From NCBI RefSeq assembly GCF_017052655.1, contig NZ_JAFIDC010000001.1:930001-994000 (forward strand): DNA of 64,000 bases. The letters run 5' to 3'. How positions within the stretch are numbered: the first letter of the stretch is position 1; each line of letters begins with the position of its first letter. This DNA comes from Acholeplasma equirhinis (GTDB lineage: Bacteria > Bacillota_I > Bacilli_A > Acholeplasmatales > Acholeplasmataceae). The notes under the pieces are model-generated. The model did not search any database. It saw nothing but the letters and a program-made list of their open reading frames with translations, and was not told the origin of the DNA. Positions 1 through 64,000 of this stretch are shown here, piece by piece. Position numbers and translations under genes: made by a program.

Positions 1-1439
1 GCTGGATCCATAATATTATCTTGGTGTGTCTTAATTGGTTCGACCGTTTCAATTAATTTAGAGTTTTCAAATAATACAGCACCTTCTTCAGTGGGTACCA
101 TTGCTTGTGATGGCAATGATGTACCACTAGATGCAATCATTTGACGAATATTTTCAAGTTCTGTATTATCAATTAATACATTATAAACATGGACATCACC
201 TTGTCTTAGGCGAGGTAATCTGTCTGCTAGGTTAAAGATGCGTAAATGATGCATGGTGATTGTAATTGTTTTAAATCCCATACCCATTGTTGTATTACCA
301 AAGTTGAAACCCTTCTTTTGAGCTGATGTGTAACGGATAATTTGTTCCATTGACATACCCGCTTCTTTTCTTAACTTCACATAACGAGAATTAGAAATAG
401 TTTTAGTTGGGTCATCCATGTAGTTTTCTTCTAACCATTCAATTTGATCTCTAATAAACTGATTTTCTACGAAATTCAAGTCTAAATAAGAAATTGTAAA
501 GTTTGAAGTACCACCTTTAACGTCAACCAAACCATCGTATGATTGATCAAATTTCACATGGTCTATCCATAAACCATTGGTAGTTTCAACTGTAAAGTAG
601 TCCCAGTCATTTTCATCATAATCTGCAGCAAGTCCGTCATCCCACTCCCAAATACCAGTAAAGTGAAGATTTCTAATGACAATATCTGATGATGTCTTAA
701 TAATGGATGTCAAATGAGAGATTTTTGCACCATATTCAGAATAAATCATTAAACTTGTACGGTCTTGAATAATCATTTGACCAACACCTTCTTCTTTTAG
801 TGTTGGATGTAAAAGTGGTACGTTTGCATTCTGACGATAGAATGAGCCATCTGTATAATTTGAAATTTCTTGTTCAGTCTTACCAGCTTCTTCTAACTTC
901 TTCATAACGTTTAAGAAGCCCATATTTAAATCGGCTGTAATTTTAATAATTTTAATTGACTTATTAGCAAGTGCATCTAAAAATTCAATTTCAGTTGTAA
1001 CTTCAACCGCTTCCTGTCCATTACGGTTTGTTAAAACAATGGATGCATAACCATAATCCGAACGGTATGCGTTTAAGTCAAAGATCATGGAGTCAACCGG
1101 TTGTACAGAAACCGCATAACGATGTGACTTGTTTTTACCCTCTAATGTAACAACTGCCACCATTTCGACAGTAGTTGGTTGATCAGGACGTCTAACCTCA
1201 CCTTGGTTTGTAATAACTTTTTGATTGGTTGAACGCCAAGCAATAGAAGCATCAGGAAATAACGCTGACTTATTTTTTAAACTTAAATTACTCATTGTTG
1301 ATTCTGGTAACGCGATTTCCTCAAAGATAGCATCAAATGCCGCATCGCTTACTATTGGATCTCCACCATTGTCTTCACAGGCAATTAGGATTAATCCCAA
1401 TAAAAATATCGAGAAAATTGCAAGAATTTTTTTATACAT
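1..1439 (-). CDS. Secreted lipoprotein pectate lyase, PL1-like (3' end cut by window edge)
   Basis: The gene starts at ATG 1439-1437 behind a strong AGGAGG ribosome binding site and runs off the left edge, so the C-terminus is missing. The N-terminus has a lipoprotein signal peptide with the lipobox LILIAC followed by an acidic stretch, so the protein is expected on the outer face of the membrane. A beta-sandwich-like segment comes first. A parallel beta-helix follows, with PL1/Amb_all signatures: WIDHVKFDQSYDG with GGTSNFTISYLD, and later RLPRLRQGDVHVYN, which carries the Arg-x-Pro-Arg region typical of the PL1 catalytic arginine. The expected reaction is beta-elimination of polygalacturonate. 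It is divergent from the GH105 gene at 1598, which would act on unsaturated products of such a lyase. Exact substrate (pectate or rhamnogalacturonan) is not decided by sequence. Confidence 0.85.
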   Translation of the reverse strand, partial: MYKKILAIFSIFLLGLILIACEDNGGDPIVSDAAFDAIFEEIALPESTMSNLSLKNKSALFPDASIAWRSTNQKVITNQGEVRRPDQPTTVEMVAVVTLEGKNKSHRYAVSVQPVDSMIFDLNAYRSDYGYASIVLTNRNGQEAVEVTTEIEFLDALANKSIKIIKITADLNMGFLNVMKKLEEAGKTEQEISNYTDGSFYRQNANVPLLHPTLKEEGVGQMIIQDRTSLMIYSEYGAKISHLTSIIKTSSDIVIRNLHFTGIWEWDDGLAADYDENDWDYFTVETTNGLWIDHVKFDQSYDGLVDVKGGTSNFTISYLDLNFVENQFIRDQIEWLEENYMDDPTKTISNSRYVKLRKEAGMSMEQIIRYTSAQKKGFNFGNTTMGMGFKTITITMHHLRIFNLADRLPRLRQGDVHVYNVLIDNTELENIRQMIASSGTSLPSQAMVPTEEGAVLFENSKLIETVEPIKTHQDNIMDP

Positions 1440-1484
1440 CTTTATCCTCCTACAATACTACTTATCGCACTTATTCTAACTTAG

Positions 1485-1501
1485 TATACATTTAATGTAT
1501 A
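1485..1501. promoter_or_regulatory. Perfect palindrome in the divergent pectin-gene promoter region
   Basis: TATACATT-T-AATGTATA has perfect 8-bp arms around one base. It sits 46 bp upstream of the pectate lyase start, where a promoter or operator for that minus-strand gene is expected. No regulator can be assigned. Confidence 0.5.
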
Positions 1502-1508
1502 TAGTAAC

Positions 1509-1518
1509 TTTGCACATA
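1509..1518 (+). promoter_or_regulatory. Shared upstream box TTTGCACATA (copy 1)
   Basis: The same 10-mer, in the same orientation towards the gene, also occurs upstream of the pectinesterase (15314-15323, minus) and of the small-peptide/GLUG operon (23188-23197, minus). It ends 79 bp before the GH105 start codon. It may be a regulator site common to the pectin genes. Confidence 0.4.
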
Positions 1519-1532
1519 AATGAAACTTCAAT

Positions 1533-1549
1533 ATGGTTAATTTAACCAT
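1533..1549. promoter_or_regulatory. Perfect palindrome overlapping the GH105 promoter -35
   Basis: ATGGTTAA-T-TTAACCAT has perfect 8-bp arms. Its right end overlaps the candidate -35 at 1549, a typical repressor-operator position for the plus-strand GH105 gene. Confidence 0.5.
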
Positions 1550-1576
1550 TGTTAACATCACTTTATATCGTATAAT
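1549..1576 (+). promoter_or_regulatory. Sigma-A-type promoter of the GH105 gene
   Basis: TTGTTA at 1549-1554, a 16-nt spacer, and a perfect TATAAT at 1571-1576. The start codon lies 21 nt after the -10, behind GAAAGGA, so the leader is very short. Confidence 0.65.
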
Positions 1577-1597
1577 AGATACGAAAGGATTGAAATT

Positions 1598-2731
1598 ATG
1601 TATCCAAAAGTTGAACAATATATTAAATATCTTATTGAAAATTCAACCCCTGAAAAACCACTTTGGAATCAAGAGTTGCTTAGACAGGGTAAAGAAAATC
1701 GTTGGAATTATATTGATGGTTGCATCACTGCTTCTTTGATTGCATTATATCAAGCAACGAACGAAAAGTCTTATTTAGACTTTGTTAAATCATTTGTAGA
1801 TTATTTTGTAAATCAAGACGGTACAATCAAAGGTTATAATCCACTACATTATTCAACAGATGATTTATCCCAATCAAGGATTCTTTTTGATTTATATGAA
1901 ACAACACATGATGATAAATACAAAAAAGCAATCCATCATACTTATTTACAAGTAAAAACACATCCAAGAATCAAAACTGGAAACTTTTGGCATAAGAAAA
2001 TATATCATGACCAGGTTTGGTTGGATGGGCTATACATGATGCAAGTTTTCTATACCAGATACGAGAAAACTTTTAATGACAAAAAAAACTATGATGATAT
2101 TTTAAATCAATTCAAGAATGTCAGAAAATTGATGTTTGATGAGAAAAAGAAACTTTATTATCATGGTTATGATGAATCAAGAACACTTTTCTGGGCAAAT
2201 AAAAAAACCGGTCTATCTGAAAACTTTTGGTTACGTGCCATTGGTTGGCTTGCTGCAGGATTAGTTGATGTTGCAACTTACATCGATGATCTATCAATTA
2301 AACAAGAATTATCTAGTCAATTAAAAGAACTTTTAGACGGTATATTAAAATATCAAGATAAAGAAACACATCTTTTCTACAACCTCGTTGACTTAAAAAA
2401 TGTAGAGGGTAATTATCTTGAAACATCAGGTTCACTTCTTATTGCATACAGTATGCTTAAAGGGGCTAATGAAGGGATTCTTCCTGAAAAATACTACACT
2501 TATGGTTTACAAATTTTTGATACAATATACGATGAGAGATTTAAGTTGATTGATGGCCTCTATATTTTATCTGGAACTGTTTTAGTCTCTGGTTTAGGAC
2601 CAGAGGATAATAAACGTCGAGATGGTTCAATTGAATATTATTTATCAGAACCTGTTGTAGACAATGAAGCAAAAGGCATTGGACCATTCATTATGGCTTA
2701 TACAGAAATTAAAAGAAAAGCTACCAAGTAA
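1598..2731 (+). CDS. yteR: GH105 unsaturated rhamnogalacturonyl/glucuronyl hydrolase (YteR/YesR family)
   Basis: A 377-aa protein without signal peptide, so cytoplasmic, and close to the usual family length. GH105 enzymes are alpha/alpha-barrels that add water to the double bond of the unsaturated uronic acid left by pectate or rhamnogalacturonan lyases, releasing a ketosugar acid and the next sugar. The motif HDQVWLDGLYMMQVFY places Asp143 where YteR has its catalytic Asp, and SENFWLRAIGWLAAG (about 207-221) matches the second conserved block. ATG 1598 is preceded by GAAAGGA and a good promoter. The gene is divergent from the pectate lyase, so product uptake and cleavage are logically paired. 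YteR versus YesR specificity cannot be told from sequence. Confidence 0.88.
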   Translation: MYPKVEQYIKYLIENSTPEKPLWNQELLRQGKENRWNYIDGCITASLIALYQATNEKSYLDFVKSFVDYFVNQDGTIKGYNPLHYSTDDLSQSRILFDLYETTHDDKYKKAIHHTYLQVKTHPRIKTGNFWHKKIYHDQVWLDGLYMMQVFYTRYEKTFNDKKNYDDILNQFKNVRKLMFDEKKKLYYHGYDESRTLFWANKKTGLSENFWLRAIGWLAAGLVDVATYIDDLSIKQELSSQLKELLDGILKYQDKETHLFYNLVDLKNVEGNYLETSGSLLIAYSMLKGANEGILPEKYYTYGLQIFDTIYDERFKLIDGLYILSGTVLVSGLGPEDNKRRDGSIEYYLSEPVVDNEAKGIGPFIMAYTEIKRKATK

Positions 2732-2747
2732 ATTTGGTAGCTTTTTT
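2717..2747. terminator. Bidirectional intrinsic terminator
   Basis: AAAGCTACCAA and TTGGTAGCTTT form an 11-bp stem around a 6-nt loop, with T-rich tails on both strands. The GH105 stop codon (2729-2731) lies in the loop, and the opposing pectate lyase ends at 2749, so one hairpin serves two convergent genes. Confidence 0.85.
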
Positions 2748-2748
2748 C

Positions 2749-5700
2749 TTATTGTTCAACTTCGATATAGAACACTGCAAGTTCACGGTTATTTCGTTTA
2801 ATTGTATAAGTGCCTGCTTCTTCTAATGTGACTTCAATATATGCAATACCCTCTTCATTATAGTAAGTATCTAAGTCATAGATTACACCATTAATATCGA
2901 GTCTACCTTGAGTTTGAGTTGATCTAGTTTTTACAACAATAATTAATTTAGCGTTTGCAACAGTTGTTGTAAAAGTAATCGTTGCAGATGAATTTAATTT
3001 ACCTGCAAGTGTTAAACTCTCACCAAATATAGTGAATGTACCAGCATTATTAACAAACGAATCACCTTGATAATTAAAGAAGTTATCGGTGTTTTCAGAA
3101 GTTTCTGGAATCCACTTATAAACATCACCAATCAAACTTGAATAAATGTCATAAGCTTCTTCAAGTATACTTCTCTTTTCAATGGTTAGGATAGAAAGTT
3201 GTTCTTGAGTAAAATCGATATATTGATTATAGAATGATGGAATTTGATATCCATTTTCTTTTGTAATATTTTCTAATACAAGTGAATCAATAAAATCAAG
3301 CACTAAGTGCGGTACTAATTTTTGATCTAGATCTTCTATACCATCAAATAGTTTATTTGAATTTGTCACTTGTAGTTTTTGTTGCTCTGTTAATGCATTA
3401 TATTCTATTAAAGCTTCTTGATATTTTTGTCTAACATTTTCAATTTCTAAACGTTCATTGATACTGATTAAACTAAAATCTTCTAATTCTTCAATCACAC
3501 CAATAACGAAATCTACTGCAAAGTTTAAGAATGCATTTTGTGCATTGGTTAGCATATTAAGATTTGTTACTAAATTTTTCACTTCAAGGATTGCTTCATT
3601 ATATGCATTGTAAGCAGCACTAATTGCTGGTCCTGATGCTTCTGTCACAGTACCAATTGAATTAATCAAACTTTCAATGTATGCTTTACCTTTTGAAAGA
3701 TATGTATTGTATGCAGCGGTAATTGGTTCTTCTGAAATAATCATTTTTTCACTTTGTGTGAGTGCATCATATAAATTTTTAGCATCCATAATGGCTTCTA
3801 AATGGCTTTGTTGATAGTTTATAGGGTTAGGTAGTGCTGCAATCGCATCACTTACTGCATTGATTCTAGCTTCACTTGCTGCACTACTATCAAGTGTAAT
3901 TATAAAGCCACCTTTAGAGTCTTTTCCTTGGAATTGACCTTTTGATGCACCTCTAGCTTGACTTGCTTCAATGACATAAGTTCCCGGTTCAAGTTCTACA
4001 GTACCAGGTCCTTTAAGAATAGGTTCACCATAAATAGTAACAAGCACTGCAGGGATTTTTGTATCTGTTGTAATGAGTGTAATTTCTGCAGGGACTAAAA
4101 TTGTAAAGATAATTAATGGATTACCTTTATTAATCTTAATTTCAGGTTGTGTCATACTTTCTGATATTAATACTGGTGTTTGATTATGAATCTTAACTTT
4201 TTCTGGTTCACTATAATTTCTAAATGCACCGGCATAAGCGTAAACTTCTGCTCTTGCAGTCACTGCATCTGTTAATCTTTCAACATCCGATCTTTGATTG
4301 ATTGTATCGTAATAGAATACTTGTGGATTCGTATCAAAGTTTGGATATAGGTTATTAGAGCTTACAAGTTGTGTTCTTGATGTAACAACCGTTGCATCAT
4401 CATCACCATACGTTGAATATTTAATATCGCCATATGATTTAATTGCACCTTGGTCAATCGTTGATGGATTCTTTGTACCTTGGAAGTAATTTGCTTCACT
4501 AAAGATATACGCATCCAGTCTTGGATTTTGTGCATAACTTGCTTCGTTTTGGTTATTGTCAGTTGTTTCAATGACATTATTATACATATGAACATTGGCT
4601 CTTCTTACAAGTGGAATTCTAGATGAATTATTACGCCATAAGTTATGATGCATTGTAATATGATATGTTTTATCTGTTGATGTTGCACCAATTAAGTTTG
4701 TTTTATGTGCACCATCAAAGACTGAATATGATATCGTTAAATATTCACCACGTTTGAAATCGGCTGATCCGTCTCCGTGTGCTTTATCTGATTCAGCAGG
4801 ATTTGGATGGTAACCAGGTAAGAAAGTTAAGTTATGCAACCAACCACGACGGACCGGAATTTGATCGGTACCTTCCATACCAACTGCATCTTCAGGATTG
4901 TCTTTGAAAGTTAGATTTCTCACTTCAAATCCAATACCACGACCAGCTACTGAGGCCATAAAATGGAATCCCCAGCCATCAATTACTGCATCATCACCAA
5001 TACCTTCTAATGTAATGTGGTTAGCGTTTTTCATACGAACCATATTACCATTATCACCTACTGAACCACCTTGTTGGGTTGAGTTGTATATCGTTGCCCC
5101 TTCAGGTACTGTTACTGTTCCGATAAATCTAATTACTATAGGTTTATTAAATGTTCCGATAGATTGTGCATATTGACTTGGATTGTAAGTATTTGAATTT
5201 TGGCTTTGATATTGGTTGTTATTTAATATCCAGCCTAAACCTACTTGACCAATACCAGGAATTGTAACTTGGTTTTTATTTTGTTCAGTAACATAGATAA
5301 CAATCGCATCATCTTTTAATGTACCATCATCTTTATAACCACCAATACCTTCAGTGAAATTAAAGTGCGCATAACCAGATCTGTCATGACGTTCTGTAAA
5401 TATTGGATTTGATTGAAGTGTTGAACCTGTAGATGTTATAATTTTTAATTCATAATGACCTTCTTTAAGTCCAACAACATCGACACGTGCTTTTGTCTCT
5501 GAAATTTTTCTTATTAACATAGCATCAACTGGTAACCAAGAATCTCCACCAACCTCACGATAGGTAACAGATGCTTCACTTGGATTTAAATCATTCCAAG
5601 TTGCGTAAATGGATTCAAAATAACTGCCAGATTCTAGTTGTGCTTGAGGATCATTCTCATCAACAAACAATGCGTAAAGAGATATATCTGATGTAATCAT

Positions 5701-7464
5701 TGTTTGATTGAATCTATTAACAAAGTCTGGGTCTATAAACCATCCCATAAAGATATGACCTGCATATGTTGGAATTGGTAATACCACTTCTTCGTACTCA
5801 TAAATTTCCCAAGCATGTGGACCTACAAGGATTCCCACACCTGGATTTAAACTAATTTCAAAAATAAATGCATCTCTATATTCAGAGATAATTTCCATGT
5901 TTGATGTGATTGGTGTTGATAAATCAAAGGCTTCACCATCTTTTAACCAACCTAAGAACACTTTACCTTCAATAAATTGAGGTTCAATAGATGGTAACAC
6001 TTTACCATCTTTTACAAAATAAGATACACCATCAACTAATACTTCAAAGGTTTCGAGTTGTGCGTAATGTGCATAAAGTGTAATATCTTCAGTAATATAT
6101 GTATCAAAATCAAATGGTACATATGAATCAGGGTCAACAGACCAACCTACAAAATCGACACCATCTTTCACAGGGTCTTCAGGTTTTGTAACAACTTGAC
6201 CTTTTTCAACAAGTTTTGGTGAAATCTCAGTTCCACCTTTTGAATCAAAGGTTACAGTTTGATATTGGATTGCTGCTTGAGTTTCGTAAATACCAATAAA
6301 GAAGACACCAAACTCACGAGATACGCTTGAACCTCTCTCAATCTTATAAGTATCTGCTACTGCAAGTTCTAGTTCAATAACTACATATTGATCAACAAAT
6401 GTCTGTGTAAATGTATTTACCTTAACGACAGATGAACCATCACCAAGTAAACTTGTACGACGACCTAATACTAAAACGAGCAGTAAGTTATCCGTTTCAG
6501 TTTCAAACTCAATGTAGCCTTTTGAATCAATCTTGTATCCTAAGGTAAATTCATTACCTTGGTATACATAACTTCCATAGACATCCATTGTGTCATTTGT
6601 ATCATCAAAGATTAAGAAATCTGATGTTTTACCTTTTTGACTAAAGTCATGTTCATAAATTGTACCTTCTTCAAATACTTCTTCCCAACCTGCATAAAGT
6701 GTTAAATCACTTGTAGGTGTCATTTGGAAATCATATAGAGTGAGTAATTCAAGCTCAGTAAACCAACCCGAAAATACGTATCCTTCTTTTGTAGGATCTG
6801 AAGGTTCAATAAATTTCATACCTTCTTCAACTGTTTGTGAAGGTACATCACTACCACCATTTGAATCAAAAGTTAAAGTAAATGTTTCAACTTCAATAAT
6901 GAATTCTTCCCATTTAGCAGTTAATGTAATATTTGCTGTGATTGGTGTTGAAAAATCAAATGGATCATCACCAAAAAACCAACCTAAAAATTCATAACCT
7001 GCTCTTGTTGGATCTGAAGGCTTATTGATAGTCTCACCTTCAGCAACAGTTTGAGAAGCCACTTGTGAGCCACCAATTGAATTAAAAGTCACAGTAAATT
7101 CAATTTCTGGTATAACGATTTTACTGATAATTACTTGAAATGACTTTGTTTCTTCTTGTAAATCGTTATAGTTAAAAAAGACAGTTACATCAACTGTGAC
7201 ATCTTCATTTTGTCTGTTTATTTGTCCATTAGGTTGTATGATTCCTTCTGGAAAGGTCGAAAAACTGATAGAAACTAGACCAATGCCATCTACCTCAACG
7301 GTAGATGGCACGTTTAATATATCATCATCTAATTCTTCATCGAGTTTAAATTGGTCTACATACGCTTCTAAGAGTGCTTGCTTGTCCACTGCTTCTTGTT
7401 CTTCACAAGCGAGTAAGACAATACTTGTTAGTATCAACAAGGCTGTAAATAAAATCTTTTTCAT
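2749..7464 (-). CDS. Large secreted lipoprotein pectate lyase (PL1) with InlB_B repeats and FIVAR-like tail
   Basis: A 1571-aa lipoprotein with lipobox VLLAC at about residue 20. About five Listeria-Bacteroides (InlB_B) repeats lie at roughly 121-187, 190-260, 400-468, 471-528 and 530-603. Between the second and third is a beta-domain (about 270-395) that recurs at the C-terminus (about 1460-1571) and looks like a carbohydrate-binding module. The PL1 beta-helix spans about 700-1085, with DGSADFKRGEYLTISYSVFDGAHK and SSRIPLVRRANVHMYNNVIE, the Arg-x-Pro block plus HxxNN. Helical FIVAR-like repeats occupy about 1195-1450 and probably act as a stalk or glycan-binding spacer. The start follows TAGGAG, 38 nt after the pectinesterase stop, so the two form an operon. 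The role is surface-bound pectate cleavage; the repeat functions are inferred. Confidence 0.85.
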   Translation of the reverse strand: MKKILFTALLILTSIVLLACEEQEAVDKQALLEAYVDQFKLDEELDDDILNVPSTVEVDGIGLVSISFSTFPEGIIQPNGQINRQNEDVTVDVTVFFNYNDLQEETKSFQVIISKIVIPEIEFTVTFNSIGGSQVASQTVAEGETINKPSDPTRAGYEFLGWFFGDDPFDFSTPITANITLTAKWEEFIIEVETFTLTFDSNGGSDVPSQTVEEGMKFIEPSDPTKEGYVFSGWFTELELLTLYDFQMTPTSDLTLYAGWEEVFEEGTIYEHDFSQKGKTSDFLIFDDTNDTMDVYGSYVYQGNEFTLGYKIDSKGYIEFETETDNLLLVLVLGRRTSLLGDGSSVVKVNTFTQTFVDQYVVIELELAVADTYKIERGSSVSREFGVFFIGIYETQAAIQYQTVTFDSKGGTEISPKLVEKGQVVTKPEDPVKDGVDFVGWSVDPDSYVPFDFDTYITEDITLYAHYAQLETFEVLVDGVSYFVKDGKVLPSIEPQFIEGKVFLGWLKDGEAFDLSTPITSNMEIISEYRDAFIFEISLNPGVGILVGPHAWEIYEYEEVVLPIPTYAGHIFMGWFIDPDFVNRFNQTMITSDISLYALFVDENDPQAQLESGSYFESIYATWNDLNPSEASVTYREVGGDSWLPVDAMLIRKISETKARVDVVGLKEGHYELKIITSTGSTLQSNPIFTERHDRSGYAHFNFTEGIGGYKDDGTLKDDAIVIYVTEQNKNQVTIPGIGQVGLGWILNNNQYQSQNSNTYNPSQYAQSIGTFNKPIVIRFIGTVTVPEGATIYNSTQQGGSVGDNGNMVRMKNANHITLEGIGDDAVIDGWGFHFMASVAGRGIGFEVRNLTFKDNPEDAVGMEGTDQIPVRRGWLHNLTFLPGYHPNPAESDKAHGDGSADFKRGEYLTISYSVFDGAHKTNLIGATSTDKTYHITMHHNLWRNNSSRIPLVRRANVHMYNNVIETTDNNQNEASYAQNPRLDAYIFSEANYFQGTKNPSTIDQGAIKSYGDIKYSTYGDDDATVVTSRTQLVSSNNLYPNFDTNPQVFYYDTINQRSDVERLTDAVTARAEVYAYAGAFRNYSEPEKVKIHNQTPVLISESMTQPEIKINKGNPLIIFTILVPAEITLITTDTKIPAVLVTIYGEPILKGPGTVELEPGTYVIEASQARGASKGQFQGKDSKGGFIITLDSSAASEARINAVSDAIAALPNPINYQQSHLEAIMDAKNLYDALTQSEKMIISEEPITAAYNTYLSKGKAYIESLINSIGTVTEASGPAISAAYNAYNEAILEVKNLVTNLNMLTNAQNAFLNFAVDFVIGVIEELEDFSLISINERLEIENVRQKYQEALIEYNALTEQQKLQVTNSNKLFDGIEDLDQKLVPHLVLDFIDSLVLENITKENGYQIPSFYNQYIDFTQEQLSILTIEKRSILEEAYDIYSSLIGDVYKWIPETSENTDNFFNYQGDSFVNNAGTFTIFGESLTLAGKLNSSATITFTTTVANAKLIIVVKTRSTQTQGRLDINGVIYDLDTYYNEEGIAYIEVTLEEAGTYTIKRNNRELAVFYIEVEQ

Positions 7465-7502
7465 CGCAAACTCCTAGCTGTATTGGATTTAATTTTAATT
7501 AA

Positions 7503-10500
7503 TTATTCAGCAAATAATGCTTGTAGAGCGTTCAATTGAGCTTCATAATCCCAAGTAGAACCCCAGTTAACCATACCATTTTGTTGTGCAAAAATGATTG
7601 CTTTATTTGTCCAGTTTTCTACTTGTTCAGTAATTAATGTCTTACCATGTGTTGTATTTGACATAACAACATCATTGATTGTATTACCATGTTCATAGAA
7701 TCTAGCATTTTGAGGTAAATTACCACTCATGTCAGTCCAACCTGCAGTTGTAAGCATACCTGGTTGAATTTGATTACCAATAAAGGCAACACTTGCTTGT
7801 TGATCCCATGGACGACCAAAGTTAACTGGTCTAGCCGTGTTTTCTGATGTTAATTGGTTGTTATAGAAGACAACACCATAATCAAGTAAACTATCAGCTG
7901 CTGTATTATTGAAACCTTTGAATGCAGTAATGACACCATCTGCATTTGATCTATATAATGTATGAATCACAGATTCTTCAATGAAGACTGGACCACCATT
8001 ACCAAAGATGTAGTCAACTGCACCTTCAATATACGTATTTAAGTACCATTGACGTCCTTGTTTAGCGTATAGTGTATCTTGGAATCCGTAGAATGCAACA
8101 TCATAGAAGATCACTTTATCTGCTTCTGTTACTAACGCAACCGCTTGTTTATCAGGAAGTGATGAACCAAAGTAATCAAATGAGTTAGAAATTGTCATTC
8201 TAGTGACAGTTAATCCAGTTGCTGCACCTTTAACTGATACAGATGCTGAACCTTGAGTACCCCAGTTACCACCTTCAGGTTTTTGATTACCTGAAGCTTG
8301 ATTATAATCAAGAATTGTACCTTCTCTTGATTCACCAATCATTGTTAGATTTGGAATATCGATTGTTAATTTTTCAAAATATAATCCGTCTGCAATCCAC
8401 ATAACTTTTATAACTGTTGATGCTAAGCTTGATTTCTTTAATGCTTGTAGAGCTTGTCCTACTTGTTTAAAGATTAGGTTATCAGGATTACTTGATTCTA
8501 ATGAACCATCTACATAAACTGTAACACCATTATCTATTGGCATTAAAGCAGATGCTAACACGATAACTTCTAATTCTCTTGTTTCAAATTCTAAGAATGT
8601 ATATTTTAATCCATAAACACCAGCAACTGCTGAGTTATAATCAGTTACTTCTGTTAAATCGTCTAAATTAAGTTTTAATAAATTACCATTTGATAATGTT
8701 GCATACACATGAATTGTTTGTGTATTCATTGCTTGACCTAATAGATATACATCTACAAAATCAACTTCATAAATATCAATGGATTCAATTTCAACAACTT
8801 TTAATGTATAAACTTTGACGAAATCTAGATATGTAAATGTGATTTCATACTCACCAACAGCTTGCATATCAATCATTTGCAAGTCAATTTCTAAATCTTC
8901 ATCATCAAGTTCAATCTCTACTTGACTACCATCTGAATAAAGCATAAATACTTTAAATAATGATGGATCAAATGTATCACCAACGATATAGACTGGTGCA
9001 AGATTAGAATCATTAATTAATAAACCTAATGGTACAACTTCTGAATCTCTGTTTAAGACAATATCATCACCTTGAACTTTAAAGAAGTCGCTAAATTCTT
9101 GAGAATTAAACCAATCTTGATCGACATCTTCATGTTCAATTAATGTACCTTGAGTGACAGGTCTATCATTTTCACCTGATTTAAGGCTTAATGAATCTGT
9201 ATAGAAACCTTTTGTAATATTGATTGTACCGAGTGCGTTACCTGTCATTGAGTTAACAGTTGTTTCATTTTGAGTAAATACTGAATTTGATACATAAACG
9301 CGATCAATATTAATTGTATTGTTTGCCGCAGATTGTCCAACGACAGCTGCAACTTGTTTCGATGCAGTGAGGTTAGATTTAACTACTGCATTTGTAACAT
9401 TTACTGTAACATTTGATGCATTAATTCTACCTAAGATACCACCCATAGTTTGACCATTTGTAGTTGCAGTAGTTTCTACATAAATATTACTAAAGTTAAT
9501 TGTTACATTCCCATTTCTAATTGTACCTACAACAACACCGTGATAATCACCAGTTGCTTGAAGTTTAGCATCACCAAAGTTTCTAATAATGATGTTTCTT
9601 ATTGTAATTGGTAAACCAGGGTTGGCATTACCTTCATCACCACCTGCAACCATTGCAGTGTAAGCACCTGCGTTTATTACTGATACATTGAAGAATTCAA
9701 TGTTTTCAATTATTGAACCACCATGAACAGATGCAACGATGAATGCTGAAGCTTCACCTGCACCAGTGTAAGATGAATTTTCAATTACAAAGTTCTTAAT
9801 GATGCCACCTTGTAATTGTTTGAAGAATACACCTTGTTTATTACTTGATGCGGTTGCATCAATATTTGATAGTTTATGACCATTACCATCAAGTACACCT
9901 GAGAAGTTTCTAGAACCTGAGGTTGAAACTGCAATTGGCATACCATCAAAGTCGATATCATTTGCTAATTTGTAGTAACCATTACCACCAGTATTAAATA
10001 AATCTAATAATTCTTGAGCAGTTGAAATCATGATGACATCTTCTGGCTCAGTTATCTCTTCAAAGAATGCATAAAGCATTAAATCACCAGTAATTAATTC
10101 AGTTGCTAAATCAAATGGGACGAATTCATCAGCGATTGTAGACCAACCAAGGAATGTATATCCTGGTTTGAATGAAGTGACAACAGTCGCTTTCGCACCA
10201 TCTGCAACGATTTGATCCGCAACATTTGTTCCACCATTTGATTCAAATGAAACTGTATGTGTAATTACCCACTTGGCATAAAGTGTCATATCTGCTGTGA
10301 TTGGTGTTGCTTGTACAAAACTTTCAGTTAATTCAGCATCAGTAAACCAACCAACAAAATTGTAACCATCACGTGTTGGGTTAGCAGGTAGTACTATTAA
10401 CTTACCTGATTCAACGATGATATCAGAAATTACTGATCCACCATTAGTTTCGAAAGATACTGTAAATTCATCAGTTTCACCTGGTTCTTCCGGTTGAATT

Positions 10501-13500
10501 GGTTCTTTTGATACAGATTTAAGTTCAAACATACCAGATTCTGAATTGTAAATCCATTTATCTGATGCAGCAATTGCTGTTAAGTTTGTAGTCCACCAAC
10601 CTTCATTTGGAAGTGATTCTACGACTGTACCACCTAAACCGTTTGTACCTAAACTAGTAAATTCGTATTCAAAGATATTTGTAGCAGTCGCATTTTGTGA
10701 ATTTGCACCACCAATTGCTCTTGCTGAGTTAGAAGTTGTTTCAACTAAACCTGTAACAAATACATCTTTAATTGTAATTGCTGTTGATGATTCACCAAAG
10801 ATACCACCAAACCATGCATTTGTTAGACTTGCAGTAACATCTAAGTAAACACGTTCTACTGTGACACCTGATGATGATCTATGACGTGCAACAACACCAC
10901 CAGTTGAATTTGATTGACCAACAGGTCTTGTAAAGCCTTCAATAACTACTGGACCTAGATTAACTTTAGCCCAAATATCAGTAATTGTTGAACCACCTGA
11001 AGATGCATCTAAATCACCGATAATACCTGCAGGATAATAACCACGAATTGAAACTTCATCTAAAACAATATTAGAAATGTGTACTTGTGAAGTGTCTCCA
11101 CCAGTCGCACGTCCAACGATTGCAGCTGGATATTCGTGAGCTGATAGACTTGAATCTCTAATTACGATATCAGAGATATATGATGGGTTTTGACCTGAAA
11201 CTTGTCCTGCAACGAATGCTGAACGTGTAGTTGCAGCAGATGATGTGAATGTAAAGTTTTCAATTGTAAAGTTGTAAACTTTAGCACCATTTAAGTTGTG
11301 GAATAAACCGTTAAATACGTTTGTTGCTGATGTAACTTGAGTTAAATTCTTTAATGTTTTACCGTTACCATTAAGTTCACCTTTGAAGTTAGAAATTGCT
11401 CCAACCCATGTGAATCCTGTAAAGTCAATATCATTCGCTAAATAGAATTGACCTTCTTCATTGTTAGTTGTTGCCATTGCGTAAAATTCTTGTGCATTAG
11501 TAATTGGCGTACCTTCTGGAAGATCTTCCCATTTAGCATATAATGTTAAGTCAGTCATGATTTGCATATTTGCATTAAATGGCATCGTAAGTTCTACATC
11601 TGTAAACCATCCAGCAAATTGTAAACCTTCTTTAGTAGGTTCAGCTGGTAATGTGATCTTACCACCGTGTTCTACTTCAATGTCTTCAATTTCTGAACCA
11701 CCATTTGTATCGAATGAAACAGTAAGCATTTCTGGATCTGCAAGTCCACCTTTAAGTACTAATTGATACATAGTAGTTGCAGCATTAAATGCCCACTTAT
11801 TAGATTGAACTATTGCATTAAGGTTTGTTGTCCACCAAGCTTCTGTTAATGATTCAACAACAGTACCACCAGCACCACCTGAACCATTACCTGTAAATAG
11901 ATATTCATAGGCATTCGTAACAGTTGTCATTTGTGGGTTTGCACCTAAAATTGCTCTACCTGAGTTATTAGCTGTTGTAATCGTACCTGTAACGAACACA
12001 TCTTTAACGACTGCACCAGAACGATCAGTTACCGCATCAGCAACGATACCAGCACCCCATTTATCTGATGTAGCAGTAATGTCCATATAGACACGTTCAA
12101 TTAATGTTGCTGCACCACTTGGTCTAACACGTGATGCGATACCACCTAAACGTTCAGCAAGACCAACACCACGACCGCCGTGATTAAGTTCAACACCACC
12201 GATGTTAACTTTTGCCCAAACATCTGAGATTGTTGAACCACCTGATGTTCCATCAAAGTCTGCAACAATACCAGCTACATAGTAACCACGAATTGTTACG
12301 TCTTCTAAAACGATATTAGAAATATGAACTTGTGATGTGTCTCCACCAGTTGCACGTCCAACAATTGCTGCAACGTATTCATTTGCAGAAATTGAAGAGT
12401 TCTTGATCACGATATCAGAAATGTATGATGCATTTTGACCTGAAACCTGTCCTGCAATAAACGCTGAACGGGTTGTTGCTGCAGTCGATGTGAATGTAAA
12501 GTTTTCAATTGTAAAATTGTAAACTTTAGCACCATTTAAGTTATGGAATAAACCGTTAAATATATTTGTTGCAGAAATAACTTGAGTTAAATTCTTTAAT
12601 GTTTTACCGTTACCATTGAACTCACCTTTGAAGTTAGAAATTGCTCCAACCCATGTGAATCCTGTAAAGTCAATATCATTCGCAAGGAAGAATTTACCTT
12701 CTTCATTGTTAGTTGTTGCCATAGTGTAGAATTCTTGAGCATTAAAGATTGGTGTACCTTCAGGAGTTTCACCACCTTCATCCTCTTCTTGCCACTTAGC
12801 ATATAAAGTCATATCTTCGGTAATAGGTGTTGAAGGGTTAAATTGTGTTGTTAATTCAGCATCAATAAACCAACCAACAAATAAGAATCCTTCTTTAGTT
12901 GGAGGAACGCCTAAAGTAATTGTTCCACCTTGTAACACTTTAATATCTGCTACAGCTGAACCACCATTTGATTCAAATGAAACTGTCATTTCTGGTAATT
13001 CGACTTCACTCCATTTAGCATGTAGTGTTAAATCCGCAGAAACTGGTTCATCAAAATCATAAAGTGTTGTTAATTCAGCATCAATATACCAACCTTCAAA
13101 GACAAATCCTAATCTTGTAGGGTCTTGAGGTTCTGTTGCTTTTTCACCTTCTAGAACTTGTTGAACAGCAACTGCTGAACCACCATTTGATTCAAATGAG
13201 ACTGTAAATACTTCTGTAAACTTAGCAGTTAGTGTCACTGATTCTGTTACTGGACCTTCAAATAATTCGGTACCATCAAACCAACCTAAGAATGCACCGA
13301 GTGCAGGATTGATATAAATTTCTGATAAATTTTGACCATCACGAACATATTGAACTTGTTCTACTTCTTCACTGAACTTAAGTGTAACTTTATGTCCAAG
13401 ATCAATTTCATAACCTAAAAGTGATGGCAATTCACCTTGTGATTTAGTCCAATCAGAACCAAGGTGTAATGTTAAAGTCGTTGTAAAGTCTTCAACTGAC

Positions 13501-15224
13501 TTGAATACATTCGCTTGAGGAACATTCACACCATTTAGGTTTGCACGATCATAATTGAACGCGAAAACATATGCATTTTCAGCAGTTGGAACATTGCTTC
13601 TTGCAATATGTCCATTATTGCTATCTGACGCATGTGTTGTTTGATAATTTAAAACTAATACGATATTTTTAAATTCACCTGGTAATACTTTAGATGCTGC
13701 ACCATGTACAGTTTCATCTAAATTAGCCATGTTGTTATCAGCACGACCAACTACACCACCTAAATAACGAAGACCTGTAAGATTTGCATAAACAACTGCA
13801 CCATCGACGAATAATTCAGGTAGATCATTTACGTTGTTACCATTTCTTCTTGCTTCACCTAAGATTGCACCAACACGTTCACCTGTTGTTTCAACAACAA
13901 CATCTAATAATAAATCTTTAACTAATAATTTAGATGATTCAATGTCACCAACTAAACCACCAGTTGCATTTGAATTTGAATGAACAGATGCACTTAATAA
14001 AACTGATTTTTCAATTGTTAATGTAGATTTATCTGTTGCACCTTGAACGTGACCAACAAAGCCACCAACACCAGCTGCAGCACCTTCAACTGTTGCATTT
14101 AATACTGCAACATTTTGAATAAGTACTGTTGAACCATTCATGATACGTCCAACTAATACCCCTGCTTGTGCACCAGTCTTAAGATTAATGTTTTCTATTG
14201 TTAAATCTTTAATTGAACCACCTGACATACGTGGGAAAATACCACCAATATTTGGTGCTTCAATATCTAAATTAGAAATCTTCTTACCATTACCATTGAA
14301 ATGGAAGTTGTGGATAGGAATTGCATCGCCTACCCAAATTGATGCATCCCAATCAAATGTTGAGAAGTCTAAATCAAATTTAAGATAGAAATGATCTCCA
14401 GGAGCGTATTGAATTAAACCACTTGCTAAGTTATAGAATTCTAAAGTAGTTGTAATCGGTGTACCTTCTGGGATTGCTTCCCATTTAGCATATAAAGTGA
14501 TATTTGCTGTTACAACATCATTTTCAAAGTCCCATTGATTAATAAATCCAGGTTCTTTAAACCAACCAACAAGTTCGTAACCAGTATATTCGGCATCTGG
14601 TTGGTTAATTTTTGTGTTTTCATTTGCTTCAACACTATCAGGTAAGACATCACCCAGACCTGCGTTGAATGTAACAGTAAATTTAATAGCAGATACTTCT
14701 TGCCATTTCGCATATAAAGTCATGTTTGCATTCACGACTGTAGATGTTTGAGCAGCTTGAGTTAATGCTTGGTCTAAGAACCAACCTTGGAAGGTATAAC
14801 CTTCACGAGTTGTTGTTGGTAGATCACCAAGCGTTGAACCTGCTTGTTTAGTTACCGGAAGTACAGCACTACCACCATTTGCATTAAAGGTCACTGTATA
14901 ATTTTGTACCTGACCTGATTCTAGCCATTTGGCATGAAGAGTTATATTGCTTTGTACTGTATCGGTTTCAAAAATCCAATCATCTGTATATTGTGCGTCT
15001 TTAAACCAACCTTCAAATGTAAATCCGTTTCTAGTCGGATCTTGAGGTTTAGTTACGAGACTACCAGCTTCAACTGTTTGACTTGGGACATTGGTTCCAC
15101 CATGAGAATCAAACACAACAGTATATTGAGTTGGCTCTTCAATGATTTCTTCACAGGCTACTAAAAATAGCACTGTCAATATGCCCAAAACGAACACTAA
15201 AACACGTTTGAGATTAAAATTCAT
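7503..15224 (-). CDS. Giant secreted lipoprotein pectinesterase (CE8) with InlB_B repeats and GLUG-type beta-helix modules
   Basis: A 2573-aa lipoprotein (lipobox LVAC). InlB_B repeats lie at about 33-100, 105-178, 182-253, 673-740, 745-815, 1165-1236, 1585-1653 and 1654-1722. They alternate with four GLUG-like beta-helix modules at about 255-610, 821-1155, 1236-1570 and 1730-2040, each opening with an AQEFY..NDIDF-type segment and an NGNGKxLxNL turn. Ig-like domains (about 2060-2215) precede a C-terminal pectin methylesterase domain (about 2220-2573). That domain keeps the CE8 signatures: QAVAL, FYGFQDTLY, DYIFGNG (catalytic Asp) and GRPWD (Arg). It removes methyl esters so the downstream pectate lyase can act. 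Modules two and three are near-duplicates at DNA level (period 1245 bp). The start has GGGAGGAAG upstream, and a cre site lies in the leader. Confidence 0.88.
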   Translation of the reverse strand: MNFNLKRVLVFVLGILTVLFLVACEEIIEEPTQYTVVFDSHGGTNVPSQTVEAGSLVTKPQDPTRNGFTFEGWFKDAQYTDDWIFETDTVQSNITLHAKWLESGQVQNYTVTFNANGGSAVLPVTKQAGSTLGDLPTTTREGYTFQGWFLDQALTQAAQTSTVVNANMTLYAKWQEVSAIKFTVTFNAGLGDVLPDSVEANENTKINQPDAEYTGYELVGWFKEPGFINQWDFENDVVTANITLYAKWEAIPEGTPITTTLEFYNLASGLIQYAPGDHFYLKFDLDFSTFDWDASIWVGDAIPIHNFHFNGNGKKISNLDIEAPNIGGIFPRMSGGSIKDLTIENINLKTGAQAGVLVGRIMNGSTVLIQNVAVLNATVEGAAAGVGGFVGHVQGATDKSTLTIEKSVLLSASVHSNSNATGGLVGDIESSKLLVKDLLLDVVVETTGERVGAILGEARRNGNNVNDLPELFVDGAVVYANLTGLRYLGGVVGRADNNMANLDETVHGAASKVLPGEFKNIVLVLNYQTTHASDSNNGHIARSNVPTAENAYVFAFNYDRANLNGVNVPQANVFKSVEDFTTTLTLHLGSDWTKSQGELPSLLGYEIDLGHKVTLKFSEEVEQVQYVRDGQNLSEIYINPALGAFLGWFDGTELFEGPVTESVTLTAKFTEVFTVSFESNGGSAVAVQQVLEGEKATEPQDPTRLGFVFEGWYIDAELTTLYDFDEPVSADLTLHAKWSEVELPEMTVSFESNGGSAVADIKVLQGGTITLGVPPTKEGFLFVGWFIDAELTTQFNPSTPITEDMTLYAKWQEEDEGGETPEGTPIFNAQEFYTMATTNNEEGKFFLANDIDFTGFTWVGAISNFKGEFNGNGKTLKNLTQVISATNIFNGLFHNLNGAKVYNFTIENFTFTSTAATTRSAFIAGQVSGQNASYISDIVIKNSSISANEYVAAIVGRATGGDTSQVHISNIVLEDVTIRGYYVAGIVADFDGTSGGSTISDVWAKVNIGGVELNHGGRGVGLAERLGGIASRVRPSGAATLIERVYMDITATSDKWGAGIVADAVTDRSGAVVKDVFVTGTITTANNSGRAILGANPQMTTVTNAYEYLFTGNGSGGAGGTVVESLTEAWWTTNLNAIVQSNKWAFNAATTMYQLVLKGGLADPEMLTVSFDTNGGSEIEDIEVEHGGKITLPAEPTKEGLQFAGWFTDVELTMPFNANMQIMTDLTLYAKWEDLPEGTPITNAQEFYAMATTNNEEGQFYLANDIDFTGFTWVGAISNFKGELNGNGKTLKNLTQVTSATNVFNGLFHNLNGAKVYNFTIENFTFTSSAATTRSAFVAGQVSGQNPSYISDIVIRDSSLSAHEYPAAIVGRATGGDTSQVHISNIVLDEVSIRGYYPAGIIGDLDASSGGSTITDIWAKVNLGPVVIEGFTRPVGQSNSTGGVVARHRSSSGVTVERVYLDVTASLTNAWFGGIFGESSTAITIKDVFVTGLVETTSNSARAIGGANSQNATATNIFEYEFTSLGTNGLGGTVVESLPNEGWWTTNLTAIAASDKWIYNSESGMFELKSVSKEPIQPEEPGETDEFTVSFETNGGSVISDIIVESGKLIVLPANPTRDGYNFVGWFTDAELTESFVQATPITADMTLYAKWVITHTVSFESNGGTNVADQIVADGAKATVVTSFKPGYTFLGWSTIADEFVPFDLATELITGDLMLYAFFEEITEPEDVIMISTAQELLDLFNTGGNGYYKLANDIDFDGMPIAVSTSGSRNFSGVLDGNGHKLSNIDATASSNKQGVFFKQLQGGIIKNFVIENSSYTGAGEASAFIVASVHGGSIIENIEFFNVSVINAGAYTAMVAGGDEGNANPGLPITIRNIIIRNFGDAKLQATGDYHGVVVGTIRNGNVTINFSNIYVETTATTNGQTMGGILGRINASNVTVNVTNAVVKSNLTASKQVAAVVGQSAANNTINIDRVYVSNSVFTQNETTVNSMTGNALGTINITKGFYTDSLSLKSGENDRPVTQGTLIEHEDVDQDWFNSQEFSDFFKVQGDDIVLNRDSEVVPLGLLINDSNLAPVYIVGDTFDPSLFKVFMLYSDGSQVEIELDDEDLEIDLQMIDMQAVGEYEITFTYLDFVKVYTLKVVEIESIDIYEVDFVDVYLLGQAMNTQTIHVYATLSNGNLLKLNLDDLTEVTDYNSAVAGVYGLKYTFLEFETRELEVIVLASALMPIDNGVTVYVDGSLESSNPDNLIFKQVGQALQALKKSSLASTVIKVMWIADGLYFEKLTIDIPNLTMIGESREGTILDYNQASGNQKPEGGNWGTQGSASVSVKGAATGLTVTRMTISNSFDYFGSSLPDKQAVALVTEADKVIFYDVAFYGFQDTLYAKQGRQWYLNTYIEGAVDYIFGNGGPVFIEESVIHTLYRSNADGVITAFKGFNNTAADSLLDYGVVFYNNQLTSENTARPVNFGRPWDQQASVAFIGNQIQPGMLTTAGWTDMSGNLPQNARFYEHGNTINDVVMSNTTHGKTLITEQVENWTNKAIIFAQQNGMVNWGSTWDYEAQLNALQALFAE
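11221..11477. repeat. Internal direct repeat copy A in the pectinesterase gene
   Basis: The best-conserved 257-bp block of a repeated module. Each base pairs with the block at 12466-12722 at a constant offset of 1245 bp with no indels, and by eye about nine bases in ten match. It encodes the start of the third GLUG module. Confidence 0.85.
12466..12722. repeat. Internal direct repeat copy B in the pectinesterase gene
   Basis: Partner of 11221-11477, encoding the start of the second GLUG module. The 1245-bp period equals 415 codons, so gain or loss of one unit keeps the reading frame. Confidence 0.85.
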
Positions 15225-15264
15225 CTTTACTTCCTCCCTTTGTTCCTCTTTACACGCTTCATTG

Positions 15265-15278
15265 TGAAAGCGTTTTAT
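15265..15278. promoter_or_regulatory. Candidate cre (CcpA) site upstream of the pectinesterase
   Basis: TGAAAGCGTTTTAT matches 13 of 14 positions of the Gram-positive cre consensus TGWAARCGYTWWCW. It lies 41 bp upstream of the start codon, a roadblock position for carbon catabolite repression of the pectinesterase-pectate lyase operon. Confidence 0.65.
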
Positions 15279-15313
15279 TCAAGTATATTATATAAAATAT
15301 AATCTTTTTTTAT

Positions 15314-15323
15314 TATGTGCAAA
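15314..15323 (-). promoter_or_regulatory. Shared upstream box TTTGCACATA (copy 2)
   Basis: On the minus strand TTTGCACATA points at the pectinesterase. TTGCAC could itself be a -35, with TATTTT 17 nt downstream as a modest -10; a TATAAT also occurs at 15287-15292. See copies at 1509 and 23188. Confidence 0.4.
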
Positions 15324-15338
15324 ATAACCATAAAAGAA

Positions 15339-15375
15339 AATGCGAAAGAGGCTTTGCAATTTCCTTTTTCGCATT
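15339..15375. terminator. Intrinsic terminator after galM
   Basis: AATGCGAAAGAGG pairs with CCTTTTTCGCATT around an 11-nt loop, with T-rich tails on both strands. It ends the minus-strand ATPase-enolase-galM operon just upstream of the pectinesterase promoter. Confidence 0.8.
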
Positions 15376-15381
15376 GTTTTT

Positions 15382-16344
15382 TTATATATTTTCTTCTAAT
15401 GTATATGAAATAAATTGATGATACTTCTTCCCTTTTCTCAAGATAACATCTGAGAAGTTTTCATGATTTATTGCATCGGGTTCATACTGACATTCAAATG
15501 CAATCCCACCATATAATGGAATATCTTTTAAATCCTTAGTTAATTGCTTAAACTTGCGGTTTACTGAGTAAACTTGAAAGCCTGGATAACTGGTTTCAAT
15601 CGTTAATTTTTTTGTACCAAAACTTAACTCAATTTTAGGATTTTTTATCTTACTAAATAGATATGTATTATCAATTCCAATGATATTCATATCATTGAGT
15701 TTTTTAATTTGTTCTCCGATATAAGTTTCTTTTTGAAAGTCATATGGAGTATCTTTAACAGGTATTATTTTACCTGTTGGAATGAGTTCAGAATCCACTT
15801 CTAAAATACGGTCCGCATCCATTAAAAGTCGATGACCTAAAATGTCACGATCACCTAAATTAAAGTGTCCATGATTGGTCAGATTTAAAATGGTATCTTC
15901 ACTTGATTCTGCATCATAAGTTAAAACCATTTTAGGTCCATGTAATTCATAGGTTATATAGAGTGTAACTTCTCCTGGAAAACCCATCTCCATATTTGGT
16001 GATATATACTTAAATTTAATTTTAGTATCGGTTTGTTCTATGACATCAAATATGCGAATATTAAACCCATCTGGTCCACCGTGGAGATTATGCTTGTCTA
16101 AATTGTTTTTAGCAAGTTCATAGGTTTTTCCATTTAGTTTAAAAGATGCATTTTTAATTCGGTTTGCAACACGACCTACGGTCGATCCGAAATATCCCGC
16201 TTTAGAATCCCTATAAACCTCTAAGTCATGATTATTGAGCATAATCGATGTCTTATCAGAAAAAGCGAGCCACTCATAAATCGTGGCTCCGTGATCTATT
16301 AAGCGTATATGTTGATATGAATTTTTAATTTCATAAATACGCAT
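15382..16344 (-). CDS. galM: Aldose 1-epimerase (mutarotase)
   Basis: A 320-aa cytoplasmic GalM-family beta-sandwich. It interconverts alpha and beta anomers of free sugars so kinases and isomerases can use them. Family signatures are visible: STVGRVANRIKNASFKLNGKTYEL near residues 53-75, NLHGGPDGFN (about 86-95), NLTNHGHFNLG with the catalytic His region (about 155-165), and a late IAFECQYEPDA block with the conserved Glu (about 280). It starts 16 nt after the enolase-superfamily gene and ends the operon, so its sugar is probably the one released from the imported plant oligosaccharide. The sugar specificity is not readable. Confidence 0.85.
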   Translation of the reverse strand: MRIYEIKNSYQHIRLIDHGATIYEWLAFSDKTSIMLNNHDLEVYRDSKAGYFGSTVGRVANRIKNASFKLNGKTYELAKNNLDKHNLHGGPDGFNIRIFDVIEQTDTKIKFKYISPNMEMGFPGEVTLYITYELHGPKMVLTYDAESSEDTILNLTNHGHFNLGDRDILGHRLLMDADRILEVDSELIPTGKIIPVKDTPYDFQKETYIGEQIKKLNDMNIIGIDNTYLFSKIKNPKIELSFGTKKLTIETSYPGFQVYSVNRKFKQLTKDLKDIPLYGGIAFECQYEPDAINHENFSDVILRKGKKYHQFISYTLEENI

Positions 16345-16360
16345 ATTTAATGTCTCTTTC

Positions 16361-17461
16361 TTAAAACTCAGATTTGTGTGGAGCTAATTTTTCAAAGTCA
16401 AATTCAACACCAATACCAGGGGTATCTGGTGCTACCGCTCTATGTGTTTCTTTATTGATAACTAATGGACGTTTAGTATACTGATCAATTGGGAATGAGT
16501 GCACTTCTAAATAACCAGCATTTGGCATCGCCGCTAATAAAGAAACATGAAGTTCTTGCATACCATGTGTAGATACTTTTAAGTCATGCAGTTGTGCAAG
16601 ATGAGCAACTTTTAAGAAGCCTGTAATACCACCCACATTTGAAGCATCAGGTTGTGGGAAGTCTACCTTACCATAACGAATTAAATGTTCAAATTCTTTT
16701 GGTGTTCTTAAGTTTTCACCTGCTGCGATTGCCATACCTGTTCTATCTGCAATAATCTTATGGCCTTCGTAGTTATTTGGATCAATTGGTTCTTCTAAGA
16801 AAATGATATTATATTTTAGTAATTCACGAGCTGCTCTAATTGCATATTCAACAGTCCAACTCATATTAGCATCTACCATGAAATCAACATCTGGTCCAAT
16901 CATTTCACGAAGTGCTTTAACACGTGCAATATCTTCAGCTAAAGTCTTTTGACCTAACTTAATTTTAATTGCAGTTAATCCCATATCTAAATAGTTTTTA
17001 TGGTGTTTAAGGAGTTTTTCAAGTGGGAAAGCAAGGTCGATTGCACCACCGTAAGCTTTAACTTCTTTATTATGTCCTCCAAGTAATTTCCATAGAGGTT
17101 CACCGGCTTTTTTAGCACGTAAATCCCAAAGTGCGATATCAACTGCAGAAATCGAAAATGAAGCAAGTCCACCATGACCAACATAGTGAATGCCTGTTTG
17201 CATTTGTTCCCATAAATCTTCAACACATGCTGGATCTTTACCTAGTAAAACATTTCTTAATTCAACTTGAATAAGTTTACATATGCTGCGTCCACCAAAA
17301 CCTCCAGTGTATGTGTATCCTACACCTTCTCTACCATCATCCGTTAAGATTTTAACGATTGGCACTTCAAAGTGAGTATGAACTCCATGTTTGGCATCAC
17401 TGACTAATTCAGGTAATGGGATGCGGTAGTATTCTACAATGACATCTTTAATTTTTGACAT
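16361..17461 (-). CDS. Enolase-superfamily sugar-acid dehydratase or cycloisomerase (mandelate racemase/MLE type)
   Basis: A 366-aa protein with the N-terminal capping domain and C-terminal barrel of the mandelate racemase/muconate lactonizing group. The KxK base pair is K166-I-K168. Metal ligands fit D197 (MVDANMSW), E223 (FLEEP) and E249 (AAGEN). D272 and H299 (STHGMQE) form the His-Asp dyad. All catalytic residues are present, so it should be active. In a pectin setting an aldarate or uronate derivative (galactarate dehydratase or galactarolactone cycloisomerase type) is likely, but this is inference from context. It starts behind AAAAGGAGAA, 32 nt after the ATPase gene, within the same operon as galM. 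Confidence 0.8.
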   Translation of the reverse strand: MSKIKDVIVEYYRIPLPELVSDAKHGVHTHFEVPIVKILTDDGREGVGYTYTGGFGGRSICKLIQVELRNVLLGKDPACVEDLWEQMQTGIHYVGHGGLASFSISAVDIALWDLRAKKAGEPLWKLLGGHNKEVKAYGGAIDLAFPLEKLLKHHKNYLDMGLTAIKIKLGQKTLAEDIARVKALREMIGPDVDFMVDANMSWTVEYAIRAARELLKYNIIFLEEPIDPNNYEGHKIIADRTGMAIAAGENLRTPKEFEHLIRYGKVDFPQPDASNVGGITGFLKVAHLAQLHDLKVSTHGMQELHVSLLAAMPNAGYLEVHSFPIDQYTKRPLVINKETHRAVAPDTPGIGVEFDFEKLAPHKSEF

Positions 17462-17493
17462 GATAAAATTCTCCTTTTACATTATTCTCTTTA

Positions 17494-18603
17494 TCATTTA
17501 ATTGCAAGCTCAGTCTTTGGATTGAAAAAATGACATTTATTCATATCAAAAGAGAGTTTTAATTTTGTTCCCGCATGTATTTCTTTCGTTTCTACTGATG
17601 CGACAGCAGCTTGCTCGTTTATTGAAAAATATAGATTGGTTTCAGCACCTAACAATTCAACAAGTTCAACTTTAACTTCTATTGTTGAATTAGGGTAGGT
17701 AAGTATGACGATTTCTTCATCGTGAATATCTTCTGGTCTAATACCAAAGACAATTGGTTGATCAATATAACCTCTATCACGTAAAATGTCGACTTTACCT
17801 TGTGGAACTTCAAGTTTGAAATCACCTGCGTGGAAATATCCATCAGATTTGACAACACCTTTAATAAAGTTCATTGGAGGTGTTCCCATGAAACCTGCAA
17901 CAAACATATTCACAGGATTGTTATAGATTTCTTTAGGTGAATCTACTTGTTGAATATATCCATCACGCATAACAACAATTCGATCACCCATTGTCATCGC
18001 TTCAATTTGGTCATGGGTTACATAAATTGTTGAAGTGTTAAATTTTTCTGAGATCTTCTCATGAATTTTGATTAATTCTGTACGCATTTGAACACGGAGC
18101 TTAGCATCTAAATTTGAAAGAGGTTCATCAAGTAAGAATACCTTAGCTTCTCTTACAATTGCACGACCAAGTGCAACTCTTTGTCTTTGACCACCTGATA
18201 ATGATTTAGGTTTTCTCATTAGATAAGGTGTAAGTTCTAAAATATCTGCAACCTCTCTAACTTTTTCATCAATTTCTTCTGGTTCCATACCACGAAGTTT
18301 TAAACCATAACCAATATTATCGTAAACAGTCATATGAGGGTACAAGGCATAAGATTGGAACACCATTGCAACATCGCGTTCCTTTGGTTGTAAATCATTC
18401 ACACGGACACCATCAATATAAAAATCGCCAGAAGTTATTTCTTCTAATCCAGCAACCATTCTTAGTGTAGTTGATTTCCCACAACCTGAGGGACCTACTA
18501 ATACCACAAATTCACGATCCTCGATTTTTAAATTGAAATCATGAACTGCTTGTACACCGTTAGGATAAATTTTATTAATTTTGTTGAGTTCTAATACTGC
18601 CAT
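17494..18603 (-). CDS. msmX: CUT1-type sugar ABC transporter ATPase (MsmX/UgpC/MalK family)
   Basis: A 369-aa nucleotide-binding subunit with Walker A GPSGCGKST (37-45), Q-loop, signature LSGGQRQRVALGRA, Walker B VFLLDEPLSNLDAK, H-loop YVTHDQIEAM, and a C-terminal TOBE/OB region for contacts with permease EAA loops. It is the only ABC ATPase in the window, whereas four CUT1 permease genes at 30991-39436 have no ATPase beside them. B. subtilis MsmX is known to energise several importers, so this gene probably serves the distant permeases too (inference). The 77-nt upstream gap holds a TATAAT on the minus strand at 18633-18638, so a separate promoter from the PucR gene is possible. ATG follows TTAGGAGTGC. 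Confidence 0.9.
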   Translation of the reverse strand: MAVLELNKINKIYPNGVQAVHDFNLKIEDREFVVLVGPSGCGKSTTLRMVAGLEEITSGDFYIDGVRVNDLQPKERDVAMVFQSYALYPHMTVYDNIGYGLKLRGMEPEEIDEKVREVADILELTPYLMRKPKSLSGGQRQRVALGRAIVREAKVFLLDEPLSNLDAKLRVQMRTELIKIHEKISEKFNTSTIYVTHDQIEAMTMGDRIVVMRDGYIQQVDSPKEIYNNPVNMFVAGFMGTPPMNFIKGVVKSDGYFHAGDFKLEVPQGKVDILRDRGYIDQPIVFGIRPEDIHDEEIVILTYPNSTIEVKVELVELLGAETNLYFSINEQAAVASVETKEIHAGTKLKLSFDMNKCHFFNPKTELAIK

Positions 18604-18680
18604 AAAGCACTCCTAACTTTCTTTTCAACTCCATTATAATGAAGCCATTTTTAATTTACTATATGCACTATGCACACATC

Positions 18681-19238
18681 TTACTTTAATAAAGTATAGA
18701 TAATGTATGCTTCGACAAATCTTCTGCAATCAAAACCTGTTCTTGAATAAAATTTATCAAGTCTTTGAATTAATGTATTTCTATGTAGGTAAAGATTTTT
18801 AGCTGCTTTGCTCATGTTTTGATCGCATTCTAAAAATACCTTCACAGTGTATAGAAGGTCATTATCTTCAAAAACAGATTTTAATAGTTTCTTTTTAAAA
18901 TCTTTATCAAAAGGATAATCTACTCTTTTTAAGAGTAATTGGTAATCATCATAAATTACAGTTTGATGAAATGGAACAGCATCAAACCATTCTAATATAT
19001 CGTTCAAATCATACTTTGGTTCTTCATCGCTGTAATAAACTTTAAGGTCAGTATAAAGTTCCTCAGCTAAATTAAGGAAAAGATCTTTTTCATCAATTTT
19101 ATTTGGTTCATGGTGAATAATGAGTTTACTTGCTTGCTCATCTACTTTTAATATGCGATATGAAGTACTTAAAAGATCCAAAATCACATGTTTATATAGG
19201 CTGATTTTATTTTTAGTTTCTAGTATTATAAACGCCAT
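18681..19238 (-). CDS. PucR/CdaR-type regulator with C-terminal helix-turn-helix
   Basis: A 185-aa protein. The last about 50 residues (NMSKAAKNLYLHRNTLIQRLDKF) match the PucR-type HTH, the DNA-binding end of CdaR/PucR sugar-acid and purine regulators. The N-terminal part is short and has no recognised GAF or diacid-sensing domain, so this is a reduced member of the family. It lies directly upstream of the ATPase-enolase-galM operon in the same direction and is likely its regulator. CdaR-type proteins often control glucarate/galactarate use, which suits the enolase-family neighbour. Whether it activates or represses is not seen. Confidence 0.7.
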   Translation of the reverse strand: MAFIILETKNKISLYKHVILDLLSTSYRILKVDEQASKLIIHHEPNKIDEKDLFLNLAEELYTDLKVYYSDEEPKYDLNDILEWFDAVPFHQTVIYDDYQLLLKRVDYPFDKDFKKKLLKSVFEDNDLLYTVKVFLECDQNMSKAAKNLYLHRNTLIQRLDKFYSRTGFDCRRFVEAYIIYTLLK

Positions 19239-19305
19239 TCGTATATCCGTCCCTTTATAACTTCATTATACAACAATTAGAGATTAAATAAAACGGCAAA
19301 AATAA

Positions 19306-19325
19306 AACCGAGTTTTCACCCGGTT
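19306..19325 (-). terminator. Terminator after the 28-aa gene
   Basis: On the minus strand AACCGGG-TGAAAA-CTCGGTT forms a 7-bp stem (one G-T pair) followed by TTTATTTTT. Confidence 0.75.
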
Positions 19326-19330
19326 ATCGC

Positions 19331-19417
19331 TTATTTCTTATTTTTTTTCTTTAAAATAGAAGCTTTTCTTTGATTCTTTTTTAAGTGTTTACCTTTACGG
19401 TCTTTGCCCATTATCAT
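19331..19417 (-). CDS. Very small, highly basic protein of unknown function (28 aa)
   Basis: ATG at 19417-19415 is preceded by a textbook AGGAGGAATTCCAACT. The frame is open for 28 codons to TAA, and an intrinsic terminator follows directly, so the unit is a complete stand-alone gene. The product begins MIMGKDRKGKHLKKNQRK and has 11 Lys and 2 Arg in 28 residues. That composition fits an RNA-, ribosome- or membrane-binding peptide. Two TATAAT hexamers lie upstream on the minus strand (19440-19445 and 19464-19469). An alternative start is the third codon. No family is recognised. Confidence 0.6.
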   Translation of the reverse strand: MIMGKDRKGKHLKKNQRKASILKKKNKK

Positions 19418-19514
19418 AGTTGGAATTCCTCCTGCATTTATTATACCATAAGAGATATGCGGAATTATACCCTGAAGCGGACATTTCACATATAATTGAT
19501 TTGAGGTGAATCAA

Positions 19515-20966
19515 ATGATCCTTTGGAAGAATGCACAAATTCATACGAATCAAAAAGTTGTTTCATCGATGATTACTGATAAAGGTAAAATTATTGCTTT
19601 AGGTGATACATTTAAAGATTTTAACTTTGATGCAGAGATTAATTTATATGGTATGCATGTTTATCCTGCATTTTTGGATACACATTTACATTTAATTGGA
19701 TATGGTCGTAGTTTATATCAATTATCTGTAAGAGACCTGAATGAGAAACAACAAGTATTAAACTTCTTAAAAGATAATATAAATGATGAAAAACTATTTG
19801 TTGAAAACTATCAGGCACTTGGAATCACTAAAAGTGATCTTGATTTAATTTCAAAAGATATTCCAATTATACTTAGACATTCTGATTATCATAGTTTTAC
19901 TGTCAATAGTTATGTTTTAGATAAAGTTGGAATTAAACATGATACAGGTATTTTAATTGAACAATCATCAATTCCAGTACTTCCACTTTGGAGTGAACTT
20001 TCTAAAGATGAACTAACTAAAATGACAGAATTAGCAATTAAAAAACTACACTCTTTTGGTATTACTTCAATATTAACTGATGATTTAGCTTATTTTAATT
20101 CATATGAAGAAACTTTAGAAATCATTCAATCTGTTATTAGAAAATTCCCTATGAGAACACATCTTTTAATCCATGAAGATGTACTCGATACATATCTTAA
20201 GAATAAACCAAAAGAAAGTGACTTTCTAAAATTCAATTCTGTTAAAACATTCTATGATGGTACATTCACATCAGAAACTGCATTAATGTATGAAACATTT
20301 AAAAATTCAAAATCAAATGGTGAACGTATACATTCTAAAGAAGATTGGGAAAGACTTTTAAAAAAGGTACGTAGTAATAAATTAAATATTTCAATTCATA
20401 CGATTGGAAATCGTGCTTTTGATGAAGTTGTTAGTTCACTTAAACAATATCCACTACTTAGTGGTATAGATAGAATTATTCATGCTTCAAGTGTTAAATT
20501 AGAATCTTTAGATAATTTAAAAGGTATGAATGTTGCACTTGATTTACAGCCACAATTTATCTCTTCTGACTTACCTTGGGCATATAATAAATTTGAATCA
20601 AAACCAATACTTTATCCATTTAAGTCAATTTTAAACAATAACCTTCAAATGGCTTTATCATCGGATGCACCTGTTGAAATTCCAAACCCATTATTAGGTA
20701 TTTATAGTGCAGTTACAAGAAAATCTAATTATGCAAATGAATCCTATGATATGAACGAAACATTAACCCTTAAAGAAGCATTTGACCATTACACTAAAGA
20801 CGCCGCAAAGACATTAGGTATTGATAATCTTGGTGAAATCAAAGTAGGTAATATAGCTGATTTTGTTGTATATAAACATGATATTTTAAATACTCCAATA
20901 CAATTACTTAAGGAACAACAAGTTGAATTAACAATTATCAATGAACGTATAGTTTACAGAAAATAA
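19515..20966 (+). CDS. YtcJ-like metal-dependent amidohydrolase (Amidohydro_3)
   Basis: A 483-aa cytoplasmic amidohydrolase-superfamily protein. The metal-binding HxH is in LDTHLHL (H57-x-H59). Later metal-site histidines are plausible in SIHTIGNRAFD and IIHASSV, and the final Asp is in LSSDAPVEIPNP, before the C-terminal beta-domain strand that packs on the N-terminal one. Substrates of this family are amides or cyclic amides and are not predictable here. ATG 19515 is chosen over an upstream in-frame GTG (19506), because that GTG lies inside the Shine-Dalgarno GAGGTGA (19503-19509), correctly spaced for the ATG. It is the only plus-strand gene between 2.7 and 64 kb and is not obviously tied to the neighbouring pathways. 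Confidence 0.75.
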   Translation: MILWKNAQIHTNQKVVSSMITDKGKIIALGDTFKDFNFDAEINLYGMHVYPAFLDTHLHLIGYGRSLYQLSVRDLNEKQQVLNFLKDNINDEKLFVENYQALGITKSDLDLISKDIPIILRHSDYHSFTVNSYVLDKVGIKHDTGILIEQSSIPVLPLWSELSKDELTKMTELAIKKLHSFGITSILTDDLAYFNSYEETLEIIQSVIRKFPMRTHLLIHEDVLDTYLKNKPKESDFLKFNSVKTFYDGTFTSETALMYETFKNSKSNGERIHSKEDWERLLKKVRSNKLNISIHTIGNRAFDEVVSSLKQYPLLSGIDRIIHASSVKLESLDNLKGMNVALDLQPQFISSDLPWAYNKFESKPILYPFKSILNNNLQMALSSDAPVEIPNPLLGIYSAVTRKSNYANESYDMNETLTLKEAFDHYTKDAAKTLGIDNLGEIKVGNIADFVVYKHDILNTPIQLLKEQQVELTIINERIVYRK

Positions 20967-20997
20967 AAAAGCCAATCTCGAATGAGAAAGGCTTTTT
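20965..20997. terminator. Bidirectional intrinsic terminator
   Basis: AAAAAGCC and GGCTTTTT pair, with an inner TCTC-GAAT-GAGA stem. It separates the convergent amidohydrolase (stop 20966) and GLUG protein (stop 21007) genes. Confidence 0.85.
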
Positions 20998-21006
20998 TAT
21001 TAATAG

Positions 21007-23004
21007 TTATGAAAAGATTGAATCGATTGTGCTTCTGAAGAATGGACTATTATATAAATCCGGAAGATTTATTTCCCACCACTCAGTATCAATTGTTTCT
21101 AAAGATGCAACAACAGTGTTTGCCATTGTACCTGGACTCGAATTTGGACTTGGTAATGATACTTCAACTGCATAGAAATTAGCTACAGAAGCAACTTGTT
21201 TATCTGATACTACATGACCTGCTCTTGCACCAATTAAAGTTGCATTAAGGAAAACATTTGAAATTATACCAACACCTGCGACATTATGATCCGCAGTAAT
21301 ACCTGCTACATAGCTACCTGAACCTGTATTTTCAATCATTGTATTATAAATAAATACATTTTCTACAACGACTTTTGCACCATTCTTAGCTTCACCAAAT
21401 AAACCAGCACTACGTTCTGTGGATCTGAAATGACTATTGAGTACAATAATATTTTTAGCATTTATATCATGTCCATCAACGGATCCGACAAGTGCACCAG
21501 TTGTTCTCATGATATTTGTTGTGCTGACATTATCTAATTTAATATTTGTAAAAGTCGCTCCACCTGTTGTTAAACCTACAACACCGGCAACACCTTGTTG
21601 TGCATTACCAGAAAGTGTAATATTCTTTAACGTGATATTTTCAAATACTGTTAAATTACTTACTGATTCCCCAGCAATTGTACCTGCACGATTCGTACCT
21701 GTAATCACTGCATTCTCAATAGTTAGATTACGTATTATAGCTCCATTTAAGGTTCTAAATAGACCAGCTCTGTCACCAGTAATATTTAAATTAGTTAGTT
21801 TTTTACCATTACCATCAAGTGTAATAACATGGGTTTTGTTTGAATTTCCTGCATAAGCAAAACCGGTAAAATCAATATCATTGGTTAGATAGTATTTACC
21901 ATCATTTGGATAACCTTGTAATTGTTGGTTTAAATTATAAAACTCTTGTGCTGTACTAATTGGAATCCATGTTTCATCAAACTCAAGCACAGGCTCTTCA
22001 ACTTCTGCTCCATCACTAAAAATAGTAAATAATTCATCATCTAATTTATAAGTCAAATAAGCTTTAATTTCATCTTCAACAGGATCCATTGATCTCAAGA
22101 ATTCTTTTGTTGTTGGATGGAATACATTTGATTGAAGTGGTGTATCACCAATCATAAATCCAAATTCAACAAGTTCAGCTTCATCACTTAAGTAAAATTG
22201 TCCTAAGAATGAGTTTTTACCTTCACGAATACCTGTAACATCCATGAAGAATACATGGGCATCAACCAAAGCTTCGCCTTCAGCAACTTCAACAACATCT
22301 CTATCAACAAGCGCAGTCACTAATAATGGATTTTGATATGAGATAACTTGTCCATCACCATCTGCCCAAAATGAAAACTCAGGATTATACGATACAAAAG
22401 TATGTACACTGTTGTATGGTACTTCTTCTCCATTTAAAAGAACTGGTAAAACACCTTCTACAAGCTCATATTGAAGAGAAAATACAGAAGGTTCTGTAAT
22501 TTCTTCTAATGTGAGATTACCTGCAAGGCTTAACCAAACTGGGCTTTCTTCTTCAGTAATGAGTTGTAAACCAGGTTTAGTAAACTCTTCCCAAGCTAAA
22601 TCAGGAATCAGTGATGCTTCACCGTTTTCAACAAAGTAAAGATCAAGTAAATGACCATTTGAATCCATAAAGATTACAGGATGTTGTTCTGTATCAAACA
22701 CTGCATAAAGCACTAGATCTTGGGTTGCTAAAACTCGAGCATTTGAATCTAAGTCATGTCTAACAACACCATTTACAATCCAAAATGCAAAATCTTCTTC
22801 ACTGACCTCACCTAAATTAGAGATATCAATAACTTGTCCTTTAGGTACATCAATTTCAATCTCTGTTGGTTCTCCTTCATCAAAGAAAATTGAAATATGA
22901 ACCGTAACATCTCCTTCTGCTGCATAAGACTTTTCAGCAAGTGAAAAAATCATTATGAACCCTAATACAAAAATCATCAATAAAGATAATAGTTTTTTCA
23001 TCAT
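21007..23004 (-). CDS. Secreted GLUG-repeat surface protein
   Basis: A 665-aa protein with a Sec signal peptide ending at SYAAEG (signal peptidase I type, no lipobox). An N-terminal region of about 330 residues has degenerate InlB_B-like strands. From about 350 a GLUG-type beta-helix module starts with ISTAQEFYNL and NDIDFTGFAY, the same module found four times in the pectinesterase at 7503-15224. No catalytic residues are recognised, so it may be a binding or scaffold protein for plant glycans. It starts 6 nt after the 38-aa gene and shares its promoter region, cre site and TTTGCACATA box. There is no membrane anchor, so release from the cell is expected. Confidence 0.7.
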   Translation of the reverse strand: MMKKLLSLLMIFVLGFIMIFSLAEKSYAAEGDVTVHISIFFDEGEPTEIEIDVPKGQVIDISNLGEVSEEDFAFWIVNGVVRHDLDSNARVLATQDLVLYAVFDTEQHPVIFMDSNGHLLDLYFVENGEASLIPDLAWEEFTKPGLQLITEEESPVWLSLAGNLTLEEITEPSVFSLQYELVEGVLPVLLNGEEVPYNSVHTFVSYNPEFSFWADGDGQVISYQNPLLVTALVDRDVVEVAEGEALVDAHVFFMDVTGIREGKNSFLGQFYLSDEAELVEFGFMIGDTPLQSNVFHPTTKEFLRSMDPVEDEIKAYLTYKLDDELFTIFSDGAEVEEPVLEFDETWIPISTAQEFYNLNQQLQGYPNDGKYYLTNDIDFTGFAYAGNSNKTHVITLDGNGKKLTNLNITGDRAGLFRTLNGAIIRNLTIENAVITGTNRAGTIAGESVSNLTVFENITLKNITLSGNAQQGVAGVVGLTTGGATFTNIKLDNVSTTNIMRTTGALVGSVDGHDINAKNIIVLNSHFRSTERSAGLFGEAKNGAKVVVENVFIYNTMIENTGSGSYVAGITADHNVAGVGIISNVFLNATLIGARAGHVVSDKQVASVANFYAVEVSLPSPNSSPGTMANTVVASLETIDTEWWEINLPDLYNSPFFRSTIDSIFS

Positions 23005-23010
23005 ATCACC

Positions 23011-23127
23011 TTATTCTTCAAATACAGCTACACCTTGACCAGAAACAGCAATTGTCGTATTAGGATTAATTTCTAACACTTCAATTTCAGGTGTACTGTA
23101 GTTAAGTTTTTCTTTATTTTCGCGCAT
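23011..23127 (-). CDS. 38-aa peptide gene translationally linked to the GLUG protein
   Basis: ATG at 23127-23125 follows an excellent GGGGAGGT. The frame runs 38 codons to TAA 23011, and the GLUG gene starts 6 nt later. The peptide starts MRENKEKLNYSTPEIEV, continues LEINPNTTIAVSGQG and ends VAVFEE. It has no signal peptide or TM segment. A polar N-half with YSTPEIEVLE and a small-residue tail (AVSGQG) resembles the leader/core layout of small Firmicutes peptides of unknown role, some of them RiPP-like. No modifying enzyme (radical SAM, YcaO, LanM, B1/B2) lies within the window. It is probably a real gene by its ribosome binding site, spacing and promoter context. Confidence 0.7.
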   Translation of the reverse strand: MRENKEKLNYSTPEIEVLEINPNTTIAVSGQGVAVFEE

Positions 23128-23173
23128 AAAAAAGACCTCCCCTATTTTATGGTTAGCACTATTTTATATTTAA

Positions 23174-23187
23174 TGTAAGCGTTTTTC
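23174..23187. promoter_or_regulatory. Candidate cre (CcpA) site upstream of the 38-aa/GLUG operon
   Basis: TGTAAGCGTTTTTC matches 12 of 14 cre positions. It directly abuts the shared TTTGCACATA box, suggesting combined catabolite and specific control. Confidence 0.55.
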
Positions 23188-23197
23188 TATGTGCAAA
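23188..23197 (-). promoter_or_regulatory. Shared upstream box TTTGCACATA (copy 3)
   Basis: Same 10-mer and same orientation towards the gene as at 1509-1518 and 15314-15323. It lies 60 bp upstream of the 38-aa start codon. Confidence 0.4.
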
Positions 23198-23251
23198 TTG
23201 TATATAAATAGAAAATCAATTTCAACCAAGTCAATCTTTAGCCAATAAAAA

Positions 23252-23275
23252 AAGTTGGCTACAAAAAGCCAACTT
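23252..23275. terminator. Intrinsic terminator ending the long transport/amino-sugar operon
   Basis: AAGTTGGCT-ACAAAA-AGCCAACTT is a 9-bp perfect stem; the minus strand then reads TTTTTTTATT. It lies just past the ROK-like kinase stop at 23287. Confidence 0.9.
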
Positions 23276-23286
23276 GATTTGTTTAA

Positions 23287-24636
23287 TTAGAATTGTACGA
23301 GACTTGCTGCTGCAACAGATTGTCCTAAACGACGGAATTTTTCATCTGGAAGTGATAAATTGATCTTCTTCTTTAATTGAGGGAAGACATTTTTTAAAAC
23401 TTCATTTGCTTTTTTAACGATAAGCATGCCACCTTCGCCTGACATCACACGTCCTAATAATAAGACTTCTGAAATGTCATAGAAAACATCATACCATGCA
23501 AGTCCATATGCTAGATAAGTTCCGATTGTTTCATAGATTTCAATAAATCTTAAATCGTTCTTATCTAATTTTTGAACAACTTTAAGACGTTCTGCTAAAG
23601 TTTGAGAAGGTTCAAATGTAATACCTGCTTTTTCAGCAAGACGAATGACAGCGTCTTGTGAGAAATATTTATTACCGGTACCGTAATCACCACTCCACTC
23701 ATCAACTGGTCCGTTTGGTTGGAAATCAACAGGTACGAATGCAAGTTCATTTAACCAACCTTCGATGTTACCTTTTTCATTCACATAACCAGCTGCTTCA
23801 CTTGTTCCCATTGCAATACCTAAGAGTTTAGTCTTATTTAAAGTCATAGAACCAGCAAGTGCAGTTACGTCACCATCGTTAGCAACAACGATTGGTACAT
23901 TTAATTCTTTAGCAATATCAATGTAGATATTTTTAATATGTTGATCAAATAAATCTTCTGGAACTTCAATAAAGAGTGATGCAACACGTGCTTCATTATT
24001 AATGTAAACACCTGCACTTGAAACCCCAATGGCATCCACTTGTCCTAAAACTTTAACAGCTTTTAAGATAGCATTTCGAATGTGTTGTTTATGATACTCA
24101 GGATCACTATTTAGTTTAGGTAACCAAATGATTTCTTCACTAAATAAGACTTCTCCGTCTTTAACTGCGGAAACCTTCATATCAGATCCACCTGCATCAA
24201 AACCGATACGATTACCATTTAAATGTTTACCAATTGGTTGATCACCTTTTTTAATTTCTGGTAATGATTCGCTGTGTAGAACTTCAAATTTTTCAAGGTA
24301 GATTCGCTCCATGAAAGCTTTATCGAATGTTCTTGCACCTTTATCAAAAATATCTTTTAATCTTTGATGTACTTCTTTATTACCAACAATAATGACTTTA
24401 TAACCACCATAAATCCAAAGTAATGATTTAACTAAACGTTCTAGTAAAAAAATGTTTTCGTCCATCATTACAGCATCACTAAAGATTTCTTGATGGAACA
24501 CTTCATTAAAACCGTCATTTCTTTCAACAACGATTGAAAGTTTTTCGTGATTTGCTTTTAATACACGTTGATTAAATTCGTTATAAACTTCAAATGCAGG
24601 CATAAAGGTTGGATCTAATTTAAGATTTAAACTCAT
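23287..24636 (-). CDS. ROK-like (ASKHA) sugar kinase homologue
   Basis: A 449-aa cytoplasmic protein. The first about 145 residues have no recognised domain. From about 150 the actin-like phosphate-binding motif RIGFDAGGSDMKVSAV appears, then GVSSAGVY, VANDGDVTALAG (the Asp expected as catalytic base) and IAMGTSEAAGYV. This is the order of ROK-type glucose/amino-sugar kinases, but the ROK zinc motif CxCGxxGC is absent. It is the last gene of the long operon, 14 nt after nagB. It is likely a second hexose or amino-sugar kinase next to the BadF-type one at 26771-27667. Which phosphorylates GlcNAc, GlcN or MurNAc cannot be decided by eye. Confidence 0.65.
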   Translation of the reverse strand: MSLNLKLDPTFMPAFEVYNEFNQRVLKANHEKLSIVVERNDGFNEVFHQEIFSDAVMMDENIFLLERLVKSLLWIYGGYKVIIVGNKEVHQRLKDIFDKGARTFDKAFMERIYLEKFEVLHSESLPEIKKGDQPIGKHLNGNRIGFDAGGSDMKVSAVKDGEVLFSEEIIWLPKLNSDPEYHKQHIRNAILKAVKVLGQVDAIGVSSAGVYINNEARVASLFIEVPEDLFDQHIKNIYIDIAKELNVPIVVANDGDVTALAGSMTLNKTKLLGIAMGTSEAAGYVNEKGNIEGWLNELAFVPVDFQPNGPVDEWSGDYGTGNKYFSQDAVIRLAEKAGITFEPSQTLAERLKVVQKLDKNDLRFIEIYETIGTYLAYGLAWYDVFYDISEVLLLGRVMSGEGGMLIVKKANEVLKNVFPQLKKKINLSLPDEKFRRLGQSVAAASLVQF

Positions 24637-24650
24637 TTAAATACCTCTTC

Positions 24651-25379
24651 TTATTTATTTAATAATAGACTTGCTGCGTCTTGATCTAAGAATACATGCA
24701 CATTTGGATGATTTTGTAAAACAGATGCAGGTAGGCTTTCTGAGATTTCACCTTTGATCATACCAAATACTGCTTGTGCTTTATTTTTACCTGTTGCAAT
24801 TAAGACAACTTCTCTAGCACGCATGATATCTTTGATACCCATAGTTACTGCAGTATGTGGAACATCTTCTAATTTTTCAAATAATCTTGCATTATCTTTT
24901 CTTGTTTTTTCTGCAAGAGTTACCATATGTGTGTGTGATTCAAATGGTGTGCCTGGTTCATTAAAACCAATGTGTCCATTTGATCCAAGACCTAATAATT
25001 GAATATCAATAGTCACTGTATCTAGTTGTTCTTGATACTTTTTAATTGCTTCATTTGGTTCAATAGAACCATCTGGAATAAACGTATTGTTTAGATCAAT
25101 ATCGACATGATTGAAAAGATTGTCTCTCATGAAGAAATAATAACTTGCAGGATGACCTTTTTCTAAACCAACATATTCATCTAAATTATATGCTGTAATA
25201 CCTTTAAATGATAATTCACCAGCTTTATAAGCTTTAATTAATTTTTTATATAAAGGAATTGGTGTTGTTCCAGTTGCTAAACCTAAAATCATGTTAGGTT
25301 GATGTGAAATTTTCTCTTTGTAAAACGCCGCTGCTTCTTTGTAAAGTAGATCAACGCTATCATAAATTTTAATATTCAT
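24651..25379 (-). CDS. nagB: Glucosamine-6-phosphate deaminase
   Basis: A 242-aa cytoplasmic enzyme of full family length. It converts glucosamine-6-P to fructose-6-P plus ammonia and so feeds amino sugars into glycolysis. Diagnostic blocks: [15 protein letters not shown] (33-47) phosphate loop, YNLDEYVGL with D67 as catalytic base, [11 protein letters not shown] (79-89), and [15 protein letters not shown] with H136. The start ATG overlaps the upstream GNAT stop as TAATG. It is fed by MurQ and NagZ upstream; the deacetylase NagA that must act between them is not encoded in this window. Confidence 0.95.
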
Positions 25380-25852
25380 TATAAATATAAACCTCTAACT
25401 AGTCTGTCGTAGACATTGCCTTCCATATCGATTGTGATTGCACCTACTGTTTTCTTGTAGAATTCTGCAACCTTTTCATTTACGCCACCGATAATAGCGT
25501 AACCATAACCATCATGTAACATCGCTTCTAGTGAATAAACTAAAAGTGCTGTTCCGATATTTAAACCACGTAATGATTCATCCACACCAATTGGGCCAAA
25601 ATAACCTTTAGCTGTTGCATCATATGCTGCAAATCCAACGATTTTACTATCTTTAACTGCGATAAATGCGGTTGGGTGTGGTTTATAAATTGCAGCTTTG
25701 ATTTCACTTGCCCATCCTTTTGAGAAATTTTTCTCAATAAATGTCACAAGTGCATCAGAATTTGGAGATAATAGGCGAACAATTTTAACGTCACCTTTTG
25801 TTTCTTTTAAACTTAAATTTAAACGATGTAACCCAACGAGTAAATCTTTCAT
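25379..25852 (-). CDS. GNAT-family N-acetyltransferase
   Basis: A 157-aa protein with the GNAT acetyl-CoA pyrophosphate loop as [10 protein letters not shown] (about 95-104), preceded by the beta-strands [17 protein letters not shown] and [10 protein letters not shown] and followed by [16 protein letters not shown]. The substrate is unknown. Its place between murQ and nagB, with a 1-nt overlap into nagB, suggests acetylation of an amino sugar or a muropeptide-derived amine during peptidoglycan breakdown, for example re-acetylation of N-deacetylated murein sugars. That is inference from position only. Confidence 0.75.
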
Positions 25853-25863
25853 ATGATCTCTCC

Positions 25864-26769
25864 TTAAGCTTTTAAGCTTCTTAATGCTTCTTTAATGTTT
25901 CCATTGTTTTGACGAAGTAATTCATCAATCATTTCAACTTCATCAATTTTACCTAGAATTGAAATAACCGCATGTTTAACTGACTTAAATCTTTCAAGAT
26001 AAGCTACTGCTGTTTTTTCTTCAACACCTGTTACTTCACATACAATTGAAATTGCACGAGAAACAAGTTTGTCATTACTCATTTGAATATCAATCATTAA
26101 GTTTTCATAAACTTTACCAAGTTTAACCATGGCAGTTGTTGAAATCATATTAAGAATTAGTTTTTGAGCAGTACCTGATTTCATACGTGTAGAACCAGTT
26201 AACGGTTCTGGGCCTGTAATTGCTGCAATTGGATAGTCTGCAATTTTTGTAATTGGAGCATTCACTGATGTTGTAATAGAACCCGTTTTTGCACCAATTG
26301 ATTTTGCATATTCTAAGCCAGACACAACATAAGGTGTGCGGCCTGATGCTGCAATACCAATTACGAAGTCTTTCTTTGTAAGATTGTAACTCTTTAAGTC
26401 TTCGATTGCTGCTTCTTTATTATCTTCAGCACCTTCAACGGCATTTCTTAAAGCTTTATCGCCACCAGCAATAATACCGATGACCATATTTTCTGGGACA
26501 CCAAAGGTCGGCACACATTCTGAAGCATCAAGAACACCTAAACGTCCTGATGTACCAGCACCAATGTAAAAGAGTCTGCCACCTTTTGAAAGTGCAATAG
26601 TGACTGCATCAACAACTTTCGTAATATCTTCTAAAACTGCTTCAATGGCTTCAGGAACTTTTTTATCCTCTTCATTGATCATTTTTAAGATCTCTTGAGT
26701 TGTTGCAACATCCATGTGCTTGGTTGATTTATTTCTTTGTTCTGTTGAAATTGATTTAATATCGACCAT
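25864..26769 (-). CDS. murQ: N-acetylmuramic acid 6-phosphate etherase
   Basis: A 301-aa SIS-fold enzyme that removes the D-lactyl ether of MurNAc-6-P to give GlcNAc-6-P, the step specific to peptidoglycan sugar use. Signatures: TEQRN near the N-terminus, YIGAGTSGRLGVLDASECVPTFG with the catalytic Glu, GGDKALRNAVEGAEDN, and GSTRMKSGTAQKLILN in the SIS lobe. The start chosen is ATG 26769: the upstream ATG (26778) almost touches the Shine-Dalgarno GAGAAGGG, while 26769 sits 9 nt from it. It lies directly behind the BadF-type kinase stop and upstream of GNAT and nagB. It is strong evidence that MurNAc is metabolised. Confidence 0.95.
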   Translation of the reverse strand: MVDIKSISTEQRNKSTKHMDVATTQEILKMINEEDKKVPEAIEAVLEDITKVVDAVTIALSKGGRLFYIGAGTSGRLGVLDASECVPTFGVPENMVIGIIAGGDKALRNAVEGAEDNKEAAIEDLKSYNLTKKDFVIGIAASGRTPYVVSGLEYAKSIGAKTGSITTSVNAPITKIADYPIAAITGPEPLTGSTRMKSGTAQKLILNMISTTAMVKLGKVYENLMIDIQMSNDKLVSRAISIVCEVTGVEEKTAVAYLERFKSVKHAVISILGKIDEVEMIDELLRQNNGNIKEALRSLKA

Positions 26770-26770
26770 A

Positions 26771-27667
26771 TTAACCATCCCTTCTCATGTACGCTTTAGC
26801 TAAATTATAACCACCATATACTGGTTCATGCGTACCCGTTTCATATAAAAAGTTGATATTTTTTTGATTTAATAAGTTTAGAAGTTGACCCTTCAAGCCG
26901 TTTGCATTTTGAATGAAACCGCCTCGAAGCACAAGTTTGAAAGTATCTTTGATTTTAAGTGTCTTAATGATTTTTTCAATCATAGATAACATTACTTTAG
27001 CTTCTTTTAAGTAAAGCTTTTGCACATATGCATGGTTTGATTCTTTATCAATCAATCTTGCAATACCTGCAATCACTTGTTTTGTTTCTTTATGCGCAAA
27101 TCCAATAATTTCTTCTCTAGTTTTTAAACCTAATTGTTTTAATACTTTCTTTTGAACAGGATTAGGTTTTTTGAGTGCATCGATTCTTTCCATTGTTTCA
27201 TTTAGAAGTCTAATTGAAACTGAATATGCAGAACCATAATCACCAAAGATATGTCCATATCCGCCAAATCTATGTACATTACCTTCATAAATCGCATAAG
27301 AAATCGAGCCTGTACCTGCAACTTGATAGATAAAAGGATATTTATCATCATAGTTAGCGTATAAACCTAAGTAGGCATCAGGATAAATCTTTACTGCTGT
27401 TTGATATCTTTCTTCAAGTGCTTTCTCATATGCTTTGATATCTGGGATTCTAGAGTAACCTGCTGCACCAATGACAATCATATCAATTGACTGGCCTAAA
27501 GTTAACTCATCTAATACCTTTTGTACTTCATTTTTTGCGTTATCTAAGTTGACTGCGAAGTTTGATTGAGAGGTTGTAAATGATTTTAATTCATTACCCA
27601 CTTCATCATAGATGATACCAAGTGTTTTTGTACCACCACTATCAACTGAAATAAACTTTTTACTCAT
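26771..27667 (-). CDS. BadF/BadG-type N-acetylglucosamine/N-acetylmuramic acid kinase (MurK/NagK-like)
   Basis: A 298-aa ASKHA kinase. The N-terminal FISVDSGGTKTLGIIYD is the phosphate-1 motif of the BcrAD/BadFG sugar-kinase family; YQVAGTGSISYAI and FGGYGHIFGDYGSAYSVS follow, then LVLRGGFIQNANG. In a NagZ-MurQ context this family phosphorylates free GlcNAc and/or MurNAc at C6, as described for clostridial MurK, which would provide the MurQ substrate. Start ATG 27667 is chosen over an in-frame TTG (27673); it overlaps the nagZ stop by 8 nt. Specificity towards MurNAc is inferred from the operon. Confidence 0.8.
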   Translation of the reverse strand: MSKKFISVDSGGTKTLGIIYDEVGNELKSFTTSQSNFAVNLDNAKNEVQKVLDELTLGQSIDMIVIGAAGYSRIPDIKAYEKALEERYQTAVKIYPDAYLGLYANYDDKYPFIYQVAGTGSISYAIYEGNVHRFGGYGHIFGDYGSAYSVSIRLLNETMERIDALKKPNPVQKKVLKQLGLKTREEIIGFAHKETKQVIAGIARLIDKESNHAYVQKLYLKEAKVMLSMIEKIIKTLKIKDTFKLVLRGGFIQNANGLKGQLLNLLNQKNINFLYETGTHEPVYGGYNLAKAYMRRDG

Positions 27668-29225
27668 ATGCAATAGGTGCCTTTCCTTTAGGGATTAAAA
27701 CACCTTTTAAGTACTTGATGCATGCTTCGATTGAGTTTGGTGTGTATTCATAGAATGCAACATAGTTTTTAATACCTTTTGCATAATATAAATCATATGG
27801 ATTTCTCATAGCAAGTACATGTAATTCAATACCCAGTTCATTTAATGCATTCATTAAAAGAATTTGAGATTGATATACATTTGCATTGTATGATGTAAAG
27901 ATAATTTGATCATAACCTTTAGCTTGATCCACAAGTTGATTGATTTGTTCTTCGCTTGGTGTAATACCAATTTCAACTAAATCAAGGTTAGGTAATGCAT
28001 TTTTAATCTTTTTACCTAAAGCTGAGTTAAAGTCTGCTTCATCTGCAATCGTTGTTGCAATTGGAAGTGTTGCAATCATTAAAGCTTTATCTTTTAATTT
28101 TAAAGTGTCACCTTTAATTAAAGTCACTGCATCTTCTACAATTTGTTTAGCATATTGTTTAGAGTTTTGATCTTCAACAGTCGCTTTTACAGTTTCATAT
28201 GAATCAACCAAGTTAACAGTTAATTCACTTTTGAATTTAAGGATACGTTCAACACGTTCATCAAGTGTTGATTCTAATAATTCACCAGTTTCTAGTGCTT
28301 GCATTAAACGATCAGATGCACCAATTTGATATGGCATATCATGACAGATACATACAAGGTTTGCACCAGCATTCACACTCATTAAAGTTGCTTCAATTGC
28401 ACCCCAATGATTGTGGATTGCTTTCATTTCAATACCATCTGTCACAATTAAACCTTCAAAGCCCATTTCTTCACGTAGTAAACCTTGAAGAGCTCTCTTT
28501 GATAATGTGACTGGTAAGCCGTCTTCAGTTAATGCAGTGAAGTTAATATGACTTGACATAATTGCTTTAATACCTGCATCAATTGCTGCTTTAAATGGTT
28601 TGAATTCAAACTTAGCAAGTTCAGATAATGGTTTAGTTACTGTTGGTAATGCTAAATGAGAGTCAAGGTAAGTATCTCCATGACCTGGGAAATGCTTAGC
28701 AGTTGCTACAACGTGATTTTGCATACCTTTCATATTTGCAATACCAAATTCTGATACCATTTCTGGTTTATCACTGAAACTTCTTACACCAATAACAGGG
28801 TTTTTAGGATTACTATTCACATCAAGTACTGGTGCTAAATTCATATTAATACCTAGTGAAATGAGTTGTTTACCCATCAAATCTCCTAGGTTATACGCAT
28901 TCTTTGAATCAAAAGTTGCTGCCATTGTCATGGCACCAGGGAAGAATGTTGCATCATCGAAAATACGTGTAACCATACCACCTTCTTGGTCGATAGAAAT
29001 ATACATAGGCATGCCTAATGCATCCATCGCAATTCTTTGAAGATCTTGATTAAGTTTATAAAGTTGAGCTGCTGATTGAACATTTCTAGTAAAGAGTAAG
29101 ATGTTACCTACTTTATACTCTCTAATTAAGTTTTCTAATTCTTTTGTGACTTCAGTTCCATGGAACCCTGCCATAATTAATTGTCCAATTTTTTCTCTTT
29201 GAGTTAAGCTTTTTAGTTCACGCAT
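27660..29225 (-). CDS. nagZ: Beta-N-acetylglucosaminidase, GH3, cytoplasmic
   Basis: A 521-aa GH3 enzyme. ATAKHFPGHGDTYLDSHLALP (K177-H178, D188-S-H190) carries the Asp-His dyad that marks NagZ-type GH3 enzymes, and IVTDGIEMKAI provides the nucleophile D263. It releases non-reducing GlcNAc from GlcNAc-MurNAc saccharides or muropeptides. It has a C-terminal second domain like B. subtilis YbbD but no signal peptide, whereas the Bacillus enzyme is secreted; here cleavage should happen after import. It overlaps namZ by 8 nt (TGA stop) and the kinase by 8 nt, so translation is coupled. Confidence 0.93.
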   Translation of the reverse strand: MRELKSLTQREKIGQLIMAGFHGTEVTKELENLIREYKVGNILLFTRNVQSAAQLYKLNQDLQRIAMDALGMPMYISIDQEGGMVTRIFDDATFFPGAMTMAATFDSKNAYNLGDLMGKQLISLGINMNLAPVLDVNSNPKNPVIGVRSFSDKPEMVSEFGIANMKGMQNHVVATAKHFPGHGDTYLDSHLALPTVTKPLSELAKFEFKPFKAAIDAGIKAIMSSHINFTALTEDGLPVTLSKRALQGLLREEMGFEGLIVTDGIEMKAIHNHWGAIEATLMSVNAGANLVCICHDMPYQIGASDRLMQALETGELLESTLDERVERILKFKSELTVNLVDSYETVKATVEDQNSKQYAKQIVEDAVTLIKGDTLKLKDKALMIATLPIATTIADEADFNSALGKKIKNALPNLDLVEIGITPSEEQINQLVDQAKGYDQIIFTSYNANVYQSQILLMNALNELGIELHVLAMRNPYDLYYAKGIKNYVAFYEYTPNSIEACIKYLKGVLIPKGKAPIAYE

Positions 29226-30354
29226 ACAGATGATACCTTTCCTTGATTTTGATAAATTCTAGTTGATCTTTTTTGAAACTTTCAAATATTTCTTCCAATT
29301 TTTTACCCATTCGTAAGTCATCGTTACCAGTTAAGAGATCAATCATTTGTTTTTGACCTTCTCTCCAAGGTTCACGGAACTCAAATTCAGGATAATCATT
29401 TTGAATAATTCTTAAAATTTGATAACCTGCCTCAATCGGACGGATTGTTTCTTTGTCCATAAGGAAAAGTTCAATTCCCTGACTCAACACACCTTGATGT
29501 TTTGAAAACGTTGGTGTAAAGAATATTGGTCGAACTTTTAAACCAGGTAAATTAAGTGCTTTAACCTTATCTGCAAGGAGAAATGCATTAATAAATGGTG
29601 CACCAACAATTGAGAATGGTCTTGTTGTTCCACGACCTTCTGAAACGTTTGTCCCTTCGAAGACACATGTTGCAGCATAAAGGTATGCTGAATCATGTGT
29701 TGGAAGATTTGGACTTGGTGCGAGCCAAGGTAAATCTTTTGATAAATAATCTTTACTGCGATCGTAACCTTCCATTGGAATGACAGTTAAGTCACAACCA
29801 ATTTTGAATTCTTTATTGAATAAAAGTGCAAGTTCGCCAACAGTTAGACCATATCTTTGTGGGATACTGTAATATCCAACAAATGAACGGTATTCAAGGT
29901 TTAACAAATTACCTTCAACCTTGATACCACCGAGCGGATTAGGGCGGTCAAAGACTACGAACTTAAGTCCAAATTCTTTAGCCGCCATCATCGCATAGGC
30001 CATTGTATAAATGTATGTATAAAATCTTAATCCAACATCTTGGATGTCATAACAAAGCACATCAACATCTTCTAACATTTCTTTTGATAAGCGTCTGGTC
30101 TTACCATATAGTGAGTAGACATATAAACCTAATCTTTCATCAAGGTAACTTTCGACATGTTCGCCTGCCTCTGCGTTACCAAAAATACCATGTTCAGGTC
30201 CATAGAGTTTTGTTAAATTCACCTTAGATTTAAGGATATCAGCGGTATGGACCAAATTGGAATCAACACCAGTTGGGTTGGTAATTAAACCAACCTTTTT
30301 ACCTTCAAATAATGCTTTAAATTCATCAATTCGGTCAATACCTAATTTAATCAT
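29218..30354 (-). CDS. namZ: Exo-beta-N-acetylmuramidase NamZ (GH171, DUF1343), cytoplasmic
   Basis: A 378-aa member of the YbbC/DUF1343 family, now known as exo-N-acetylmuramidase. It removes MurNAc from the non-reducing end of MurNAc-GlcNAc chains. Family blocks: VGLITNPTGVD (21-31), YGPEHGIFG (51-59), CYDIQDVGLRFYTY (101-114), FDRPNPLGG, LAPSPNLPT and EGTNVSEGRGTTRPF. There is no signal peptide; the Bacillus protein is secreted, so the compartment differs. The pairing namZ-nagZ, alternating MurNAc and GlcNAc cleavage, matches the B. subtilis murein-sugar operon. It overlaps the DUF624 gene by 8 nt. Confidence 0.92.
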   Translation of the reverse strand: MIKLGIDRIDEFKALFEGKKVGLITNPTGVDSNLVHTADILKSKVNLTKLYGPEHGIFGNAEAGEHVESYLDERLGLYVYSLYGKTRRLSKEMLEDVDVLCYDIQDVGLRFYTYIYTMAYAMMAAKEFGLKFVVFDRPNPLGGIKVEGNLLNLEYRSFVGYYSIPQRYGLTVGELALLFNKEFKIGCDLTVIPMEGYDRSKDYLSKDLPWLAPSPNLPTHDSAYLYAATCVFEGTNVSEGRGTTRPFSIVGAPFINAFLLADKVKALNLPGLKVRPIFFTPTFSKHQGVLSQGIELFLMDKETIRPIEAGYQILRIIQNDYPEFEFREPWREGQKQMIDLLTGNDDLRMGKKLEEIFESFKKDQLEFIKIKERYHLYA

Positions 30355-30991
30355 TTTTCTTATCCAGACTTTCTATAAATAATGTAACTTTTTTAAATAA
30401 TAATGCATAAAGTAGCATTGGGATTGAAATACCTGCAATTACGAAGAATACAATCGTAATTGGCGTTAAAAGTAACGCAAATGGAACAAGTAGAATTAAG
30501 ACTGCAAGGACAGTTCTTAAAATATATTTTCCACTTAGGAAGAACGCAAACTTAATAATTAACCAAGTTTCAGTTTTTGGATACGTAATCATAATTGGTA
30601 ATGTGTAGAGCATTGTAAACCCTGCTGCTACAACTAAGATGATCATGACATAATAACCAATCAGTGAAAAGATATCTGAGTTAAGGTTTAAGTAATCTGT
30701 ATAGATTGTCATATTGATGATACCTATTACCATAGCACCAGCAAGTAAGAAACCTAATTGTAACTTTTTACCAAAATCTTCTTTGAAGAAATTCCAGAAA
30801 CCTTTAATAATTGGTACTTCACGTTTATTTAAGTAATGCGTAAAGAGTTTGTACCCTGCAAGTAATGCAGGATACATTGTGACGATTGGTAAACTAAATA
30901 AAATGATCAGAATATTGATAAGTACAAGTCGTAAAATCCAATCGGCAACAGTATTTAGTTTTTGATAAAGTGAACTTTCATATGTTTTCAT
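30347..30991 (-). CDS. DUF624 (YesL-like) membrane protein
   Basis: A 214-aa protein with about five hydrophobic helices and the DUF624 pattern: an N-terminal ...YQKLNTVADWILRLVLINIL, then MYPALLAGYKLFTHYL, and a short cytoplasmic mid-loop before the remaining helices. DUF624 genes are typically found beside CUT1 sugar permeases, including yesL of the B. subtilis pectin cluster, and their role is unknown. It overlaps the permease before it by 1 nt and namZ after it by 8 nt. It therefore links the transporter genes directly to the amino-sugar genes in one transcript. Confidence 0.8.
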   Translation of the reverse strand: MKTYESSLYQKLNTVADWILRLVLINILIILFSLPIVTMYPALLAGYKLFTHYLNKREVPIIKGFWNFFKEDFGKKLQLGFLLAGAMVIGIINMTIYTDYLNLNSDIFSLIGYYVMIILVVAAGFTMLYTLPIMITYPKTETWLIIKFAFFLSGKYILRTVLAVLILLVPFALLLTPITIVFFVIAGISIPMLLYALLFKKVTLFIESLDKKND

Positions 30992-31989
30992 TAGCCGACG
31001 ATACCTGTTCTTTCAATAGACTCAACGAATTGTTTTTGTACGAATAAGTACATAATTAAGAGTGGCAGCATCATTAATAAGGCAGATACGTTAGAAATTG
31101 TTGCAAGGAATAATGGGTTTGACCAAATTTCTTGACCGATCAGTTCAAGACCACCGGTATAGAACAAGGCAACTCTGACGTTTTCTGCGACGTTTAATAA
31201 TTCCATTGTAAGGATTGGGAACTCTTCTTTTGCAACTTCGAAGATTTTAACGAAGTAAGTATCATTCCATTGCCATACGAATGCGAATAAGCTGACAGTT
31301 ACAATCGCACCACGAGCATTTGGTAACATAACATTCCAGAAAATTCTAAAGACGTTTGCACCATCGATTTGAGCAGCTTCTTCTAATTCTTTTGGAAGAC
31401 CTTTAAAGAATGATCTAAAGATATAAATGAAGATACCTGATCGAATACCCATACCAAGTCCACTCATTAAATAAATGGATGATTCTTTACCAATTAATTG
31501 GATATCTCTAAAGTAGAGATATTGAGCAAGTGATAAAGCTTGAGGTGGCAAGATGATTGTAATTAATACAAAGATGAATAAAATGTTTGACCCTTTAAAT
31601 CTTAATCTTGAGAATGCATAACCAGCAAGTGCTGTTGATGCAAGTTGTAGAACCATTGAAACTGCTGATAACTTAATTGTATTAAGTAGTGCGTTCCAGT
31701 AGTGCATTGCAATTGATGCAATTTCAAAGTTCATAAGTGACCAGTTTTTTGGAATCCAAATAACTGAAGGGTCATTTGCGTCTCCTGGTGCACGAAGTGC
31801 AAGTAAGACTTGTTGAATTGTTGGATAAAGGATGACGAAGCAAAGTCCACCTAAGATAATTGCACGAAGAATTGAAATTAAAATTGCTTGGAACTTTCTT
31901 GTTCTTCTGATTGCAGCTGACTTTCTTTTTCTTTCGTCTGTTAATGTTAAGATACCTGTCTCTAGATTGGCATTCAGATTAATGTTCAT
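30991..31989 (-). CDS. CUT1 ABC transporter permease, MalG/AraQ type
   Basis: A 332-aa inner-membrane permease with six predicted helices. The EAA loop LPKELEEAAQIDGANVFRIF contacts the ATPase. The N-terminal tail is longer than usual (about 40 cytoplasmic residues rich in Arg/Lys). Start ATG 31989 is preceded by TTGGAGACTC; an upstream in-frame TTG (32004) sits on that Shine-Dalgarno and is less likely. It overlaps the partner permease by 11 nt. No ATPase is adjacent, so it probably borrows the MsmX-type subunit at 17494-18603. Confidence 0.88.
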   Translation of the reverse strand: MNINLNANLETGILTLTDERKRKSAAIRRTRKFQAILISILRAIILGGLCFVILYPTIQQVLLALRAPGDANDPSVIWIPKNWSLMNFEIASIAMHYWNALLNTIKLSAVSMVLQLASTALAGYAFSRLRFKGSNILFIFVLITIILPPQALSLAQYLYFRDIQLIGKESSIYLMSGLGMGIRSGIFIYIFRSFFKGLPKELEEAAQIDGANVFRIFWNVMLPNARGAIVTVSLFAFVWQWNDTYFVKIFEVAKEEFPILTMELLNVAENVRVALFYTGGLELIGQEIWSNPLFLATISNVSALLMMLPLLIMYLFVQKQFVESIERTGIVG

Positions 31990-32905
31990 AGTGTGAGTCT
32001 CCAATCTTAAAGATTTTTGCTAGGATGAAGATCACAACAAGTAAGAGTAAGACAACACCAACATAAATCCAAGCCATTGCTGATGCTAAGCCCCATTGTT
32101 GTTTAGCAAGTGTATCTGAAATAATTGTTGATACTGTTGAAGTCATAAAGGTATCAACGAGTGCATAAATCGTAACTGTTATGATGTGTGGTGTAACGTT
32201 TGGTAACGTAATTAACCAGAACATTTCATACGGTGTTGCACCCTCAATTTTTGCTGCTTCATATAGATGACCTGGGATAGATTGAATACTTGCTAAGAAT
32301 AACAAGATTGGTACCCCTGATAATGCTAAGATATCATAAATTCTGCCAATTAACCCAACAATGAACCCAACTAAGAAATCAGGAATACCACCAGATAATA
32401 GGTAGAACTCTAAATCAAATAGTTTTGAAATACCTTGTTGTTCTAAAATTTGGCTAATTGCATCCCCACCACCTAGTGCAGCAGTTACTGCAACTGAGTT
32501 TAAAATAACTGGGATGAAGAAGATCGCACGTACAACACCGCGACCCTTAAACTTCATGTTTAAGAGTACCGCGATAAAGAGTGAGAAAATAAGAAGTACA
32601 GGCAGATTAAATAATGCATCTGACATTGTATTTAAAATTTCTAATCTAAAACTTGAGTTAGTTGTTGTGTGGCTATTCAGTGCGAATAAGTAATTTTCAA
32701 ATCCAACGAACTCTTCTGCAATATAACCAATTTGTGGTGTTAAGTTGAAGAATGAGAATCGAAGAGATTCAATAAATGGTTTTAAGAATAATAGGATAAG
32801 TCCTGCTAACCATGGTAATAAGAAGATAATTGCCCAAATTGTCTTTTGTTGATCATAAGTCAATTGTAACTTCTTTTTAGGTGCATTCAATTGTTGTGCT
32901 TGCAT
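31979..32905 (-). CDS. CUT1 ABC transporter permease, MalF/UgpA type
   Basis: A 308-aa permease with six helices and the EAA motif GHLYEAAKIEGATPYEMF near the C-terminal third. It pairs with the MalG-type subunit immediately downstream. A periplasm-side insertion between the first helices (about 60-95) contains polar Asn/Thr-rich sequence. Its start overlaps the DUF5696 stop as TAATG. This is the second permease pair of the locus; the first is at 37617-39436. Two pairs imply either two importers or one importer with unusual subunit choice. Confidence 0.87.
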   Translation of the reverse strand: MQAQQLNAPKKKLQLTYDQQKTIWAIIFLLPWLAGLILLFLKPFIESLRFSFFNLTPQIGYIAEEFVGFENYLFALNSHTTTNSSFRLEILNTMSDALFNLPVLLIFSLFIAVLLNMKFKGRGVVRAIFFIPVILNSVAVTAALGGGDAISQILEQQGISKLFDLEFYLLSGGIPDFLVGFIVGLIGRIYDILALSGVPILLFLASIQSIPGHLYEAAKIEGATPYEMFWLITLPNVTPHIITVTIYALVDTFMTSTVSTIISDTLAKQQWGLASAMAWIYVGVVLLLLVVIFILAKIFKIGDSHYEH

Positions 32906-35499
32906 TATTGAGCCTCCTGTACCACGAAGAAACTCATCGCTGGAATTTCATACAGATTATAGGTTTCATCAAAGACATTATAGTTAATGAGTAAGATTAA
33001 ACCATTAGAATATGTAACTTCGTAAACGTTATTTTTTACTTTTCTGTGACCAACAAGTCTACCTTCTGCAATCTTTAATGAATTTAAAGTTGCCATTTCT
33101 GATTGAATGGTATCTAACCAATTCACATAATGGGTTGACATATATTGATTGTGATCTGTATTTAATAACTCAAGTGAACTATCATAAGATAATGTGTACT
33201 TGAGATTTGAACCTGTTTCTAACACTTTTAAGAATTGATATTGTGGACTTCTATCACTTGTTAAGTTAATTGATACTGGTGAGTAATCAACTAAGCCTGA
33301 TAAGATCAGTTGTAATAAAGGTATTTGATAATCAATTAATGCATAAAGTGTTGTTGCAGTTGGTAAATCACTAATAAATGATGCATAAGGCATCGCAAAA
33401 CCTAATGGATTTGACAACATTAAGTCTTGTGAAACACCTGCTAAGAAATCTTGTTGGATTCTTAATGCATCTTGTTTATATAATGTTAAGTCACGTTCAT
33501 AACTTCCAACTAAACTTGAACCAATTAAACTTAAGAGTAAGCCATCAGTTACACCTTGTTTATTAAATGCATCATACACAGCTTGATAATAAAGTGGGTT
33601 CAATAGATTTTGTGAAAGTTCTTTTGATGCATCAAACTCATCATAAGCAAGACGTGAAGGATAGTGATATCCAAAGTACATTGCTTGTGCACCGCGGATA
33701 CGTTTTGCATTATACATGAATTCATCAAATGCACCACGGAATCCTTTGCTTGATGCAAAGTTTGCATTTTGATAGAGTTCAATACCATTAGATTTTAAGT
33801 ATTCGTTTAATGCAACAAAACCATCACGTCCACCTAATACATTTGGTATATCATTTCTGTCAAATAATTGGTTTGTAAGACCACCGTTCGCAGCACCAAG
33901 ATATGAAATATTCATATTTGTTACATTACGGTTCATTAATTCTTCAATAATTAATTTTGCTTGATCAAATGTTGTTAATGAATCAAGTGTTTGATAAGGA
34001 ATTCCTAGGAAGAAATCACGTTTATCATAAGCTCCTAATAATTCAACTGTTAAGATTGCTTTAGTTGTCTCATCAACACTATCTAATCCTAAGTTGTTGA
34101 TTAAATAGTTACGGTATACGTTTGCAATATCAACATAACTCTTGTTTGCACCACTTAAAAAGAAATAAGATACTTCAAAATCAGTGTTTGCAATTTCTTC
34201 TGTTAACAAGTTGATACCGTATTTATTAAAGCCAGAACCTAAAGTTACAGCTTCAACTTCTCTAATCGTGAATGTTGTATAAATCTTGTTGTATGAGTCA
34301 ACACGATTTGAGATATCGGCAGAGATTGTTGCCATTGCATCACCTTCTGTGATGATTGCTGCAAAGGCACCTTCATCTTTAACCATACCATAGAGTGGTA
34401 TGCTTATTTTTTGTTGTTGTTCAGCCATCGCGTAAGGCATTTGTGCTAAGTCTTGACCATAAACACGTTTACGGTATACGTTTTGTTGAACCTTACCATT
34501 ATTAAATTCAATGACTGCACCACTACCATCTGGAACAACTAAATAACCTTCTGATGCTTCACCATCTTTAAGCATATGTGCTGTACCAAATAATGGGTAT
34601 AGTGTAATTTCATTAATACGACCTAAAGTTTCTTTGATTGAATCACGAATGATTTTTGTTGAAATACCTTCAGGTAATAATTTAACTTCAATTGCGATTT
34701 CAAATTCTGCTTTTTCTACGACTTCCTCAACACCATATGCTGCATTTTCTTCTTGCGCACGTTCTAGTGTATAACCATAACCTGGATGTTGATCATTACC
34801 ATAGAGAATCTTATATAATCTTCTCTTAACGTTGTTGGTCATATTTGATGAGTAGTTAGCAATTACATATGCATCCCAATCGGCATCAAAACCAGTGTAT
34901 GCATAATCTTGTAATTCTTTTTGGTCTACTGGATCATAACTTTCCATTTGTTCTTTGCTAATCATTTTTGGGAAGTATAAATGTGAAATTTCGAGGTCAA
35001 CTAAGTGATATAAAATTTGCACAGAATCTACACCGTATTTGATGTAGTATGAACGAATACCTGCAGCATTTAATACCGATTCTGGGTGGTTAATTGACAT
35101 ACGGAAATTATTCATTGTACCAATTGAACCACGTGGATTATAGAATGTAATTTCTAGTGTAGAACTTTGTCTCCATTTAGCTGCATTTGTTGTTAAAGGT
35201 CTTGTATCATTCGCTGTTGGGTTTGAATACCATGTATAGCCTGTTGCCTTATCAACAACACGAATATATGATGTTGTTTCATCAATATACAGGATAAAGT
35301 TTTCATTTTCACCAACAACTTTATTTTTGTCTGATAAATCATTTGCATCAATAAAGCCTTCTTTAGTAAACACATCTGTATCTAAATAAGCATAACTTTG
35401 TTTTTCAAAAGGAATACCGATTAATGCAAATGTGAATAATGCAACAGCTAAGACACCAATGATTAATTTCATATAATGTTTCTTAAAAAATGTCTTCAT
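32905..35499 (-). CDS. DUF5696 membrane-anchored extracellular protein
   Basis: An 864-aa protein with one N-terminal TM/signal segment (about 10-28) and no lipobox, so probably tethered by its N-terminus with the rest outside. The opening beta-rich domain (DETTSYIRVVDKATGYTWYSNP) is typical of DUF5696. A central alpha/beta region follows (about 470-700), then C-terminal beta strands. The central part, for example TTFDQAKLIIEELMNRNVTNMNI, reads like a (beta/alpha) barrel with a glycosidase look, but catalytic residues cannot be named. Members of this family are seen next to CUT1 sugar transporters. It overlaps Yip1 by 4 nt and the permease by 1 nt. Confidence 0.7.
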   Translation of the reverse strand: MKTFFKKHYMKLIIGVLAVALFTFALIGIPFEKQSYAYLDTDVFTKEGFIDANDLSDKNKVVGENENFILYIDETTSYIRVVDKATGYTWYSNPTANDTRPLTTNAAKWRQSSTLEITFYNPRGSIGTMNNFRMSINHPESVLNAAGIRSYYIKYGVDSVQILYHLVDLEISHLYFPKMISKEQMESYDPVDQKELQDYAYTGFDADWDAYVIANYSSNMTNNVKRRLYKILYGNDQHPGYGYTLERAQEENAAYGVEEVVEKAEFEIAIEVKLLPEGISTKIIRDSIKETLGRINEITLYPLFGTAHMLKDGEASEGYLVVPDGSGAVIEFNNGKVQQNVYRKRVYGQDLAQMPYAMAEQQQKISIPLYGMVKDEGAFAAIITEGDAMATISADISNRVDSYNKIYTTFTIREVEAVTLGSGFNKYGINLLTEEIANTDFEVSYFFLSGANKSYVDIANVYRNYLINNLGLDSVDETTKAILTVELLGAYDKRDFFLGIPYQTLDSLTTFDQAKLIIEELMNRNVTNMNISYLGAANGGLTNQLFDRNDIPNVLGGRDGFVALNEYLKSNGIELYQNANFASSKGFRGAFDEFMYNAKRIRGAQAMYFGYHYPSRLAYDEFDASKELSQNLLNPLYYQAVYDAFNKQGVTDGLLLSLIGSSLVGSYERDLTLYKQDALRIQQDFLAGVSQDLMLSNPLGFAMPYASFISDLPTATTLYALIDYQIPLLQLILSGLVDYSPVSINLTSDRSPQYQFLKVLETGSNLKYTLSYDSSLELLNTDHNQYMSTHYVNWLDTIQSEMATLNSLKIAEGRLVGHRKVKNNVYEVTYSNGLILLINYNVFDETYNLYEIPAMSFFVVQEAQ

Positions 35500-36137
35500 C
35501 GTCTTAACCCCAATTCTTCTATGATGGCTGTAATGAATGCAATAAATTGTTGAATTAAATCAAAGAATAGTAAGCCTAAGAAAATCATGACAAGCATTGA
35601 AACGATAGTTGCAATGAACGCTAATACTGTCTTAAATAATCCATACTCATGAATATTTAAAATACCCATGAAAAGCATCCAACCTGTAAGGAAGTATGCG
35701 ATACCCATTAAAAGTGTATAGAATGGCATTTCTTCTAATGTTAAAAAGTTTGATAATGCTAACCCTGGGAAACCAATAATGATTAATGGGAATAATGCAT
35801 ATCCTGTAACGATAAAGATTTCTTTGAACTTACCTTTACCTTCCATTAATGTTGTTACTGACCAGTTAGCAGTAACGAATAGTCCAACAATTAAAACAAC
35901 AGATAAAATTTCTTGTAAGTTGTTTAAGTTTAGTGGATTTCTTTCGTTAATTAGGAATCCTTCATATTGATATGTGAAGATTCTTAGAAGTGCATAAAGC
36001 ACCATAAAGATGATTGCAACTGAAAGTTTACCTTTCTTTTGCGTTTTAAGATCATCAAAACCATCAAATGGGTGGGTAAGGATGAACGCTGGGAATTTAA
36101 TGTAGTCATTAAAAACTAACGCTAGTTTTTCTTTCAT
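35496..36137 (-). CDS. Yip1-family integral membrane protein
   Basis: A 213-aa protein with about five TM helices after a cytoplasmic N-terminus that contains FPAFILTHPFDGFDDLKTQKKGK, the conserved entry motif of bacterial Yip1-domain proteins. Function in bacteria is unknown. It lies between the NHL/TPR protein and DUF5696 with ATGA overlaps on both sides, so strict stoichiometric expression with them is likely and a membrane complex is plausible. Its stop TGA overlapping ATG at 35496-35499 is also evidence for the standard genetic code. Confidence 0.75.
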   Translation of the reverse strand: MKEKLALVFNDYIKFPAFILTHPFDGFDDLKTQKKGKLSVAIIFMVLYALLRIFTYQYEGFLINERNPLNLNNLQEILSVVLIVGLFVTANWSVTTLMEGKGKFKEIFIVTGYALFPLIIIGFPGLALSNFLTLEEMPFYTLLMGIAYFLTGWMLFMGILNIHEYGLFKTVLAFIATIVSMLVMIFLGLLFFDLIQQFIAFITAIIEELGLRR

Positions 36138-37606
36138 TCCAACTCATCCCCCTTTCTAACCTTTTTGACGACTCTATATGTTGTAATTCCAATAGGTATT
36201 AGTAGAATCGCTCCGATAATGTAACCGAAGTTATCTTTAATTATTTGGTTTCTGTATTGTTTGAAAGCTTTTGAGTAATAGAATTTATCTTTACCTACTG
36301 CAAAGAATTCAATTGCTTTATCAAATTCACCGGTACGTAAATAATATTTACCAATACCGTTATATGCAATTTCATAGTTTGTATTTAAGGTTAGAACTTC
36401 TTCCCAAATAACTGCTGCTGCTTCGAATTCACCACGTTCATAAAGTCCAATAGCTTCATTAACTTTATTACCGAATTCAGTGTGTTCGTAAACAATTACT
36501 TGATTTAATTGGCGATCAAGCACAACTAAACGGTCTTTTAGATAATCAAGTGCTACCCCTTCTGAGAAGCGGTCTGATTGGTTACCTGCATCACCATTGA
36601 TGTAAAGGAGATTACCTTCACTATCATATGTGAATAATCTTGAGCGTTTAGTGTCTAAGACAGTATAAATACCATCTTTATAAAGTGCAACGTCAACGAG
36701 TCTTGAAGGACCATCAATGACATAGTTATTCATACCAACTACGAATTGAATGTCACCTTTTGGAATGTGATATCCATTACGTTTTAACACGTCAATACCT
36801 TTAGGGTTAATTAATTGAATCATATTTGAGTCATTATTCGCTGAAGGTAAACTTGTTGAGTAAATGAAGTTTTTATCACTCATGTTAACGTTTGTATATT
36901 CAGTTGGTAAGTATCTTTCTAGTTTTGAAATTTGTTCTTCTGTCATAAATTGACGTTGGAAAATTTCAAGTGGTGTTAATGTAATTGGGTTAACACCAGT
37001 GTAACGGTTGAATGAACCATCGGTATCAAGTTCTAAGATACCTTCATAGATGTTGCTTGCAACAACATACATACGACCTGTTGAGTCGGTTGTAATTTTT
37101 GCAGGTTCAAATTCCACTGATTCAAATGTAACGTCATCGATTGAATCTACAATCATGACAATTTCTAAATCAAAGTTTAATTTTAAGATACGCTTATTAT
37201 CTGTATCTGCAATGTAGATACCTGTATCTTTAACATCAATACCTCTTGGTTTGTTTAAAGTTTGAGGTGCAACGACTTTACCTTCTTCAATAAACTGAGT
37301 TTCTAATTCAGCTGATAAATCAAATGATGTTTTTCTAAGTTGAAGTTCAAAACGATCATTGATGATATATAACGCTGAGTCACCTGATGTCACAATATAA
37401 ATTTGGTCACCATAAACAATTAAGTCTTCTGGTTGAGTAAATTGATTGTTAACATTTAAACCAAGTGTTGTTGCATTAAAGTATTGTGCAAATGTAAAGC
37501 CTGGTGCTGAATGAATCACATCACCATAATATGAGTAGTTATAGCGGGCTACTGTGAAGTTTACAGGTAATGTAAGTAATAATGAGATCCAAACAAATAA
37601 TTTCAT
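36134..37606 (-). CDS. Membrane-anchored NHL-repeat/TPR protein
   Basis: A 490-aa protein with an N-terminal signal peptide/TM. NHL-type beta-propeller strands occupy about 50-380 (for example QPEDLIVYGDQIYIVTSGD and KPRGIDVKDTGIYIADTDN), then two TPR-like helical pairs (about 390-450, with NYEIAYNGIGKYYLRTGEFDKAI cut across them). A C-terminal TM (about 458-480) ends in a basic tail. The propeller and TPR should face outwards and may organise the importer or hold a glycan. It lies 10 nt after the first permease pair and overlaps Yip1 by 4 nt. No enzymatic motif is seen. Confidence 0.72.
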   Translation of the reverse strand: MKLFVWISLLLTLPVNFTVARYNYSYYGDVIHSAPGFTFAQYFNATTLGLNVNNQFTQPEDLIVYGDQIYIVTSGDSALYIINDRFELQLRKTSFDLSAELETQFIEEGKVVAPQTLNKPRGIDVKDTGIYIADTDNKRILKLNFDLEIVMIVDSIDDVTFESVEFEPAKITTDSTGRMYVVASNIYEGILELDTDGSFNRYTGVNPITLTPLEIFQRQFMTEEQISKLERYLPTEYTNVNMSDKNFIYSTSLPSANNDSNMIQLINPKGIDVLKRNGYHIPKGDIQFVVGMNNYVIDGPSRLVDVALYKDGIYTVLDTKRSRLFTYDSEGNLLYINGDAGNQSDRFSEGVALDYLKDRLVVLDRQLNQVIVYEHTEFGNKVNEAIGLYERGEFEAAAVIWEEVLTLNTNYEIAYNGIGKYYLRTGEFDKAIEFFAVGKDKFYYSKAFKQYRNQIIKDNFGYIIGAILLIPIGITTYRVVKKVRKGDELE

Positions 37607-37616
37607 AAGTGACCTC

Positions 37617-38501
37617 CTACTTCATACCTGAGTGACTGAATGTTTCAACAATTCTTGATTGAGAAATGATGAAGAAAGTCACTGGTACGATCATCATAAT
37701 GAAAGCTACAGCCGCCACTGTACCTTGACGCTCAATTGAACCTTGAGCGATTTGACGAAGTGCATAACTTAAAGGTTTTAATTCTTCTGAGAAAATGTAT
37801 GTACCACCATCTGTTGTCCATAATCTTTGGAATAACAGAATGATTAATGTTAACCAAGCTGGTTTAACAAGTGGCATAACGATTTGGAAGAAAATACGAT
37901 ATTCTGATGCACCATCGATTTTTGCTGATTCAACAAGTTCGAATGGAATTTGTTCCATAAATTGCTTCATTAAATATAGACCTAATGAAGATGCAATCGC
38001 CGGTAAAATGATTGCCCATGGTGTATCAATTAAACCAATCCATGAAATGATCATGTAGTTTGGTGTCGCAGTTACTTGAGGTGCGAACATTAATGAATAC
38101 ACAACAAGTGCGAAAATGATATTTCTACCTGGGAAACGGTATTTAGCCAGTGGATAAGCACACATTGATGCAATGAGCACGTGTCCAACTGTACCTGTTA
38201 AAGTAATAAATATTGTATTAAAGAAATATCTTGAGAATGGAATCCATGAGTTACCAATTAATTCTGATAAGTCTCTAAAGTTTTCCATTGTAAGGTTTCT
38301 TGGAAATAAAGTAGGTGGGAAGACGAATAATTCATCTAATGGCTTAAATGCATTTGATGCAGTCATGATTAACGGATATGCTGAGAATAATCCGAAGATT
38401 GCTAATAATGCAAATAAGAAGATATCACCTGCTAATGAACGATTTATACGTTTTTTCTTTTTGATTTTTCTGTTGAATGCCCATTTTTGAATGATATTCA
38501 T
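37617..38501 (-). CDS. CUT1 ABC transporter permease, MalG type (first pair)
   Basis: A 294-aa permease with six helices, a basic N-terminal tail (KWAFNRKIKKKKRINRS) and the EAA loop FELVESAKIDGASEYRIF. It starts 2 nt after its MalF-type partner and is followed by the NHL/TPR gene. It is predicted to carry a saccharide supplied by the binding proteins at 39450-44079. Confidence 0.88.
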   Translation of the reverse strand: MNIIQKWAFNRKIKKKKRINRSLAGDIFLFALLAIFGLFSAYPLIMTASNAFKPLDELFVFPPTLFPRNLTMENFRDLSELIGNSWIPFSRYFFNTIFITLTGTVGHVLIASMCAYPLAKYRFPGRNIIFALVVYSLMFAPQVTATPNYMIISWIGLIDTPWAIILPAIASSLGLYLMKQFMEQIPFELVESAKIDGASEYRIFFQIVMPLVKPAWLTLIILLFQRLWTTDGGTYIFSEELKPLSYALRQIAQGSIERQGTVAAVAFIMMIVPVTFFIISQSRIVETFSHSGMK

Positions 38502-38503
38502 CG

Positions 38504-39436
38504 CTATTCACCCATCCTTCTTAAAACTTTTCTGACGAGTAAGTTAGCACCAATCATAATGAGGAATAACACAGTTGCAATTGCTGAGGCATAACCTAAG
38601 TCAAATTGGATGGAACCAAAGTCAATCAAGTGGGTAACAATCGTATGCCCTTCATAGTTGACCGATGGGAAACCTACGAGCTGCATCGAGACTTCAGCAA
38701 TCGCTAAGGACGTTGTAATCTGCATAACAGCACCGAATAATAACTGTGGTTTCATTGATGGGATGGTGATAAACCATAATTCTTGCCAACGGTTTTGAAT
38801 ACCATCGATCGCACCAGCTTCATATAATGTCTTATCGACAGATTGTAAACCGGCGATGAAAGCTAGGAATGATACCCCTAAGCTTAACCATAATTGAACG
38901 ATGATAATAACAATTAACATATAATCAGGATCTCTTAACCAGATAATCGGGTTATCAATAAAGCCAAATTCTTTTAAAAATGCATTGGCATAACCGTGTA
39001 AGTCACCTGAGAAGATTAATAACCAAATTAAGAATGCATTACCTGAAATCGAAGGTGCATAGAAAATAAGTGTCATGAAGGCTCTTAATTTTGGTTTAAG
39101 TTCATTAATTAACCATGCAAAGACGAAAGCTAATAAGTAACTCACAGGACCTGTGACAACCGCTAAGATTAAAGTATTTCTAATTGCGATAATGAAAATT
39201 TCATCATCTAATAATAATTTGGTATAGTTATCAAACCCGATGAAACGAGGTGCTTCTAACATATTGAAATATGTGAAACTGATACCTAAAGACATGACAA
39301 CTGGAACTACGGTAAAGAGGATAAAAAGAATCACATAAGGTGCCATTAAGATGTAATGGTGCTTATGTAATTTCATTTCCTTCCAAGTTAGTCGCATCTT
39401 TTCTTTAAATGGTAATTTTGTATTTACTGCTTGCAT
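38504..39436 (-). CDS. CUT1 ABC transporter permease, MalF type (first pair)
   Basis: A 310-aa permease with six helices and the EAA loop KTLYEAGAIDGIQNRWQELW. It lies 13 nt after the membrane-tethered binding protein, so these belong to one translation-coupled set. Like the second pair it lacks a local ATPase. Confidence 0.88.
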   Translation of the reverse strand: MQAVNTKLPFKEKMRLTWKEMKLHKHHYILMAPYVILFILFTVVPVVMSLGISFTYFNMLEAPRFIGFDNYTKLLLDDEIFIIAIRNTLILAVVTGPVSYLLAFVFAWLINELKPKLRAFMTLIFYAPSISGNAFLIWLLIFSGDLHGYANAFLKEFGFIDNPIIWLRDPDYMLIVIIIVQLWLSLGVSFLAFIAGLQSVDKTLYEAGAIDGIQNRWQELWFITIPSMKPQLLFGAVMQITTSLAIAEVSMQLVGFPSVNYEGHTIVTHLIDFGSIQFDLGYASAIATVLFLIMIGANLLVRKVLRRMGE

Positions 39437-39449
39437 AAAATCCTCATTT

Positions 39450-42365
39450 CTACTCTAAACCGAATTCACGACGTTTTTTCTCAATTTCTTGATTGATCAT
39501 TTGAACATAGTCGTAAATTGTTTCTCTTGGATTTGCTGCATCGTTATAAACTAATCTGAAGGCGTTGTCTAGATGACGTCCTGTCATATATCCACCTGGA
39601 ACTTCTGGAATGCCTCTTACCCATTCCCATTGTTCTTTAAGTTTAGTCATTTCGTTTAATGTCCAAGGAAGTTGTTCCATCGCTGCAATATTTGCAGTTG
39701 GGAAACGTGCTGCTGCACCCAAGATACCTTCCATTTCACGTCCGAAACGTACTTGAGTTGCTGTAGAAGTCCACCATTTTAAGAACTCCCATGCAGCTTC
39801 TTTTTTATCTGATTGATTTAAGATGATTGAACCAGTACCTGTAGATACTGTTTCTCTTCTAATTTGAGTATCACCATTTTCATCTACGTACTCAGTTCCT
39901 GGTACTGCGATGAAATTCCATTTACCACGGATTTCTGGTGCAAAGACTGATAATGTGTTGTATGTGTTGTAATAAGTAATACCAATTGGCATTTGACCTG
40001 ATCTAAAACGGTTAGCAAAGTTTGCTTCAACAGGGAATGAATAATCTGTGTAGAAACTTGTCCAAGTTTCAAATACTTGTGGTCCTAAACCATCGTTAAA
40101 TCCTGATTCACTATTTCCATTTAGGTAGAACTGTCCATCATTTTGATAGAACATAGTTGAGAAGATTGGGTTCGGTGGTAATGCCGTTGTAGAGCCATCT
40201 GTTAATGGTACTGGTAGATAGAATTCAAGGTTATGTTTTTGAAGTGATGGAATCATTTCTAGCACTTCTTTCCATGTGTTTGGTGGTGTTAACCCTAACT
40301 CATCAAAGATGTCTGTACGATAGAACATCATTAAGAAGATTTGTTGTTCTGGTAGTGCATAATAACCATCTAAATAATTGTATGGAACGAATGCACTTGG
40401 CATGAATTGTTGTGCAATTACATCAAAATCATCAAAATTAGTTAAGTCATAAGTTGCATTACGTAGTGCATAGTTAACTGGAGTTGAGTTAGATTGACCA
40501 ATTGCAACATCCGGTCCACGTCCTGCAAGTGTTGCTGGAAGTAATGCATTACCCGCAACAAGTTTTAAATCCACTTGAATCTTAGAATCTGGTGCAAATG
40601 ATTCATCAATTAATTTACGAAGAATATTTGCTTGGTCTTGACCAAGTGATAACCAAACTTCGATTGTTTCATTTACTTCACCAGTGTCTCTTCTACCAAC
40701 TGCTGAATAGTCAGTTGTGAATGTTGCCATAAATGCTCTGAAATCATATAATGTGCGTTCAAAGAACATTGCTGTTGTATCAGGTAATTTAGCATCTGGT
40801 TGATGTAAAACGAAATAGTCAATTTCTAAAGGTTGGCTTGATAACATAATAACAAGCGTACCGAGTGATGAAATATTTGATACATATGTAGATAAGTTCT
40901 TTTGAATTTCTCTTGGTTTTTCCAAGAAGTCTTCAAGTTGAACAATAACAGTATCTAGGATACCTGTTTTTTCTGATCTTGCACCAGAGATTTCAATTAA
41001 TGCATCTCTAACTGCATTTAAGACATCACGTTCTTCTTCTAAACGTGAAAGTAAATCTGGAATGCGGTTCATCAACTCATAGTCACGATATGGGTCTGGT
41101 GATGGACCTGTGAAGATTAAGATTTCACGATAAATTTTATTTAAGTTGTTAATAACATCTTGAAGATCTGAAATTAAACTTCCATAAACTCCCAGTGATA
41201 CTTCCATTGTTAATTCATGAATACCTGGTTCAAAGTAGAAAAGGAATGCTTCTTCATTTGTACCTAAAGTTTGGATTCTCCAGTCATTAGAGTTAACAAA
41301 CGCATAGTTTTCTAATTCTTTGAAAGGAATTTGATCATCAATATAGATGTTTCTGAATACTGCCATACCTGATGCTAAACGTTGTTTAACACGTAAGCTC
41401 ATTTGATATAAACCAGCTTCTTCAACTTCAAATTGCCATGTGATTTTGTCACCAGCTGTTCCCCAGTTTGTTCCACCAATCGTATTTAACTTGATTAAAT
41501 TTGGATCTGATGGCATTGTTTTTGCAGATGTTCTATCATTTAAAGGATAAAGTGTTGGAGAAGTTGTGAATAGCGCATTCTCAGCTTGGATGAATTGTAA
41601 ATCACGATTTACAGTTTGATATCCTGCTAAATCATAAGATGCTTTCATATCAGCATAACTTGGAAGTTCTTGAATAGATTCAATAGTGAATGAACGAATA
41701 AGTAATGGTTCACGTAAAGATTCAATAGTGAATGTATTTTCACCTTCTTCAAAATAGAAGTAGAAAGGTGAATCAATATAACCTAATGAATCCTTTATAA
41801 AGACTTCACTCCACATTGGTTTTTCTTCTTGACTAGGTCTAATGTCGTTACCTAAGTAGTCTTGATAAATGTCTTCCTTGTTGCCATAATAACGATCAAA
41901 TACGATATTTTCGGCAGCAATGAATGGTGACTCTCCATTAATCTTAATAGAACGTTCGATGGCTGATGATTTACCAGGATATGAATAATAGTTCACTTTA
42001 ATATGGTAAAAACCTGCTTCTTCGATATCTATACGATATGTGAAGGAACCTTCTTCTTTAGTTAATAATGCAGATGGCATATCCGCATAATTGTAAAGAA
42101 TTTCAAAATCCCCTACGAATGTATCGATATCCTTTGCGTAAACGATAATTTCTTTATCCAATGGAAAATGAAGTGGATGACTTTCCACGTAGTTTTCATA
42201 GTTTTTTACATATGACTCATCGGATGATTCACGTTCACTTGTGACGTTAACTGTACGGTTATATTTTAGATAGTTTGTATCAAATGCAATAGAAACTGCA
42301 TCAATGACTAAAAATAAAATGATAGCAATACAGGCTATTAAAGCAAATATGTGTAATTTTTTCAA
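39450..42365 (-). CDS. Membrane-tethered solute-binding protein with N-terminal beta-sandwich domains
   Basis: 971 aa. It has a single N-terminal TM (LHIFALIACIAIILFLVIDAV) and no lipobox, two carbohydrate-binding-like beta-sandwich domains (about 60-250 and 260-410), and a helical stretch (about 420-500). A C-terminal family 1 sugar-binding-protein domain follows (about 555-971), with QDQANILRKLIDE, GRGPDVAIGQ, ALPEQQIFLMMFYRTDIFDELG and TGTGSIILNQSDKKEAAW. It is about twice the usual length. The start is probably TTG 42365 (MKKLHIF...), since GTG 42374 lies within the Shine-Dalgarno GAGGTGA. The N-terminal domains may grip polymer while the C-terminal lobe hands saccharide to the permeases (inference). 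Confidence 0.8.
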   Translation of the reverse strand: MKKLHIFALIACIAIILFLVIDAVSIAFDTNYLKYNRTVNVTSERESSDESYVKNYENYVESHPLHFPLDKEIIVYAKDIDTFVGDFEILYNYADMPSALLTKEEGSFTYRIDIEEAGFYHIKVNYYSYPGKSSAIERSIKINGESPFIAAENIVFDRYYGNKEDIYQDYLGNDIRPSQEEKPMWSEVFIKDSLGYIDSPFYFYFEEGENTFTIESLREPLLIRSFTIESIQELPSYADMKASYDLAGYQTVNRDLQFIQAENALFTTSPTLYPLNDRTSAKTMPSDPNLIKLNTIGGTNWGTAGDKITWQFEVEEAGLYQMSLRVKQRLASGMAVFRNIYIDDQIPFKELENYAFVNSNDWRIQTLGTNEEAFLFYFEPGIHELTMEVSLGVYGSLISDLQDVINNLNKIYREILIFTGPSPDPYRDYELMNRIPDLLSRLEEERDVLNAVRDALIEISGARSEKTGILDTVIVQLEDFLEKPREIQKNLSTYVSNISSLGTLVIMLSSQPLEIDYFVLHQPDAKLPDTTAMFFERTLYDFRAFMATFTTDYSAVGRRDTGEVNETIEVWLSLGQDQANILRKLIDESFAPDSKIQVDLKLVAGNALLPATLAGRGPDVAIGQSNSTPVNYALRNATYDLTNFDDFDVIAQQFMPSAFVPYNYLDGYYALPEQQIFLMMFYRTDIFDELGLTPPNTWKEVLEMIPSLQKHNLEFYLPVPLTDGSTTALPPNPIFSTMFYQNDGQFYLNGNSESGFNDGLGPQVFETWTSFYTDYSFPVEANFANRFRSGQMPIGITYYNTYNTLSVFAPEIRGKWNFIAVPGTEYVDENGDTQIRRETVSTGTGSIILNQSDKKEAAWEFLKWWTSTATQVRFGREMEGILGAAARFPTANIAAMEQLPWTLNEMTKLKEQWEWVRGIPEVPGGYMTGRHLDNAFRLVYNDAANPRETIYDYVQMINQEIEKKRREFGLE

Positions 42366-42385
42366 AAGTCTCACCTCATGAAAAT

Positions 42386-42432
42386 GGTATAACCTTCCTT
42401 AAAGGAAATTCCCCTTAAGGAAGGTATATACC
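42386..42432 (-). ncRNA. Strong intercistronic stem-loop between the two binding-protein genes
   Basis: GGTATA plus ACCTTCCTTAA pair with TTAAGGAAGGT plus TATACC: a 17-bp stem with one bulged base and a 12-nt loop. No T-run follows. It lies just after the lipoprotein binding-protein stop (42445) and before the tethered binding protein, the place where other sugar-importer operons use a stem-loop to stabilise the abundant binding-protein mRNA. Confidence 0.6.
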
Positions 42433-42444
42433 AAGTTCGAATTA

Positions 42445-44079
42445 TTAATTTCCGCTTAAGTACGCTTCAAGCGCTGCAGAATAGATTGGTTCAATTGCTT
42501 CCATTTGTGATCTGTAATCTCCGGCTTTAATAGCTGCACTGATTTTCGCAGTCCAACCTGTAGAACCATATTTAGAGATACCAAGCGCACCAATGAGATC
42601 AAGTGTTACATTCTTATAGATTGCTAAGTAAGCATCAATAGAAGCTTGATCATTTAATTTTGTTTCTAATGAAATCATGAATTCGTCTTCGAATTCTTCA
42701 TCAGTCTTCCACATTTGGATTTCATTCCAAACTTGGAAAGCTAATTCTTCTTTAGCAGCTGACATACCAGATGCGATATTGAATACTGCAACACCACCGA
42801 TTGGTGAAACATATTCGCCACCTTTATCGATGTATGCTTCTGACATTGGATAAGGAACAAAGCTTAATTTGAAGTTTAAACCACCCCAACGATCAGGAGA
42901 ACCTAAGAACCAGAATGAACCTGGATGCATTAAGACTTTACCTGCTTGCCATGATGGTGAACCTGCGTCAAATTGTCCGCCTGGTTCGAATAAACCTTTA
43001 TCCCATAATGTTTTGATGAATGCGTAAGTTTCTAACGCTGGAGTTTGATGGAATGCAACACGTCCTGATTTAGCATTGATTAATGCACCACCATTTAATG
43101 GAACCATGTTTTCTGCATAGTTAGCAAGAACGCCACCTAATGCATAGTAATCATCACCCATAACTGTTAATGCTGATTTAGCAGCACTTGCCCATTGATC
43201 AAATTTAGTCCAAGTCCATTCACCATTTAAGAATAGTTCAGATGGATTTTCGATACCTAATTGTTCAACTAAGTCTGAGTTGTAGTATAGACCAACGTCA
43301 ACTGTAGGTCTATTTACCATGAATGACCAGAATTGATCATTCCATGAACCTAACTCAATAACTTCTTGAGTAATTTTGTTACCATGAGTTGCTAAGTATT
43401 TATCAACTGGAACAATTGCGTTACCACTTGCAAGTTGTGCAGTCCAGTCAGATGTTGTCCAATAAATGTCAGCAAGTGGTGTACCAGATACTGAACCTTG
43501 GATGATTGCTTCAACACGTGAAGGACCCCAAGCTGCTGATGCAGGATATGGTTTATAAATAACTTTAACATTTAAGCGGTCTTCAACTTCTCTTTGTTTA
43601 GCTTGACGCGCTAATGTTTCTCTACCAGTATAGTTTGGATGGAATGGGTCAATTTCATGAACCGCACCGTGCATAATAACAATTTCAGTTGCCGGTGGTA
43701 AATTTGAACCAGGTTTAACTGTAATTGTTCTTGTACCTTGAACGGTTTTACCATCTGAACCAACAACTTTATAAGTTAATACATAAGTACCAGGTGTATT
43801 TGTTAATACAGCACCAGTAACTGTAATACGGTTAGTAACGTTACCATCAACTGTATCTGTTGCTGTAACACCAGTCATAGGGTCAAAACTATCCCCTTGA
43901 GTAATTTCAATATCAGTTAATCCTGCGAAACTTGCAGTTGGATCAACTTCAACTGGATCTGGATCCGGATCCGGATCTGGATCAGGTGTAATATTTCCGC
44001 CACCGCCAGTTGTGTCACCACAAGCGACTAGTAATAAAGCGAAAGCGAAAATTGTAAGAATGCTATAAATCTTCTTCAT
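42445..44079 (-). CDS. Lipoprotein extracellular solute-binding protein (family 1) with Ig-like domain
   Basis: 544 aa. Signal peptide with lipobox LLVAC, an Asp-Pro repeat linker (about 34-43), a DUF5011/HYR-like Ig domain (about 45-125) and a sugar-binding SBP_bac_1 domain (about 130-544). The last has VEDRLNVKVIYKPYP, YWTTSDWTAQLASGNAIVPV, VGLYYNSDLVEQLGIENPSE and a Trp-rich ligand region. It is the first gene after its own promoter and cre site and lies upstream of the whole importer operon, as expected for the most expressed component. Whether its ligand is a murein saccharide is inferred from NamZ/NagZ/MurQ downstream. Confidence 0.88.
   Translation of the reverse strand: MKKIYSILTIFAFALLLVACGDTTGGGGNITPDPDPDPDPDPVEVDPTASFAGLTDIEITQGDSFDPMTGVTATDTVDGNVTNRITVTGAVLTNTPGTYVLTYKVVGSDGKTVQGTRTITVKPGSNLPPATEIVIMHGAVHEIDPFHPNYTGRETLARQAKQREVEDRLNVKVIYKPYPASAAWGPSRVEAIIQGSVSGTPLADIYWTTSDWTAQLASGNAIVPVDKYLATHGNKITQEVIELGSWNDQFWSFMVNRPTVDVGLYYNSDLVEQLGIENPSELFLNGEWTWTKFDQWASAAKSALTVMGDDYYALGGVLANYAENMVPLNGGALINAKSGRVAFHQTPALETYAFIKTLWDKGLFEPGGQFDAGSPSWQAGKVLMHPGSFWFLGSPDRWGGLNFKLSFVPYPMSEAYIDKGGEYVSPIGGVAVFNIASGMSAAKEELAFQVWNEIQMWKTDEEFEDEFMISLETKLNDQASIDAYLAIYKNVTLDLIGALGISKYGSTGWTAKISAAIKAGDYRSQMEAIEPIYSAALEAYLSGN
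43955..43984. repeat. Hexamer repeat (GGATCY)x5 encoding an Asp-Pro linker
   Basis: Five in-frame 6-bp units encode Pro-Asp repeats in the lipoprotein linker. Changes in copy number alter linker length without breaking the frame. Confidence 0.8.
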
Positions 44080-44124
44080 TATATTCCCTTCTTTCTTTTG
44101 TTTTTATAGTTTTTAATCAACTTA

Positions 44125-44145
44125 ATTATACTATATACGTAGTAT
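44125..44145 (-). promoter_or_regulatory. Promoter -10 with palindrome, binding-protein operon
   Basis: On the minus strand a perfect TATAAT lies at 44130-44125. The region where the spacer sits contains ATACTA-TATACG-TAGTAT (44128-44145), a 6-bp inverted repeat and candidate operator. The -35 is A-rich and weak, suggesting activator dependence. Confidence 0.5.
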
Positions 44146-44223
44146 ATTTTTTCCTAATTCTCGAAACTTTTTCATATTATTAAATATTTTTTCAAAAGGG
44201 TTTTCATTGTGTGTGAAAATATG

Positions 44224-44237
44224 ATAAAACGCTTACT
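44224..44237. promoter_or_regulatory. Candidate cre (CcpA) site upstream of the binding-protein operon
   Basis: On the minus strand AGTAAGCGTTTTAT matches 12 of 14 cre positions. It lies about 90 bp upstream of the -10 of the importer/amino-sugar operon. Confidence 0.5.
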
Positions 44238-44238
44238 T

Positions 44239-45024
44239 TTAATTATTTTCTGCTAGATCAAATCCTTTAAAGCGAGTATCAAATGGATTTTTGATATAAC
44301 GGACAAGTAAAAGTGTTGCAACTGCAAACATACCCACACTTTGCCATTGTGAAGGTGAGAACAATGGTAAGAATGTACCGCGTTCATCTCCTCTAAAATA
44401 TTCAATAAAGAATCTAAAGATTGGATAGGCAATAAAGTATAGGAAGACCATATAATTAATCTTCATTTTTCTTATTAAATAAATGCCTACTAAAACGAGT
44501 AATCCAACAAAAATTGCTTCAAATAATTGTGTCGGTACAACTGCATGATCATGTGTATGGAAAGTCATACCATACCATTCATCCGTATCGATACCGAAAC
44601 AGCATCCTGCCATCACACAACCAATACGACCAAATGTTTGTCCAATCATTACTGAAAAGATTGCAACATTGGTTACGTGGAAGAATTTTGCTTTTGCTTT
44701 TTCTGGTGCAAAGAATTTTGAACCAATGAGCCATACAGTTATACCACCTACTACACCACCCATTAAAGTCATACCTTGAGCTTGATATTCTCTACCTTTT
44801 TCAAGTGCATCAATTAGGTTATAAAGTTGTTGGAATAAAAATGCAAATATAAAGCCTACCACCATTGATACAAGTATCAATTTTAGATAAAACTCATAAA
44901 CATCAACTTCTACTTTGTAATACTTCATTACCATACGGAATGCAGCAAGTGAGAAAAAGACGCCAATAATAATCAAAACATAGTAGGTTTCAAAACCTTC
45001 TATACCAAACATATAAGGATACAT
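44239..45024 (-). CDS. Divergent Lgt-like (prolipoprotein diacylglyceryl transferase family) membrane protein
   Basis: 261 aa with about seven TM helices and the Lgt layout: an N-terminal Tyr-rich entry, GMTLMGGVVGG, then GQTFGRIGCVMAGCCFG and RFFIEYFRGDERG near the C-terminus. True Lgt transfers a diacylglyceryl group to the lipobox Cys. Here the conserved His of the HGG motif is Met, and GRxGNF..GE is GRIGC..GCC; the Arg is kept. This is therefore a paralogue whose activity is uncertain. Start ATG 45024 is chosen because AAGAAGGTGA precedes it; upstream ATGs (45045, 45042) lack a site. It sits between a surface protein and a lipoprotein SBP gene, which suggests a link with surface display. 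Confidence 0.7.
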   Translation of the reverse strand: MYPYMFGIEGFETYYVLIIIGVFFSLAAFRMVMKYYKVEVDVYEFYLKLILVSMVVGFIFAFLFQQLYNLIDALEKGREYQAQGMTLMGGVVGGITVWLIGSKFFAPEKAKAKFFHVTNVAIFSVMIGQTFGRIGCVMAGCCFGIDTDEWYGMTFHTHDHAVVPTQLFEAIFVGLLVLVGIYLIRKMKINYMVFLYFIAYPIFRFFIEYFRGDERGTFLPLFSPSQWQSVGMFAVATLLLVRYIKNPFDTRFKGFDLAENN

Positions 45025-45058
45025 GGTGTCACCTTCTTTCATCATGTAAGAAATTGAA

Positions 45059-45083
45059 GGGGACTCCTAAATTAGTAGTCCCC
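45059..45083 (-). terminator. GC-rich hairpin after the surface-protein gene
   Basis: GGGGACT pairs with AGTCCCC, with further partial pairing inside. It follows the 850-aa gene on the minus strand; the T-run is poor, so termination may be partial and allow read-through into the Lgt-like gene. Confidence 0.55.
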
Positions 45084-45121
45084 CTCTTTGTTATATCACT
45101 AGTTGCTTATATAGTTAGATC

Positions 45122-47674
45122 TTAGTATTTTCTCTTGAATAAGAAGAATGCTAGACCACTTAATGTTAATAAACCTAATAATGAAAGTGAAATATTTGAA
45201 ACGTTGAATAATGCAGCACAACCAGCATCAACAGGTAATGCACCAACATTGTCTTCTAATTCACCGATTTGTTCTTCTAATGAATCAATTAAGTCTTGTA
45301 ATTGAGCAACTTTAGCAGCAAGTTCAGCTTGTAAAGCAGCTAATTCAGCTTGTAAGTCTTCTAAATCTTCGCCCATTTCATCGTTTGCAGCTAAAGCAGC
45401 ATCTAAAGCATTTTGTAATGCAGTGATTTGTGCGTTTAACGCAGCAAGTTGATCACCAGAAGCTGGAGCAGCAACGACTGTAACTGAGAATGAAGCTGTA
45501 GTTGAGTTACCAGCACGGTCCTCTACTGCAACCATTACATTATATGTACCAGGTACATTTAAGTTTAAACCACCATTTGATTCAACAAACATAGCAAGTT
45601 GTGATGGTGTATCGTAGTTATCGTAAGCAACAACGTTTGCTAAGATTGCTTGAGAAGCATTAGCAAATTGTGATGCATTTACACGATAGTTTGAGTTAAC
45701 AACCATAGCAACTGGAGCTGTTCTATCATCTACTGTTAGTGTGTATGAATTATTAATTACGATATAGTGATCTTGGTCAGGAATACCTTGAACATGCGGT
45801 GTAACAACTGTTGTATCAAATGCAGTAGCTCTTGCAGCAGTTAATGAAGATGTACCGTTTACTGAAACGTTACCAGCAATAACAATGTATGAACCATTGT
45901 CAGCAGCAGCTTCTACCCAAGCTTTAACTTTAGCATCCGAATCCATTACATTTGTAGGGCCTTGCGCACGAGTTGGGAATTCTGAATTCCATAATTGCCA
46001 GTTAGTTCTGTCAACAGCTTGAATTAATTTACCTTCAGCACTTACTTCCATGATAACCATTGTTGCATAACCAGTTTCATTATAAACGAAGTCAGCACCC
46101 CAGAAAATAGTTACTTTATCAGTAAAGTTACCAACTTTTTCATTGATGTAAACGTTTGACCATTGAATACCGTTTAAGAAAACAACTGGATCTACATCCG
46201 GAGTACCTTCAATATGGATGTGTTGAGTTAATTGTAAATCAATCTTATAAACACCAGGTTGTGGGTAGAATGGATTGAATGACGCAGGATAAGTGATTAC
46301 AATGTCATCAGTCATGTCATTACCTTCACCATCAACAGCTGTAATTGAACCTAAAAGATCGATTGGTTGATCTTCATCATGGAATCTATTAGAAATGCCA
46401 ATAAAACGTGGAGGAATTACACCAACAACAACGTCTACTAAAACAACAGATTCTTTTCCTTCTGGGCTTGTTGTGTAATATTTAGCAACATAAGCAGCAC
46501 CGAATTCTGTAGTATCGATTGCTGTAACAGCAGCTGATGGAGTGTATTTATCTAATTCAGAATCATAAACAAATTCGATAGTTTCTAAGACTTCTTCACC
46601 TTGCATAATATCAACAGCATAAGATAATTTTTCAGTCTCATTAATGATTGCACCGCCTTCATCAAACATTCTTACCCATGAAACATTCACAGCGTTTGAT
46701 AAATTAAATGAACCATTATGATCGATGACGATTTGTACGCCTGGAGTGTTTGGATCATCATCTTGTGCAGTAATTCCAGCAAATGCAGGAGCTAAAGCTT
46801 TATATAAGAATGAAGCTCTAAGTTCAGTATCTTTATCTGCGATAACTAATGGCATTGAAGCGATTAATTCAGTAGCTTTTGATCTAACACCATCAGCATC
46901 ACGGTCTTTTGTACCGAATGACATAACTGTCCAACCTGCAGGAATTGCAACGTTTCTTGGGTCAGTTAAGATGAATAATGATCTTTCATTTTCTGGAAGA
47001 TCAACTAAGTCTGGGTTAGTCCAACCTAAGTAACCGATTGGTTCTAATACATAACCTTTATCTTCTGCTGGATCAACCATCATACGGATATGTGAATAAC
47101 GAGTATTTGGAGTTAATGTAGCAGCATCAGCACCAGCAGCGATAAACGCAGCTTTTTCTGATTCAGTAGCTAATCTCCAATCAGCGTTTTCAGTAGCATC
47201 TGTACCATCATTATGGATGTAATATTGGAAGATATGGTCTTCGAACATCATTAATTTACCATCTTGATTGTAGTATGTGTAAATACGTTGAACAACTGTC
47301 GTTAAGTCTGTACGGTTGTTTGTAGTTGAAAGTTCGATATCATCTTCAGTATCGTTGATAATTACAGAAGCAAAAGCGTTCCATGATAATGCAGGTCCGA
47401 TTTCACTTGCTGAGAAATAACCATCTGCATTAGCATCATTAAATGAGCTTGCCCATTTAACACCACTTCTTACGATGTGGTAACGATAGTTATTGAATTC
47501 GAAGTCCCAGTTAGAATCTCCAACTAAAGTATAAATTGTTGAAGGTCCATATAAGGCACCTGGGTCACCATACGGATAGATTTCAATCATTCCGTCAGTT
47601 TCGTCTGCGTAAGATGGTGCAAGCACAACTAACACAGCGAAGCAAAATAATAGCATAGCTATAATTTTTTTCAT
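45122..47674 (-). CDS. Secreted surface protein with coiled coil and GC-TM-FKRKY C-terminal anchor
   Basis: 850 aa. An N-terminal Sec signal peptide (ends near PSYADE) leads into a large beta-rich ectodomain without a recognised enzyme motif. Ig-like segments follow (about 395-440, and 640-725 with VPGTYNVMVAVEDRAGNST). An Ala/Leu/Glu heptad coiled coil (about 738-810, repeats of LQAELAALQ) comes next, then DAGC (Cys819), a hydrophobic helix and the tail FLFKRKY. The C-terminal block closely resembles that of the 1481-aa GHL10 protein. It has the best promoter in the window and an overlapping cre site, so it is likely abundant and sugar-repressed. It is possibly an adhesin or S-layer-like protein. 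Confidence 0.7.
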   Translation of the reverse strand: MKKIIAMLLFCFAVLVVLAPSYADETDGMIEIYPYGDPGALYGPSTIYTLVGDSNWDFEFNNYRYHIVRSGVKWASSFNDANADGYFSASEIGPALSWNAFASVIINDTEDDIELSTTNNRTDLTTVVQRIYTYYNQDGKLMMFEDHIFQYYIHNDGTDATENADWRLATESEKAAFIAAGADAATLTPNTRYSHIRMMVDPAEDKGYVLEPIGYLGWTNPDLVDLPENERSLFILTDPRNVAIPAGWTVMSFGTKDRDADGVRSKATELIASMPLVIADKDTELRASFLYKALAPAFAGITAQDDDPNTPGVQIVIDHNGSFNLSNAVNVSWVRMFDEGGAIINETEKLSYAVDIMQGEEVLETIEFVYDSELDKYTPSAAVTAIDTTEFGAAYVAKYYTTSPEGKESVVLVDVVVGVIPPRFIGISNRFHDEDQPIDLLGSITAVDGEGNDMTDDIVITYPASFNPFYPQPGVYKIDLQLTQHIHIEGTPDVDPVVFLNGIQWSNVYINEKVGNFTDKVTIFWGADFVYNETGYATMVIMEVSAEGKLIQAVDRTNWQLWNSEFPTRAQGPTNVMDSDAKVKAWVEAAADNGSYIVIAGNVSVNGTSSLTAARATAFDTTVVTPHVQGIPDQDHYIVINNSYTLTVDDRTAPVAMVVNSNYRVNASQFANASQAILANVVAYDNYDTPSQLAMFVESNGGLNLNVPGTYNVMVAVEDRAGNSTTASFSVTVVAAPASGDQLAALNAQITALQNALDAALAANDEMGEDLEDLQAELAALQAELAAKVAQLQDLIDSLEEQIGELEDNVGALPVDAGCAALFNVSNISLSLLGLLTLSGLAFFLFKRKY

Positions 47675-47715
47675 TTTTTACTACTCCCTCTTTTTGATTT
47701 TTTTTGAGTTTACCC

Positions 47716-47731
47716 TTTCATTTTAATGAAA
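47716..47731. promoter_or_regulatory. Palindrome over the -10 of the surface-protein promoter
   Basis: TTTCATT-TT-AATGAAA has perfect 7-bp arms with a 2-bp centre and overlaps the -10 at 47720-47725. Candidate repressor site. Confidence 0.45.
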
Positions 47732-47748
47732 TATGAAAGCGCTGTCAA
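47720..47748 (-). promoter_or_regulatory. Strong sigma-A promoter of the surface-protein gene
   Basis: On the minus strand TTGACA (47748-47743), exactly 17 nt, then TAAAAT (47725-47720). The start codon lies about 45 nt downstream behind GGGAGTAG. Confidence 0.8.
47734..47747. promoter_or_regulatory. Candidate cre (CcpA) site overlapping the -35
   Basis: TGAAAGCGCTGTCA matches 13 of 14 cre positions and covers the -35 and part of the spacer, a position that would block RNA polymerase. Confidence 0.7.
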
Positions 47749-47824
47749 ACTAATTTACAAGTTCTTACAAGATTATGTCATAATTTTTACATTATGAAAT
47801 ATTTTTTCATGTTTTACCTAATTT

Positions 47825-50800
47825 TTAGCGAATTGTACCAGGAATATGTACAAAGAATGTACGTGACATAGATTGTCCCATATATTCGATGTTAATTGTG
47901 TATGAAATAGTTGTTGCATGATTAGGTTTTGCAATAATGCGGCCATGATCATCTAAAATTTCAGGATTATGCGATGTCATTCCAATTGTCGCATCAGCAA
48001 ATTCTTTCCATACTTGATATTCAACATCAGCAAATTCTTGGAAATATGAAACAAGTCCTGAATTAATTAAAGTATTTGGACAAATCTTACCCGAGAAATC
48101 TCTATGGAATCTTAAATGTCCACGTGGAAGATTATAATAAACCATTCTTTGCGTAGCAAACTTAGCTGTTCTTTGCCATACACGGTAAATATCATCATCT
48201 TGAGCAACTGACATTTCAATCGCAATACCATTTCTGTTACCACCACCTAAATAGGTAGCTGATTGTCCTGGTAATGTTGAACCGTCACCTGCATGATATG
48301 AAACTTCGTCTTCTGGTACGTGTTGATATAAATATTCATCATCCATTGTATATGTCCATGATGTATTTAAAACAGTACCCACCATTGCAGCATTATATAG
48401 ATAATTAGCATGCGATAAAGCACCAGAACCTGGAGCATTATTTGCTGTATCATGGATTGTTAACCAATATACATTTTGAGGATTATATGTTGTGATACCT
48501 GCAGGATGTGCAGGTTTTTTAATGCCTGGACGGATACCATTAGAAACTGGCACCATCTTAGAAGTATTCACCTCTATATTGTTATCAAAATAATATTTTG
48601 AAACTGACTCATAATCCACATTCTTAAATGTCATACCTGTACCAATAACATCATAACGATATTCTTGTGTGTATCCGACTTGATAGATTGTTAATAAATC
48701 AAGTAAATTGTTCGAATCTAAACTTTCAAAGAATTGTACAGTGTAATCATTATATACCGATGGATCAGACTGTAATCTGACACGAATGATAACATCACCT
48801 GCTTGTAGACCAGTGACTTCACCATTTTCTGTAACAGTTGCAATATTTGTATTTAATGATTCATAAGTTACTGCTTCATTCGATAATGTATATGGGAATG
48901 GTACAGCTTCTAATGTCACTTTATCCCCTATAACTAAGTTTTGTTCTTTTTGAGAAGGGATAATATCAATACCTGGGTCAGTTGTAACTGAAATTGTGAT
49001 GACAGTATTAATCGTTGCAGCATTCGCACTTCTTACTGTAATTGTTGCAAGACCAGAACGTTTTGGTGTGAGAATTCCATTATCATTTGGCATAAGTACT
49101 TCTGCATCTGTTGTAATTAATCTAAATCTTGCACCGGTTAATTCATATGGTAAATAATCCCATTCTAGTTTAAATGTTGATCCAATAAAGATTTCTTCAA
49201 TTGGATTTGTAATAAAGATAAACTGTGGCACTGCTGGGTTATATGATGCTTCTGAAGGAATATTATTCTTTTGTTTGTAATGTCCTAATAACATTCTTTC
49301 TGGAATACCTTCAAAATCATTTAAATCAAGTTCAGCTGAACCCCAATGGTTTAATGTGAAATCGACATAATCTCTATTAGCAATTGCGGCTTCTTCACTA
49401 AATGATGCAAGTGAATTAAAACGAACAATTGCTGAAATTTGTTGTTCACCTAACAAAATCGAAAATCCAGACTTAACATTTTGAATTTCATTTCTTTGAA
49501 TGCTTAATTTTGAATTTGATTGATATTGTTCGCCTAATACTGAAATTGCAATACCAGCTTGATTAAATTTATTTTTAAGAATTGTAATATCACCAGTTTT
49601 AAAGTCTAGTACTTTGATACCATCTTTTGATAGGTTAACAAAATCATTTTGATTAATGGTTAAACCATTAGCTTCTTCAATTACAATCGCATCTTCTGCT
49701 AAACCTTCAAATTTGTTTGAAACAATTGAAAGGTTTGTTGCAGATGGTTTTGCTAAAATACCACCATTTTCTACAAATTCAAAACCTGAAATTGTTAGAT
49801 TTGGTGCATCAATTGTGATTAAACCACCTAACTTAATAACACCTAATTTAGTTAAATTGAAACTAGAAGTAATTGTAAATGAATCATTATATGTGCCTGC
49901 AGCAACGATCACTTCAGTTTCTTCAGTTAGTACAGAATCTAGATCTGCAAATTTGTTAAATAATCTCTCACCAAAGACAAAATCTAATCCTTCGTGTTCG
50001 ATTGAGCCTGATTGAACGGATGCATCTAAATAAACGATATCAAAGATGTCAATTTCAAGTTCTGCAACAAGTTCAGGGTTTAATTCATAGGTTGCTGTTA
50101 CTTTAACTTTACCAGTTTTTAAGAAAGTAATTAGACCTTCCTCTGTAATGGTAGCTAAACTGTCATCATCAACAGAGAATGAAACACCTGATATAGCAGT
50201 CACTGGTGCAAATGAAACTAACAGTTGACGATTTGTTCCGATGTTAGCCTTTGTATTACCAACAAGAACAATCTCTTCTGCTAAGCTTAAGACTGTCACT
50301 TCGATTGAGTCAGTTACTTCAGGGTCTAAAAGAGATTTAATTGTTAATGTCACAGTACCTGCACCAACAAATTCTACAAAACCATTTTCATCAATGATCG
50401 CAATACTTTCATCTGATGATTCAAAAGTAACTTCATCATTTGCTTCATATACTAATTCGATTGATTGCCCAACCCAAATCACACCTTCGATATCAGATAG
50501 TGAGATTGCTACCTCCTTTGTGACATTCAGTGTAATTTCTAAAAATATGGCTTCATTAGATACAGATTCAACACGAATTTTTGTTTGTCCGTGTTTTAAA
50601 CCTGTAACCACTAGATCATCTAAACTAGCAATTTCTTCATCCAATACTGAAGCAGTGTAGCCTTCTTCATCATTGGTTGTTACAACTAATTCAAAAGTTT
50701 CACCTTCTTTTAAGTTGATTAAAGTCGTATTCGCAGAAAGTGTAATTTCTACCGGTTCTTCAACAACTTCGTCACATGCGACGATTAAAAGGGCACTTAA

Positions 50801-50833
50801 GAATAGCATGAACGAAAATAATATTTTTTTCAT
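47825..50833 (-). CDS. Lipoprotein N-acetylmuramoyl-L-alanine amidase (Amidase_2) with BIG2 and beta-helix domains
   Basis: 1002 aa. Lipobox LLIVAC; Big2-like Ig domains (about 30-255); a right-handed beta-helix (about 285-490, with ANGLTINQNDFVNLSKDGI); two further Ig-like domains (about 540-715); Amidase_2 (about 785-935); and a C-terminal Ig-like domain ending FFVHIPGTIR. The amidase keeps the T7-lysozyme-type zinc ligands: His in LTIHDTAN (about 793), His in FHRDFSG (about 911) and Cys in GKICP eight residues later, plus SYHAGDGS. It cuts the amide between MurNAc and L-Ala outside the cell. It is a paralogue of the next gene (50963-53533) with the same domain order. Confidence 0.87.
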   Translation of the reverse strand: MKKILFSFMLFLSALLIVACDEVVEEPVEITLSANTTLINLKEGETFELVVTTNDEEGYTASVLDEEIASLDDLVVTGLKHGQTKIRVESVSNEAIFLEITLNVTKEVAISLSDIEGVIWVGQSIELVYEANDEVTFESSDESIAIIDENGFVEFVGAGTVTLTIKSLLDPEVTDSIEVTVLSLAEEIVLVGNTKANIGTNRQLLVSFAPVTAISGVSFSVDDDSLATITEEGLITFLKTGKVKVTATYELNPELVAELEIDIFDIVYLDASVQSGSIEHEGLDFVFGERLFNKFADLDSVLTEETEVIVAAGTYNDSFTITSSFNLTKLGVIKLGGLITIDAPNLTISGFEFVENGGILAKPSATNLSIVSNKFEGLAEDAIVIEEANGLTINQNDFVNLSKDGIKVLDFKTGDITILKNKFNQAGIAISVLGEQYQSNSKLSIQRNEIQNVKSGFSILLGEQQISAIVRFNSLASFSEEAAIANRDYVDFTLNHWGSAELDLNDFEGIPERMLLGHYKQKNNIPSEASYNPAVPQFIFITNPIEEIFIGSTFKLEWDYLPYELTGARFRLITTDAEVLMPNDNGILTPKRSGLATITVRSANAATINTVITISVTTDPGIDIIPSQKEQNLVIGDKVTLEAVPFPYTLSNEAVTYESLNTNIATVTENGEVTGLQAGDVIIRVRLQSDPSVYNDYTVQFFESLDSNNLLDLLTIYQVGYTQEYRYDVIGTGMTFKNVDYESVSKYYFDNNIEVNTSKMVPVSNGIRPGIKKPAHPAGITTYNPQNVYWLTIHDTANNAPGSGALSHANYLYNAAMVGTVLNTSWTYTMDDEYLYQHVPEDEVSYHAGDGSTLPGQSATYLGGGNRNGIAIEMSVAQDDDIYRVWQRTAKFATQRMVYYNLPRGHLRFHRDFSGKICPNTLINSGLVSYFQEFADVEYQVWKEFADATIGMTSHNPEILDDHGRIIAKPNHATTISYTINIEYMGQSMSRTFFVHIPGTIR

Positions 50834-50864
50834 CCTTTCCCTCCTATTTATTTTTAAACGATAT

Positions 50865-50880
50865 ACCTATATATATAGGT
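50865..50880. promoter_or_regulatory. Perfect 16-bp palindrome upstream of the second amidase gene
   Basis: ACCTATATATATAGGT is self-complementary over its full length and lies 31 bp upstream of the 1002-aa amidase start, within its leader or promoter. Candidate operator. Confidence 0.4.
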
Positions 50881-50910
50881 TATATCGGCTTTAGACCGAA
50901 ATATAAGCGA

Positions 50911-50950
50911 CTTGAAAAGAGGTTATTGTTTTTTTACCTTATTTTTCAAG
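50911..50950. other. Two-part inverted repeat between the tandem amidase genes
   Basis: CTTGAAAA pairs with TTTTCAAG, and inside it AGGT pairs with ACCT. It lies 12 nt after the first amidase stop (50963). The T-run is poor, so this is either a weak terminator or a processing structure separating the two amidase genes. Confidence 0.45.
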
Positions 50951-50962
50951 CATATGAAACAA

Positions 50963-53533
50963 TTAACGGATTGAACCAGGAATATGTGTAAAGAAAGTTC
51001 TTGCTTGTGTTACACCATTAAATGTAACTGTCACAGTATATGATACTGTTTGTGCAACATCAGGAATACCAATAATTCTTCCGTGATTATCGAGTAAATC
51101 TAAATTGTGAGATTCAAATAAAATTTCTGCATCTTGGAAGTTTTTAGCAACTTTATATTCAACATCGACCATTTGTTCAAAGTAAGGCATTAAACCAGAT
51201 GCGATTAATGTTTGTGGACAGTTCTTACCAGAGAAATCTCTATGGAATTTCACTTGAGTTCTTGGTAAATTCCAACGCACAAGTGCATCACCTGCAAATT
51301 TAGCTGTTCTTTGCCATGTTCTATAAATATCTGTACCAATTGTTACAGAGGTTTCAATACCAATGCCGTTTTTATTACCACCACCAAGGAATGCACCTTG
51401 ACCAGGTAATGTTGAACCATCACCTGCATGCCATGCAACTTCTTCTTCAGGAATGTGTCGAATAGTATCTTTATCATCAATCGTATAGTTCCATGATGTA
51501 AAATCTTCTGGACCACTAATTGCTTTATTTACTAAATATTGTGCATAATAAGCTGCAGAACCTGCATGTGTATTCACAGCAGTATCATGGACAACGATCC
51601 AATAGATATTTGCAGCATTATATGTTGGTAAATCTGCTGGTACAGCAGGACGTGATTGACCACCACGTGTACCACCTGAATGTTCTTGATCGAGTGGTAC
51701 TAAAATTTCTTGAATTTCTAAGTTTTCAAAATAGAACTTAGAAACTGATTCATGATCCTCTCTTATATAAGGATCTCCAATACCTGTAACAGTATATGTA
51801 TAGAGTTTAGAGTAATGAACTTGATACATTGTCAGCAAGTCTAATAAATTATTTTCATCTAAATTTTCATAGAATGAAATGGTATATTCATTGAAGACGA
51901 ATGGATCAGATTTTAAACTTACACGAATTGTTACATCCCCAGCATTAATTGATGTCACTAAACCTGTTTCATCAACAGTTGCAATATTTGGTTGAAGTGA
52001 AACAATATCAAGTGCTTCATTTTCAAGTGTATATGGGAATGGTAAAATGTTTAATTTGATTGAATCACCTTTAATAAGTGTTTGTTCCTTTGTCTCAGGT
52101 GTAATATCAATACCTGGGTCAGTAATTACTGAAATATCAATATCTGTTCTAACTTTATTATTAGATGTCGAACGAATAGTGATTGTAACAAGTCCACTTC
52201 TAATTGCTTCAAGTTTACCTGTTTGATCTGCTTTAAGTGAGAGTTGCTTAGATGTTAGAATTTGCACATTTGCTTGTGGCAATTCATAAGGTAAATGTAC
52301 CCATTCTAATTGATATGTATCTCTAACATAAAGTTCTTCAACTGGATTTGTAATGAAGAATGCCAGTGGTTGATTTGGATTATAAGAAACCTCAGAGACG
52401 ATATCTGCTTTTTGTTTATAGTGTCCAATTAACATCATTTCTGGAATATTAACAAAGTCATTTAAATTGAGTTCTTCCATACCCCAGTAATTTAATGTAA
52501 AGTCAACACCACTATTTAAATTACTTTTTGCAGCTAACTCATGATAATTTTCTAATGAATTGAAGCGAACAATCGCTGGAATTTTTTCACCTTGTAATAA
52601 AATGATAAATCCTGTCATTGCATCACTAATTTCATTTCTTTCTACGTTAACGGTAGCTGTTTCATCATAACTTGAAGTTTCAATTGAAACTGCTGTTTTT
52701 ACTGATTCAAATTTGTTTTTATTAACTCTTAAATATCCACTGTGGATTGATAAAACTGTAATCGCATCATTATCTATTGCTTCAAAAGTATTTCCAATAA
52801 TTTGTAGTGAATTAGATGATTCAGCTGTGATTGCAACCTCTTTTAAATTTCTAAAAGTATTATTTTCAATACTTACATTTTTAGCATTTGAAGTGATATG
52901 AATTGAACCTTTTTCTTCAAATATCAGGTCTTTAATTGTAATCATTTCAGCATCTAAAGTGAGCTTGCCTTTTAATGTCACTTCACCTTGGCGTTTGATT
53001 GCTACATTGTTTTTACCAATCTTTAAATCACCTTCATAAACACCTGTTAAGAGTGTCATTTGTGTACCATCATTTAGGATATCTTCTGCTTCAACTAAAT
53101 CACTAAATAATTTTTCACCAAATACGAATTTAAGGCCATTTAAAATTTGAGTATCACCTTCGTTAGCATTTGCATCTATTAAGATTTCATCTACGATCTC
53201 AATGATAAAAGTAGACGAATTACCATCTTCTACATTTTCAGTGATGACAACTGTCCCTTTTTGTAGAAACTTTATGACGCCATCTGCGTCAACAGTTGCT
53301 AAATTAGCATTTGATGTATAGTAAGTTTTAAGTCCAATCTCTTCGGTTACAATCTTTCTTTGTGTGCCGACATTTGCTTTACCTAAATCTTCAAATTCAG
53401 GAATTTCTGGTTCTTCTTCGATTGGTTCTTCAATAATAGGATCCTCATCACCAGGTTCCTTGTTTGGGTCTTCACATGAAACAAGTGTAAAGAAACCTAA
53501 AATTAACATGAGGATTAGAAAAAATTTCTTCAT
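50963..53533 (-). CDS. Lipoprotein N-acetylmuramoyl-L-alanine amidase (Amidase_2), tandem paralogue
   Basis: 856 aa. Lipobox TLVSC, an acidic Glu/Pro/Ile linker (about 23-50), one Ig-like domain, a beta-helix (about 140-340), two Ig-like domains (about 385-565) and Amidase_2 (about 640-790). The amidase has IVVHDTA (His about 648), AWHAGDGSTLPGQ, GNKNGIGIETS and FHRDFSGKNCP (His about 766, Cys eight later). It ends RTFFTHIPGSIR, nearly identical to its neighbour's end. It is shorter by about one N-terminal Ig domain. Its ATG overlaps the AmiE-like gene stop by 4 nt, so it is co-translated with the anmK-GHL10 operon, whereas the second amidase has a 129-nt leader of its own. Confidence 0.87.
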   Translation of the reverse strand: MKKFFLILMLILGFFTLVSCEDPNKEPGDEDPIIEEPIEEEPEIPEFEDLGKANVGTQRKIVTEEIGLKTYYTSNANLATVDADGVIKFLQKGTVVITENVEDGNSSTFIIEIVDEILIDANANEGDTQILNGLKFVFGEKLFSDLVEAEDILNDGTQMTLLTGVYEGDLKIGKNNVAIKRQGEVTLKGKLTLDAEMITIKDLIFEEKGSIHITSNAKNVSIENNTFRNLKEVAITAESSNSLQIIGNTFEAIDNDAITVLSIHSGYLRVNKNKFESVKTAVSIETSSYDETATVNVERNEISDAMTGFIILLQGEKIPAIVRFNSLENYHELAAKSNLNSGVDFTLNYWGMEELNLNDFVNIPEMMLIGHYKQKADIVSEVSYNPNQPLAFFITNPVEELYVRDTYQLEWVHLPYELPQANVQILTSKQLSLKADQTGKLEAIRSGLVTITIRSTSNNKVRTDIDISVITDPGIDITPETKEQTLIKGDSIKLNILPFPYTLENEALDIVSLQPNIATVDETGLVTSINAGDVTIRVSLKSDPFVFNEYTISFYENLDENNLLDLLTMYQVHYSKLYTYTVTGIGDPYIREDHESVSKFYFENLEIQEILVPLDQEHSGGTRGGQSRPAVPADLPTYNAANIYWIVVHDTAVNTHAGSAAYYAQYLVNKAISGPEDFTSWNYTIDDKDTIRHIPEEEVAWHAGDGSTLPGQGAFLGGGNKNGIGIETSVTIGTDIYRTWQRTAKFAGDALVRWNLPRTQVKFHRDFSGKNCPQTLIASGLMPYFEQMVDVEYKVAKNFQDAEILFESHNLDLLDNHGRIIGIPDVAQTVSYTVTVTFNGVTQARTFFTHIPGSIR

Positions 53534-54573
53534 AAAATACCTCCCTTTTGATAAATGATATCGCCAATTTTAGATCTTAACGGAATGATACCATTTAGTT
53601 CTCTTTTCGGATGAACAGCATTAGATAATAAAACAAAACCTATCTTGTTTTTTCTATCGATAAACATATGACATCCAGTAAAACCGGTATGACCGATAGT
53701 TTCATTTAAATCATGAAAATGACCAGCAAAACTACCCTTATCTGGTTTTAACCATCCATAGGTTCTTGTTACCGAAAGACCAGATATTTCTTTTGAAATA
53801 ATTGGTTTAAACAAGTATTCAGTCATTTCTTTACTGAGTATAAATTTGTCATTTAATATAGACTGTATAAATATCGCTAAATCGCTTGCTGTAGAGAACA
53901 AACCTGCATGACCAGATAATCCTTCCATAGCAAAACTTTTCTCATCGTGTACCTTACCTTTTAAAAGTCCTTGATAAACATCATCTTCCCTTAATTCAGT
54001 TGGTACAACACGGGATAAATCAGGCAGGTAAGATGAATCTTTCATACCTAAAGGTTTAAAAATCCATGCTTCTGCAAGTTTATTGATTTTCTCTTTCGTG
54101 ATTGTTTCGATGATTTCGCCTAATAAGATAAATCCACAGTCTGAGTAGACATAATCTTTACCTGTTTCATAGATTAAACCCATTTCATAAATCTTTTCAA
54201 AGACTTCATCTTTGTTCTTTAGTGCTTTAGCATTTTTAATATCTGCAGGTAGTCCTGAACAATGTCCAAGTAAGTCTTTAATTGTAATATGTTCATGCTT
54301 AAATCGTGGTAGCACAGAACTTACTGTTGTTTCAAAAGAAAGTAAGCCTTTTTCAACAAGTTTTAATGTTAAAGTCGTGGTTGAAACAACTTTGGATAAA
54401 GATGCCACGTCATAGATTTCATTACCCAAAGTTGCTTCCACGGTTGGGACTATTTGTTTTTGCCCAACATAATCAAAGTCGATTGAATTAGGTGTTACGA
54501 TTGCATATTGGCATCCAGGAAATTTACCTTCTTGAATACCTTCCAAAAGTAGCGCACGTATAGACTCTTTCAA
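53530..54573 (-). CDS. Beta-lactamase-fold serine hydrolase, AmiE-like
   Basis: 347 aa, no signal peptide. SxxK is S58-L-S-K61 (DVASLSKVV), the second motif is Y143-S-D, and the third is HTGFTG near residue 295: the complete triad of the class C beta-lactamase/esterase fold. B. subtilis AmiE, the muropeptide amidase partnered with NagZ, belongs to this fold, so cytoplasmic removal of L-Ala-peptide from MurNAc-peptides is the best guess from context; an esterase or D-aminopeptidase is the alternative. YSD in place of YxN is a variation seen in esterase-like members. It lies between the secreted GHL10 enzyme (11-nt gap) and the amidase (4-nt overlap). Confidence 0.75.
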   Translation of the reverse strand: MKESIRALLLEGIQEGKFPGCQYAIVTPNSIDFDYVGQKQIVPTVEATLGNEIYDVASLSKVVSTTTLTLKLVEKGLLSFETTVSSVLPRFKHEHITIKDLLGHCSGLPADIKNAKALKNKDEVFEKIYEMGLIYETGKDYVYSDCGFILLGEIIETITKEKINKLAEAWIFKPLGMKDSSYLPDLSRVVPTELREDDVYQGLLKGKVHDEKSFAMEGLSGHAGLFSTASDLAIFIQSILNDKFILSKEMTEYLFKPIISKEISGLSVTRTYGWLKPDKGSFAGHFHDLNETIGHTGFTGCHMFIDRKNKIGFVLLSNAVHPKRELNGIIPLRSKIGDIIYQKGGIL

Positions 54574-54584
54574 ATATTTAACTC

Positions 54585-57500
54585 CTAGTATTTTTTAAAT
54601 ACGATAAATCCTAAACCTAACATAGTGATTGCACCAAGTAAAGCTAACATAAATGTTGGTGCATCCCATAAGAACCAACATCCTGTTGCAGGTTGTGGTT
54701 CTGGTGTAACTGTTTTAGCTTGCCATTTAGCATATAAGGTCATATCTTCAAAAATAGCTGTACCAAAACTAAATTCTTGTGTTAAAGCTTCGTCTTTAAA
54801 CCATCCAACAAAGTCATAACCTTCTTTAGTTGGTGCTGTAGGTCTTGTTGCATGTGTATCTTTTGGAACCGTTTGTGATTCTACTTCTGAACCTCCATTT
54901 GTATTAAATGAAACGGTTACTTCTACAACTGGTTCTTGTTCTTGTTCATACTTCGCATAAAGTGTGATATTTGAAGTGATTGGTGTATCAAAGTCAAAGC
55001 GTTGTGTTAGTGCTTGATCAATATACCAACCTTCAAAGTTAAAGCCAGGTTTTGTTGGCTCAATTGGTTCTTCTGCGAACATACCTTCTTGAACGATTTG
55101 ATATGCAACATTTGAACCACCATTTGTATCAAATGTAACTGTGTAATTTACAATTGGCTGTGGTTCAGATACTGTTGTATCCCACGGGAATGTTGCACGT
55201 TTTGTCCAGAATATATTTTGTAGTCTTGTAATCGCTTGTGTCACAAATGCATGTGGACTATTTAAAGTCTTATAACTGAAGAATGATGAACCAATTATTT
55301 CATCATATTGTGACATGTAGCGAATTTGTTCTAATAATTCATTTTGATCTGTCCAGTTATTTGATGTTTCAGCATAACGGTAGAAACCTTGACCAATAAT
55401 TAACTTAACATCTGTACCAGAAACTGTTTCAACCCACCAGTCAACTAAATCAGCAAAGCGTGCAGTTGAATGGTTAAATTGCCAGTAAAGCTGAGGGATG
55501 ATATAGTGTAACCAACCTTCTTTAACCCACTTACGGCTATCTGCATATTGTGCAGAGTAACTTTGTAAGCCTTGTGAGTTAGAACCTATTGGATCAGATG
55601 TTTTGTTTTGCCAAATACCAAATGGTGAAATACCAAATTTAACAGCTTTTTGATTGCTTGAATTATGTGTTTCTACCATTTCAAAGATTGTCTTAACAAG
55701 TTCGTTAATGTTTTCTCTACGCCAATTATCGCGTGATAAACTATTTGGATTATTTGCTAGGAATGCAACTTCATCTTCAGCATTAGGTGTACCGTTATAA
55801 CTATAGAAATAGTCATCGAAGTGAACACCATCAACATCGTAGTTAGCCATTAATTCAGCAATAATGTTATATAAGTATTGTCTAACTTCAGGAATACCAG
55901 GATTTAAGATTAAATGTCCTGATGTGTCTTGGATAACATAACTTGGATTTTGTTTTGCAAAGTTGTCATTTGATAATTGTGCAAGTTGATCTGCTTTTGT
56001 TCCGGTACCTGATGAAACGCGATAAGGATTCATCCAAGCATGGACTTCAATACCACGTTTATGTGCTTCAGTAATTAAATATTCAAAGACATCCCAACCT
56101 GGATCAACACCTTCAGTACCAGTTAAGTATCTTGAGAAAGGTGCATATTCTGAAGGATAGAAACTATCATTCATAGAACGTGTTTGGAAGAAAATAGTAT
56201 TAAAGTTTAACGCAGTTAGTCTATTTAAGATTGAAATGATTTTCGCTTTATAATCTGCTTGACTTGTATGTAAACCAATATCAATATTTGATACTGTTGC
56301 TACCCATACTGCACGAATTTCTTCATCTTTTTCAGTATAAGTTGTAGGTAATTCTACTGGTGTTTGTGTATTGTAATAATAAACAAATTGACCATCACGA
56401 ATGACGTATTGATTGTCTTCGTTATATGGCATATTCATACGAATTCTGACTTCTTCAACTTCACTTTCAATACCACCAGCATTGACTGCTTTATATTGAA
56501 CTGTGAATGTACCATTATAGTTGAATGTTAGAGGTTCAGAATATGTTGTCCAAGAACCCCATGAAACACCATTGTGCATGCGATATTTAATTGTGTTTCC
56601 GGCTTGTGCTACAAATGAAAGTATGGTTGGTGAGACATAGTAAATACCTTCCATATCACCTTCAATGTTATAGTTTGGAATTGCAGGTAAACCTACAATT
56701 GTAAATTCTTTCGAATGTATCGTATCACCATTTGCATTACGATATTCAAATTTATATGTACCTGATTGAGCAAAATCAACTGGTGTTGTGTAATTTTGCC
56801 ATGCACCACCATTAATTCTAAATTGTGGTTGTGGTGATTGTGCATTGATTGTGATTTCTAACCATGTATAGTTTGGATCTTCACCTTCACCAGCAAGTTC
56901 TAATGTTGGTTGTGCATAACCTACTTGATAAGTTTTTTGAACTTCAGCAGAGTCCACTCCACCTGAATCTTTAGTTTTTGCATAAATGACATAATTACCT
57001 GAAACAAGTGTTGCATCATCTAAAGTAAATGGACCTGTATATAATGTCCAATCAATTGATTGGTTACCATGATTATATTTGTACCAAATTTGGCCACTAG
57101 CTGCTGTAATTGTGACAGCTGACCCAACTTGATAACGACCGTTTGGTAAGACATTACCATTAATTGTAATATTTGGTAAGACGTTATTCACACGATCTAC
57201 TGAGAAACTTTCAGATGCAATGTTAGAATTTTCTTCTGCACCTTGGGCATAGTATGAGAATGTATGATTGCCATTTGAATTTACAACAACTGGTGTTGTA
57301 TATAATTGATATTCACCACTGTTTAATTTGTAATAAATTGGTAAATCAGATGAAAGTGTAATTGTAACTTCACTTGTATAGAATAAACCTACCTTTGTAC
57401 CAGCAATGTTAATTGTTGGTTGAGGTACGCTTGATTGATATGTTGGTCCTAAATGGTTTGTTTGAGACATTGCTCTCACACCATATGTATATGTACCAGC

Positions 57501-59030
57501 TGCATCACCTGTTGGTACAGTGATTTGTGCATCTGATGAATTACCAACAACTTTAAAGATTTGTTCATCTGAGTAATTTAATGCACCAGTTGAACGATAA
57601 ACGTAATAGAATTTAGCATTTTCTTGAGTGTCAAATTTTAAATTACCTGAAGTATGTGAAATATTTGTTACTGCATTTGGAATAATTGGGTCAAAACTTT
57701 GTAAAACTGGTAAATGAGTTTTCGTTTGCCATGAAGATTCATGTGCAGCTCTCACTTGTTTTGCAGAATTTGAAGTAAGTCCATTTTTACCATTTAATAA
57801 ATCATTATAACGATAGACTGAGAATCCTTGTGCATTTTCTAATGTTCTTAAGAAATTCATTTGTTTTGTGAATTCAGCTGGATCATTATACCAAGAATAG
57901 TTACCTGTACCATCAGCCATGTAAACACCAATACCTGAGTATAGATTTACATTTAAATATTTAGTAACTTTATCCCACCAACCCATCACGTTTTGGTATC
58001 CTGCAGCAGGATGTGTATGTCCCCAATAAGTTTGAGGTAAGATGTAATCTAACCAACCTTCAGAGATCCATTTAAGTGAATCAGCAAATAAATAAGATGA
58101 ATAGTGTGTTTGACCTGTTGAAACTGAACCCGTTGTTATTGGTTTTCCTTGTGCATCATAAGTAACAACACCATTACCATTTTTATAAATACCGGTTGGT
58201 GAAATACCAAATTGAACACGACGTCCAGTTACTTCGTTAAAATCTGATAATAAATCATGAATACCTTCAATTAAAATATTTACTTGTTCTCTTCTCCAGT
58301 CAGCTTTTGAAGCTGCACTTGATGTATTATAACCAGCACCATATGTAACAAATGTTGCTTGGTCTGGTTCACTTAAAATTGTTGTTGCACCAGTAGTTGC
58401 ACCGTTTGCACCCATATTTGTATAGAAATAATCATCAAAGTGGATTGCATCAACTGGATAACGTTCAATAATTTCTTCGATTGTGTCATAGATGTGTTGA
58501 CGTACGTTTGGTAACCCTGGATTTAAGATTGCACCATTTAGTACATTTGATGCATTTGATTCCGGGTTAGCAGCTGGCATTGAACCAACTCTATATTGAG
58601 AACTTACACGATATGGGTTTAACCATGCGTGGAACTCAATACCACGACGATGTGATTCCTCAACAAACCATAACATTGGGTCAAATACATCCCAATCAGC
58701 TACACCTGCCATAAATGATGCTCTTGGGTTGATTGCAGATTTGTATAATGCATTGTTATGTGTTCTAAAGTGAACAATGACTGCATTGAAATTGAAATAT
58801 TCTAATGTATCAAGTACTTTAGTTACTTCAGTTTTCCATTGTGCTTCATTTTGATAATTAGGCATACTTGAGATGAAGTTTGAAAGCCATGCAGCTCTAA
58901 ACTCACCTTTTTCTTCCACGATTACATTTTGTGCATCTAAAATTTCTGTCATCTCTGCATAGGTTTCATCTTGCGGTAAAACAGCTATCAAAGAGACAAT
59001 TGTTAATAGTAAAATTATTAATTTCTTCAT
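54585..59030 (-). CDS. Secreted double-domain GHL10 (DUF187) glycosidase with InlB_B repeats and C-terminal anchor
   Basis: 1481 aa. Sec signal peptide (ends near ETYAEM). First GHL10 barrel about 40-430 (FRAAWLSNF, HAWLNPYRVSSQY, VDAIHFDDYFYT, YILPQTYWG). Fibronectin/CHB_HEX_C-like beta domains about 440-870. Second GHL10 barrel about 897-1277 (IRAVWVATV, HAWMNPYRVSS, VDGVHFDDYFYS, YIIPQLYW). InlB_B repeats about 1295-1362 and 1368-1437, then ATGCWFLW (Cys1451), a TM helix and the tail FIVFKKY. GHL10 proteins are TIM-barrel glycosidase-like; both barrels keep the HFDD acid pair. Given the neighbours, the substrate is probably murein glycan. The two barrels differ, so they may cut different bonds. 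Confidence 0.82.
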   Translation of the reverse strand: MKKLIILLLTIVSLIAVLPQDETYAEMTEILDAQNVIVEEKGEFRAAWLSNFISSMPNYQNEAQWKTEVTKVLDTLEYFNFNAVIVHFRTHNNALYKSAINPRASFMAGVADWDVFDPMLWFVEESHRRGIEFHAWLNPYRVSSQYRVGSMPAANPESNASNVLNGAILNPGLPNVRQHIYDTIEEIIERYPVDAIHFDDYFYTNMGANGATTGATTILSEPDQATFVTYGAGYNTSSAASKADWRREQVNILIEGIHDLLSDFNEVTGRRVQFGISPTGIYKNGNGVVTYDAQGKPITTGSVSTGQTHYSSYLFADSLKWISEGWLDYILPQTYWGHTHPAAGYQNVMGWWDKVTKYLNVNLYSGIGVYMADGTGNYSWYNDPAEFTKQMNFLRTLENAQGFSVYRYNDLLNGKNGLTSNSAKQVRAAHESSWQTKTHLPVLQSFDPIIPNAVTNISHTSGNLKFDTQENAKFYYVYRSTGALNYSDEQIFKVVGNSSDAQITVPTGDAAGTYTYGVRAMSQTNHLGPTYQSSVPQPTINIAGTKVGLFYTSEVTITLSSDLPIYYKLNSGEYQLYTTPVVVNSNGNHTFSYYAQGAEENSNIASESFSVDRVNNVLPNITINGNVLPNGRYQVGSAVTITAASGQIWYKYNHGNQSIDWTLYTGPFTLDDATLVSGNYVIYAKTKDSGGVDSAEVQKTYQVGYAQPTLELAGEGEDPNYTWLEITINAQSPQPQFRINGGAWQNYTTPVDFAQSGTYKFEYRNANGDTIHSKEFTIVGLPAIPNYNIEGDMEGIYYVSPTILSFVAQAGNTIKYRMHNGVSWGSWTTYSEPLTFNYNGTFTVQYKAVNAGGIESEVEEVRIRMNMPYNEDNQYVIRDGQFVYYYNTQTPVELPTTYTEKDEEIRAVWVATVSNIDIGLHTSQADYKAKIISILNRLTALNFNTIFFQTRSMNDSFYPSEYAPFSRYLTGTEGVDPGWDVFEYLITEAHKRGIEVHAWMNPYRVSSGTGTKADQLAQLSNDNFAKQNPSYVIQDTSGHLILNPGIPEVRQYLYNIIAELMANYDVDGVHFDDYFYSYNGTPNAEDEVAFLANNPNSLSRDNWRRENINELVKTIFEMVETHNSSNQKAVKFGISPFGIWQNKTSDPIGSNSQGLQSYSAQYADSRKWVKEGWLHYIIPQLYWQFNHSTARFADLVDWWVETVSGTDVKLIIGQGFYRYAETSNNWTDQNELLEQIRYMSQYDEIIGSSFFSYKTLNSPHAFVTQAITRLQNIFWTKRATFPWDTTVSEPQPIVNYTVTFDTNGGSNVAYQIVQEGMFAEEPIEPTKPGFNFEGWYIDQALTQRFDFDTPITSNITLYAKYEQEQEPVVEVTVSFNTNGGSEVESQTVPKDTHATRPTAPTKEGYDFVGWFKDEALTQEFSFGTAIFEDMTLYAKWQAKTVTPEPQPATGCWFLWDAPTFMLALLGAITMLGLGFIVFKKY

Positions 59031-59036
59031 TAACTT

Positions 59037-60248
59037 TTAGCCCTTCCTCTCGTTTAATAATTTTTGAACAAGTTCCATGCCTGCTTTAGAACCTGCTTGA
59101 TCAATAAATGTTTTATATGTGAAGAAAACATTTCCCTTCACGGTCTCAAATTGATTTGCAAATTTTAATTGATTAACAACTTCAAGTGGATTTTCATAAC
59201 CACCTTCACTACCTAATCGATAAGCACCATGACCAATGTATAAATCACAGTTTGTACCTTTAACAATATCTGCCCACCAAACTGCTAAATCAGCAAATGG
59301 TGCAAGGACATGACCAAAGTCCCAATATAGTTGTGGAATAATGTAATCAATGTATCCTTCTTTAATCCATAAAACTGAATCTGCATATTGATTTGAATAA
59401 GATTCACTACATTTTGGGTCAGTATTTGAACCAGCAGGATCAGATGCTTGATTTTTCCAAATTCCAAATGGTGAAACACCAAATCGTTTACCACTGAATT
59501 TTGATTTGATTTCTTCATTTAAACGTTTAATGACTTCTGTGATTTGGTCACGTCTAAATTGATCAAGACTAACCTTTTTGCCACTTGCTTCATAATCCGC
59601 AAGATCGTTATCACTTTCTGATAAACCTGCATAAGGATAGAAATAGTCATCAAAGTGAATACCTGCAATATCTTTATAGTTTTCAAGTATTTCTAACATA
59701 GATTCAATAATGAAATCTTTAACTTCTTTTTTCGCTGGATTTAAAATTAAACCACCGTTTTTATCAACAATCACAAATTCAGGATGTTGTTTTGCAAAGT
59801 TTAAATCATCACAAGTTTCTAAGTATTGCGCTTTTGTTAAATCTTTTTGCATAGAAACTCGATATGGGTTACACCATGCATGAATTTCAATATTTCTTTT
59901 TTTAGCTTCATCTAAAACAAAATCTAAGATATCAAATGGTGGTTCTTGTCCTTCTTTTTCAACAAGATATCTTGAATATGGATTTAATTTTGATTTATAA
60001 AATGCATCGCTAGTTGTTCTAACTTGGAAAAAGATTGTATTAATATTGAAATTTACCGCTGTATCAAACATTTCAAGTACTTTTGCCTTATATTCAGGGT
60101 TCGTTGCAGGTGGTAGGTCAATATTGACAACATTTGAAACCCAGAAAGCTCTCACTTCTTTTTGATTAAAGGTTTCTGGAATTTCTACCTGGCGGTCTGT
60201 TTGGAAGTAGTTTAATGGTAAGCCAGTCTTAAAGTTAAATAATTTCAT
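59037..60248 (-). CDS. Cytoplasmic single-domain GHL10 (DUF187) glycosidase
   Basis: 403 aa, no signal peptide. Same barrel as both domains of the next gene: VRAFWVSNVVNIDL, TIFFQVRTTSDAFY, EIHAWCNPYRVS, IAGIHFDDYFYPY (the two Asp likely catalytic), FGVSPFGIW and DYIIPQLYWDFGH. It resembles the second secreted barrel more than the first by these motifs. It overlaps GH4 by 14 nt and is followed 6 nt later by the secreted version. A secreted/cytoplasmic pair of one enzyme family suggests the same bond is cut first in the polymer and again in imported fragments. Confidence 0.82.
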   Translation of the reverse strand: MKLFNFKTGLPLNYFQTDRQVEIPETFNQKEVRAFWVSNVVNIDLPPATNPEYKAKVLEMFDTAVNFNINTIFFQVRTTSDAFYKSKLNPYSRYLVEKEGQEPPFDILDFVLDEAKKRNIEIHAWCNPYRVSMQKDLTKAQYLETCDDLNFAKQHPEFVIVDKNGGLILNPAKKEVKDFIIESMLEILENYKDIAGIHFDDYFYPYAGLSESDNDLADYEASGKKVSLDQFRRDQITEVIKRLNEEIKSKFSGKRFGVSPFGIWKNQASDPAGSNTDPKCSESYSNQYADSVLWIKEGYIDYIIPQLYWDFGHVLAPFADLAVWWADIVKGTNCDLYIGHGAYRLGSEGGYENPLEVVNQLKFANQFETVKGNVFFTYKTFIDQAGSKAGMELVQKLLNERKG

Positions 60249-61527
60249 TGATTTCTGCTCCGTAGTATTTCAAGTATTGTTCGTTTAATTTAAGTAAATG
60301 TTTAAATGCAAGTTCTGCTTTTATTGAAGACTTTGTCATCGGATGCAGTTTAATTGCCATTAATGCTTTGTTAAGGTTCTTTTCATATATTGCATCACAT
60401 AAAAGTTCTTCATATGCTTTTTGATGTTGCACTAAACCTTTCACTGCTTGAGGTAATTCACCAATATGTACCGGAAGTGGTCCACGGTTAGTTAAGCGTG
60501 ATGTAATTTCAATCGCACATTCTTCTCTGATATCTGTGATATGTCCACGGTTAACCGTATTCACAACGTGATACGTTTTCTTATTTAAGACAATTGATGC
60601 CATGATATTCATGACTTCTTCAGCATAATTTGCACCATCTCTTAAATCAAGTTCTTTTGGTCTTTCATTGAGCGATTCATCTTTATAAATGTTAAATAGT
60701 TTCTCTTCAATCAATTTAACTTCTTTACTTCTTGCTTCTAATACTTTACGTTGATTTAAGATTTCTTCGTATTGAATCAAATAAATCAAACTTGGATTTG
60801 GATATGATTCAATAATTTTTAAATCAACTTCTCGCATCGGAATGCGTTCATAAAGTTTTTTACTCTTTAAAAGTTCTGCCATTTTGTTTCTATGGTTATG
60901 ATAAACCTTTACTGCAAATGACAATTCATTCAATCCACCGATATATGGGATTAAATCTTGTTTTGCAACACCAAGTGAATCAGCAAGTTCTTGGTGCATC
61001 TTTACAGGGTCTGTACAAATCCCTATAAATCGATCATATTCTGAGAAACGGAAGACAGCTTCACTGATAATCCCAATTGGATTTGAAATACATAATGTCC
61101 ATGCATTTGGTGCAATTTCTTTTATATCTTCGATGATTTCATAAACAACCGGTACCGTACGTAATGCTGAGAACATACCACCAATACCTAATGTTTCATG
61201 ACCAATCATGTCGTAATTAAATGGAATCGTTTCATCATAAAATCTTAAATCCTGTTTACCAACTCGGATTTGTAAAACGACAAAATCAGCATCTTTCAAT
61301 GCTTCTTTTCTGTTTGTTGTGGACTCAACTTCAATTTCCAAATTATGTTTCTTAAACATTCTTTTTGCGAGTCCATTAATCATCATGAGTCTTTCTATGT
61401 TGGATTCTAAATCAACTAATGTAACATTTCTAATTTCAAGTGCTTCTGACTTTTTAATGATTTGGTTGATCAGTTCAGGTGTATATGTAGATGCACCACC
61501 GATTACAACAATTTTTAGTTGTTTCAT
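60235..61527 (-). CDS. GH4-family NAD/metal-dependent 6-phospho-glycosidase
   Basis: 430 aa, LicH/CelF-type. Rossmann motif VVIGGASTYTPELI (6-19), VLQIRVGKQDLRFYDE, TLGIGGMFSALRTVP, CISNPIGII, GICTDPVKM with the metal-binding Cys, and RDGANYAEEVMNIM with the catalytic Tyr. GH4 enzymes split 6-phosphoglycosides by an NAD-assisted elimination. Unusual: the GLNH block that normally supplies the metal-binding His reads GGLNELSF, so His is Glu. Substrate may be a phosphorylated murein disaccharide or a cellobiose-type 6-phosphate; context favours the former but does not prove it. The start follows ACGAGGGTTTAC, 14 nt after anmK. Confidence 0.82.
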   Translation of the reverse strand: MKQLKIVVIGGASTYTPELINQIIKKSEALEIRNVTLVDLESNIERLMMINGLAKRMFKKHNLEIEVESTTNRKEALKDADFVVLQIRVGKQDLRFYDETIPFNYDMIGHETLGIGGMFSALRTVPVVYEIIEDIKEIAPNAWTLCISNPIGIISEAVFRFSEYDRFIGICTDPVKMHQELADSLGVAKQDLIPYIGGLNELSFAVKVYHNHRNKMAELLKSKKLYERIPMREVDLKIIESYPNPSLIYLIQYEEILNQRKVLEARSKEVKLIEEKLFNIYKDESLNERPKELDLRDGANYAEEVMNIMASIVLNKKTYHVVNTVNRGHITDIREECAIEITSRLTNRGPLPVHIGELPQAVKGLVQHQKAYEELLCDAIYEKNLNKALMAIKLHPMTKSSIKAELAFKHLLKLNEQYLKYYGAEINEII

Positions 61528-61541
61528 GTAAACCCTCGTTT

Positions 61542-62687
61542 CTATTTGTAGTAAACAACGCTACCAGAAATTACTTTTTTATTTGCTCCAGTTGTTGATG
61601 GAATGGTTGAGGTTTGTCGATTGATTGTTTGGTTTCCAAGAACAATAAAGGCAAGTGCTTCTTTAAAATCAATTGAAAGATTTAAATCTTCGGATGTTAA
61701 AACTTTTGTAGGATATAATTTTGTTTCAAGAAATTTCATGAGATAAGTGTTTTTTGCACCACCACCTGAAACAATAAGTTCATCAATACTTTCAAGTTTT
61801 GAATATCTTTTAATCGCATCAACCATTGTTTTGGCTGTTGCATATGTCAGTGTATGAATTAAATCTTCTTTTGAATAATTTTTGTATTTTTTTAATAGGG
61901 AATCTGTGTATTCAACGCCAAATTGTTCACGTCCTGCTGATTTAGGTGGTAATTTTTCTAAGAATGGATGACTTTTAATTTCATCATATAACGCATCAAT
62001 TAATCTGCCTTTTGATGCCACTTTGCCACCATCATCATACGGTTTGTCGAATAAGACTTCCATAGCATGATTGATCATCATGTTGCCAGGACCGGTATCA
62101 AATGCAAACACTTCAGCTTCATTTGCATTTTTTGGTAAAACAGTAATATTTGAGATACCACCAATATTTTGTAGAATTCTATTTTTTGTTTTGTGGGTAA
62201 ATAAAATGTAATCAACATATGGTACGAGCGGTGCACCTTGTCCACCTGCGGCCATATCACGTACTCTAAAGTCGTATATAACATCAGTTTTGACAAGTTC
62301 TGCAATGACTGCACCTGCACCAAGTTGAAGTGTCGATGGATTCAAATATGCATCTTTTACACCTTGGTGATAAATCGTTTGTCCATGACTTGCAACAAAT
62401 GAAAGATTTGACGATTCAATGCCAACACTTTTACACAATTCAAGTACACATTCACCGTAGAGTTTTCCTAGCTCAAAATTTATGCTAGATACTTCTCTTA
62501 CGGTTGCTTTATTTTCGATTGCTTTTTTTACAAGTTCTAATATTTTTTCAGGATATGGAAAAGTTTTTGCTGTAATAAGTTCAATTTTTGTGTCAATCCC
62601 TAAACCACTAATGGATGCAATTGCAACATCAATGCCATCGAGTGACGTACCACTCATTATGCCACACGCTAATTTTCCCTCATTCAT
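61542..62687 (-). CDS. anmK: 1,6-anhydro-N-acetylmuramic acid kinase
   Basis: 381 aa, full family length. CGIMSGTSLDGIDVAI (8-23) is the AnmK signature, with FVASHGQTIYHQG, YDFRVRDMAAGGQGAPLVPYVD, NIGGISNITVLP and FDTGPGNMMINHAME. It opens and phosphorylates anhydroMurNAc, the end sugar left by lytic transglycosylases, giving MurNAc-6-P for MurQ. It is the first gene of the operon. A TATAAT (62725-62720), an inverted repeat and a cre site lie upstream. Its presence shows that anhydro-ended murein turnover products are used as well as hydrolytic ones. Confidence 0.95.
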   Translation of the reverse strand: MNEGKLACGIMSGTSLDGIDVAIASISGLGIDTKIELITAKTFPYPEKILELVKKAIENKATVREVSSINFELGKLYGECVLELCKSVGIESSNLSFVASHGQTIYHQGVKDAYLNPSTLQLGAGAVIAELVKTDVIYDFRVRDMAAGGQGAPLVPYVDYILFTHKTKNRILQNIGGISNITVLPKNANEAEVFAFDTGPGNMMINHAMEVLFDKPYDDGGKVASKGRLIDALYDEIKSHPFLEKLPPKSAGREQFGVEYTDSLLKKYKNYSKEDLIHTLTYATAKTMVDAIKRYSKLESIDELIVSGGGAKNTYLMKFLETKLYPTKVLTSEDLNLSIDFKEALAFIVLGNQTINRQTSTIPSTTGANKKVISGSVVYYK

Positions 62688-62719
62688 AATTAACCTTCCC
62701 TTTGTCTATGACAACATCT

Positions 62720-62725
62720 ATTATA
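62720..62725 (-). promoter_or_regulatory. -10 box of the anmK operon
   Basis: A perfect TATAAT on the minus strand, 33 nt before the start codon. The -35 region (CATTTA) is poor and overlaps a cre site. Confidence 0.6.
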
Positions 62726-62745
62726 TAAGATTTTTTCTTATATAA
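62721..62745. promoter_or_regulatory. Inverted repeat in the anmK promoter, candidate MurR operator
   Basis: TTATATAAGA-TTTTT-TCTTATATAA has perfect 10-bp arms spanning from the -10 to the -35. It lies in front of the murein-sugar operon and directly downstream of the murR gene, so it is the best candidate MurR site. Confidence 0.6.
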
Positions 62746-62746
62746 A

Positions 62747-62760
62747 TGTAAGCGTTATTA
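62747..62760. promoter_or_regulatory. Candidate cre (CcpA) site upstream of anmK
   Basis: TGTAAGCGTTATTA matches 13 of 14 cre positions and sits at the -35 edge of the anmK promoter. Confidence 0.6.
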
Positions 62761-62785
62761 TTTAGAATATTTATTTCAAATAAAG

Positions 62786-62815
62786 AAAAAACACTTTCAT
62801 GAAAAAAGTGTTTTT
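62786..62815. terminator. Intrinsic terminator after murR
   Basis: AAAAAACACTTT pairs with AAAGTGTTTTT around a short loop, with T/A tails on both strands. It separates murR from the anmK operon. Confidence 0.75.
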
Positions 62816-62828
62816 ATGTTGTTTTTGA

Positions 62829-63674
62829 TTATCTTTTAAACTTTTTAAAAGTTCTATATGTTGTTTCTAATGCTTGAATTGAACGATCTATATCTGTGTA
62901 TGCACATTTAGCAAACAAAGCATCTACAACTGACATTTGAGATATTCTTGATGTCATTGCTGCAGATCTAAATTCACTTTCAAGTGCTGATGTGTAGAGT
63001 ACGACATCTGAAAGGTCTGCAAGTACACTCGAACCAATTCTTGTAATCGAAATGATTGGTGTTTTGTTCTCTTTTGCAAGTAATGCAGCAGAGACAATTT
63101 CTTTTGTCTTCCCTGAGTTTGACACAAAGATGACAACATCTTTTTGATTGATAAATGATGCATCAACCAATTGATCATGTGATTCACCTTGAGCAATCGC
63201 GAATTTATTAATTCTTCGTAGTTTCATCTCTAAGTCTTTACACACTAAGTAAGATGAACCTTTACCGAAAATTAATATTTTCCTTGCATTCATGATTAAA
63301 AACGCAGCTTTCGTAAACGTCTTTTCATCATATAGTTTTATGGTTTCTTCAAGTGCACGAATATTATTCTCAATCGCTTTTTTACCACTATTTTGGTCTT
63401 TGATTAAGATGATATCGTTGTACTCAGTTGTCTCTGGAATTTCTACTTTTGAATTCGATAGAATAAAATCAATTTTAAAATCTTTAAATCCTTTGTAACC
63501 CAGTTTCTTACACATTCTTACAACAGATGCAGGTGACGTGTAGGCAGCTTCAGCAATTTTTTCTACGCTAAAGTCGGTAAGGACTGATTTATTTTCTATG
63601 AGGTAGTCTAGGACAACTCTTTCGGCCATACTCAAAGCTTCTTTATTTTTAAGCATGTTTAACATTACACTCAT
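62829..63674 (-). CDS. murR: RpiR/MurR-family transcriptional regulator (HTH_6-SIS)
   Basis: 281 aa. The N-terminal HTH_6 has EKIAEAAYTSPASVVRMCKKLGYKGFKDFK, and a SIS domain covers about 120-260 (ILIFGKGSSYLVCKD, VIFVSNSGKTKEIVSAA). RpiR proteins sense phosphosugars; next to anmK and murQ the ligand is expected to be MurNAc-6-P. Start ATG 63674 is preferred to an in-frame GTG (63686), which lies inside the Shine-Dalgarno AAGAGGTG. It has its own promoter and terminator, and the candidate operator is in the next intergenic region. Confidence 0.85.
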   Translation of the reverse strand: MSVMLNMLKNKEALSMAERVVLDYLIENKSVLTDFSVEKIAEAAYTSPASVVRMCKKLGYKGFKDFKIDFILSNSKVEIPETTEYNDIILIKDQNSGKKAIENNIRALEETIKLYDEKTFTKAAFLIMNARKILIFGKGSSYLVCKDLEMKLRRINKFAIAQGESHDQLVDASFINQKDVVIFVSNSGKTKEIVSAALLAKENKTPIISITRIGSSVLADLSDVVLYTSALESEFRSAAMTSRISQMSVVDALFAKCAYTDIDRSIQALETTYRTFKKFKR

Positions 63675-63714
63675 CGTATAACACACCTCTTATTTGCATC
63701 ATTTTGCTAAAGTA

Positions 63715-63745
63715 ATTATACCATGAATGAAACCGTTTTTAACAA
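63715..63745 (-). promoter_or_regulatory. Promoter of murR
   Basis: Perfect TATAAT at 63720-63715 with an extended TGG in front, and TTGTTA at 63745-63740 (19-nt spacer) or GTTAAA at 63743-63738 (17 nt). A degenerate cre-like TGAAACCGTTTTTA (63728-63741) overlaps it. Confidence 0.6.
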
Positions 63746-63761
63746 TTACACATTCCAAATG

Positions 63762-64000
63762 TTACGAAATTACTTTCATCGGGTTTAAGATGTTTTTAGG
63801 ATCGAATACAGATTTAATCCCGCGCATCAATTCTAGTTGTTCTTCGCCTAACAATTGCTTCATATATGCTCTTTTCGCAATTCCAATACCATGTTCACCT
63901 GAAACAAGTCCACCAAATTCGAATGCTTTCTTATAAAGTTTATCGAATCCTTCTTCGACTAATCTATCCCATTTTTCATTAGGAATGTCGTCTTTACATA
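63762..64000 (-). CDS. FAD-linked oxidase C-terminus (GlcD/D-lactate dehydrogenase family), 5' part outside window
   Basis: The last 79 or so codons are present, ending in TAA at 63764-63762. The visible protein contains FEFGGLVSGEHGIGIAKRAY, then LELMRGIKSVFDPKNILNP and a short end. These are the closing signatures of the C-terminal domain of GlcD-type FAD-linked oxidases, which oxidise glycolate, D-lactate or similar 2-hydroxy acids. In a MurNAc-using organism the D-lactate released by MurQ would be a natural substrate; that link is inference. Transcribed in the same direction as murR, whose promoter begins just behind this stop. Confidence 0.85.
   Translation of the reverse strand, partial: CKDDIPNEKWDRLVEEGFDKLYKKAFEFGGLVSGEHGIGIAKRAYMKQLLGEEQLELMRGIKSVFDPKNILNPMKVIS

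Follow-up and report, generated by a model that had tools for sequence, protein, structure and literature searches.

We propose that Acholeplasma equirhinis, a bacterium without a cell wall, very probably catabolizes the murein of other bacteria, taken from necromass and perhaps from prey. The window analyzed (64,000 nt; GCF_017052655.1, contig NZ_JAFIDC010000001.1, positions 930,001-994,000 of the forward strand) contains a run of 27 genes, all on the minus strand, that extends over ~40 kb (23287-63686 of the window) with intergenic gaps that are mostly negative or less than 15 bp, and beyond the end of the window the unit goes on with lctD and a gene for a secreted NAGPA enzyme. Profile searches recovered, at the coordinates given here and on that one strand, all of the families named in a first-pass annotation of this DNA. 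The locus combines surface depolymerases, an importer and cytoplasmic enzymes, the combination that marks the utilization of murein as a polymer, and the MurNAc-specific set is complete within the one gene run. Its gene content, the predicted protein locations, the missing wall synthesis, the conserved gene order and the purifying selection are computed observations. The parts are known and their arrangement is new, and no description of a murein utilization locus in Acholeplasma was found in the open-license papers searched, which is a weak negative.

At the cell surface, murein would first meet two lipoproteins with Amidase_2 domains. One also has a beta-helix and Big_2 (47825-50833; PF01510, 48.2 bits; Zn ligands H, H and C present), and the second (50963-53533; PF01510, 57.4 bits) matches XlyA (3hmb, 57.9 bits) and has the conserved His/His/Cys set. 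Each amidase has a lipobox, which holds it at the surface, where it would remove stem peptides. Also encoded in this part of the locus are a secreted surface protein of 850 aa (45122-47674; signal peptide, C-terminal membrane anchor; conserved in six of seven genomes), a giant secreted protein with two GHL10 domains (54585-59030; PF02638, 352.7 bits in two stretches) and a small GHL10 enzyme of 403 aa (59037-60248; PF02638, 204.6 bits). The GHL10 domains are closest to Cwp19 from Clostridioides difficile, a demonstrated lytic transglycosylase (PMC6016235), to which the giant protein matches with 306.5 bits (5oq2) and the small one with 296.8 bits. Both had been annotated as secreted glycosidases; the giant protein is indeed secreted, but the small one lacks a signal sequence and is predicted to be cytoplasmic, and while the family was right, both are better read, judging from their sequences, as putative lytic transglycosylases of the Cwp19 type that would yield anhydroMurNAc. 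The secreted enzyme would thus cut the glycan to 1,6-anhydroMurNAc ends, and the presence of AnmK in the locus would be explained by such a product. In C. difficile, a walled bacterium, Cwp19 serves as an autolysin, whereas the Acholeplasma host has no wall that such enzymes on its surface could damage.

The surface amidases and GHL10 might also attack living neighbors by contact-dependent lysis, whose products the other genes of the locus would harvest; this would be a sub-case of murein feeding. The lipobox amidases are suitably placed at the cell surface for this, and killing and feeding could use the same parts, but there is no sign in the locus of live-cell targeting, and scavenging of dead biomass suffices and agrees with a probing study (PMC4628116); we therefore consider attack on living cells unlikely. 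In that study, Acholeplasma was the main assimilator of 13C-labeled dead E. coli in slurry, and its authors suggested that what had been assimilated was nucleic acid precursors (PMC4628116). The locus is one candidate reason for Acholeplasma labeling first from dead bacterial biomass.

Oligosaccharides would then be bound and imported by a large ABC complex, the CUT1 permeases (two pairs) and large binding proteins of which span 30991-44079. The genes in this region are those of a DUF624 membrane protein (30347-30991; PF04854), which in wall-less relatives always sits between the permease and NamZ, a second ABC permease pair (two ORFs, 30991-32905; PF00528), a membrane-anchored DUF5696 protein (32905-35499; PF18952, 505.5 bits), a conserved Yip1-domain membrane protein (35496-36137; PF04893), a conserved NHL-repeat/TPR protein with a terminal membrane helix (36134-37606; weak PF01436/TPR matches), the first ABC permease pair (two ORFs, 37617-39436; PF00528), a solute-binding protein of 974 aa with beta domains at its N terminus (39450-42374; SBP_bac_1 at 584-874; AF2 pLDDT 87.6) whose best fold matches are oligosaccharide-binding proteins, and a second binding lipoprotein with a lipobox and an Ig-like domain (42445-44079; PF16403, PF01547). 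No importer ATPase is encoded inside the locus, and a UgpC-type ATPase gene lies outside it (17494-18603). The CUT1-type importer that had been annotated is therefore present, but in an unusual eight-gene form (with the 974-aa binding protein and the NHL/TPR, Yip1 and DUF5696 proteins), and its ABC type, which had been taken to point to murein feeding, is not murein-specific alone. In walled Bacillota the same module lies beside xylan, GH5, GH30, GH38 and GH43 genes, so it is a general module that is fixed to murein catabolism here. In its predicted structure, the DUF5696 protein has a GH129/GH101-like fold and matches GH129 (AF2 pLDDT 92.3; Foldseek 5opq, E 6.3e-29), and its barrel positions 578 and 666, which are not mapped onto GH129 residues, are acidic in walled relatives and seldom or never so in the wall-less clade. 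The idea that DUF5696 is an enzyme dedicated to murein was dropped, as the same module adjoins xylan and other clusters. We found no mention of DUF5696 in the open-license papers searched, and the locus gives context both to this family and to the eight-gene module.

A bolder picture, and an improbable one, is that the wall-less Acholeplasmatales are specialized consumers, perhaps predators, of walled bacteria, in which the membrane-anchored, GH129-fold DUF5696 has turned into a murein-handling subunit of the ABC complex and the secreted NAGPA enzyme strips wall teichoic acid off MurNAc, so that MurNAc-6-P is left for MurQ. Conversely, the importer, together with GH4 and DUF5696, might serve another glycan, the murein enzymes being mere neighbors, as the company of the module in other Bacillota and the pectin cluster next door could suggest. 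Yet in the wall-less clade every contig long enough to include the region has NamZ-NagZ-MurK after the importer module, nearly always with MurQ and often with overlapping genes, which makes service to another glycan quite improbable. From these neighboring genes, we infer that the substrates of the importer are murein oligosaccharides.

The enzyme activities that we infer for the cytoplasm, and with them the role in feeding on foreign murein, form a connected route. The small GHL10 enzyme would act there with NamZ, a predicted cytoplasmic exo-N-acetylmuramidase (29218-30354; PF07075, 284.5 bits, and PF20732, 152.7 bits, with N and C domains both over cut-off; PEHG at 53-56 invariant across 13 homologs), NagZ, a GH3 beta-N-acetylglucosaminidase (27660-29225; PF00933, 303 bits; 6k5j, 368 bits; KHFPGHGDT and VTDG motifs), and an AmiE-like hydrolase of the beta-lactamase family, also predicted to be cytoplasmic (53530-54573; PF00144, 153 bits; SLSK at 58, YSD at 143), to release MurNAc, GlcNAc and anhydroMurNAc. 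Signal peptides are absent from NamZ, NagZ and the AmiE-like enzyme, in keeping with the location originally suggested for all three. Phosphorylation would be carried out by AnmK, the anhydroMurNAc kinase (61542-62687; NF007142, 508.7 bits, over cut-off), and by a MurK-like kinase of the BadF family (26771-27673; PF01869), whose closest relative of solved structure, 8zo3 (78 bits), is a MurNAc/GlcNAc kinase; family and structural relative thus fit a predicted phosphorylation of MurNAc. The kinase resembles the MurNAc/GlcNAc kinase MurK of Clostridium acetobutylicum (cited in PMC10465942), although the latter comes from a walled bacterium. MurQ, the MurNAc-6-P etherase (25864-26778; TIGR00274, 373.7 bits, over cut-off), would produce GlcNAc-6-P and D-lactate, and with NagA elsewhere in the genome (C1:283570, over cut-off) and the glucosamine-6-P deaminase NagB in the locus (24651-25379; TIGR00502, 259.6 bits, over cut-off), the pathway would reach fructose-6-P and ammonia. 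The D-lactate released by MurQ can serve as substrate for the lactate dehydrogenase LctD (517 bits to LctD 7qh2_C), which would oxidize it and which EtfAB accompanies in several relatives. The lctD gene (minus strand; 3' end at 63763-64000, continuing to about 65163 beyond the window) adjoins that of an RpiR/MurR-type protein (62829-63686; PF01418, PF01380), the probable regulator of the locus.

The target of these enzymes depends on the host. A mollicute of the Acholeplasma/Izemoplasma type had been guessed, and the genus is indeed Acholeplasma. The host genome, which is 99.75% complete, was examined for one wall-gene family after another, and the search for murA-F, mraY and penicillin-binding proteins that the first-pass annotation had called for found no MurA, MurC-F, MraY or PBP transpeptidase by domain searches in which positive controls were detected; MraY and transpeptidase domains gave zero matches. 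The sole Mur-ligase-domain match is FolC (beside valS), not a Mur ligase, and the sole MurA-fold (EPSP-synthase) match is AroA in the aro operon, not MurA. The genome therefore does not contain the full murein synthesis pathway that had been named as counting against feeding, and since the host makes no murein, the target must be the murein of other bacteria, as had been argued for a wall-less host.

The recycling set of Bacillus subtilis, murQ-murR-murP-amiE-nagZ-namZ, reuses the cell's own wall by means of a PTS and secreted glycosidases. The Acholeplasma locus shares with it the NamZ, NagZ, AmiE-type, MurQ and MurR-type families, but its NamZ, NagZ and AmiE-like enzymes have no signal peptides, an ABC system performs the import, AnmK and GHL10 are included, and there is no wall. 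Recycling of an own wall, for which the cytoplasmic enzymes of these shared families might speak, presupposes a host that makes murein, and it is extremely improbable given the wall genes missing from this genome and the distribution of NamZ in the order, where 37 of the 38 genomes with NamZ lack the wall pathway (Mur-ligase set) and one has it, while NamZ occurs in 1 of the 22 genomes with that set (Fisher p = 0.028, a value that leaves kinship out of account and carries no weight here). Strong MurQ occurs in all of the NamZ genomes and one more, and AnmK and GHL10 in nearly all of them. Tannerella forsythia, which scavenges MurNAc with MurTKQ and NamZ1/2 (PMC10465942), uses the murein of other bacteria as proposed here for Acholeplasma, but it requires MurNAc for its own wall, whereas Acholeplasma has none to build. 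Use of MurNAc has also been predicted for the wall-less Spiroplasma, with murP-murQ, but this concerns free MurNAc entering via a PTS, and the accounts consulted describe neither an amidase or transglycosylase nor NamZ, AnmK or a large importer (PMC4607517, PMC12453411).

That the locus is a useless remnant of a walled ancestor is hardly credible, even though walls were lost secondarily in the Acholeplasmatales (PMC10868615), as the frames are intact, the order is conserved over two families and dN/dS is far below 1. The whole locus is syntenic, in order and strand, in seven wall-less genomes of these two families, and its core is kept in all 19 wall-less relatives compared and, in a second collection that partly covers the same organisms, in all 22 contigs of sufficient length. 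For a close pair dN/dS is 0.006-0.12, indicating purifying selection, and a gene order that recurs in other genomes under such selection shows that the locus is not due to chance. Some relatives within the same families are without the gene set.

Mollicutes are usually portrayed as parasites with a reduced metabolism. If feeding on foreign murein is true, a conserved locus converts the walls of other bacteria to pyruvate, ammonia and sugar phosphate, which would give wall-less bacteria a free-living or commensal role and add them to the candidate degraders of murein in guts, manure and sediments. Wall-eating by wall-less bacteria can be tested directly, given a 40-kb locus whose gene order is conserved across much of this wall-less order.

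Several further genes belong to the run. An Lgt-like prolipoprotein diacylglyceryl transferase gene (44239-45045; PF01790, 112 bits) is missing at the corresponding place from the seven compared loci, and a GH4 family glycosidase (60235-61527; PF02056, PF11975) is present in five of the seven. The count of cre-like operators is no higher than chance. A GNAT acetyltransferase (25379-25852; PF00583) is a conserved neighbor in the genus, and the last gene of the run encodes a ROK-family protein, a sugar kinase or regulator (23287-24636; PF00480, 34.8 bits), that is conserved after NagB within the genus. The murein locus is adjoined by a pectin cluster.

We propose that the 27 genes at 23287-63686 form a catabolic locus for foreign murein. 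All are on the minus strand, with neighbors mostly overlapping or less than 15 bp apart. Counted from the upstream (high-coordinate) end, they encode a MurR-type regulator, AnmK, a GH4 protein, a 403-aa GHL10 protein, a 1481-aa protein with two GHL10 domains, an AmiE-like protein (PF00144), two Amidase_2 lipoproteins, an 850-aa surface protein, an Lgt-like protein, binding proteins of 544 and 974 aa, two permeases, an NHL/TPR protein, a Yip1 protein, a DUF5696 protein (32905-35499), a second two permeases, a DUF624 protein, NamZ, NagZ, a BadF-family kinase, MurQ, a GNAT protein, NagB and a ROK protein. The first-pass annotation had recognized murein-enzyme families on one strand, and this is borne out, as MurQ, AnmK and NagB score above curated equivalog cut-offs and NamZ above both Pfam domain cut-offs. 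The best solved relative of the kinase is a MurNAc/GlcNAc kinase, and both amidase domains retain the XlyA residues His, His and Cys. The Lgt-like gene (44239-45045) sits between the binding lipoprotein and surface protein genes and is absent from the corresponding position in seven compared loci.

This Acholeplasma has no recognizable murein synthesis route, which confirms the earlier suggestion of a wall-less host. Profile searches of its genome (G000, 1,446,424 bases, completeness 99.75%; the window is C1:930001-994000) found no MraY-family or transpeptidase domain, while the wall-gene searches gave matches in 10 to 14 of 14 control genomes. The sole Mur-ligase domain was rejected as a murein enzyme, being that of a 410-aa FolC adjoining valS, and the sole EPSP-synthase-fold gene was rejected as MurA, being AroA flanked by aroB and a chorismate mutase gene.

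Among 160 genomes of the order, NamZ is found in 38, all of which have strong MurQ matches too, as does one further genome; AnmK and GHL10 are distributed approximately as NamZ. A Mur-ligase set is present in 22 genomes, just one of which has NamZ; this genome (G159), from another family, has 17 Mur-ligase-domain matches and a differently arranged locus (AnmK-MurK-NagZ-NamZ; L051). Extra, weaker Mur-ligase-like matches occur in three NamZ genomes (G006, G015 and G020). The contrast between NamZ and wall genes tracks families and hence is not an independent statistical test, so that the weight rests on the 37 NamZ genomes that retain these genes without a wall pathway. NamZ is also present in further families elsewhere in the class.

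The importer-to-MurQ core keeps its order and strand in 19 of 19 wall-less relatives from two families, and in a second collection, which shares some organisms with the first, every contig of sufficient length (22 of 22) has NamZ after the importer. Synteny extends over the larger MurR-to-importer locus in seven genomes, with losses that include GH4 (G014 and G155), AmiE (G003) and the 850-aa protein (G014). The dN/dS values over 15 locus genes in a close pair (G004/G005) are 0.006-0.12, indicating that the genes are in use. A contig labeled Candidatus Falkowbacteria (L059) has an Acholeplasma-type locus and is probably misbinned.

In the proposed pathway, the amidases would detach peptides from the glycan, which the GHL10 proteins would cut as lytic transglycosylases, giving 1,6-anhydroMurNAc ends. 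DigH is a GHL10 protein. In E. coli it breaks down the denuded (peptide-free) glycans that amidases make (PMC12288456). Cwp19, which has a GHL10 domain too, is a lytic transglycosylase that leaves 1,6-anhydroMurNAc at the ends of its products (PMC6016235), and the two GHL10 proteins of the locus match it with 306 and 297 bits. Such products account for AnmK, which acts on anhydroMurNAc. MurQ releases D-lactate, and this would be oxidized by LctD (matching the LctD subunit of lactate dehydrogenase at 517 bits), the gene for which lies upstream of MurR, mostly beyond the window, and is accompanied by EtfA and EtfB in G148, G023, G031 and G155. With LctD, the locus enzymes and a NagA encoded outside the locus (C1:283570), the sugar, acetyl, amino and lactyl parts each have a predicted fate. 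Next after LctD, outside the window, is a gene for a secreted NAGPA-family protein (the two at L147:763-3724, G000:C1:993762-996723). NAGPA cuts GlcNAc-1-P-6-mannose, and the joint between wall teichoic acid and MurNAc is a similar GlcNAc-1-P-6 bond; given this resemblance, we speculate that the protein may free MurNAc-6-P from Gram-positive walls by cutting the teichoic acid linkage.

Protein locations were assigned by a hydropathy and lipobox scan, a heuristic rather than a trained predictor. The scan marks the two amidases and the 544-aa binding protein as lipoproteins and places a signal peptide plus a C-terminal membrane segment in each of the 1481-aa GHL10 and 850-aa proteins, and an N-terminal membrane helix in both DUF5696 and the 974-aa binding protein. 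It detected no signal or membrane segment in NamZ, NagZ, the kinase, MurQ, the AmiE-like protein, AnmK, GH4 or the 403-aa GHL10 protein, which we read as cytoplasmic. The first-pass siting of NamZ, NagZ and the AmiE-like enzyme inside the cell thus stands, and that of the GHL10 enzymes outside it applies to the 1481-aa protein but not to the 403-aa one.

The same eight-gene importer module is found in Paenibacillus, Lachnospiraceae, Lederbergia and Haloplasma (Yip1 undetected in some), where NamZ and MurQ are absent beside it and its neighbors are GHL10 and GH20, NAGPA, GH67/GH10, GH30, GH5, GH38 or GH43 genes. In our reading, the module is an importer of glycans in general that the wall-less clade has recruited for murein. 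One Haloplasma contractile MAG and one Bacilli MAG (L078 and L077) have this importer together with GHL10 genes, with GH20 in L078. In the 974-aa binding protein, beta domains at the N terminus are joined to an oligosaccharide-binding domain. The predicted structure of DUF5696 (pLDDT 92.3) resembles GH129 and GH101 enzymes, and its barrel positions 578 and 666, where 86-89% of relatives from outside the wall-less clade have an acidic residue, rarely or never have one within it, which suggests that catalysis has been altered or lost there.

The pathway chemistry itself is already known; what appears to be new is the polymer-level arrangement of known murein enzymes in a wall-less bacterium, and no description of such a locus was found in the open-licence literature searched. 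Spiroplasma is likewise wall-less and is already predicted to use MurNAc by means of MurP and MurQ, but as the free sugar (PMC4607517; PMC12453411). In pig slurry, stable-isotope probing identified Acholeplasma as the main early assimilator of 13C-labeled dead E. coli (PMC4628116); what it assimilated was, in the authors' suggestion, nucleic acid precursors. Catabolism through the locus would be a second possible route, one that the probing experiment itself does not show.

Cre-like palindromes, each with one mismatch, lie just 5' of the 850-aa surface protein gene (47734-47747) and of AnmK (62747-62760), although the window as a whole has no more of them than chance would give. Adjoining the locus is a gene for a secreted 665-aa protein (21007-23004) that gave no match in Pfam and NCBIfam searches. 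A pectin-type cluster (1598-18603) also adjoins it, encoding GH88, an aldose epimerase, a galactarate-dehydratase-like enzyme, a 1571-aa pectate lyase and a 2573-aa pectinesterase lipoprotein in which List_Bact repeats are numerous. The UgpC ATPase encoded in this cluster may supply the importers with energy.

Follow-up and report, generated by a model that had tools for sequence, protein, structure and literature searches.

Sorting tags centred on a C-terminal cysteine are known from the MYXO-CTERM/MrtX system and from JDVT-CTERM/MrtJ and Synerg-CTERM/MrtS. In the MYXO-CTERM system, a CPBP-family glutamic intramembrane protease is the processing enzyme, and lipidation of the cysteine before cleavage has been proposed, with the lipidating enzyme reported as unidentified and something similar to Lgt as the favoured candidate (PMC11980579). 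In E. coli Lgt, the phosphatidylglycerol site is bordered by R143 and R239, to which catalysis of the transfer has been ascribed as a proposal (PMC4728403). N146 is essential (PMC13251419), and replacement of E151 was reported as inactivating in one study (E151A/Q; PMC4728403) and as tolerated in another (E151A; PMC13251419), while H103 is replaced by Y, W or F in some other Lgt enzymes (PMC13251419). Lgt homologs with N146C and E151C/D have been recorded earlier without an assigned role (PMC13251419).

Compared with these systems, the locus described here has several shared and several distinct features. First, like MYXO-CTERM, JDVT-CTERM and Synerg-CTERM, it combines an invariant Cys, a helix and a basic tail on Sec-exported surface proteins. 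In most relatives, though not in the window's own genome, a dedicated CPBP-family gene lies beside Lgt2, and its product would do the processing. In contrast to MYXO-CTERM, the hosts are probably monoderm and wall-less, without an outer membrane or type II secretion; the tag is linked to an Lgt paralog of its own; its motif is GCxS or GC followed by hydrophobic residues; and some genomes carry Lgt2 without a dedicated CPBP. Second, the maturation proposed here would be that of Lgt-LspA lipoproteins turned round. An Lgt-family enzyme, an invariant Cys by a membrane helix and a putative helix-removing intramembrane protease recur, but here the Cys stands close to the C-terminal end and is followed by the helix, in inverted topology, with no lipobox; Lgt2 carries GCxxAGCC instead of GNxxNGE, and the protease would be CPBP and not LspA. 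Third, Lgt2 resembles the N146C/E151C homologs (e.g. the N146C homolog MSMEG_5408, PMC13251419) in its residue changes, namely Cys at N146 and in some at E151 in divergent copies, but those homologs have no assigned function in the literature found, whereas Lgt2 is tied to a C-terminal Cys tag. Finally, the layout of motif, helix and basic tail is that of LPXTG/sortase signals, but the tag is Cys-centred, and both sortase and LPXTG are missing.

A common C-terminal tail on two exported proteins

The window, that is, the whole stretch of 64,000 nucleotides that was analysed, encodes two exported proteins that end in the same kind of tail:

45122..47674, minus strand: putative substrate 1, an 850-aa exported surface protein with a signal peptide lacking a lipobox, an Ig-like domain, a coiled coil and the Cys tail; orthologs occur in relatives
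45122..45232, minus strand: tag of substrate 1, with Gly-Cys (Cys codon 45218-45220), a hydrophobic helix at about 45137-45187, the basic tail KRKY and the stop
54585..59030, minus strand: putative substrate 2, a 1481-aa GHL10-family exported protein with a signal peptide lacking a lipobox
54585..54692, minus strand: tag of substrate 2, with Gly-Cys (Cys codon 54678-54680), a helix and KKY

Translation confirms both tails as they had been described by a sequence-only reading of this DNA. The 850-aa protein ends in DAGC-AALFNVSNISLSLLGLLTLSGLAFFLFKRKY, with Cys as the 32nd residue from the end, and the GHL10 protein in ATGC-WFLWDAPTFMLALLGAITMLGLGFIVFKKY, with Cys as the 31st; the two helices align without gaps in the pattern L-[SA]-LLG-x-x-T-x-x-GL-x-F. 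The same reading had called the two proteins unrelated, which agrees with the lack of any common Pfam or NCBIfam domain outside the tail. It had also proposed a genome search with the tail. When the 35-residue tail of the first copy was compared in six frames with the whole genome (1,446,424 bases, 99.75% complete), the GHL10 tail was the sole other match up to E = 10, with E = 0.001, so the resemblance exceeds chance. Tags were also found in relatives, and a tail profile built from them recovered both tails of the window's genome at E ~1e-14 to 1e-16, these tails being themselves rows in that profile. Nothing else convincing was found in this genome by the single-tail six-frame search or by the relatives' profile. 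The shared Gly-Cys, helix and basic tail is confirmed as real, and the genome has two members.

The three-part tail with its invariant Cys is kept in relatives, and this conservation backs the tag as real; Gly-Cys is the only invariant column pair among 21 tails, which is partly selection as these were gathered as Gly-Cys tails. Using a simple hydropathy rule, N-terminal Sec signal peptides were recognised in the 28 tagged proteins with an intact N-terminus. A lipobox-like match was present in 1 of these 28, inside the hydrophobic stretch and apparently spurious, versus 67/149 untagged exported proteins from the same loci (p = 1e-5), so the tag appears on proteins without an N-terminal lipid anchor.

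As the earlier reading had supposed, the tag has no name yet: NCBIfam and Pfam hold no model for it and gave weak LPXTG-anchor matches at most, due to the helix and basic tail, and none of the named CTERM models scored above cut-off for the window's tails. The best MYXO-CTERM score was 15.8 against a cut-off of 20, from a Clostridia tail, and the window's tails gave no MYXO-CTERM match. LPXTG_anchor passes its own cut-off for the first tail scanned alone, on the helix and basic end. The named CTERM families were rejected for the window's tails because no Cys-CTERM model scored above cut-off and, for the same reason and because the CPBP scores in relatives lie far below the Mrt cut-offs, we do not file the tag under MYXO-CTERM.

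Lgt2 and its surroundings

Directly downstream of the gene for the 850-aa protein lies Lgt2, and both tagged genes are within ~14 kb of it:

44239..45024, minus strand: Lgt2, a divergent prolipoprotein diacylglyceryl transferase paralog (PF01790, E = 4e-32)
44593..44631, minus strand: Lgt2 signature GRIGCVMAGCCFG in place of the Lgt signature GRLGNFINGELWG
45059..45084, minus strand: hairpin resembling a terminator, GGGGGACTACTAATTTAGGAGTCCCC, with a run rich in T behind it, in the gap that separates substrate 1 from Lgt2; identified by direct inspection of the letters

Lgt2 has 261 aa from the MYPY start, which is favoured by ortholog usage and preceded by AAGGTG, or 268 aa from an upstream ATG at 45045. 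Canonical lgt is encoded elsewhere in the genome (G000:C1:1174833-1175552), so Lgt2 is a second, divergent copy. Its sequence places it in the LGT family, both by PF01790 and by a sequence-profile comparison with the PDB (profile A2), which retrieved E. coli Lgt (5azb/5azc) at E = 3e-21. The window's protein falls below the TIGR00544 equivalog cut-off (70.9 vs 118.9 bits), and the canonical signature GRxGNFxNxE is replaced by GRIGCxxAGCC. Counterparts are present for G142, R143, G145, G154, Y235, R239, E243 and R246 of E. coli Lgt, so that the catalytic arginines R143 and R239 and the network of Y235, E243 and R246 are kept. N146 and E151 are both Cys, with one further Cys after. In place of H103 the window's protein has Met, and other Lgt2 sequences mostly have Tyr, Leu or Ile. 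Three Cys and both arginines are invariant in 87 Lgt2 sequences, the Cys invariance being partly selection since the sequences were collected through the GCxxAGCC pattern or close similarity. Because N146 is missing and E151 is replaced by Cys, the reaction of Lgt2 may differ from that of Lgt.

The canonical Lgt of this genome itself forms a fusion with a HAD/PpaX-like phosphatase, in a single 512-aa frame (L026:9150-10688; G000:C1 ~1174149-1175687); the two are separate genes in a relative (G024, L025).

In four same-genus genomes without Lgt2, the ortholog of the 850-aa protein gene directly adjoins a sugar-binding lipoprotein gene, and Lgt2 fills that gap in the window. No RNA element was found near the gene at Rfam gathering scores. 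The tagged genes and Lgt2 look like part of a peptidoglycan/muropeptide scavenging cluster, judged from two Amidase_2 lipoproteins, a PBP4B-like protein and GHL10 proteins, with the remaining members assigned by eye from their sequences. This large apparent cluster covers 24651-30354 and 47825-63686 of the window, with amidases, PBP4B-like, GHL10 and likely AnmK, MurQ-, NagZ- and MurR-like genes. It occurs in a probably wall-less lineage, the host being a probable member of Acholeplasmataceae and therefore probably wall-less. In two relatives (G015 and G107), Lgt2 stands in the same kind of cluster, between a likely anmK gene and a regulator gene or just beyond. Elsewhere in the window (2749-15224), two very large predicted lipoproteins of 1571 and 2573 aa are adjacent, the 1571-aa one with Listeria-Bacteroides repeats.

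Distribution of the tag, Lgt2 and the CPBP protease

Lgt2 is patchy. It was found in 22 of the 88 family genomes, the window's own included and one (G024) left out since its weak 28.7-bit match is the canonical enzyme, and in 0/7 same-genus genomes. Orthologs of the 850-aa protein with readable ends are available in 30 genomes. A Cys tail is present in 16/16 of those with Lgt2 and in 0/14 of those without it (Fisher p = 7e-9, the genomes being related). The 16 tagged orthologs mostly read TGCGSAIN..., then helix and RKR, whereas the 14 Lgt2-less ones end in an unrelated plain membrane helix, e.g. VGTSL...LFLKKK; the tail type switches inside three genera. To allow for this kinship, a tree was built from the proteins with their tails removed. 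It requires at least 7 changes in each trait (Cys tail and Lgt2), and all five independent pairs on well-supported (starred) branches switch both traits together, where a sign test on five pairs cannot give a p below 0.06. Across the 30 genomes, the plain helix and the Cys tag take each other's place time and again as Lgt2 comes and goes, as though exchanged as whole modules.

The GHL10 family served as a second test: considering complete ends only, the GC tail was present in 8/15 genomes with Lgt2 and in 0/9 without it. Using the tail profile over the 88 family genomes, 16 matched at E < 1e-6, all with Lgt2, and 66 had neither a match nor Lgt2; inspection added two tagged genomes (G008 and G073), both with Lgt2. 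Four Lgt2 genomes have no clear tag. One of them (G107) is 67% complete, and in the other three (G013, G022 and G061) neither tagged protein has a clear ortholog. The only exception seen is a genome (G017, 87% complete) in which Lgt2 was not detected and one tag was found, which may be contamination, transfer or a real exception. That tag (L226, G017:C6) is on a subtilase-like protein, and its contig, 3.9 kb long, also bears an apparent transposase fragment.

The sequence-only reading had also suggested a search for a co-occurring membrane protease. The partner adjoining the tagged gene in the window's genome is, as judged from its family, an acyltransferase paralog, and a dedicated protease appears in relatives. 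In most lineages the gene after Lgt2, on the same strand, encodes a CPBP protein, as in G009, G021, G022, G032, G013, G040 and about ten further genomes. These neighbours encode 239-284 aa, carry EExxxR and HxxxN motifs and belong to Pfam Rce1-like (CPBP), and they match MrtJ, MrtS and the myxosortase core (Mrt_core) weakly, far below the Mrt cut-offs. In a CPBP tree, those included fall in one supported clade, with the long-branched G013 protein outside; the clade also holds the CPBPs of G011 (encoded in trans to Lgt2) and G073 (at the start of a contig), and every clade member in the sample is from an Lgt2 genome. The expected protease thus co-occurs with the tag in most relatives but not in the window's own genome. 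Here a dedicated CPBP was rejected, since the single CPBP (~400 aa) falls into a general family that most of the genomes sampled possess. The sequence just behind the Cys varies with the dedicated protease: GCxS is present in 16/16 tagged genomes with a dedicated CPBP and in 0/3 without one (p = 0.001, a value that ignores kinship and a pattern noticed post hoc). The tagged genomes without a dedicated CPBP (G000, the window's own, with G008 and G015) have GCAA, GCWF, GCKK, GCLG and GCFG.

Proposed maturation and alternative readings

We consider it likely that the tail is a C-terminal, Cys-centred lipid-anchor tag, with Lgt2 attaching a lipid to the Cys and CPBP, where present, removing the helix. 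That tags occur almost only in genomes with Lgt2 points to a lipid anchor on the C-terminal Cys. The earlier suggestion of a Cys-containing CTERM-like tag, perhaps a lipid anchor, gains support from this tracking (16/16 vs 0/14), from Lgt2 next door and from the CPBP neighbour in most relatives. In the proposed pathway, Sec would export the protein by means of an ordinary N-terminal signal peptide of the non-lipoprotein kind, and the C-terminal helix would keep it in the membrane, which would place the Cys on the outer side of the membrane. The dedicated Lgt2 would transfer a lipid, most likely diacylglyceryl from phosphatidylglycerol, onto this Cys. In relatives with the Lgt2-CPBP pair, the CPBP/Rce1-like glutamic intramembrane protease would cut near the lipidated Cys and remove the helix, and the product would be a C-terminally lipidated surface protein. 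In the window's genome, which has no dedicated CPBP, the protein would keep its helix as well or the single general CPBP would cut. The tag, where it occurs, its link to Lgt2, the pairing of Lgt2 with CPBP and the lack of sortase can be read from the sequences, and from these we infer the lipid transfer, its chemistry, the order of steps and the cleavage. Lgt2 is a strong candidate for the acyltransferase of Cys-CTERM systems. Against a general requirement for a dedicated Lgt stands the fact that MYXO-CTERM tails are processed in E. coli, which has no Lgt2 (PMC11980579).

It seems rather unlikely that canonical Lgt modifies the Cys, or that no enzyme does, with Lgt2 as some other partner (e.g. 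a chaperone, or a thioester/disulfide enzyme using the invariant GCC cysteines) and an anchor other than an Lgt2-made diacylglyceryl thioether. The Cys at N146 and E151 of Lgt2, together with the extra Cys, would suit such a role, the N146C/E151C class was noted earlier without an assigned role (PMC13251419), and MrtX cleaves the MYXO-CTERM tail in E. coli, where only canonical Lgt is available (PMC11980579). However, the arginine network for phosphatidylglycerol binding and catalysis is retained in Lgt2, and characterised Lgt enzymes transfer lipid to Cys, which is the invariant residue of the substrates here.

An ordinary C-terminal membrane anchor, with Lgt2 acting on N-terminal lipoproteins and the common Cys and helix due to chance or to the usual make-up of such helices, is in our view quite improbable, because the Cys tail switches with Lgt2 in every independent contrast, Gly-Cys is common to unrelated proteins, Lgt2 is inserted beside the substrate gene, the tagged proteins lack N-terminal lipoboxes, and predicted N-terminal lipoproteins adjoin the locus in Lgt2-less genomes too. 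It is favoured by the Lgt2-less orthologs, which are anchored by a plain C-terminal helix so that the tail need not exceed an anchor, and by the LPXTG_anchor HMM matches, which arise from the helix and basic end.

The option of a usual sortase, rhombosortase or exosortase substrate, also raised by the sequence-only reading, has the tripartite layout and the LPXTG_anchor scores above cut-off on the helix and basic end of some tails in its favour, but it is hardly credible and its sortase form was rejected, since sortase (PF04203) is absent from 88/88 family genomes while control genomes gave the expected matches, the Cys is invariant, the tails have no LPXTG, PEP or GlyGly motif and nothing LPXTG-like before the helix, and the partner tracking the tag is Lgt2 with CPBP.

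The linkage of Lgt2 to the tag joins two questions, the lipidating enzyme of Cys-CTERM tags (PMC11980579) and the role of N146C/E151C Lgt homologs (PMC13251419), and makes both directly testable. If the lipid-anchor reading is true, it would account for the display of large proteins by sortase-less, probably wall-less bacteria and re-annotate proteins now prone to be labelled LPXTG-anchored or plain membrane proteins. More tentatively, Lgt2 might be the founder of a class of enzymes that lipidate protein C-termini, a paralog of the GCxxAGCC type with a wide distribution that would modify C-terminal cysteines and give bacteria a second lipoprotein pathway, in reverse, possibly via its own invariant cysteines (e.g. 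as an S-acyl thioester and not a diacylglyceryl thioether); we hold this wider idea to be possible, with the odds somewhat against it.

Beyond the family, the Lgt2 profile picked out at least 80 loci on the genome contigs scanned, mostly in Clostridia and Bacilli. Among the matches listed together with the relatives' loci, a same-strand CPBP gene adjoins Lgt2 in 16/86, and no CPBP neighbour was recognised at most of the distant loci among the matches listed. Distant clades were surveyed only in genomes already known to carry Lgt2; among the matches listed, a tail match at E < 0.001 was present in 13 of the 35 distant genomes searched and absent in 22. On reading, nearly all of these matches are Gly-Cys tags ending long proteins. 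A tagged protein, Lgt2 and CPBP are three consecutive genes at one Clostridia locus (L076), and the genome concerned (G112) has 6 tail-profile matches. At least four proteins of this genome end in a near-identical KKSGCGS(F/M)IGG, mostly after Pro/Glu/Thr-rich repeats.
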